Of a DNA stretch of 64,000 bases, positions 1-64,000 are shown piece by piece. The stretch is from Megaustenia siamemsis (lineage: Eukaryota > Mollusca > Gastropoda > Stylommatophora > Ariophantidae): positions 38,020,256-38,084,255 of the forward strand of contig JAVIAB010000025.1 in assembly GCA_032433765.1 (NCBI GenBank), given 5' to 3'. The translations under genes were made by a program, and so were the position numbers. Every line of letters begins with the position of its first letter. Position 1 is the stretch's first letter. Under the pieces are notes generated by a model. That model did not search any database, was not told where the DNA came from, and was given only the letters and a program-made list of their open reading frames with translations.

Positions 1-3000
1 TCTAAGCTGTAACCTAGCACATTGATGTCCTCTCTACCAGCCTGGTATACTTACTTGTCTAAGCTGTAACCTAGCACATTGATGTCCTCTCTACCATCCT
101 GGTATACTTACTTGTCTAACCTTTAACCTAACACATTGATGTCCTCTCTACCAGCCTGGTATACTTACTTGTCTTAGCTGTAACCTAGCACATTGATGTC
201 CTCTCTACCAGCCTGGTATACTTACTTGTATTAGCTTTAACCTAGCACATTGATGTCCTCTCTACCAGCCTGGTATACTTACTTGTCTTAACTTTAACCT
301 AGCACATTGATGTCCTCTCTACCAGCCTGGTATACTTACTTGTCTTAACTTTAACCTAGCACATTGATGTCCTCTCTACCGGCCTGGTATACTTACTTGT
401 CTTAACTTTAACCTAGCACATTGATGTCCTCTCTACCAGCCTGGTATACTTACTTGTCTTAGCTTTAACCTAGCACATTGATGTCCTCTCTACCGGCCTG
501 GTATACTTACTTGTCTTAGCTTTAACCTAGCACATTGATGTCCTCTTTACCAGCCTGGTATACTTACTTGTCTTAGCTTTAACCTAGCACATTGATGTCC
601 TCTCTACTAACCTGGTATACTTACTTGTCTTAGCTTTAACCTAGCACATTGATGTCCTCTCTACCAGCCTGGTATACTTACTTGTCTTAGCTTTAACCTA
701 GCACATTGATGTCCTCTCTACCAACCTGGTATACTTACTTGTCTTAGCTTTAACCCAGAACATTGATGTCCTCTCTACCAGCCTGGTATACTTACTTGTC
801 TAAGCTGTAACCTAGCACATTGATGTCCTCTCTACCAGCCTGGTATACTTACTTGTCTAAGCTATAACCTAGCACAATGATGTCCTCATTACTAGCCTGG
901 TATACTTACTTGTCTTAGCTTTAACCTAGCACATTGATGTCCTCTCTATCAGCCTGGTATACTTACTTGTCTTAGCTGTAACCTAGCACATTGATGTCCT
1001 CTCTACCAGCCTGGTATACTTACTTGTCTTAACTTTAACCCAGCACATTGATGTCCTCTCTACCAGCCTGGTATACTTACTTGTCTAACCTTTAACCTAA
1101 CACATTGATGTCCTCTCTACCAGCCTGGTATACTTACTTGTCTTAGCTGTAACCTAGCACATTGATGTCCTCTCTACCAGCCTGGTATACTTACTTGTCT
1201 TAGGTTTAACCTAGCACATTGATGTCCTCTCTACCAGCCTGGTATACTTACTTGTCTTAACTTTAACCCAGCACATTGGTGTCCTCTCTACCAGCCTGGT
1301 ATACTTACTTGTCTTAGCTTTAACCCAGCACATTGATGTCCTCTCTACCGGCTGGTATACTTACTTGTCTTAACTTTAACCTAGCACATTGATGTCCTCT
1401 CTACCAGCCTGGTATACTTACTTGTCTTAGCTTTAACCTAGCACATTGATGTCCTCTCTACCAGCCTGGTATACTTACTTGTCTTAGCTTTAACCTAGCA
1501 CATTGATGTCCTCTCTACTAACCTGGTATACTTACTTGTCTTAGCTTTAACCTAGCACATTGATGTCCTCTCTACCAGCCTGGTATACTTACTTGTCTTA
1601 GCTTTAACCCAACACATTGATGTCCTCTCTACCAGCCTGGTATACTTACTTGTCTTAGCTTTAACCCAACACATTGATGTCCTCTCTACCAGCCTGGTAT
1701 ACTTACTTGTCTATGCTGTAACCTAGCACATTGATGTCCTCTCTACCATCCTGGTATACTTACTTGTCTAACCTTTAACCTAACACATTGATGTCCTCTC
1801 TACCAGCCCGGTATACTTACTTGTCTTAGCTGTAACCTAGCACATTGATGTCCTCTCTACCAGCCTGGTATACTTACTTGTCTTAGCTTTAACCTAGCAC
1901 ATTGATGTCCTCTCTACCAGCCTGGTATACTTACTTGTCTTAACTTTAACCTAGCACATTGATGTCCTCTCTACCAGCCTGGTATACTTACTTGTCTTAA
2001 CTTTAACCTAGCACATTGATGTCCTCTCTACCGGCCTGGTATACTTACTTGTCTTAACTTTAACCTAGCACATTGATGTCCTCTCTACCAGCCTGGTATA
2101 CTTACTTGTCTTAGCTTTAACCTAGCACATTGATGTCCTCTCTACCGGCCTGGTATACTTACTTGTCTTAGCTTTAACCTAGCACATTGATGTCCTCTTT
2201 ACCAGCCTGGTATACTTACTTGTCTTAGCTTTAACCTAGCACATTGATGTCCTCTCTACTAACCTGGTATACTTACTTGTCTAACCTTTAACCTAACACA
2301 TTGATGTCCTCTCTACCAGCCTGGTATACTTACTTGTCTTAGCTTTAACCTAGCACATTGATGTCCTCTCTACCAACCTGGTATACTTACTTGTCTTAGC
2401 TTTAACCCAACACATTGATGTCCTCTCTACCAGCCTGGTATACTTACTTGTCTAAGCTGTAACCTAGCACATTGATGTCCTCTCTACCAGCCTGGTATAA
2501 TTACTTGTCTAAGCTGTAACCTAGCACATTGATGTCCTCTCTACCAGCCTGGTATACTTACTTGTCTTAGCTTTAACCTATCCCAATGATGTCCTCTTTA
2601 CTAGCCTGGTATACTTACTTGTCTTAGCTTTAACCTAGCACATTGATGTCCTCTCTACCAGCCTGGTATACTTACTTGTCTTAGCTGTAACCTAGCACAT
2701 TGATGTCCTCTCTACCAGCCTGGTATACTTACTTGTCTTAACTTTAACCCAGCACATTGATGTCCTCTCTACCAGCCTGGTATACTTACTTGTCTAACCT
2801 TTAACCTAACACATTGATGTCCTCTCTACCAGCCTGGTATACTTACTTGTCTTAGCTGTAACCTAGCACATTGATGTCCTCTCTACCAGCCTGGTATACT
2901 TACTTGTCTTAGCTTTAACCTAGCACATTGATGTCCTCTCTACCAGACTGGTATACTTACTTGTCTTAACTTTAACCCAGCACATTGATGTCCTCTCTAC

Positions 3001-5435
3001 CAGCCTGGTATACTTACTTGTCTTAGCTTTAACCCAGCACATTGATGTCCTCTCTACCGGCTGGTATACTTACTTGTCTTAACTTTAACCTAGCACATTG
3101 ATGTCCTCTCTACCAGCCTGGTATACTTACTTGTCTTAGCTTTAACCTAGCACATTGATGTCCTCTCTACCAGCCTGGTATACTTACTTGTCTTAGCTTT
3201 AACCTAGCACATTGATGTCCTCTCTACTAACCTGGTATACTTACTTGTCTTAGCTTTAACCTAGCACATTGATGTCCTCTCTACCAGCCTGGTATACTTA
3301 CTTGTCTTAGCTTTAACCCAACACATTGATGTCCTCTCTACCAGCCTGGTATACTTACTTGTCTTAGCTTTAACCCAACACATTGATGTCCTCTCTACCA
3401 GCCTGGTATACTTACTTGTCTTAGCTTTAACCCAGCACATTGATGTCCTCTCTACCAGCCTGGTATACTTAATTGTCTTAGCTCTAACCCAGCACATTGA
3501 TGTCCTCTCTACCAGCCTGGTATACTTACTTGTCTTAGCTTTAACCCAGCACATTGATGTCCTCTCTACCAGCCTGGTATACTTACTTGTCTTAGCTTTC
3601 ACCCAGCACATTGATGTCCTCTCTACCAGCCTGGTATACTTACTTGTCTTAACTTTAACCCAGCACATTGATGTCCTCTCTACCAGCCTGGTATACTTAC
3701 TTGTCTTAACTTTAACCCAGCACATTGATGTCCTCTCTACCAGCCTGGTATACTTACTTGTCTTAGCTTTAACCCAGCACATTGATGTCCTCTCTACCAG
3801 CCTGGTATACTTACTTGTCTTAACTTTAACCCAGCACATTCATGTCCTCTCTACCAGCCTGGTATACTTACTTGTCTTAATTTTAACCCAGCACATTGAT
3901 GTCCTCTCTACCAGCCTGGTATACTTACTTGTCTTAGCTTTAACCCAGCACATTGATGTCCTCTTTACCAGCCTGGTATACTTGTCTTAACTTTAACCCA
4001 GCACATTGATGTCCTCTCTACCAGCCTGGTATACTTACTTGTCTTAGCTGTAACTTAGCACATTGATGTCCTCTCTACCAGCCTGGTATACTTACTTGTC
4101 TTAGCTTTAACCCAGCACATTGATGTCCTCTCTACCAGCCTGGTATACTTACTTGTCTCACCTTTAACCTAGCACATTGATGTCCTCTCTACCAGCCTGG
4201 TATACTTACTTGTCTTAGCTTTAACTCAGCACATTGATGTCCTCTCTACCAGCCTGGTATACTTACTTGTCTTAGCCTTAACCTAGCACATTGATGTCCT
4301 CTCTACCAGCCTGGTATACTTACTTGTCTTAGCATTAACCTAGCACATTGATGTCCTCTCTACCAGCCTGGTATACTTACTTGTCTTAACTTTAACCCAG
4401 CACATTGATGTCCTCTCTACCAACCTGGTATACTTACTTGTCTTAGCTGTAACCCAGCACATTGATGTCCTCTCTACCAGCCTGGTATACTTACTTGTCT
4501 TAGCTTTAACCTAGCACATTGATGTCCTCTCTACTAGCCTGATATACTTACTTTTCTTAACTTTAACTCAGCACATTGATGTCCTCTCTACCAGCCTGGT
4601 ATACTTACTTGTCTTAACTTAACTCAGCACATTGATGTCCTCTCTACCAGCCTGGTATACTTACTTGTCTAAGCTGTAACCTAGCACATTGATGTCCTCT
4701 CTACCAGCCTGGTATACTTACTTGTCTTAGCCTTAACCTAGCACATTGATGTCCTCTCTACCAACCTGGTATACTTACTTGTCTTAACTTTAACCCAGCA
4801 CATTGATGTCCTCTCTACCAACCTGGTATACTTACTTGTCTTAGCTGTAACCCAGCACATTGATGTCCTCTCTACCAGCCTGGTATACTTACTTGTCTTA
4901 GCTTTAACCTAGCACATTGATGTCCTCTCTACTAGCCTGATATACTTACTTGTCTTAACTTTAACCCAGCACATTGATGTCCTCTCTACCAATCTGGTAT
5001 ACTTACTTGTCTTAGCTGTAACCCAGCACATTGATGTCCTCTCTACCAGCCATGTATACTTACTTGTCTAAGCTGTAACCCAGCACATTGATGTCCTCTG
5101 TACCAACCTGGTATACTTACTTGTCTTAGCTTTAACCTAGCACATTGATGTCCTCTCTACCAACCTGGTATACTTACTTGTCTTAGCTTTAACCCAGCAC
5201 ATTGATGTCCTCTCTACCAGCCATGTATACTTACTTGTCTTAGCTTTAACCCAGCACATTGATGTCCTCTCTACCAGCCATGTATACTTACTTGTCTTAG
5301 CTTTAACCCAGCACATTGATGTCCTCTCTACCATCCTGGTATACTTACTTGTCTTAACTTTAACCCAGCACATTGATGTCCTCTCTACCATCCTGGTATA
5401 CTTACTTGTCTTAACTTTAACCCAGCACATTGATG
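1..5435. repeat. 57-bp tandem satellite, about 95 copies
   Basis: The unit runs from tcttagctttaacctagcac through ctggtatacttacttg. Copies differ mainly at a few sites (agctgt/agcttt/aacttt; cctagc/cccagc; ccagcc/ccaacc). Some variant blocks recur: the patterns near 1-900 and 1690-2520 repeat as a group, so there is higher-order structure. The period equals 19 codons, so one minus frame stays open; no gene is implied. The array continues beyond the left edge. Confidence 0.98.
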
Positions 5436-5798
5436 TACACTTCGTGTTGGTAGTAGTCTAAAATGGCTATTATTTGGAACGTCCTTTTGTATAGACTAAC
5501 ACACAAGCTACTTTTGTCATGGCGTTAATTCGGCGTGAAGGAGTGGATCAGAAACTGATAATAGGTTATAAAGATAGGTCAGGCTAGGAACTTCATTCCT
5601 TTAAACTGTCGGTACTGCAAACGTCCTGTGTGGCTCACCTACGGGCGGTGATGTAATTTCTAATCGCTTATCGTCCGCGCCGCGGATATTCCGGGATTAA
5701 ATCGTCTCTATGTTGTTGACTTACATGTGGGTGTCAGGAGTGGTCGATGTGTAAATTCTCCACCTAATTGTCTGAGCACCAGATTATTTTGAATTTGT
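5436..5798. other. Unique sequence between satellite and retroelement tail
   Basis: There is no convincing coding sequence. A GC-rich patch (gtccgcgccgcggatattcc) lies near 5670-5690. It is probably the 3' untranslated part of the minus-strand retroelement whose stop codon is at 5799. Confidence 0.5.
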
Positions 5799-8010
5799 TT
5801 ATATGTCTCGGTACAGCCACAGCCAGCATGATGCTCTTTCAGCTGACTCAGCAATCGTCTTCATTGTTCTTGTTCGCATTTCCCCCTTAATTATTAGCCT
5901 CTTTAATAGGTCGTAGAGGAATAAGGCCGCGAGTCCTCTGGCACTAAAGTCCACAGCGAACACATTAACCTGCTGTCCAAACTCGATGGCGAGATCCTGG
6001 TATTTGACTAGTTTAAATATATGTTGTTCCTTTATCCTGGTATTTGACTAGTTTAAATATATGTTGTTCCTTTATCCTGGTATTTGACTAGTTTAAATAT
6101 ATGTTGTTCCTTTATCCTGGTATTTGACTAGTTTAAATATATGTTGTTCCTTTATCCTGGTATTTGACTAGTTTAAATATATGTTGTTCCTTTATCCTGG
6201 TATTTGACTAGTTTAAATATATGTTGTTACTTTATCCTGGTATTTGACTAGTTTAAATATATGTTGTTACTTTATCCTGGTATTTGACTAGTTTAAATAT
6301 ATGTTGTTACTTTATCCTGGTATTTGACTAGTTTAAATATATGTTGTTACTTTATCCTGGTATTTGACTAGTTTAAATATATGTTGTTACTTTATCCTGG
6401 TATTTGACTGGTTTAAATATATGTTGTTACTTTATCCTGGTATTTGACTAGTTTAAATATATACTGTTCCTTTAACCTTGTATTTGACTAGTTTAAATAT
6501 ATACTGTTCCTTTATCCTTGTATTTGACTAGTTTAAATATATACTGTTCCTTTATCCTTGTATTTGACTAGTTTAAATATATACTGTTCCTTTATCCTTG
6601 TATTTGCCTAGTTTAAATATATACTGTTCCTTTATCCTGGTATTTGACTAGTTTAAATATATACTGTTCCTTTATCCTTGTATTTGACTAGTTTAAATAT
6701 ATACTGTTCCTTTATCCTTGTATTTTGCCTAGTTTGAATATATACTGTTCCTTTATCCTTGTATTTGACTAGTTTAAATATATACTGTTCCTTTATCCTT
6801 GTATTTGACTAGTTTAAATATATACTGTTCCTTTATCCTTGTATTTGACTAGTTTAAATATATGCTGTTCCTTTATCCTTGTATTTGACTAGTTTAAATA
6901 TATACTGTTCCTTTATCTTGGTATTTGACTAGTTTAAATATATACTGTTCCTTTATGTTTGTATTTGCCTAGTTTAAATATATACTGTTCCTTTATCCTG
7001 GTATTTGACTAGTTTAAATATATACTGTTCCTTTATCCTTGTATTTGACTAGTTTAAATATATACTGTTCCTTTATCTTGTATTTTGCCTAGTTTGAATA
7101 TATACTGTTCCTTTATCCTTGTATTTGACTAGTTTAAATATATACTGTTCCTTTATCCTTGTATTTGACTAGTTTAAATATATACTGTTCCTTTATCCTT
7201 GTATTTGACTAGTTTAAATACATGCTGTTCCTTTATCCTTGTATTTGACTAGTTTAAATATGTACTGTTCCTTTATCCTTGTATTTGACTAGTTTAAATA
7301 TATACTGTTCCTTTATCTTGGTATTTGACTAGTTTAAATATATACTGTTCCTTTATGTTTGTATTTGACTAGTTTAAATATAAGCTGTTCTTTATCCTGG
7401 TATTTGACTAGTTTAAATATATGCTGTTCCTTTATCTTTGTATTTGCCTAGTTTAAATATATACTGTTCCTTTATCCTTGTATTTGACTAGTTTAAATAC
7501 ATGCTGTTCCTTTATCCTGGTATTTGACTAGTTTAAATATATACTGTTCCTTTATCTTTGTATTTGACTAGTTTAAATATATGCTGTTCTTTATCCTGGT
7601 ATTTGACTAGTTTAAATATATGCTGTTCTTTATCCTGGTATTTGACTAGTTTAAATATATGCTGTTCCTTTATCCTGGTATTTGACTAGTTTAAATATAT
7701 GCTGTTCTTTATCCTGGTATTTGACTAGTTTAAATATTTGCTGTTCTTTATCCTGGTATTTGACTAGTTTAAATATATGCTGTACCTTTATCCTTGTATT
7801 TGACTAGTTTAAATATATACTGTTCCTTTATCCTGGATTCGAATGGCACTGTGAGCTCTATTAAGACGGCATGGGTCATACCTGACATGTAAAGTGCAAC
7901 ATCCGGGCGCATTTTAGATCTCTTGATCCACTCTGGGCACTTAACCTCGTCCTGGGAGGTCAACAGCCATCTCCCAGTCATTCACTATCTCCAGCATCGT
8001 TAGAAAGATA
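5799..8010 (-). pseudogene. Retroelement ORF C-terminal tail, split by minisatellites
   Basis: Reading the minus strand from about 8005: TMLEIVNDWEMAVDLP, then after a frame change CPEWIKRSKMRPDVALYMSG, VLIELTVPFESRIKEQ and IFKLVKY. A 40-bp array follows, then the frame resumes as QDLAIEFGQQVNVFAVDFSA and ends AESAERASCWLWLYRDI with TAA at 5799-5801. The order DWE, RPD, ELTVPxE, KxxKY, then GxxxxxLYxLL and AAExASxWLW matches a C-terminal domain I recognise from uncharacterised reverse-transcriptase-linked ORFs of invertebrates and fish. The RPD/ELT pair resembles a PD-(D/E)xK-like fold, which is inference. The ORF is not functional as found. Confidence 0.6.
5995..7833. repeat. 40-bp tandem array inside retroelement ORF, about 46 copies
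   Basis: The unit is tatttgactagtttaaatat plus atgttgttcctttatcctgg, with a left block (ttgttcc/ttgttac) and a right block (tactgttcc, ccttg). On the minus strand a unit reads IFKLVKYQD, the exact residues at which the retroelement ORF enters and leaves the array. Because 40 is not a multiple of 3, the array destroys the frame. Confidence 0.97.
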
Positions 8011-8560
8011 TATTCACTCGGTAGAAGGATAAAGATATATTCACTCGGTAGAAGGATAAAGATATATTCACTCGGTAGAAGGATAAAGATATATTCACTC
8101 GGTAGAAGGATAAAGATATATTCACTCGGTAGAAGGATAAAGATATATTCACTCGGTAGAAGGATAAAGATATATTCACTCGGTAGAAGGATAAAGATAT
8201 ATTCACTCGGTAGAAGGATAAAGATATATTCACTCGGTAGAAGGATAAAGATATATTCACTCGGTAGAAGGATAAAGATATATTCACTCGGTAGAAGGAT
8301 AAAGATATATTCACTTGGTAGAAGGATAAAGATATATTCACTCGGTAGAAGGATAAAGATATATTCACTTTGATTGAAGAATAAAGATATATTCACTCGG
8401 TAGAAGGATAAAGATATATTCACTCGGTAGAAGGATAAAGATATATTCACTCGGTAGAAGGGTAAAGATATATTCACTCGATAGAAACATAAAGATACAT
8501 TCACTCAGTAGAAACATAAAGATATATTCACTTGGTAGAAACATAAAGATACATTCACTT
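8003..8560. repeat. 27-bp tandem array, about 20 copies
   Basis: The unit is aagatatattcactcggtag plus aaggata. Most copies are identical; the last four (aaacata form) are diverged. On the minus strand it encodes nine-residue repeats (NISLSFYRV) that run straight into TMLEIVNDWEM of the retroelement ORF. Confidence 0.97.
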
Positions 8561-9084
8561 AATAAAAAAAATAAACAACAGATGGAGATATTTGCTTATG
8601 TAGCAAGATAAAAACAACAAAACACAACACAGGCATTAAAACAGAACTAAAAAACAAATGTAATCGTTCAAGAAGCTACACAGTAACAACAAAACACAAC
8701 AGAACTGTTCATAGACCCCAATGACAAACACACTTCATCTAAAAAGAAAAGATAGGCTGCCGGAAGCTAGAATCACTCGGAAAACAAGACAGCAGAAGAG
8801 GTCAGTCAAAGGGCAAAAGACCGCAAGCTATGTACTGCTTGATGTAACAAGTAAAATAAGGAAGGAAACCACAAGAATATGGCTATTTCGGTGTTGCTGT
8901 TTCTATTTTCTTATCAGATTAGATATGTTTCTGTGTGTTTCTGGTAGATTGCTTTGTTTTCTCTGTATCTTGTCTCGCAGATGTTGTTTACAAACGTGTG
9001 ATTAATTTGTTTCTCTGTTTGATCCATTTTTGTTTCGGAGTTTTGGGAGAAGCTATTTCGTGATCTGAGTCTGTCTGGACGAAT
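8561..9084 (+). mobile_element. AT-rich spacer with degenerate LINE family-A 3' tail
   Basis: About 8745-8885 aligns by eye with the 3' tail of the LINE at 28020-28720: the gaaaagat.. start, the cagcagaagagg and gggcaaaagaccgcaa block, and the final aaggaaggaaacc. It is strongly diverged. The flanks are A-rich on the left and T-rich on the right with no gene seen. Confidence 0.45.
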
Positions 9085-10585
9085 ATATTTATGGTCAATG
9101 TGAGGCTGTATTTAGGGGCAATATAAGGCTGTATTTAGTGGCAATATAAGGCTGTATTTAGGGGCAATGTGAGGGCTGTATTTAAGGGCAAAGTGAGGTT
9201 GTATTTAGGGGCAACGTGAGGCTGTCTTCAAGAGGCAACATGAGGCTGTGTCTTCAGTGACAACGTGGGGCTAAATTTAGGGGCAACGTGAGGCTGTATT
9301 TAGGGGCAATGTGTGGCTGTATTTAGGGGAAATGTGAGACTTATTTATGGTCAATGTGAGACTGTATTTAGGGACAACGTGTGACTGCATTTAGGAACAA
9401 TATGAGGCTGTCTTTAGGAGCAACGTGTGGCTTTATTTAGGGCAATATGAGGCTGTATTTAGGGGCACATTGAGGCTGTATTTAGTGGCAACGTGAGGCT
9501 TCTTTAGGGGCAATGTGAGGCTGTATTTAGGGGCAACGTTAGGGTGTATTTAGGTACAATGTGCGGCTGTCTTTAGGAGCAACGAATGGCTATATTTAGG
9601 GGCAATGTGAGGCTGTATTTAGGAGCAAAGTGAGGCTGTATTTAGTGGAAAAGTGTGGCTGTATTTAGGGACAAGGTTTGGCTGTATTTAGGGGGAACAT
9701 GTGGCTGTATTTAAGGGCAACGTGTGGCTGTATTTAAGGGCAACCTGAGGTTGTTTTTATTGGCAATGTGTGGCTGTATTTAGGGGCAACTTGTGGCTGT
9801 ATTTAGTAGCAAGGTGAGGTTGAATTTAGGGGCAATGTGAGGCTATATTTAGGGGCAATGTGTGGCTGTATTTAGGGGCAACGTGAGGCTGTATTAAGGG
9901 GCAGCGTTAGGCTATATTTATATTTAGGGGCAATGTTCGGCTGTATTTAGGGGCAATGTGAGGGCTGTATTCAGGGGCAATGTGGGGTTATATTTAGTGG
10001 CAATGTGAGGCTGTATTTAGGGGCAATGTGCGGCTGTATTTAGGGGTAATGTGAGGCTGTATTTAGGGACAACGTGAGGCTGTATTTAGGGGCAATGTGA
10101 GGCTGTATTTAGGGCAATGTGAGGCTGTATTTAGGGGCAACGTCAGGCTGTATTTAGGGGCAATTTGAGGCTGTATTTAGAGGCAATGTGAGGCTGTATT
10201 TAGGGGCAATGTGAGGCTGTATTTAGGGGCAATGTGAGGCTGTATTAAGGGGCAACTTGAGGCTATATTTAGTTACAATGTATTGCTGTATTTAGGGGCA
10301 ACGTGAGGCTATATTTGGTTACAATGTGTGGCTGTATTTAGGAGCAACATGAGGCTATATTTAGTTACAATGTGTGGTTGTTTTTAGGAGCAACATGAGG
10401 CTATATTTAGTTACAATGTGTGGTTGTTTTTAGGAGCAACATGAGGCTATATTTAGTTACAATGTGTGGTTGTATTTAGGAGCAACTTGAGGCTATATTT
10501 AGTTACAATGTGTGGTTGTATTTAGGAGCAACATGAGGCTATATTTAGTTACAATGTGTGGTTGTATTTAGGGGCAATGATGATG
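9085..10585. repeat. 23-bp degenerate tandem array, about 63 copies
   Basis: The unit is ggggcaatgtgaggctgtat plus tta. Copies are much more diverged than in neighbouring arrays. Near 10250-10570 a two-unit form (agcaacatgaggctatattt then agttacaatgtgtggttgta) takes over, a higher-order dimer. Confidence 0.95.
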
Positions 10586-10639
10586 GTTAACTCACTAGGT
10601 ACCATAGCTTCTGATTCCAGTTGATATATCATTATCAAT

Positions 10640-10800
10640 CTTATTATCGCACCGCCACGACAGCCACCACCATCATCACCATCACACCATCACCACCACC
10701 ATCAACATCATCATCACACCATCACCACCACCACCACCATCACATTTATCATAACAACCATCACCATCATCATCACCACCACCACCATCATCATCATCTA
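10640..10800. repeat. CAT/CAC trinucleotide microsatellite
   Basis: Imperfect caccat/catcat runs. The open frame through it (poly-His) is a microsatellite artefact. Confidence 0.9.
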
Positions 10801-11224
10801 GTGTGTACCTATTAGAACCTAACATCCATGACATCTACTCTGAGACTGTCTCAATTTTTTCTTGAGACGTACGATGTCTGTGTAGTCAATCCCATCCAAA
10901 TCCTACAGATCCTACTAAAAAGAGAAGATTAATTATAAACAAATAAAGAAACAAATAAGGAACGAGACAGAGCTAGGATGTAGTGACATGATCCAGGTAT
11001 AGCACCACGTGACCTTGTCTTACAGGTGTGAGAGAGAGAGAGAGAAAGAGAGAGAGCTGGGATAATTAATTTCTCTGGCAATTCTCTGACTCGTGAGAGA
11101 AAGTGGATACGGAGGAGGATGATGAGGAGTTTAAATTTCTCTGAAGAGTGGAGCTGATTTTTTTTTCTCTATTTCTGCTTCACTTTCATCTATCGAGTGT
11201 CGACGGATCAATAAACCGGAGTCT
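10801..11224. other. Unique sequence with GA microsatellite
   Basis: No gene seen. A (GA)n run lies at about 11031-11055. The rest is ordinary AT-rich noncoding DNA. Confidence 0.5.
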
Positions 11225-13590
11225 GAATGAAAGGTATGTCTACCTGGGAGTATACCATTGACAAAGGTGGATGAATGAAAGGTATGTCTTACTGGAGTAT
11301 ACCATTGATAAAGGTGGATGAATGAAAGGTATGTCTTACTGGGAGTATAACATTGATAAAGGTGGATGAATGAAAGGTATGTCTTACTGGGAGTATAACA
11401 TTGATAAAGGTGGATGAATGAAAGGTATGTCTTACTGAGAGTATACCATTGATAAAGGTGGATAAAGAAAGGTATGTCTACTGGGAGTATGCCATTGATA
11501 AAGGTGGATGAATGAAAGGTATGTCTTACTGGGAGTATACCATTGATAAAGGTGGATGAAAGAAAGGTATGTCTACCTGGGAGTATACCATTGATAAATG
11601 TGGATGAATGAAAGGTATGTCTACCTGGGAGTATACAATTGATAAAGGTGGATGAATGAAAGGCATGTCTTACTGGGAGTATACCATTGATAAAGGTGGA
11701 TGAAAGAAAGGTATGTCTACCTGGGAGTATACCATTGATAAAGGTGGATGAATGAAAGGTATGTCTACCTGGGAGTATACAATTGATAAAGGTGGATGAA
11801 TGAAAGGTATGTCTATCTGGGAGTATACCATTGATAAAGGTGGATGAATGAAAGGTATGTCTACCTGGGAGTATACCATTGATAAAGGTGGATGAATGAA
11901 AGGTATGTCTACCTGGGAGTATACCATTGATAAAGGTGGATGAATGAAAGGTATGTCTACCTGGGAGTATACCATTGATAAAGGTGGATGAATGAAAGGT
12001 ATGTCTACCTGGGAGTATACCATTGATAAAGGTGGATGAATGAAAGGTATGTCTACCTGGGAGTATACCATTGATAAAGGTGGATGAATGAAAGGTATGT
12101 CTACCTGGGAGTATACCATTGATAAAGGTGGATGAATGAAAGGTATGTCTACCTGGGAGTATACCATTGATAAAGGTGGATGAATGAAAGGTATGTCTTA
12201 CTGGGAGTATACCATTGATAAAGGTGGATGAATGAAAGGTATGTCTTACTGGGAATATACCATTGATAAAGGTGGATAAATGAAAGGTATGTCTTACTGG
12301 GAGTATGCCATTGATAAAGGTGGATGAATGAAAGGTATGTCTACTGGAAGTATACCATTGATAAAGGTAGATGAATGAAAGGTATGTCTTACTGGGAGTA
12401 TAGCATTGATAAATGTGGATGAAAGAAAGGTATGTCTACCTGGGAGTATACCATTGATAAAGGTGGATGAAAGAAAGGTATGTCTACCTGGGAGTATACC
12501 ATTGATAAAGGTGGATGAATGAAAGGTATGTCTTACTGGGAGTATACCATTGATAAAGGTGGATGAAAGAAAGGTATGTCTACCTGGGAGTATACCATTG
12601 ATAAAGTGGATGAATGAAAGGTATGTCTTACTGGGAGTATACCATTGATAAAGGTGGATGAAAGAAAGGTATGTCTACCTGGGAGTATACCATTGATAAA
12701 GGTGGATGAATGAAAGGTATGTCTTACTGGGAGTATACCATTGATAAAGGTGGATGAAAGAAAGGTATGTCTTACTGGGAGTATACCATTGATAAGGTGG
12801 ATGAAAGAAAGGTATGTCTTACTGGGAGTATACCATTGATAAAGGTGGATGAAAGAAAGGTATGTCTACCTGGGAGTATACATTGATAAAGGTGGATGAA
12901 TGAAAGGTATGTCTTACTGGAGTATACCATTGATAAAGGTGGATGAAAGAAAGGTATGTCTTACTGGGAGTATACCATTGATAAAGGTGATGAAAGAAAG
13001 GTATGTCTACCTGGGAGTATACCATTGATAAAGTGGATGAATGAAAGGTATGTCTACCTGGGAGTATACAATTGATAAAGGTGGATGAATGAAAGGTATA
13101 TCTACCTGGGAGTATACAATTGATACAGGTGGATGAATGAAAGGTATGTCTACCTGGGAGTATACAATTGATAAAGGTGGATGAATGAAAGGTATGTCTA
13201 CCTGGGAGTATACCATTGATAAAGGTGGATGAATGAAAGGTATGACTTACTGAGAGCACACCGTTGATGAAGGTGGATGAGTGAAAAGGTATGACTTACT
13301 GAGAGCATACCGTTGATAAAGATGTATGAAAGGTATGACTTACTGAGAGCATACCGTTGATAAAGATGTATGAAAGGTATGACTTACTGAGAGCATACCA
13401 TTGATAAAGATGTATGACTTACTGAGAGCATACCGTTGATAAAGATGTATGACTTACTGAGAGCATACCGTTGATAAAGATGTATGACTTACTGAGAGCA
13501 TACCGTTGATAAAGATGTATGAAAGGTATGACTTACTGAGAGCATACCGTTGATAAAGATGTATGAAAGGTATGACTTACTGGGAGCTTA
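11225..13590. repeat. 48-bp tandem array with a divergent right end
   Basis: The unit is atgaatgaaaggtatgtcta then cctgggagtataccattgat then aaaggtgg. About 42 copies run to 13240, with one- and two-base indels frequent in the edges and a homogeneous core at 11700-12180. From 13241 to 13590 a shorter variant (cttactgagagcataccgtt gataaagatgtatg) repeats. The 16-codon period keeps a minus frame open. Confidence 0.97.
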
Positions 13591-13934
13591 CCGTTTAGTC
13601 AGTGACATCCACTTATCAAGTAAAGCTTCTAACATACCATTTTTCTGTATTTTTAATTTTTTCCTTGTAAAAATGGGCGACTTATATCCACAACGAGACA
13701 ACAGACCCGAGATCTACCAGGAACGACCAGATGACCCGAGTTGTCTGGAAATTCTTTCATATTCGCGCTGTTGTCTGGAGAAAGATGGAAGAGCCGTCAG
13801 GAAGAATTATCTTTGTCATCAAACACCGTTTCTACCCATACCCAGTCCATAACTTTCTATCCCTACAGTTATTTATTATCTCGGTTCTTGGCTTCCTATC
13901 AAACAATTCTCTTCTACCGTCTCTTGTATTATTC
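13591..13934 (+). other. Unique stretch with a short open frame, unassigned
   Basis: An ATG at about 13672 after a T-rich tract opens a frame of about 59 codons (MGDLYPQRDNRPEIYQERPD...). I do not recognise it. It could be a 5' exon of the RGK gene lying downstream, but no donor with the required phase 1 is convincing. A chance ORF is just as likely. Confidence 0.2.
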
Positions 13935-14165
13935 AACCATATTTTCTAATTCTTTATTATGTTTATCTATATCTTCTACTTCTTTATTATGTTTATCTAT
14001 ATCTTCTATTTCTTTATTATGTTTATCTATATCTTCTATTTCTTTATTATGTTTATATATATATATATCTTCTATATTCTTTATTCTGTTTATCTATATC
14101 TTCTGTCTCATTATTCTGTTTATCTATATATTCTTTTTATTTATTCTGTTCGTTATATTTTTTGT
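13935..14165. repeat. 30-bp AT-rich tandem array, about 7 copies
   Basis: Units of ttctttattatgtttatcta plus tatcttctat, degenerating to the right into ttctgtttatctatat forms. Confidence 0.8.
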
Positions 14166-15113
14166 GGTAGGCCCCTGAGTCTGGTGTTCTCACAACGCTT
14201 ATGGGGGCTCGTTGTGTTTTGATCGTTCTGCCTTGTCACTTGGCCAAAGCATTTTATCTGTTGTTTCTTTATTTATTCTATGGCGGAGTGTATTCCTAGC
14301 TTTTTTCTCAGTTCTTCATTTCTGATCTTATCTCTCAGACTGTTTCCTGTCATTCGTCTAACACATTTCATCTCTGTAGCGGTTATTTTTCTTATTGTTC
14401 TTGCATCTAGGGTCCAGGTCTGGCATTGGTAGCACAACGTTGGGATGAAGATTGTGTTGTATAGTGCTCGTTTTGTCTCTAGAGTTATTTCCTTGTTGGA
14501 CAATAGTGGTGATAGCTGTCCAATTATTTGACAAACTTTGTTGCATCTTGAGTCTATCTCTGCTGTTTGTGAATTGTTGTTTGTCACTAAACTTCCTAGG
14601 TATTTAAATTTCCCTACTTGTTTTAGTTGCCTGCCTTCTATAGTTATGTTGATGTTCTGTTTTAGTTGCCTGCCTTCTATAGTTATGTTGATGTCCTGTT
14701 TTAGTTGCCTGCCTTCTATAGTTATGTTGATGTTCTGTTTTAGTTGCCTGCCTTCTATAGTTATGTTGATGTTCTGTTTTAGTTGCCTGCCTTCTATAGT
14801 TATGTTCATGTTCTGTTTTAGTTGCCTGCCTTCTATAGTTATGTTCATGTTCTGTTGTAGTTGCCTGCCTTCTATAGTTATGTTGATGTTCTGTTTTAGT
14901 TGCCTGCCTTCTATAGTTATGTTGATGTTCTGTTTTAGTTGCCTGCCTTCTATAGTTATGTTCATGTTCTGTTTTAGTTGCCTGCCTTCTATAGTTATGT
15001 TCATGTTCTGTTTTAGTTGCCTGCCTTCTATAGTTATGTTCATGTTCTGTTTCAGAGATGTTCATGATTTCTGTTTTGTTGATGTTGATTTTCTTTGTTT
15101 CATTATATGACAT
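14166..15113 (-). mobile_element. LINE family A, 3' part of ORF2, with internal 39-bp expansion
   Basis: The minus strand encodes the C-terminal side of a non-LTR reverse transcriptase ORF: VGKFKYLGSLVTNNN, CNKVCQIIGQLSPLLSNKEI, FIPTLCYQCQTWTLDARTIR and EMKCVRRMTGNSLRDKIRNE. A 3' tail region follows, matching the copies at 27905 and 37500. The clade is not resolved. Upstream of the FKYLG motif the segment NITIEGRQLKQ is repeated 11 times. Confidence 0.85.
14628..15050. repeat. 39-bp array inside LINE ORF, 11 copies
   Basis: The unit is tgttttagttgcctgccttc plus tatagttatgttgatgttc. On the minus strand each unit is 13 in-frame residues (NITIEGRQLKQNM). Single-copy LINE sequence with the same residues exists at about 61605-61650, so the array expanded from one LINE codon block without breaking the frame. 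Confidence 0.95.
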
Positions 15114-15245
15114 AAAGCTGTCATCTTATGATATATAAGCCTCCAAAGATCTATTTGTCCATGCTCCACTACTGTTTGTTTGAATTGGCACCACATAATG
15201 TGGATGTACAATAACAAACGTACATCATTGGTCAGTTTCTAGTGT

Positions 15246-15715
15246 CATAATCATTCATTTAATCATTCATTCATTCAAGCATTCATTCATTTTCCTCTCA
15301 GGGCCGAAGACGGCACACAGGGCCGAAGTCATAGTTCTCCATGATTGACAATTTGTTGCTAGTTCTTGTAGTTCTTGATTGTTACTTAGTCCCATGGCTG
15401 AGCCTCCCCTAGTAATTGTTCTGCTGAGCGATTCTCTTGGTCTGCCCTGTTTTCTGTTACCAGATGGTTCCCACATGAATGCCTGACGGAGAAGTCTTTC
15501 TTCATTCATTCTCAGCACATGACCGATGTATTTTCTTCTTCTATAAAGCTCGACACGTATTCTTGTTTTGATTCCTCTCTTGTCTGTTCTAACGTATTCC
15601 TTCCAGCTTATGTTTGAGATCATACGTTGACATTTGCTTATGTCATAATCGTTAGAGAATACTTTTAGAGAAATCGCAGATGTTTGCATTAATGCTGTAT
15701 TAAGAAGCAACAAAA
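15246..15715 (-). mobile_element. LINE family C, 3' end with (ATGA)n-type tail
   Basis: The minus strand reads ISNISWKEYVRTDKR, RRRKYIGHVLRMNEERLLRQ, GNRKQGRPRESLSRTI and MTSALCAVFGPERKMNE, the typical GHVLRM...GRPR tail of a non-LTR ORF2. It ends at a (CATT)n run (15246-15290) that is the element's 3' microsatellite tail. It abuts, head to head, an oppositely oriented LINE at 15716. Confidence 0.85.
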
Positions 15716-16125
15716 TTGACAATCACGAAGGTACAGACTTTCATTAATGGATGCTTACGAAGAATAAAGGGATGGAAATGGCAGGACAAAGTCACTAACG
15801 TGGAATTATGGAAATGTACCAGTCAAATACCAGTGGATAAAGAGATACAGCGAAGACGATGGCGATGGATAGAACACACACTACGGAAGCCAACTGAGAG
15901 TATTACACAACAGGCCCTTTTTTGGAATCCCCAGGGGAAAAGACAAAGAGGAAGACCAAAGAATTCTTGGATAGACAGATCGAAGCAGAGATGAAGATGA
16001 TGGGGAAGACATGGAATGATCTTAAAAGAATGGCAAAAAACAGAACGACTTGGAAAGTTTTTGTTGAAGACCTATGCTCCACTGGGAGCTAAAAGGTAGA
16101 AGAAGAAGAAGAAGAAGAAGAAGCG
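15716..16125 (+). mobile_element. LINE family D, 3' end, frameshifted, (AAG)n tail
   Basis: The frame reads VQTFINGCLRRIKGWKWQDK, RRRWRWIEHTLRKP and QGKRQRGRPKNSW. It is shifted near 15975 and continues EMKMMGKTWNDLKRMAKNRT and FVEDLCSTGS to a TAA at about 16090. The stop is followed by a (GAA)n tail. This is a classical 5'-truncated LINE copy. Confidence 0.88.
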
Positions 16126-16640
16126 GTCATTGTGGGCGTCCTGTCCTGAGTCCTAAATACTTCGCCACTGGACGTTCCCCAGATGAGCAGTGAAGGAAGT
16201 ATGTTCAATCGGTTGTGCGCATGTCGAAGATTCTAACGACCATAACTGGGAAGCTGTTTGTGACTTGCACTGTCTCATCTCGTGCCAGGGACTCTCGCAG
16301 TTGCCAGAACATACAAAGAAAACGCGCCAAGTAACCGATTATCTGGCACTTCGTTAACGAGTAATTCATCACTTCACAGGAAAATAAATAATAATAATTT
16401 GTTTAGTTTTTTTTAAATACCAGTTCTGTTTTTACTTTCAAATTACTGTTTCTTCCTTTACGTTCTTTACACGGTCGGTATGTACATGACATTGTTCTTG
16501 ATTTCTTGTTCTTGTTTATGTGTTCTTGTTTTTCAAGAACTGTTCAAGATTGGACCAAACATACCATTGTAGCTAACACTCCATCAACCCTGGGGACATC
16601 GGAACCTGTTTTTGTCTCACAGATGTAGACACTTGGATGT
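16126..16640. other. Unique noncoding sequence
   Basis: No gene recognised. It has AT-rich patches and a small inverted repeat around ttcttgttttt/tcaagaac at about 16490-16550. Confidence 0.4.
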
Positions 16641-17215
16641 TCGTTCTCTTTTTCTTTCCTTATTTATTTGCCTTTCAGCGTCGACTGAGATATAGTTTGT
16701 GGTCTTTTGTTCTTCTATTGGTCTCTCCTGCTGTTATGTTTCCTAGTGTTTCTAATATTCCATCAATCCATCTTTTGTTCTTCTGTTCGCCTCTCCTGCT
16801 GGTATGTTTCCTAGTGTTTATAATATTCCATCAATCCATCTTTTGTTCTTCTGTTCGCCTCTCCTGCTGGTATGTTTCCTAGTGTTTCTAATATTCCATC
16901 AATCCATCTATTGCTCTTCTGTTCGCCTCGCCTGCTGCTATTTCCTAGTGTTTCTAATATTCCATCATTCCATCTTTTTCGTGATTCGCCCTGTTTTTTC
17001 TGGTGTTCTTACAACGTTTATTAAAAGCTACTTATATTGCATTTTTATCTATCTGTCTTATCACGTGGCCGAACCATTGTATCTGTTGTTTCTTGTATTC
17101 TATGTCATGCTTCTAATACATTTCATCTCAGTCGAGGTTATTTTTTTTATTTTTCTTGCATACAGGGTCCAGGTCTGGCATAGGCAGCACAACGTTGGGA
17201 TGAAGATTGTTTAGA
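16641..17215 (-). mobile_element. LINE family A, 3' end, with 68-bp repeats
   Basis: The minus strand carries the same sequence as 14350-14460 (CYQCQ..., EMKC region) at 17110-17215, then the 3' tail. The tail block tcctgctgttatgtttccta...ccatctttt is present four times at 16725-16985. It ends near ctttcagcgtcgactgagat at 16673-16692, the mirror of the cctcgacgctgaaag end of the copy at 28680. Confidence 0.8.
16725..16985. repeat. 68-bp LINE-tail array, 4 copies
   Basis: Reverse-complement form of the array at 28045 and the same orientation as the array at 60600. Units contain gtttctaatattccatcaat. Confidence 0.88.
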
Positions 17216-17704
17216 TAGAGTGGGGTAACCCCCTGCCCTCCCCAAACAGCACGAGTAATTTTATGAAAATATCTATCTTAGTTGCTGTGAAGATGATGAT
17301 TTTTACATAGCTTTTTTTTGTTCTTTTTTTTTGTTGTAATGTGACCTGACAGCGGCATGTAGCATTTCCATTTTTCAGCTACCAAGGGTTCTCAACTTGA
17401 GCTTGGTATCGTTCGTTTCCGTTATTACTAGACACTCGATCTAACCTACTCTGTGATCTGGGATCACTAGAAAAAAAAAAAAAAGAAAAAAAATCACACA
17501 CACAAATCGATCCAAAGTTGGCTTGTCTACCTTCTGTTTGTGAGACCAGCAGCCAAACCTTCACGCTACTCTCCTCCTAAACTTGTCTGTCTATCCATCA
17601 ACAACAATATAGAAAGCCCGCGTTCTGAACTTTTCAGTTTCAGCCGCGCAGTCTATCGGATCTATGCTTCACATGCATAGACTGATCATCGTCAACTAAA
17701 TATA
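17216..17704. other. Noncoding unique sequence
   Basis: T-rich and A-rich homopolymer tracts (17310-17335, 17469-17490). No coding or RNA gene recognised. Confidence 0.4.
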
Positions 17705-17970
17705 GATCCTGCCCGCTGAGCAGTGGTTAGTGAACTGGACTACAAAGGACAAGAGGTAGGGTTCGATCCCAACCGACGGCCTCCGGGTCACCCAGCCTTT
17801 AATGGGTACCGGATTTTTTTTCTGGGAAAGTGAAGCGGCACGAGCGTAATACCGACCACATTACCCCAAAAATCATGTGCTGAAGGTCTGTAAAAATTAT
17901 GGTCACTAACACCATATTCCCTATACGTCACTTGGCGTGACGGGGACACTTTCATTTTTTCTTTTACTTC
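17705..17970 (+). mobile_element. tRNA-derived SINE, copy 1
   Basis: The head has a degraded A box (gctgagcagtggttagtgaa) and B box (gggttcgatccc). The body has gggtaccggattttttttct, then agcggcacgagcgtaatacc, then aaaatcatgtgctgaaggtc and cacttggcgtgacggg. Three more copies are at 37537, 44605 and 49965. Confidence 0.85.
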
Positions 17971-19378
17971 TCTGAACGGGACCACAAAAAGCGTGTGACG
18001 TCATTAGCTACGTGAGCTATTGACAGATAACGTCAGTGCATGTCTGTGTTAGTCACCTCTAGTGACTCGGGCAGATGGTGCTCGTAAACCTGGGAGGGTA
18101 GACCATCTAAGGGCAGAATCCCCCTACAGAAAAGACAATCTGCTGCCTTGCAGGAAGATTGGGGACAATCAAAGGCTAAGGAAAGCAAACCTGAAAAAAT
18201 GCTGGCTGAAATCGGATGCACTGGGCCACTGGCGCAGAACACAGTGCAACGTATTAACGGGTGTTCAGTCAGAGTGGATCTGGCGGACTCTCAATGTGAC
18301 GTTCTGTCTGTGGGGGCGATCAACACACTTAACCTGACAGCTGACTTCATGTGGGAGTCTGGAATCCTACTCTGATTGAGTCCTGATCGCAGAGAGAGAG
18401 AGAGAGAGATAACGTCATATCACCACAATGCTCCCGGAAACATCCACTTTTGTCTGACCAAGCGAGTAGGGTTCGAAGAGGGGAGGCAACTCCGTACACA
18501 AATATAGTGTGCTGAAGTCGGATGTGTGGGGCCAAAAGCCACAAATAAACCACAAGACAACGCATCCACGCCCACTTAACGTCCTCTGAAGAACGTCAGA
18601 CGTTATGGTTATGGTTATGGTTATGGTTATGGTTATGGTCACGGTATCACAGCAAACGAATTAAAATCCATAATTGCTCAACCGTCCGTGCCAGTGGAAT
18701 CATCCGAATTACTAACTCATCTCCAAAACAAAGAAAGGTAGCTGTAGTCCCCATTATAGCAGTCTCAGCACACGCCAAAAGACATAAGGCGAAACTGCAC
18801 AGAAAGTGAACACAGCCAACTGTTCCCTGTCATACGATATCAGCATTCATCGTAAACCATTGGAATATCGAAACATGATCAACACGGATGATACACACAG
18901 CTCACGGTGTGCACAGAGCACTTAACTCAGTAGCTCCTGCAGCAAGCTGGACTTGGAATATGCGGAAACTGCAACAAGGAACACTTTTCAGACACAGCAA
19001 TTAAAAGTTCCTGACGCCTAACCGTCATATTGACCGGTATTCCAACGATGACGTATATTGCAATCAACACAGAACACACTATCACACACACTGTAGAGGA
19101 TTTCAGATCACATGCATGTACTCCGCTTCACCGGGGAAGTTCCCAACAGTGGAACTTTTTATCTATACACAGATCTGCATTGGAAAGATAGAGTTAACCA
19201 TCTTTCCGGCTCAAAAAACGTAACAGTGAGCGTTGACGCAAACATGACCGCGCCATCTTGAAACGTCAGACGGAAGGAACGCCTCATCCATTCAGTAGCG
19301 ACCAGACGAACACATCAATAGAAAGAAACGATGATTACTTTTCGATTACTTTGCTCTAAATTACATTATGAAAAAAAA
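17971..19378. other. Unique region, unassigned
   Basis: Short open frames exist at 18062-18337 and 18148-18375 but show no family I recognise. A (GA)n run lies at 18392-18410 and seven copies of the hexamer ggttat at about 18606-18640. The stretch around 18060-18140 is relatively GC-rich and may be an old element. Confidence 0.35.
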
Positions 19379-19379
19379 A

Positions 19380-20170
19380 TGTAATATAGAATCATCATCA
19401 TTATTATCAGGTGCCATGCCAGTTGGCGTAGGGGACTATCTCTCTCCACATCAGAGGAAGAGGTATGTTTGCACACTCGGAAAAAATGACAAATAATCAA
19501 CAACAGAAAAAAATATGGACCAAGGCAGGATCGAACCCGTACTCAGTGACACAGCGCCTTGCCACGAAAAGCCAAACGCTAGGGAACACTGCCACTCAGC
19601 TAACTAGAAGTGTTCCCTAGCGTTTGGCTTTTCGTGGCAAGGCGCTGTGCCACTGAGTACGGGTTCGATCCTGTCTTGGTCCATATTTTTTTTCTATTTT
19701 TTTTCTGTTGTTGATTATTTGTCATTTTTTCCGAGTGCTGTAAACATACCTCTTCCTCTGAACTGATTCACTGATTATCGCCTCGGAAGTTTCCCTCTAT
19801 AATAATATTCATTTATTATTATTTGTCTCCTCTCTCCACATCACTCGGTCCTTCATACATGTCTTAATTTCACACGCTGATATTTTATTATATCATTTGG
19901 ATAAGCTGTTCAATATTTTCTCTCTTGGGTTTCCTCTGCTCCTCTTTCCATTCATTCTGCCTGTTATTATAGCATTCTCAATACCTTCTTTTCACATCAC
20001 ATGCCCAATACATGTAGATTGTCTCTTCCTTATGATTTTGATATTTCTGGTTTCTTCAGCTCGTTTTAAATATTCTTCATTTGTACTTGTTATCCATGGA
20101 ATTCGTAGCATTCTTTTGATAAACCACATCTCAGCTGCCTCTAATGTTCTTTGTGTTGTCTTACTTTCAA
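19380..20170 (-). mobile_element. LINE family B, diverged 3' end, interrupted by a foldback insertion
   Basis: The minus strand at 19850-20160 reads FIKRMLRIPWITSTNEEYLK, RAEETRNIKIIRKRQSTCIG, HVMRKEGIENAI and GRMNGKRSRGNPRENIEQ, homologous to the B copies at 40798 and 48900. The 3' end (ggcgtaggggactatctctc, then an atcatcatca tail) is separated at 19380-19453. Between them is an insertion flanked by a 14-bp duplication. Confidence 0.8.
19440..19843. mobile_element. Foldback insertion of two inverted tRNA-SINE-like units, with 14-bp target duplication
   Basis: Arms 19451-19590 and 19609-19761 are inverted copies with an 18-bp spacer. Each arm contains a B-box-like gggttcgatcctg and the outer part has an A-box-like tagctgagtggcag on the minus strand. 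The direct repeat ctctctccacatca flanks the unit at 19440-19453 and 19830-19843. Confidence 0.8.
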
Positions 20171-20182
20171 ATATAGTAGTAA

Positions 20183-20220
<38 letters not shown>

Positions 20221-20462
20221 ACGTAGTAATAGCAGTAGTAGTAGTAGTAGTAGTGACGTAGTAATAGTAGTAGTAGTAGTAGTGACGTAGTAATAGTAGT
20301 AGTAGTAGTAGTGACGTAGTAATAGTAGTAGTAGTAGTAGTGACGTAGTAATAGCAGTAGTAGTAGTAGTAGTAGTAGTGACGTAGTAATAGTAGTAGTA
20401 GTAGTAGTAGTAGTAGTGACGTAGTAATAGTAGTAGTAGTAGTAGTAGTAGTGACGTAGTAA

Positions 20463-20497
<35 letters not shown>

Positions 20498-20506
20498 ACG
20501 TAGTAA

Positions 20507-20538
<32 letters not shown>

Positions 20539-21022
20539 ACGTAGTAATAGTAGTAGTAGTAGTAGTAGTAGTAGTGACGTAGTAATAATAGTAGTAGTAG
20601 TAGTAGTAGTAGTGACGTAGTAATAGCAGTAGTAGTAGTAGTGACGTAGTAATAATAGTAGTAGTAGTAGTGACGTAGTAATAATAGTAGTAGTAGTAGT
20701 AGTGACGTAGTAATAGTATTAGTAGTAGTAGTAGTAGTGACGTAGTAATAATAGTAGTAGTAGTTGTAGTAGTGACGTAGTAATAGTAGTAGTAGTAGTG
20801 ACGTAGTAATAATAGTAGTAGTAGTTGTAGTAGTGACGTAGTAATAGTATTAGTAGTAGTAGTAGTAGTAGTAGTGACGTAGTAATAGTAGTAGTAGTAG
20901 TAGTGACGTAGTAATAGCAGTAGTAGTAGTAGTAGTGACGTAGTAATAGTAGTAGTAGTAGTAGTAGTAGTAGTGACGTAGTAATAGCAGTAGTAGTAGT
21001 AGTAGTAGTGACGTAGTAATAA

Positions 21023-21057
<35 letters not shown>

Positions 21058-21095
21058 ACGTAGTAATAGCAGTAGTAGTAGTAGTGACGTAGTAA

Positions 21096-21130
<35 letters not shown>

Positions 21131-21331
21131 ACGTAGTAATAATAGTAGTAGTAGTAGTAGTAGTGACGTAGTAATAGTAGTAGTAGTAGTAGTAGTGACG
21201 TAGTAATAGTAGTAGTAGTAGTGACGTAGTAATAGTAGTAGTAGTTGTAGTAGTGACGTAGTAATAGCAGTAGTAGTAGTAGTAGTGACGTAGTAATAAT
21301 AGTAGTAGTAGTAGTAGTAGTGACGTAGTAA

Positions 21332-21363
<32 letters not shown>

Positions 21364-21650
21364 ACGTAGTAATAGCAGTAGTAGTAGTAGTAGTAGTGAC
21401 GTAGTAATAGTAGTAGTAGTAGTAGTGACGTAGTAATAGTAGTAGTAGTAGTAGTGACGTAGTAATAATAGTAGTAGTAGTAGTGACGTAGTAATAATAG
21501 TAGTAGTAGTAGTAGTGACGTAGTAATAGTATTAGTAGTAGTAGTAGTAGTGACGTAGTAATAATAGTAGTAGTAGTTGTAGTAGTGACGTAGTAATAGT
21601 AGTAGTAGTAGTAGTAGTAGTGACGTAGTAATAATAGTAGTAGTAGTTGT
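20165..21650. repeat. TAG microsatellite punctuated by TGACGTAGTAA, left block
   Basis: Runs of (tag)4-12 separated by gtgacgtagtaata. The spacing changes in three-base steps, so the array is a compound satellite with variable unit length (about 27-50 bp). It continues as 22325-23575 after a LINE insertion. Confidence 0.96.
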
Positions 21651-21653
21651 AGT

Positions 21654-22324
21654 AGAAGAGATCGATCACTTCATCTATCTTGGAAGTCACATTGATCGAG
21701 AAGGGGATACGAGCAAAGAAATTAGAATCAGACTGGCTAAAGCAGCAATGTCTTTCAGAAGCCTTGAAAAGTTGTGGAAATCAAAACTCATTAGCACAAA
21801 CACAAAACTTAGGCTATTCAAATCAAATGTACTATCAACCCTTACGTATGCGTGTGAAAGCTGGAAAACAACAAGAGATATAGAAACAAAGTTGAACGCA
21901 TTCGAAAATAAATGTCTAAGGAAAATACTTGGTATAGAATGGAACGAATTCAAAACAAACGAGGAAATTAGAGAAATCGCCAATCAACCACTAATATCTT
22001 CAGTAATAAAGAAAAGACGATGGTCATACGTTGGACATGTGATGAGAAGAGATAATAATCGAATAGCAAAGCAAGCCCTCATATGGGAAACAACAGGTAA
22101 AAGAAAAAGAGGAAGACCCAGGGAGACACTGAGAAGAACATTGATGAGAGAGGCAAGAGCAGCAGGAATCGGCTCCCTCAATGAGATAGAACTGCTTGCA
22201 CAGAACAGAGACAGATGGCGAGATTTGATAAAATATCTTTAAAAGAAAACTGCTAGAACAAAAATTCATATAGGAGAAGGTGTATCTTGGTCTAAGCCCT
22301 ATGGGCCGGTTACGGCTCGAAAGG
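21654..22324 (+). mobile_element. LINE family C-like, 5'-truncated insertion inside the TAG satellite
   Basis: An uninterrupted frame of about 196 codons ends at TAA near 22242. It reads IDHFIYLGSHIDREGDTSKE, NVLSTLTYACESWKTTRDIE, NKCLRKILGIEWNEFKTNEE, WSYVGHVMRRDNN, GKRKRGRPRETLRRTL and NRDRWRDLIKYL. It is the last part of a reverse-transcriptase ORF, intact and probably young. The flanks share tagttgtagtag (left before 21655, right from about 22327), consistent with a 12-bp target duplication within the satellite. Confidence 0.88.
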
Positions 22325-22520
22325 TCAATAGTTGTAGTAGTGACGTAGTAATAGTATTAGTAGTAGTAGTAGTAGTAGTGACGTAGTAATAGTAGTAGTA
22401 GTAGTAGTGACGTAGTAATAGCAGTAGTAGTAGTAGTAGTGACGTAGTAATAGTAGTAGTAGTAGTAGTAGTGACGTAGTAATAGCAGTAGTAGTAGTAG
22501 TAGTAGTGACGTAGTAATAA

Positions 22521-22555
<35 letters not shown>

Positions 22556-22593
22556 ACGTGGTAATAGCAGTAGTAGTAGTAGTGACGTAGTAA

Positions 22594-22631
<38 letters not shown>

Positions 22632-22823
22632 ACGTAGTAATAATAGTAGTAGTAGTAGTGACGTAGTAATAGTAGTAGTAGTAGTGACGTAGTAATAGTA
22701 GTAGTAGTAGTGACGTAGTAATAGTAGTAGTAGTTGTAGTAGTGACGTAGTAATAGCAGTAGTAGTAGTAGTAGTGACGTAGTAATAATAGTAGTAGTAG
22801 TAGTAGTAGTAGTGACGTAGTAA

Positions 22824-22858
<35 letters not shown>

Positions 22859-23192
22859 ACGTAGTAATAGCAGTAGTAGTAGTAGTAGTAGTGACGTAGT
22901 AATAGTAGTAGTAGTAGTAGTGACGTAGTAATAGTAGTAGTAGTAGTAGTAGTAGTGACGTAGTAATAGTAGTAGTAGTTGTAGTAGTGACGTAGTAATA
23001 GTATTAGTAGTAGTAGTAGTAGTAGTAGTGACGTGGTAATAGTAGTAATAGTATTAGTATTAGTAGTAGTAGTAGTAGTAGTAGTGACGTAGTAATAGCA
23101 GTAGTAGTAGTAGTAGTAGTAGTGACGTAGTAATAGTATTAGTAGTAGTAGTAGTAGTAGTAGTAGTGACGTGGTAATAGTAGTAATAGTAT

Positions 23193-23224
<32 letters not shown>

Positions 23225-23361
23225 ACGTGGTAATAGTAGTAATAGTATTAGTATTAGTAGTAGTAGTAGTAGTAGTAGTGACATTGTAATAGTAGTAATA
23301 TTATTATTAGTAGTAGTAGTGACGTGGTAATAGTAGTAATAGTATTAGTAGTAGTAGTGAC

Positions 23362-23415
<54 letters not shown>

Positions 23416-23575
23416 ACATTGTAATAGTAGTAATATTATTATTAGTAGTAGTAGTGACGTGGTAATAGTAGTAATAGTATTAGTAGTAGTAGTATTAGTA
23501 GTAGTGACGTGGTGGTGGTAGTAGTAGTAGTAGTGGTGGTGGTGGTGGTGGTGGTAGTAGTAATAGTAGTAGTAG
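22325..23575. repeat. TAG microsatellite punctuated by TGACGTAGTAA, right block
   Basis: Same pattern as the left block. From about 23020 the separator changes to gtgacgtggtaatagtagta and attagtattag forms, and it ends in a GGT-rich run near 23530-23560. Confidence 0.95.
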
Positions 23576-23584
23576 CCTCCGTCA

Positions 23585-23985
23585 GTCGTAGTTGACTATT
23601 GATTTTTCAGCGCCCCTAGTAATGTTTTATTTTAGTGTCTTTCTCGGTGTATTCTCTTTTTCTATGAAACTGACTGCTTCATGTTTCAGTTGGAGCTTTA
23701 GAGTGTGTCTCCAAAAATTGCGGTCTGTAGCTATGTCTTCCCAGGCTGCAGGGTTTTATGTTCAGAGTCTTCACGTTTACACACGTCTACAAATCGAAGT
23801 TTTGGGCTCCCCCTATTCCTTTTGCCATCTGCTAGTTGCCCATAGAGTATATATTTTGGTATGCGGCCATCATTTATACGACCTACGTGGCTAAACCAGG
23901 GTAACCTTCATTGTTTGAGCAGCGTGTAGATGTTCGGCAGGCCTGTGCGAGTCATGACCTCCAAGTTTGTCACTTTATCCTTCCA
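23585..23985 (-). mobile_element. LINE family E, degenerate 3' end
   Basis: Minus-strand fragments read GHV-like, MMAAYQNIYSMGN, then GGAQNFDL and CVNVKTLNIKPCSLGRHSYR. They resemble the LxWLGHVxRMxDxRIPKxxLYGxL...GRPxLRxKDVCK tail common in invertebrate non-LTR elements, with several frame breaks. It lies just upstream of the first visible RGK exon. Confidence 0.6.
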
Positions 23986-24084
23986 AGTTATGAAAAATAA
24001 ATAAAAATAAAAAAAAATATAATTTACACACAAAAAGCAGCCATTTCATTTGTATTCCTTTTTGTTTGATCTTGGTTTGCCTAG

Positions 24085-49840
<25,756 letters not shown>

Positions 49841-49847
49841 TTGATGT

Positions 49848-49853
49848 ATTAAA
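49848..49853 (+). terminator. Poly(A) signal ATTAAA of the RGK gene
   Basis: ATTAAA lies eight bases after the stop codon of the RGK gene. It is the first cleavage-signal-like hexamer downstream of the coding sequence. Confidence 0.5.
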
Positions 49854-49964
49854 GTTGTATCGAAATTCTCGAGTTGAAAGTTGTATTTTTTATGGGGAAA
49901 TTCAGTAATTTGTTGCCTCTACAATCGGTCTTTCTCGGATTTCAGTAATTTCTTGATTTCACAT

Positions 49965-50235
49965 GGAGCCGCGATAGCTCATTGGTTAGTGAACTGGGCT
50001 ACAAAGGACAAGAGGTAGAGTTCGATCCCAATCGACGGCTTCCGGTTCACCCAGTCTTTAATGGGTACCTGATTTTTTTTTTTTTTATCTGGGAAAGTAA
50101 AGCGGCATCGTCGTAATACCGACCACATTACTCCAAAAAATCATGTGCTGAAGGTCTGTAAAATTTATGGTCACTAACACCACATTCCCTATACGCCACT
50201 TGGCGTGACGGGGGCTCTTTACTTTACATTTTTGA
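49965..50235 (+). mobile_element. tRNA-derived SINE, copy 4
   Basis: The head is ggagccgcgatagctcattg with a near-consensus B box (gagttcgatccc). The body is as in the other copies, with a longer T run (15 T). It sits 110 bases past the RGK poly(A) signal. Confidence 0.88.
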
Positions 50236-50464
50236 TTACCCAAATTGATTTTGTTAAAATTCAGTAATCTGTTGCCGGTACTATTTTGTCTGGTTGGAAT
50301 TCAATGATTTGTTTTCATCAAATTAATGTTCATGGTCAAAGAAGCATCCATTTCATGTGAAACTAAAGAAAGATATTTCTAAAACATTTGAAGTGAGAAT
50401 GAACGATTCTTATCGCATTCTCTTATCCATTGTATGAGATAATGGCTCTTGTTTAAGTTGCTTT

Positions 50465-50885
50465 TGGATTATAGCTGTGTGGATTATGTTGTGTCTACAG
50501 TGTTGGATCACGGCTGTGTGGATTATGTTGTGTCTGTAGTGTTGGATCACGGCTGTGTGGATTATGTTGTGTCTGTAGTGTTGGATCACGGCTATGTGGA
50601 TAATGTTGTGTCTGTAGTGTTGGATCACGGCTGTGTGGATTATGTTGTGTCTATAGTGTTGGATCACGGTTGTGTGGATTATGTTGTGTCTATAGTGTTG
50701 GATCACGGCTGTGTGGATTATGTTGTGTCTATAGTGTTGGATCACGGCTGTGTGGATTATGTTGTGCCTATAGTGTTGGATCACGGCTGTGTGGATTATG
50801 TTGTGTCTGTGGTGTTGGATCACTGCTGTGTGGATTATGTTGTGCCTATAGTGTTGGATCCCGGCTGTGTGGATTGTGTTTAGTT
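50465..50885. repeat. 39-bp tandem array, about 11 copies
   Basis: Unit ttgtgtctgtagtgttggat cacggctgtgtggattatg. The 13-codon period keeps both strands open; not a gene. Confidence 0.96.
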
Positions 50886-52029
50886 GTTTATGTTGATATG
50901 GTCTAACCATTTGTTTCTCCCTTTTCTTGTATATGACACTAGCAAGATTAATCCATTGACAGCCTCTATCGGCACTTATGTGTGGCCATGAAATCTATGC
51001 TACAGCAGCAGATAGTAACGACAGGTGAACTACAGAGGGACGATTGTCACAGCTCAATATTTCTAGGGCAGCAACATTTTAAAATGAAGAAATAATCAAG
51101 AAATAATTATCAAGTAACAATCAAGAACTAAAATAAAGTAGTAGTTAAGAAACAAAAATAAAGCATTAATCACAAAAAAGTAATAATCAAGGAATAAAAT
51201 GTAACAATCAAGAAATAAAAAATAAAGTAATATTCAAGAAATAAAAATAAAGTAATAATCAAGAAATAAAAATAAAGTAATAATCAAGAAATAAAAAAGT
51301 AATAATAAAAATATATAAAAAATTAATAATCAAGAAATAAAAGCAGGTCTACTTGCTTGCCCCCTACCAGGGGAATGTACTCACCACGACTTCTATATTG
51401 TGTCCTGACGTATCTTCTTCTTGTTTACTTTGTGATGGTCTCCCCTTATTGAAATAAACGACATAGGGCAATATAAAAGGAGGCAAACACTGGGCAAACA
51501 CAAGCTACAAAACGGGTGTTGACATTTCACTACTTTATTCTGATTATTAGATCGGCAAATGTCATAGACCTTGCTGTGCCCAGGGCAAAAGCACTGGCCA
51601 CATCTTCAAACGTGATGAGTTGTCACTCTTTAATAGTACTTGCCTGTTGAGAAAAAATTTTAAAAAAGTAACATCTGGACAAATGTGTAATCTAGAAAAA
51701 AGTAATATTTACTTTATATAATTACTACATAATATCTAGAATAATGTCTAGAGAAATGTAATATCTGAGATGAAGAAAAAATTAATATCTGGCAAAAAGT
51801 AACATTTGGGATAAATGTAACATGTAGGAAAAAGTAATATCTGGAAAAAAGTAATTTTTTGAAAATGTAATGTGTTGGAAAATGTAATATCTGGGAAAAA
51901 AATAATATATGGAAAAATGTAACATGTACGAAAATGTAATTTCTGGGAAAATTAAATATGTAGAAAAATGTAATATCTGAGAAAGTGTAATATCTAGGAA
52001 AATGTAATATTTGGGAAAATGTAAAATGT
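50886..52029. repeat. AT-rich degenerate repeats and unique spacer
   Basis: 51085-51345 repeats aataatcaagaaataaaaat aaagt; 51640-52029 repeats aaatgtaatatctgggaaa in degraded form. 51346-51640 between them is unique with no gene seen. Confidence 0.75.
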
Positions 52030-52430
52030 ACGAAAATAACTATAATATTTGCTTCACAGTTGAATTACTAGAAATGTTAATAACTATAATATTTGCTTCA
52101 CAGTTGAATTACTAGAAATGTTAATAACTATAATATTTGCTTCACAGTTGAATTACTAGAAATGTTAATAACTATAATATTTGCTTCACAGTTGAATTAC
52201 TAGAAATGTTAATAACTATAATATTTGCTTCACAGTTGAATTACTAGAAATGTTAATAACTATAATATTTGCTTCACAGTTGAATTACTAGAAATGTTAA
52301 TAACTATAATATTTGCTTCACAGTTGAATTACTAGAAATGTTAATAACTATAATATTTGCTTCACAGTTGAATTACTAGAAATGTTAATAACTATAATAT
52401 TTGCTTCACAGTTGAATTACTAGAAAAATA
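52030..52430. repeat. 44-bp tandem array, 9 near-identical copies
   Basis: Unit ttaataactataatatttgc ttcacagttgaattactaga aatg. Copies are essentially identical, so amplification is recent. Each unit contains tttgcttcacag, a good splice-acceptor look-alike. Confidence 0.97.
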
Positions 52431-52909
52431 AATAACTGAAATATTGAATAAATTAAATTAGTAGGGCGAATTTTTGCAAGTGAATTACTAAAATCAAACT
52501 TGAAATGCTGGAATTATTTATAACATTAATCAGCAGATAGTTTTTACTCATTATTGGGAAGTAGAATACAACAAATATGAAACAGCAGCTTGACCTAAGA
52601 AGAGTCGAGGCAAAATACGACGTTTCAGCACAAGCCTTCATCGGGTACAATAAATAAAAAAACACAAGGCCAGCCCTTATCTATGTGAAAAGCGCCAAGT
52701 ATGGCCATGTAGAGGAATGACCGGAAGAGGAAGTGATCGGGACCAAAGTGCCTGTTGGTCACATGCTAAGTGGTCAATAGACCAGACAGGCTAAAAGAAG
52801 GCCAAATAAAGTAAGTCCCTGAAATAAAAAAAAAAAAAAACAGAGATGGTAAGAATGGGAGGATATACGGAGCTATAGTTAGTTCACAAATTCGTGCCCA
52901 CAGAGTTGA

Positions 52910-53429
52910 TCAATTATCTCGGAAACTGTTTGATGAATTTCTGTAATTCTTTTTCATGAAATCTTATTTTTCTTCACCGGCCTTCAGATTTTATAACAAT
53001 TAAGTACAAAGGTACTCTGAATTTTGCACAAATCGTTTTTTGTTATATAATTTCAGGAAAATATCAAACCATGTGCCCTAAACATGAGATTTTACTGTAA
53101 ATTATGTTAATTTTCTAACAAACCTCTCAGTGGATTGTGTCTTACAAGTTGCGGTTCAGTGAGTGCGAGATGGTGCTAAAATTGTGTGGAGAACACATGA
53201 AAGCTGCTTTTTTAAACGGTGAGTTGATGACAACAAATGTGGGTATTGTAAACTTATAACAATGAGGACAGCCAAGAAAATCATATTTTTATATACCACA
53301 AAAAAGCAAAACTCTTTCCTAAATGTGTGACAGTAGGGACAAAAATCAGACTTAAGGTCGGTGATAAAAAATAAGATTTCATGAAAAAGAATTACAGAAA
53401 TTCATCAAACAATTTCAGAGATAATTAAT
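52910..53429. mobile_element. Foldback/MITE-like element with about 85-bp inverted arms
   Basis: Arms 52910-52992 and 53341-53429 are inverted copies, both containing gaatttctgtaattcttttt catgaaatcttattttt or its complement. The 350-bp interior has no ORF. Poly-A runs lie just outside on both sides (about 52825 and 53435). No transposase or clear target duplication seen. Confidence 0.7.
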
Positions 53430-53995
53430 ATACTGTTAAAAAAAAAAAAAAAAAAAACTATCTTTACGTCACATAGTACAGTACCATTGCTGGTGTATGT
53501 CGGGGGGCAACGATAGAACCAGAGGGATAAAGGCCGCTTGGTCAAGCAGTCGCCATGACGTGTACGACTCAGGATTTTTACACGAATTTCTCAACGAACT
53601 ATAACATGGGAGGTCAGTAATTAAAGGAAAGAATGACAAGAGTTGAATCCCTTTGGGTGGATAGTGCCGAACCTGGCATCATTCGATTTGTCTTGTCTTT
53701 CCTTAGATGTGACTACTCACCATTTTATATATATTATACAAATTTATTTTGATATATTCTCTGCAAGGTCTACTCACAGCCTCGCATTATATTGAGTGTA
53801 TTGTATGCGATATCGTATGTGATATGTTTGTGTTTGCGCCACTCATCATTGAGTTGTCGAATTTATTTTAAAACGAAGTACAAGTCGAAATTCAATAAAT
53901 GTCTAAAAGTGAATTATTTGAAAGTCTAAAAATAGAAACACATTTTCATTTCAGGTAAAGAAGATTCAAACCTCTGCTAAGTTGATCGCTTTGAA
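53430..53995. other. Unique noncoding sequence
   Basis: No gene or repeat recognised apart from the A-run at 53434-53456. Confidence 0.4.
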
Positions 53996-54702
53996 CACGC
54001 ATCATCATCATCATCACCATCATCACCATCATCATCATCATCACCATCATCATCACCATCATCAACATCACCATCATCATCATCAACATCACCATCATCA
54101 TCGTCACCATCATCATCACCATCATCATCATCACCATCATTAACATCACCATCATCATCATCATCAACATGATCATCATCATCAACATCACCACCATCGT
54201 CAAGTACCAGGCCTGCTGGCGTAGGTGATCATGTCTCTCCACAACTTTCGATCTCGACAGTTATTTATCATTTCTGTTGTTGACCTTCTGCCAAGCCATT
54301 CTCTTAAGCTGGCTGGTATATTTTCTCTTTGCTTCTCTCTATCTCTTCGTCCCTAAATTGTCCCAGTTGTTACAATATATTCCAGATGTTCTCTTCTCAT
54401 TGCATGGCCAAAAAATGATGATTGTTTCTTCCCAATATTGGAAATTAGCTCTCTATTTGCTTTGGCCTCTTTCAGAAAGTGTTCATTACTCTTCTTATCT
54501 GTCCATGGTATTCTCTACGTTCTTCTGTAAAACCACATTTCTACAACCTCTAATGATTTTCTTGTCTGTTGACCTATTGTCTATGATTCATATCCATATG
54601 TTAAGATTGGCTCTATATAATATTTCAGAACTCGATTGGCTCTATATAATATTTCAGAACTCTTTTTCTAGTTTCTTTAGCACACACATAGAAACACCTT
54701 GA
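53996..54702 (-). mobile_element. LINE family B, 3' end with expanded (CAT)n tail
   Basis: 54000-54190 is an imperfect (CAT)n/(CAC)n run at the position of the element's (ATG)n tail. 54194-54702 has the same sequence as 43600-44050 (gtaccaggcctgctggcgta ggtgatcatg...). Near 54615-54660 a 32-bp piece is duplicated (gattggctctatataatatt). Confidence 0.85.
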
Positions 54703-54811
54703 GCTATTGAAGAATTAAAACTCTTACAAAAACACAGAAGAAACAACACAAATAGTAAACATAAAACAAAGGGACACAAATCTAAATAAGGGGAAACAAT
54801 TTAAACAGTAG

Positions 54812-55123
54812 TTATCGAACCTTACCCCAATATCCACCCCAACCGCCATGACCACCTCCGTAACCACTTCCGTAACCACTTCCGTAACCACTTGTAATAA
54901 CACCCAAGCCCAATCCTAATCCCAATCCACCAAAGCCATATCCACCGTAGCCTCCAATTCCACCATAGCCTCCATAGCCACCGTAGCCTCCAATTCCACC
55001 ATAGCCTCCATAGCCACCGTAGCCTCCAATTCCACTATAGCCACCATAGCCGATACCAAAGTAAGCGTTGGCTTGGGTCATCACCATAGCAACCAGAACC
55101 AAAACGAGGGCGACTTTCTGCAT
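54812..55123 (-). CDS. Secreted Gly/Tyr-rich structural protein (shell-matrix-like)
   Basis: The protein has 103 residues. Residues 1-20 form a clear signal peptide (MQKVALVLVLVAMVMTQANA), probably cut before YFGIGYGG. Residues 21-65 are repeats of GGYGGYGGIGGYGG type, followed by a short GLGLGLGLG run, GYGSGYGSGYGGGHGG and the basic end WGKVR. There is no cysteine in the mature part. The ATG is the first in the predicted mRNA: the coding exon starts three bases upstream, at 55126, after the acceptor cttctgttttcag, and the upstream exon has no ATG. Low-complexity secreted Gly/Tyr proteins of this size occur in molluscan shell matrix (shematrin-like and other GRPs), but also in cuticle, glue or antimicrobial roles. 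The function is therefore inferred from composition. No AATAAA or ATTAAA is seen in the 110 bases before the LINE at 54700. Confidence 0.85.
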   Translation of the reverse strand: MQKVALVLVLVAMVMTQANAYFGIGYGGYSGIGGYGGYGGYGGIGGYGGYGGYGGIGGYGGYGFGGLGLGLGLGVITSGYGSGYGSGYGGGHGGWGGYWGKVR

Positions 55124-55189
55124 TGTCTGAAAACAGAAGAAAAACAGAAATATTAGTTCCCCCTGACGCGCGCACTTTCTTCTTTCTTC

Positions 55190-55360
55190 ACTTCCTCTTG
55201 TATCCGTTCAGAAGTCGAGGGTTGATGCAAAGTTCTAGTTCCCGCCCTTTTCGTGGCTTTACCATTATAATTTGATGCTGTTGTAACGTTTCTTTGATGT
55301 TGTCTGTCATTTTTACTCTAGGTCTGCCTTTTCATCTTCTCCAATCTCCATTTTCAATAT
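55190..55360 (-). mobile_element. LINE fragment F (GRPR-type tail), weak
   Basis: The minus strand reads KGRPRVKMTDNIKETLQQ, resembling the GRPRxxWTDNI tail of some non-LTR ORFs. It is short and diverged, and lies in the intron of the Gly-rich gene. Confidence 0.45.
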
Positions 55361-55436
55361 ATGCTTTGTATGATAAGCAATCACACAACATTTTTTCTAG
55401 ATGTGCAAATCAGTAAATTTGTTGTTTCTGCTTGTA

Positions 55437-55685
55437 GCTTAGGAGTGGAGGTCATATAAAAGATAATCTATTTGCTGATGAGACGGTCCTAATCACTAAG
55501 AGTGAAAATGAGTTACAAGAAATGTTAGACAATATAGTGAAGGAAATCAAAAATAAAGGACTCAGCCTTAATAGCAAAAAAGATAGAGGTAATGGTAGCA
55601 ACAGTGAAAAAGACATCACTTCAATGCACAATAAAGACAAGTGAAACAACATTAGAACAGGTAAATTAATTTAAATATCTGGGTA
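55437..55685 (+). mobile_element. LINE family B, reverse-transcriptase FADE motif fragment
   Basis: Reads GGHIKDNLFADETVLITKSE, NELQEMLDNIVKEIKNKGLS and LNSKK. FADE corresponds to the catalytic FADD/YADD box with the second Asp replaced. It ends at the ISGNAIRCL point where the 31-bp array begins. Confidence 0.82.
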
Positions 55686-57000
55686 ATGCGATCCGATGTC
55701 TCGCTCACTCTGGGTAGTGAGATCCGATGTCTAGCCCTCTCTGGGTAGTAATATCTGATGTCTAGCCCTCCCTGGGTAGTAAGATCCGATGTCGCCCTCC
55801 CTGGGTAGTAAGAACTGATGTCTAGCCCTCTCTGGGTAATGCGATCCGATGACTAGTTCTCTCTGGGTAGTGAGATCCGATGTCTAGCCCACTCTGAGTA
55901 GTGAGATCCGATGTTTAGCCCTCTCTGGGTAGTGAGATCCGATGTCTAGCCCACTCTGGGTAGTGAGATCCGATGTCTAGCCCTCTCTGGGTAGTGAGAT
56001 CCAATGTTTAGCCCTGTCTGGGTAGTGAGATCCGATGTTTAGCCCTCTCTGGGTAGTGAGATCCGACGTCTAGCCCTCCCTGAGCAGTGAGATCCGATGT
56101 CTAACCCCCCCAACCTCCCTGGGTAGTGAGATCCGATGTCTAGCCCTTCCTGGGTAGTGAGATCCGATGTCTAGCGCTGCCTGGGTAGTAAGATCCTATG
56201 TCTAGCCCTTCCTGGGTAGTAAGATCCGATGTCTAGCCCTCTCGGGTAGTAAGATCTGATGTCTAGCCCTCCCTGGGTAGTAAGATCCGATGTCTAGCCC
56301 TCTCTGGGTAGTAAGATCCGATGTCTAGCCCTCTCTGGGTAGTAAGATCCGATGTCGCCCTCCCTGGGTAGTAAGATCCAATGTCTAGCTCTTTCTGGGT
56401 AGTAAGATCCAAAGTTTAGCCCTCTCTGGGTAGTGGGATCCGATGTCTAGCCCTCTCTGGGTAGTAAGATCCGATGTCTAGCCCTCTCTGGGTAGTGAGA
56501 TCCGATGTCTAGCCCTCTCTGGGTAGTGAAATCCGATGTCTAGCCCTCTCTGGGTAGTAAGATCCGATGTCTAGCCCTCTCTGGGTAGTGGGATCCGATG
56601 TCTAGCCCTATCTGGGTAGTGAGATCCGATGTCTAGCCCTCTCTGGCCGGTAAGATTAGATGTCTAGCCCTCTCTGGTCAGTGAGATCCGATGTCTATCC
56701 CTCTCTGATCAGTAAGATCCGATATCTAGCCCTCTCTGGTCAGTAAGATCCGATGTCTAGCCCTCTCCGGGTGGTGAGATTCGATGTCTAGCCTTCTCTG
56801 GGTAGTAAGATCTGGTGTCTAGCCCCCTCTAGATAGTGAGATCCGATGTCCAGCCCTCTCTGGTCAGTGAGATCCGATGTCTAGCCCTCCCTGGTCAGTG
56901 AGATCCGATGACTAGCCCTCTCTGGGCAGTGAGATTCGATGTCTAGCCCTCTCTGGGCAGTGAGAACCAATGTATATCCCTCTCTGCATAGTGAGATCCG
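55686..57000. repeat. 31-bp tandem array, about 42 copies
   Basis: Unit gggtagtgagatccgatgtc tagccctctct. On the plus strand it reads LGSEIRCLAL and continues the LINE motif (KY)LGNAIRCLA, so the unit is LINE-derived. It is more diverged than the neighbouring array. Confidence 0.96.
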
Positions 57001-60000
57001 ATGTTTGACTTGACACAAGACCTATTTGACTTATTAACTTGACACAAGACATATTTGACTTATTGAGTTGACACAAGACATATTGACTTGACACAAGACT
57101 TTTTTGACTTATTGACTTGATACAAGACATATTGACTTGACACAAGGCTTATTTGACTTATTGACTTGACACAAGACATATTGACTTGACACAAGACTTA
57201 TTTGACTTATTGACTTGACACAAGGCATATTTAAATTATTGACTTGACACAAGACATATTGACTTGACACAATACATATTTGACTTATTGACTTGACACA
57301 AGACATACTGACTTGACACAAGACATACTGACTTGACACAAGACATACTGACATGACACAAGCCATATTGACTTGACACAAGACATACTGACTTGACACA
57401 AGACATATTGACTTTACACAAGACATATTGATTTAACACAAGACATATTGACTTGACACAACACATATTGATTTGACACAAGACATATTGACTTGACACA
57501 AGACATACAGACTTAACACAAGACATATTTGACTTATTGACTTGACACAAGACATACTGACTTGACACAAGACATATTTAACTTATTGACTTGACACAAG
57601 ACATATTTGTTTTATTGACTTGACACAAGACATATTGACTTAACACAAGACATATTTAACTTATTGACTTGACACAAGATATATTTGACTTATTGACTTG
57701 ACACAAGACATATTGACTTGACACAAGACTTACTTGACTTATTGACTTGACACAAGACATATTGACTTGACAAAAGACATACTGACTTGACACAAGACAT
57801 ATTTGACTTATTGACTTGACACAAGACATATTTGACTTAATGACTTGACACAAGGCATATTGACTTGACACAAGACATATTTGACTTATAGATTTGACAC
57901 AAGACATACTGACTTGACACAAGAATAATTTGACTTATTGACTTGACACAAGACATTTTGACTTGACACAAGGCATATTTAACTTATTGACTTGACACAA
58001 GACATATTTGACTTATTGACTTGACACAAGACATATTTGACTTATTGACTTGACACAAGACATATTGACTTGACACAAGACTTTTTTGACTTATTGACTT
58101 GACACAAGACATATTGACTTGACACGACATATTTAACTTATTGACTTGACACAAGACGTATTTGACTTATTGACTTGACACAAGATATATTTGACTTATT
58201 GACTTGACACGACATATTGACTTGACACAAGACTTTTTTGACATATTGACTTGACACAAGACATATTGACTTGACACAAGATATATTTAACTTATTGACT
58301 TGACACAAGACATATTTGACTTATTGACTTGACACAAGACATTTTGACTTGACACAAGGCATATTTAACTTATTGACATGACACAAGACATATTTGACTT
58401 ATTGACCTGACACAAGACATTTCTAACTTACTGACTTGACACAAGGCATATTGACTTGACACAAGACATATTTGACTTATTGACTTGACACAAGAAATAT
58501 TTGACTTATTGACTTGACACAAGACATATTTGACTTATTGACTTGACACAAGACATATTTGACTTATTGATTTGGCACAAGGCATATTTGACTTATTGAC
58601 TTGACATAAGACATATTGACTTGACACAAGACTTATTTGACTTATTGACTTGACACAAGACATATTGACTTGACACAAGACATATTTGACTTATTGACTT
58701 GACACAAGACTTATTTGACATATTGACTTGACACAAGACATATTGACTTGACACAAGACTTATTTGACTTATTGACTTGACACAAGGCATATTTGACTTA
58801 TTTTCTTGACACATGACATATTGACTTGACACAATACATATTTGACTTATTGACTCGACACAAGACATATTTGACTTATTGACTTGACACAAGACATATT
58901 TGACTTATTGACTTGACACAAGACATATTTGACTTATTGACTTGACACAAGACTTATTTGAGTTATTGACTTGACACAAGACATAATTGACTTATTGACT
59001 TGACACAAGACATATTTGACTTATTGACTTGACACAAGACATATTGACTTGACACAAGACATATTTGACTTATTGACTTGACACTAGACATATTGACTTG
59101 ACACAAGACATATTTGACTTATTGACTTGACACAAGAAATATTTGACTTATTGACTTGACACAAGACATATTTGACTTATTGACTTGACACAAGACATAT
59201 TTGACTTATTGACTTGACACAAGACATATTTAACTTATTGACTTGACACAAGGCATTTTGACTTGACACAAGGCATATTTAACTTATTGACTTGACACAA
59301 GACATATTTGACTTATTGACATGACACAAGCCATATTTAACTTATTGACTTGACACAAGACATATTTGACTTATTGACTTAACACAAGACATATTGACTT
59401 GACATAAGACATATTTGACATATTGACTTGACACAAGACATATTGACTTGACACAAGGCATATTTAACTTATTGACTTGACACAAGACATATTGACTTGA
59501 CACAATACATATTTGACTTATTGACTTGATACAAGACATACTGACTTGACACAAGGCATATTTAACTTATTGACTTGACTCAAGATATATTTGACTTATT
59601 GACTTGACACAGGACATATTGACTTGACACAATACATATTTGACTTATTGACTTGACACAAGGCATATTTAACTTATTGACTTGACACAAGACATATTTA
59701 ACTTATTGACTTGACACAAGACATATTTGACTTATTGACTTGACACAAGACATATTGACTTGACACAAGACATATTGACTTGACACAAGATATATTTGAC
59801 CTTTTGACTTGACACAAGACATATTTGACTTATTGACTTGACACAAGACATATTGACTTGACACAAGACATATTTGACATATTGACTTGACACAAGACAT
59901 ATTGACTTGACACAAGACATATTTGACATATTGACTTGACACAAGACATATTGACTTGACACAAGACATATTTGACATATTGACTTGACACAAGACATAT

Positions 60001-60028
60001 TGACTTGACACAAGACATATTTGACTTA
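57001..60028. repeat. 20/29-bp tandem array in the Gly-rich gene intron
   Basis: Monomer ttgacttgacacaagacata with an optional nine-base ttgacttat insert, giving interspersed 20- and 29-bp units, over 100 copies. It ends about 19 bases from the splice donor at 60052. Confidence 0.97.
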
Positions 60029-60052
60029 CAACTGTCTACAGCTATCACTTAC

Positions 60053-60145
60053 GATGATGTTCGATCTGCCTCACGTGTGGAGAAAGAGATGTTGCTGAAG
60101 ATCCGAGCTTGTGGTCGATGTGGATAATGGTCAAAGTGGCGAGTG
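60053..60145 (-). other. 5' untranslated exon of the Gly/Tyr-rich gene (predicted)
   Basis: On the minus strand the segment ends in CATCATC|gtaagt, a perfect donor at 60052-60047. It contains no ATG and lies about 25-30 bases downstream of a TATA box. It is the only good donor downstream of a promoter-like sequence on this strand that can pair with the acceptor at 55127. The start is approximate (placed from the TATA spacing). The intron, 55127-60052, is almost entirely tandem repeat plus LINE fragments. Confidence 0.6.
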
Positions 60146-60170
60146 CTTTCAGATGTGGCGGTATCGTCCT

Positions 60171-60176
60171 CTTATA
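60171..60176 (-). promoter_or_regulatory. TATA box of the Gly/Tyr-rich gene
   Basis: The minus strand reads GTATAAGAGG, an excellent TATA match, 25-30 bases upstream of an initiator-like GCACTC near 60145. TATA-type core promoters with a short noncoding first exon are common for highly expressed secreted structural proteins. Confidence 0.6.
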
Positions 60177-60534
60177 CAAACAGGGTCTTCCTGGTTTGAT
60201 CAGCCGGAGGGGAGGAGTTAGTCACGTGAGTTAACCCGTTTCACTGGATGAAGTCAGTTTGACATGTCTGGGGATGCGGGGTAATGGGCCTAACATTTCT
60301 GACTTAAGATCTTGGGGTACGACCAGTGCGTTATAAGGATAAATTAACTATCATAAAAAAAATCTACTCCCGTTAAGGCGATCATTAAGACAGTTGTAGA
60401 TGTCAACCCGACACCCGAGCTAAGCTCTCCCATAATCCCACAGTAATCCACAGACAGCAACCAATGAAAATACCGCACATATTTCACATGTTGAAGTGTC
60501 CAACTTCTGGATAATGTAGTACATCCTTCCTCGT
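60177..60534. other. Upstream flank of the Gly-rich gene promoter
   Basis: Unique, moderately GC-rich sequence. It is the probable promoter-proximal region for the minus-strand gene. No specific sites assigned. Confidence 0.4.
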
Positions 60535-61720
60535 CTTCTTCTTCTTTCCTTCCTCATTTGTCTTTCAGCGTCGAGGGGAGATATAATTTGCGGTCTTTTG
60601 CTCTTCTGTTGTCCTCTCCTGCTGTTATGTTTCATAGTGTTTCTAATATTCCATCAATCCATCTTTTGCTCTTCTGTTGGCCTCTCCTGCTGTTATGTTT
60701 CATAGTGTTTCTAATATTCCACCAATCCATCTTTTGCTCTTCTGTTGTCCTCTCCTGCTGTTATGTTTCATAGTGTATCTAATATTCCATCAATCCATCT
60801 TTTGCTCCTCTGTTGTCCTCTCCTGCTGTTATGTTTCCTAGTGTTTCTAATATTCCATCAATCCATCTTTTGCTCCTCTGTTGACCTCTCCTGCTGTTAT
60901 GTTTCATAGTGTTTGTAATATTCCATCAATCCATCTTTTGCTCCTCTGTTGACCTTTCCTGCTGTTATGTTTCCTAATGTTTCTAATATTCCATCAATCT
61001 ATCTTTTGTTCTTCTGTTGTCTTCTCCTGCTGTTATGTTTCCTAGTGTTTCTAATATTCCCTCAATCCATCTTTTGCTCTTCTGTTGTCCTCTCCTGCTG
61101 TTATGTTTCCTAGTGTTTCTAATATTCCACCAATCCATCTTTTACTCTTCTGTTGACCTCTCCTGCTGTTATGTTTCCTAGTGTTTCTAATATTCCATCA
61201 ATCCATCTTTTGCTCTTCTGTTGTCCTCTCTTGCTGTTATGTTTCCTAGTGTTTCTAATATTCCATCAATCCATCTTTTGCTCTTCTGTTGTCCTATCTT
61301 ACTGTTATTTTTCTATAGATTCTGTCATTCTTCTGCTTCCTGACATTCGAAAACACATTTCATCTCAGTAGAGGTTATTTTCTTATTGTTCTTGCATCTA
61401 AAAACCAGGTCTGGCATTTGTAGCACAACGTTGGCATGAAGATTGTATTGTATAGTGCTCGTTTTGCCTTTAGAATTATTTCCTTGTTGGACAATAGTGG
61501 TGATAGCTGTCCGATAATTTGATAAGATTTGTTACATCTTGAACCTATGTCTGCTGTTTATGAATTGTCGTTTGTCACTAGACTTCCTAGGTATTAAATT
61601 CCTCTACTTGGTTTAGCTATCTGCCATCTATAGTTATGTTGATGTTCTGTTTCTCTTTTGCGATATTCATAACTTTTTGTTTTATTGATGTTGATTTTCA
61701 TGTTGTATTTAGTGCCTGTG
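60535..61720 (-). mobile_element. LINE family A, 3' end with 68-bp array
   Basis: The 3' end (ctttcagcgtcgaggggaga) is at about 60565. The 68-bp array follows, then ORF2 codons from about 61340 (same as 14350-14640, including the single-copy IIGQLSPLLS and NITIEGRQL blocks). It is the best reference here for unexpanded LINE sequence. Confidence 0.85.
60600..61310. repeat. 68-bp LINE-tail array, about 10 copies
   Basis: Same unit as 28045-28660 in reverse complement, e.g. tcctgctgttatgtttccta gtgtttctaatattccatca. Each copy differs by one to three bases. Confidence 0.94.
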
Positions 61721-62230
61721 ATGTTAAGTCTATTTAAGAGTTCTTGTAGGTCTTCTATTTTTCCTTTGCCCTAGAAATGATAATTTAAAAATCATCCAGT
61801 AGATTTACGAAATTGGAGGTTAGCAACTTGTGCCTGTGATGTTAAGTCTATTTAAGAGTTCTTGTAGGTCTTCTATTTTTCCTTTGCCCTAGAAATGATA
61901 ATTTAAAAATCATCCAGTAGATTTACGAAACTGGAGGTTAGCAACTTGTGCCTGTTCGTTCGTTCGTTCGCTTTCGTCAGCTTTGACCTCTGACGAAGTC
62001 CCACCCACTCAAATTTGTGGGACTGAATTTTGCGTGTAAAGTCTGTTTTATCCCATTACAGGATGCCCCTCGCCATGCAGGCAGATTTACTCCGACTTCA
62101 GAGGTACTTGTGCCTGTGATGTTAAGTCTATTTAAGAGTTCTTGTAGGTCTTCTATTTTTCTTTTGCCCTAGAAATGATAATTCCAAAATCATCCAGTAG
62201 ATTTACGAAACTGGAGGTTAGCAACTTTCA
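61711..62230. repeat. 118-bp triplicated LINE segment with an insertion
   Basis: Three copies start gtgcctgtgatgttaagtct at about 61712, 61831 and 62111. The third is separated by a 151-bp insert at 61955-62105 that begins with (ttcg)4 and is flanked by acttgtgcctg on both sides. Confidence 0.88.
61955..62105 (-). mobile_element. Short insertion element (SINE/MITE-like), 151 bp
   Basis: (TTCG)n at one end suggests a (CGAA)n tail of a minus-strand short retroelement. The 11-bp flanking repeat acttgtgcctg is also part of the host 118-bp unit, so it could be a target duplication or just unit sequence. No Pol III boxes recognised. Confidence 0.5.
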
Positions 62231-63084
62231 ATAGATTCTAAAAATAGATTCTAAAAATAGATTCTAAAAAGTTGTTACTGGCACACTAGAACTGATCTGT
62301 CTATGGGTTGAAGATCATGGACCAGCTGAAATTTGTTTTTGTCGTGTAAAGTATAATAGCTACAAAATAATGCAAGCGCCAAAGATGGTCTCAGCACAGA
62401 TGCAAGAAGATTGTAGCACCGGCGAAGACATTGAAGTTGGGGGGGGAGTAATTTGGTACATTTTTATCTCAGAAACAATTGTTGATGTCGACAACTGTCA
62501 TTTGATAGCGACAGGAAGTCAGAAAAATGATGGAACAGGAAATCAACAATAGAAGAAAAGGACACATTCTTATTTTTTCCTTTCTCATTTGCCGTGTCGA
62601 GGGGCGATGTCATTTCTGTTATTTTGTTCTTCTGTTCACTTTTTCTGCTGTTATGTTTCCTAGTGTTTCTATAGTCCGTTCAGAAATTCATAATCACACC
62701 TGAATTAGTTTTGCGTGATAACCGCTTGTTATTTTGGTTTCAAAATTTGCATGCAATCTTAGAATATTGATGACGCAAAGATTTTGGTATTTTTTATTCC
62801 ACAAACGCAACAGATTTTGCACATCAGCGAATTCCTTTGATCTTTTATGACGATATCACACAAGTTGATTCAAATTTTAGAGTTCACAGTAATTGTGTTA
62901 AATTTTCCAGGTTACTGCAACTCTTTTCAGGGGCGTATCTACATAGTGCTTAATTCTGGGTGTTGTTCGTTATGTATATTTGCAAACATGAATTCAATTG
63001 GTTACAATTAGTCTTGTCCTTCGGTCACCATTAGACCCCAGGACGTCCTAGCTGCAGTTGGAATTGAATTCATCTTAATTTTAA
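62231..63084. other. Unique region with a LINE A tail scrap
   Basis: 62575-62680 resembles the LINE family A 3' tail (gtcgaggggcgatgtcattt, then tgctgttatgtttcctagtg). The rest, including an open frame at 62370-62552, is unassigned and may include the 3' flank of the transposon at 63085. Confidence 0.45.
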
Positions 63085-63690
63085 TCATTCCAAATCTGAA
63101 GATTCCAAGAGGTTGATAATCATTACTGGCTGGACAAATAGTAATCCATCTCGTTTCCAGTACTCATCTTCCACCCGCAGCACATGTTCAACACACTTCT
63201 TCCAGAACGGAATGTCTATTTTTGAGAGAGACTCGCGTGTCAGAACTTCAACATCACACATTTTAAACGTCCTGTTCTGTTCTGCAACTTGTCCTTTGAC
63301 GTGAGCCCAGACAAGTTCGATTGGATTAAGGTGCGCATGATATGCAGTCGAAGAGAGGTGTGGCCGTATTTCTCAATGATTTTGTCAACATGGTACATCT
63401 TTTTCTTATTCGTATTCTTCACAAGTTGTAACAATTCGGGTTTTAAATATGTGTCGTCAAATTTGACATTTTCATTCGCAAGCCATGTCCTAATTTGCTC
63501 GTTTGTATTTGATGCAGTAGGCACTTTGTATTCCTCTGATACGACATTGTGGTATGGTGCATTATCCATGACAACTATGCATGAAGGTCTCTCCAGGATT
63601 GGTAAAAGATCGTTCTCCAACAAGTGCCTGAAAATGTTTCCATTCATTTCAGTATGGTAGTCCCTACCGTCGGTACTTTTTGATTGAAAA
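63085..63690 (-). pseudogene. Tc1/mariner-IS630-type DDE transposase, frameshifted C-terminal part
   Basis: The first open frame (63240-63647, extended upstream in frame by KSTDGRDYHTE) reads IVVMDNAPYHN, the second catalytic Asp motif of DDE transposases, then a WLANENVKFDD region. Near 63339-63348 the frame breaks. The continuation in another frame reads HLNPIELVWAHVKGQV, containing the third catalytic acidic residue, and runs to TGA at 63085-63087. The break looks like a deletion of a few bases just before the LNPIE motif. The N-terminal part with the first Asp and the DNA-binding region is not seen upstream to the window edge. It is a dead copy of a cut-and-paste transposon; terminal repeats were not located. 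Confidence 0.85.
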
Positions 63691-64000
63691 ATTATATATT
63701 ATATAGTAAAAAAGTAACCTTTTGCATAGTTATAAATTTACATTTCAAACTCATTGTAATTTAGATATAAATGTTGGTATTTAAAGTCAACAAATTGGCT
63801 ACTGAGTCTTCACAAAATGAATAAAGATACGCCTTCCCTTCGGTAATTAAAGCCAAGGCCGTGGTGCGTCATGTCGTTCAATATTCAGTTTTGTGCACGG
63901 GATTTTCCTGAAGTTAGTGTTTCTACAATAGCTAAACTATTTTACGTGAACGACCGCACCAAATTAATGTATATATTCTAAAATGGTGTCATATTCGAAC
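63691..64000. other. AT-rich right edge
   Basis: No coding sequence recognised. It should contain the missing N-terminal part of the transposase if that were contiguous; no first-Asp motif was found. Confidence 0.4.

Follow-up and report, generated by a model that had tools for sequence, protein, structure and literature searches.

Minisatellites derived from LINE coding tails in a 64,000-nucleotide window, probably by ordinary slippage within decaying retrotransposon copies

The window, by which we mean the whole stretch of 64,000 nucleotides that was analysed, contains 34 minisatellite-type arrays. Eleven of these, with nine unit types, had been named in the original prediction as amplified codon blocks of retroelements, and TRF found them where they had been described (Table 1). 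Each unit tested was compared with 77 external LINE-tail proteins, and so were 100 dinucleotide-shuffled versions of it. The test covered 28 of the 34 minisatellite-type units, six short arrays being left out. The 77 proteins, from searches that gave 53, 23 and 1 matches, are related to three LINE tails in the window, and LINE families unlike these would be missed. For seven of the 11 named arrays, at most one shuffle in 100 scored as well, and for these the expected advantage over shuffled controls is borne out; the other four were weaker, at 18 to 99 in 100. The LINE origin of two of the four, the 39-bp and 38/19-bp units, is indicated by colinearity and single-copy relatives. In all, LINE-derived units are present in nine of the 11 named arrays, namely the 40-bp, 39-bp, 31-bp (IIGQLSPLLS), 38/19-bp, 25-bp and 62-bp arrays and the 68-bp arrays at three loci. 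The reading as codon blocks is unsupported for the 27-bp unit, where the protein match ends at the array edge, and for the 31-bp LGxxIRCLA unit, which matches none of the 77 LINE proteins and has a LINE flank on the left only. The 15 units tested that nobody had claimed gave no sign of hidden LINE pieces among the 77 proteins (lowest value 6/100). Five of the nine well-supported arrays lie between the ends of an RGK-type GTPase gene.

Table 1. Tandem arrays, duplications and an unexpanded copy discussed in the text. The last column gives the number of shuffled sequences that scored as well.
Feature	Position	Strand	Setting	Shuffles
40-bp array, about 46 units	5994..7836	-	LINE tail ELTVPFESRIKEQYIFKLVKYQDL; 7-bp direct repeat ATCCTGG bounds unit	1/100
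27-bp array	8004..8559	-	upstream edge of the LINE tail of the 40-bp array; F1 tail adjoins on the other strand	29/100
Unexpanded F1 copy of 68-bp site	8747..8831	+	AAAAGA at 8747 and 8815, a spacing of exactly 68 bp	0/300
39-bp array, 11 units, NITIEGRQLKQ	14619..15052	-	in place in F1; 5-bp repeat TGTTT bounds array	18/100
68-bp array a, 4 units, RWIDGILEALGNITAAEANR	16703..16978	-	in place in F1; each end has AAAAGA	0/100
68-bp array b, 9 units	28041..28658	+	in F1; one end repeat mismatched	0/100
31-bp array, 8 units, IIGQLSPLLS	37061..37316	+	in place in F1; bounded by imperfect 8-bp repeat TTG(T/C)CCAA	0/100
38-bp array, SALCAVFGP	38422..40284	-	from LINE 3' end	21/100
25-bp array, PVLTYGCE	40285..40775	-	from LINE family F3; abuts 38-bp array	0/100
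62-bp array, 53 units, WAQLEKVAQN	45107..48390	-	near 3' end of LINE tail	0/100
29-bp tandem duplication, 2 units	54605..54662	-	in F3 LINE tail	16/100
31-bp array, LGxxIRCLA	55678..57004	+	starts at YLG motif of F3 tail; right side abuts another array	99/100
68-bp array c, 10-11 units	60594..61313	-	in F1	0/100
118-bp tandem duplication, 2 units	61712..61955	-	next to F1 sequence	5/100

Several arrays had also been said to sit exactly in place inside the element. This holds for the 39-bp array, the 31-bp array (IIGQLSPLLS) and 68-bp array a, where both junctions are crossed by a single alignment; when the 39-bp array is viewed as one unit, 6 of 65 alignments span both junctions. Colinearity is partial for three further arrays. 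For the 40-bp array, an alignment to P0077 covers the unit and the upstream side of the element and stops where that protein ends; for 68-bp array b, P0076 accounts for the unit and the downstream side, and P0066, read in another frame, for the upstream side; and with one unit of the 62-bp array, 43 of the 62 bases align together with the upstream flank. The LINE tail that holds the 40-bp array is presumably R2-like. The other flank of this array, at 5700-5993, finds no support among the 77 proteins and is LINE by our own reading only. The claim fails for the 25-bp array, whose source in the neighbouring element is 328 bp away, and is unsupported for the 27-bp array. The 38-bp unit consists of two 19-bp units, and its source is shown by a single-copy relative at 15.3 kb (TSALCAVFGP), in which 11 bp are directly repeated at a distance of 19 bp; the 39-bp unit has a single-copy relative at 61.6 kb. 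Two tandem duplications that the original prediction did not name, of 29 and 118 bp, appear LINE-derived from their flanks and from our reading of the frames. The best protein match of the 118-bp unit is at an unrelated place, and about 150 bp of other sequence separates the pair from a third copy that follows.

Short direct repeats of 5-11 bp end five unit types (40, 39, 31, 19 and 68 bp). In one-unit sequence, the repeat measures 7 bp for the 40-bp unit, 5 bp for the 39-bp unit and 8 bp with one mismatch for the 31-bp unit. Random LINE sites reach the direct-repeat scores of the five unit types in 0-1.75% of cases (4000 draws each). A clear direct repeat is missing from the 62-bp unit, whose score is equalled by 10% of random sites, and the 29-bp duplication shows no end repeats because its length is exactly two units. 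Among single copies, the one at 14.5 kb has a 5-bp repeat 31 bp apart. For the 31-bp and 39-bp units, the single copies at 61.5 kb and 61.6 kb, respectively, offer no more than matches of 3 and 4 bp, at slightly different distances. Within arrays the units differ by 0.8-7% in eight of the ten arrays counted as LINE, compared to 11-35% among F1 copies. A test of neighbour likeness covered 19 of the 34 arrays. With a threshold of 25 in 500 permutations, adjacent units were more alike than chance predicts in six of ten LINE arrays and four of nine others; the remaining four LINE arrays and five others showed no such excess.

The most interesting site lies in LINE family F1, for which no relative was confirmed in viral and prokaryote collections. 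All or part of this 68-bp site is held by six F1 copies in the window, and three of them are expanded. In the non-array DNA of both strands, two AAAAGA motifs are spaced at exactly 68 bp in one place only, the F1 copy at 8747, against an expectation of 0.022 such pairs on the plus strand. This copy has both repeats, yet is unexpanded; it differs by 21-26% from the array loci and by 32% from the copy at 37.9 kb. Neither AAAAGA nor a 68-bp array is present in the copy of F1 at 62.6 kb. Array b reaches a direct-repeat score of only 3, and array c has only the downstream AAAAGA, apparently because the sequence directly upstream of it is missing from the adjoining element. The 68-bp units of the three arrays cluster by locus, with 3 label changes against a mean of 9.9 after shuffling (0 of 200 shuffles), and a tree of the units groups them by locus, mostly with weak branch support.

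The original prediction proposed a process that acts specifically on LINE tails, but the proportions do not bear this out. LINE-derived arrays account for nine, 11 or 13 of the 34 arrays, depending on the count, and LINE remains for 29-34% of the non-array DNA (binomial p 0.26-1.0); the density is 1.71 arrays per kb of LINE and 1.41 per kb elsewhere. No LINE enrichment of arrays is thus detectable in this small sample of 34 arrays from one window, in which arrays whose source was consumed are unclassable. The array share is about what would be expected from ordinary repeat slippage on DNA of which about one third is retrotransposon remains, and a LINE-specific process was set aside as unneeded on the proportion test. 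Since non-LINE DNA in the window undergoes the same process, LINEs appear to be its substrate rather than its cause.

We therefore consider it likely that these are ordinary minisatellites, formed in place within decaying LINE copies once these had inserted, through slippage or unequal exchange at short direct repeats. Direct repeats that by chance lie 19-68 bp apart in an element would permit a first duplication by replication slippage or unequal exchange, and further slippage would then lengthen each array and homogenise it locally. The slippage events and their timing are what we infer here. Of the two mechanisms originally offered, later slippage is a better fit than reverse-transcriptase amplification at insertion, because of the locus clustering of the 68-bp units, the low difference within arrays and the bounding direct repeats. 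Several observations sit less well with slippage in situ: the displaced 25-bp array is not a product of simple slippage, three arrays at one F1 site exceed random placement, and the copy at 8747 stayed single despite its two repeats. The direct repeats are also poor or incomplete for the 62-bp unit, for arrays b and c and in the single copies at 61.5 and 61.6 kb, nine of 19 arrays show no excess likeness of neighbours, and few human TE-derived repeats have flanking direct repeats (PMC3389668). Moreover, clustering by locus can also come from homogenisation of inherited arrays.

A different, though unlikely, origin of the 68-bp arrays is an element-borne one, as in Gmr9 or LTR12, in which an active F1 master copy already carried a 68-bp duplication or array that three insertions inherited. 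The unit ends are the same at the three loci, and divergence between the array loci is smaller for whole units (9%) than for the flanks (16-32% downstream; 28% upstream between a and b). The single copies at 37.9 kb (18-21%) and 8.75 kb are also more distant from the array loci than these are from each other (11%). However, the 62.6-kb single copy is hardly more distant (13%), and the array bearers therefore form no clear subfamily. Inheritance is further opposed by the locus clustering and by those external relatives whose sequence extends to the site, P0076 and P0066 among them, which have a single unit.

Slippage in situ also has to be weighed against template jumping during target-primed insertion, by which reverse transcriptase would have made the arrays as the elements inserted. 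We regard this as very improbable. The 27-bp, 38/19-bp and 62-bp arrays do lie at LINE ends, and the displaced 25-bp unit resembles a template jump, but the 39-bp, 31-bp and 68a arrays are inside the element with both flanks colinear, and non-LINE arrays are about equally dense. Units within arrays are mostly closer than LINE copies are, although homogenisation would give the same result. Younger human transposable elements (TEs) contain more tandem repeats, which the authors take as a hint that retrotransposition may help to start repeats (PMC3389668). Our narrow query found no literature on reverse transcriptase and minisatellites, which carries little weight. Finally, it is scarcely credible that short units read in six frames merely resemble LINE peptides somewhere: this could apply to the 27-bp and LGxxIRCLA units, but chance is rejected for the nine others by the shuffles, which speak for seven arrays, and by colinearity or single-copy relatives for two more.

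The statement that no named system exists for such arrays was too strong, since both TE-derived minisatellites and a slippage model at short direct repeats have been published (PMC3389668, PMC6947457). In human DNA, 7,276 of 31,472 minisatellites and satellites (23.12%) are TE-derived (Ahmed and Liang 2012, PMC3389668), with hotspots in AluS and LTR12 and local expansion. Flanking direct repeats of 5-20 bp were reported for only 300 of the 7,276; most of the unexplained ones have two units, and known mechanisms fit only 6%. The arrays described here resemble the human set in TE origin and short direct repeats, and perhaps in hotspots and local expansion, and differ in the mollusc-like genome, the LINE coding tails and array sizes of up to about 98 units. 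According to the model of Haber and Louis 1998, as summarised in PMC6947457 and PMC3389668, a motif flanked by short direct repeats (5-10 bp) becomes duplicated through slippage or unequal crossing-over and then expands. We see no mechanistic difference from this model for five unit types, whereas the 25-bp array needs an extra rearrangement. In the soybean Gmr9/GmOgre family, minisatellites reach up to 149 repeats per locus (PMC3305785), but they lie between the coding region and the LTR of one family, whereas those of the window lie in the coding tails of several LINE families, and in some copies only. Among gastropods, the PcH-sat tandem repeat of Patella caerulea is in part TE-derived (Nin-SINE), but it is a 179-bp pericentromeric satellite (PMC11121367), in contrast to the dispersed minisatellites found here.

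A new mechanism is not called for. The single window provides a clear set of examples in which decaying LINE copies feed minisatellites, and nearby one-unit relatives show the starting state. Its most interesting part is the 68-bp site of F1, which may be a family hotspot or an inherited duplication. It is conceivable, if on balance doubtful, that F1 has a built-in expansion site, a conserved pair of AAAAGA motifs 68 bp apart near the 3' end, which would repeatedly and independently turn new insertions into minisatellites and so seed expandable loci across the genome. With one sequence present in several insertions, some expanded and some not, the site amounts to a natural repeat experiment.

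After merging of TRF rows, 44 tandem arrays occupy 41,566 of the 64,000 bp of the window; by our own sorting, 10 of them are microsatellite-like and 34 are of the minisatellite type. Several LINE families are also present, recognised by their C-terminal tails in translation and in tblastn with 77 external proteins. Named relatives come from Arion vulgaris, Bradybaena similaris, Octopus, Haliotis and the crinoid Anneissia, and the other matches are mostly unnamed. The window is eukaryotic and probably molluscan, perhaps from a gastropod. The tail of family F1 reads GRQLKQ ... IIGQLSPLLS ... RWIDGILEALGNITAAEANR, with up to 79% identity to its best relatives. Family F2 contains DUF6451 according to Pfam, and some relatives combine RVT_1 with DUF6451. 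The LINE tail near 7.8-8.0 kb is presumably R2-like. From the translation we read several pieces as exons of a small GTPase gene of the RGK type, whose best solved relatives are RAD, GEM and REM and which falls in the Ras family in Pfam; they are spread between about 24.1 and 49.8 kb, and the arrays among them are therefore probably intronic.

Features of the window (window coordinates)
Feature	Position	Strand	Remark
40-bp array	5994..7836	-	
27-bp array	8004..8559	-	
F1 copy	8747..8820		single unit
39-bp array	14619..15052	-	
68-bp array a	16703..16978	-	
Four alike stretches	17700, 37540, 44610, 49965		tRNA-derived SINE in appearance, e.g. GATAGCTCAGTGGTTAGTGAACTGG ... GGTTCGATCC; no TRF array seen inside
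Inverted repeat	19474..19737		near-perfect; 93-nt arms, gapless, 94% complementary; outer 40-nt arms 100% complementary
TAG-rich arrays	20174..21653, 22329..23575		GACGTAGTAATAG motifs; on either side of F2 LINE tail
RGK-type GTPase gene	24090..49841	+	26 kb; tandem arrays between pieces
68-bp array b	28041..28658	+	
31-bp array (IIGQLSPLLS)	37061..37316	+	
38-bp array	38422..40284	-	two 19-bp units
25-bp array	40285..40775	-	
Array	from 41440		begins near GTPase exon edge
62-bp array	45107..48390	-	
29-bp duplication	54605..54662		two copies
Open frame	54790..55125	-	secreted-looking Gly/Tyr-rich protein, start MQKVALVLVLVAMVMTQANAYFGIGYGG; in-frame 36-bp array within coding part
Second 31-bp array (LGxxIRCLA)	55678..57004	+	
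68-bp array c	60594..61313	-	
F1 copy adjoining array c	61313..61345	-	apparently without the sequence from MKCVRRM to the 68-bp site; joint with short AGGAAACA-like homology (by reading)
118-bp duplication	61712..61955		two copies
Insert within 118-bp repeat	61956..62105		about 150 bp; ACTTGTGCCTGT on each side like a target-site duplication; possibly a small mobile element

The array units had been predicted to be pieces of LINE coding sequence. For every unit, a short tandem was translated in all six frames, and its ungapped score against the 77 proteins was compared with 100 dinucleotide shuffles. At most one shuffle equalled the score for the 40, 31 (IIGQLSPLLS), 25 and 62 bp units and for the 68 bp units of all three loci. 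The test failed for the 39 bp (18/100), 38 bp (21/100), 27 bp (29/100) and LGxxIRCLA (99/100) units. In seven arrays, a single unit between its flanks was also aligned to the proteins. Both junctions were spanned by 6 of 65 alignments for the 39-bp array, 38 of 58 for the 31-bp array and 7 of 50 for array a, and by none for the 40-bp, 62-bp and 27-bp arrays and array b. At the 40-bp locus, P0077, an external LINE protein retrieved by a query without the unit, has ELTVPFESRMDEQHTYKVSKYSDL where the locus has ELTVPFESRIKEQHIFKLVKYQDL; P0077 stops there, and the flank beyond finds no support among the 77 proteins. At locus b, another such protein, P0076, spans the entire unit together with the flank downstream of it. 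The source of the 19-bp unit is TSALCAVFGP at 15.3 kb; the element there carries CAGGGCCGAAG twice, at a spacing of 19 bp. The prediction is thus upheld for the units that passed the shuffle test, for the 39-bp unit by its junction-spanning alignments and for the 19-bp unit by its source; LINE origin of the 27-bp and LGxxIRCLA units is unproven. A location exactly in place inside the element is borne out for the 39-bp and 31-bp arrays and array a, but not for the 25-bp array. The latter derives from the LTYGCE stretch of family F3, lies 328 bp from that stretch in a neighbouring element, and adjoins the 38-bp array, which belongs to another LINE family. The displacement would be read most simply as the outcome of a deletion, or of a template switch, between short homologous sequences.

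Direct repeats accompany the 40 bp (7 bp), 39 bp (5 bp), 31 bp (8 bp, one mismatch) and 19 bp (11 bp) units and the 68-bp site (6 bp), with scores reached by 0-1.75% of random LINE sites (4000 draws each); the one-unit sequences for 40 and 39 bp were built from the array loci themselves. The score of the 62-bp unit is unremarkable, being equalled by 10% of random LINE sites. Among independent single copies, the repeat is clear in that of the 19-bp unit at 15.3 kb and that of the 68-bp site at 8747, and it measures 5 bp in that of the 31-bp unit at 14.5 kb. It is weak in the copies of the 31-bp unit at 61.5 kb, the 39-bp unit at 61.6 kb and the 68-bp site at 37.9 kb.

Within the ten arrays counted as LINE, distances are 0.8-7% in eight and about 15% in two, and F1 bodies diverge by 11-35% (six pairs, four copies). 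The lower within-array distances would fit array growth after insertion, and homogenisation also lowers them. Neighbouring units resemble each other more than expected by chance in 6 of the 10 LINE arrays and in 4 of 9 non-LINE arrays.

A process specific to LINEs, as originally proposed, finds no support in the counts. If arrays arose anywhere, their LINE-derived share should equal the LINE share of the DNA, which outside arrays is 6,495 of 22,434 bases by automatic search and 7,591 with hand-added flanks. Among the 34 minisatellite-type arrays, 9 are LINE-derived strictly, 11 with the two tandem duplications and 13 with the two weak units, against 29% or 34% LINE DNA (p from 0.26 to 1.0, in a small test that a moderate excess would escape). 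The 13 arrays hold 11,970 of 36,452 array bases (33%). Arrays that consumed their source escape such classing.

The 68-bp site is the clearest direct-repeat case. The F1 copy at 8747 has AAAAGA at each end of its unit, at a spacing of exactly 68 bp; no other AAAAGA pair with this spacing occurs in the non-array DNA of either strand (0.022 expected on the plus strand). It is a true F1 relative: in comparison with four F1 sites, none of 300 shuffles gives as good an alignment at any of them, and it mismatches the array loci by 21-26%. Two further F1 copies carry no 68-bp array: the one at 62.6 kb is apparently cut inside the unit and lacks AAAAGA, and the pair at 37.9 kb is worn. Among the expanded copies, a has both repeats, b has one mismatched repeat, and c, since it apparently lacks the adjoining sequence, shows just the downstream repeat. 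Whole units differ on average by 3-7% within loci and 9% between them; in the part common to single copies, array loci are 11% apart, and their distance is 13% to the copy at 62.6 kb and 18-21% to that at 37.9 kb. A tree of 23 units needs three label changes for the three loci versus a shuffled mean of 9.9 (0/200), with mostly weak branch support. Independent expansion at a shared hotspot would be the favoured reading. Since the flanks diverge more than the units (16-32% downstream, 28% upstream between a and b), the three loci may instead have inherited a duplicated unit or a short array.

The original prediction knew of no named system for such arrays. According to the available portions of two sources, 23.12% of human minisatellites/satellites are TE-derived, with hotspots in some families, only 6% of the human cases are tied to known mechanisms, and retrotransposition is suggested to help start such repeats (Ahmed and Liang 2012, PMC3389668); a review adds further cases and the Haber-Louis model (PMC6947457). 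For molluscs and gastropods, PMC11121367 was the closest among the matches listed, as far as its available text goes; a narrow query combining reverse transcriptase and minisatellites found no paper, which says little. With PMC3389668 and PMC6947457 in print, TE-derived minisatellites are therefore a known phenomenon, of which the arrays of this window are new members.
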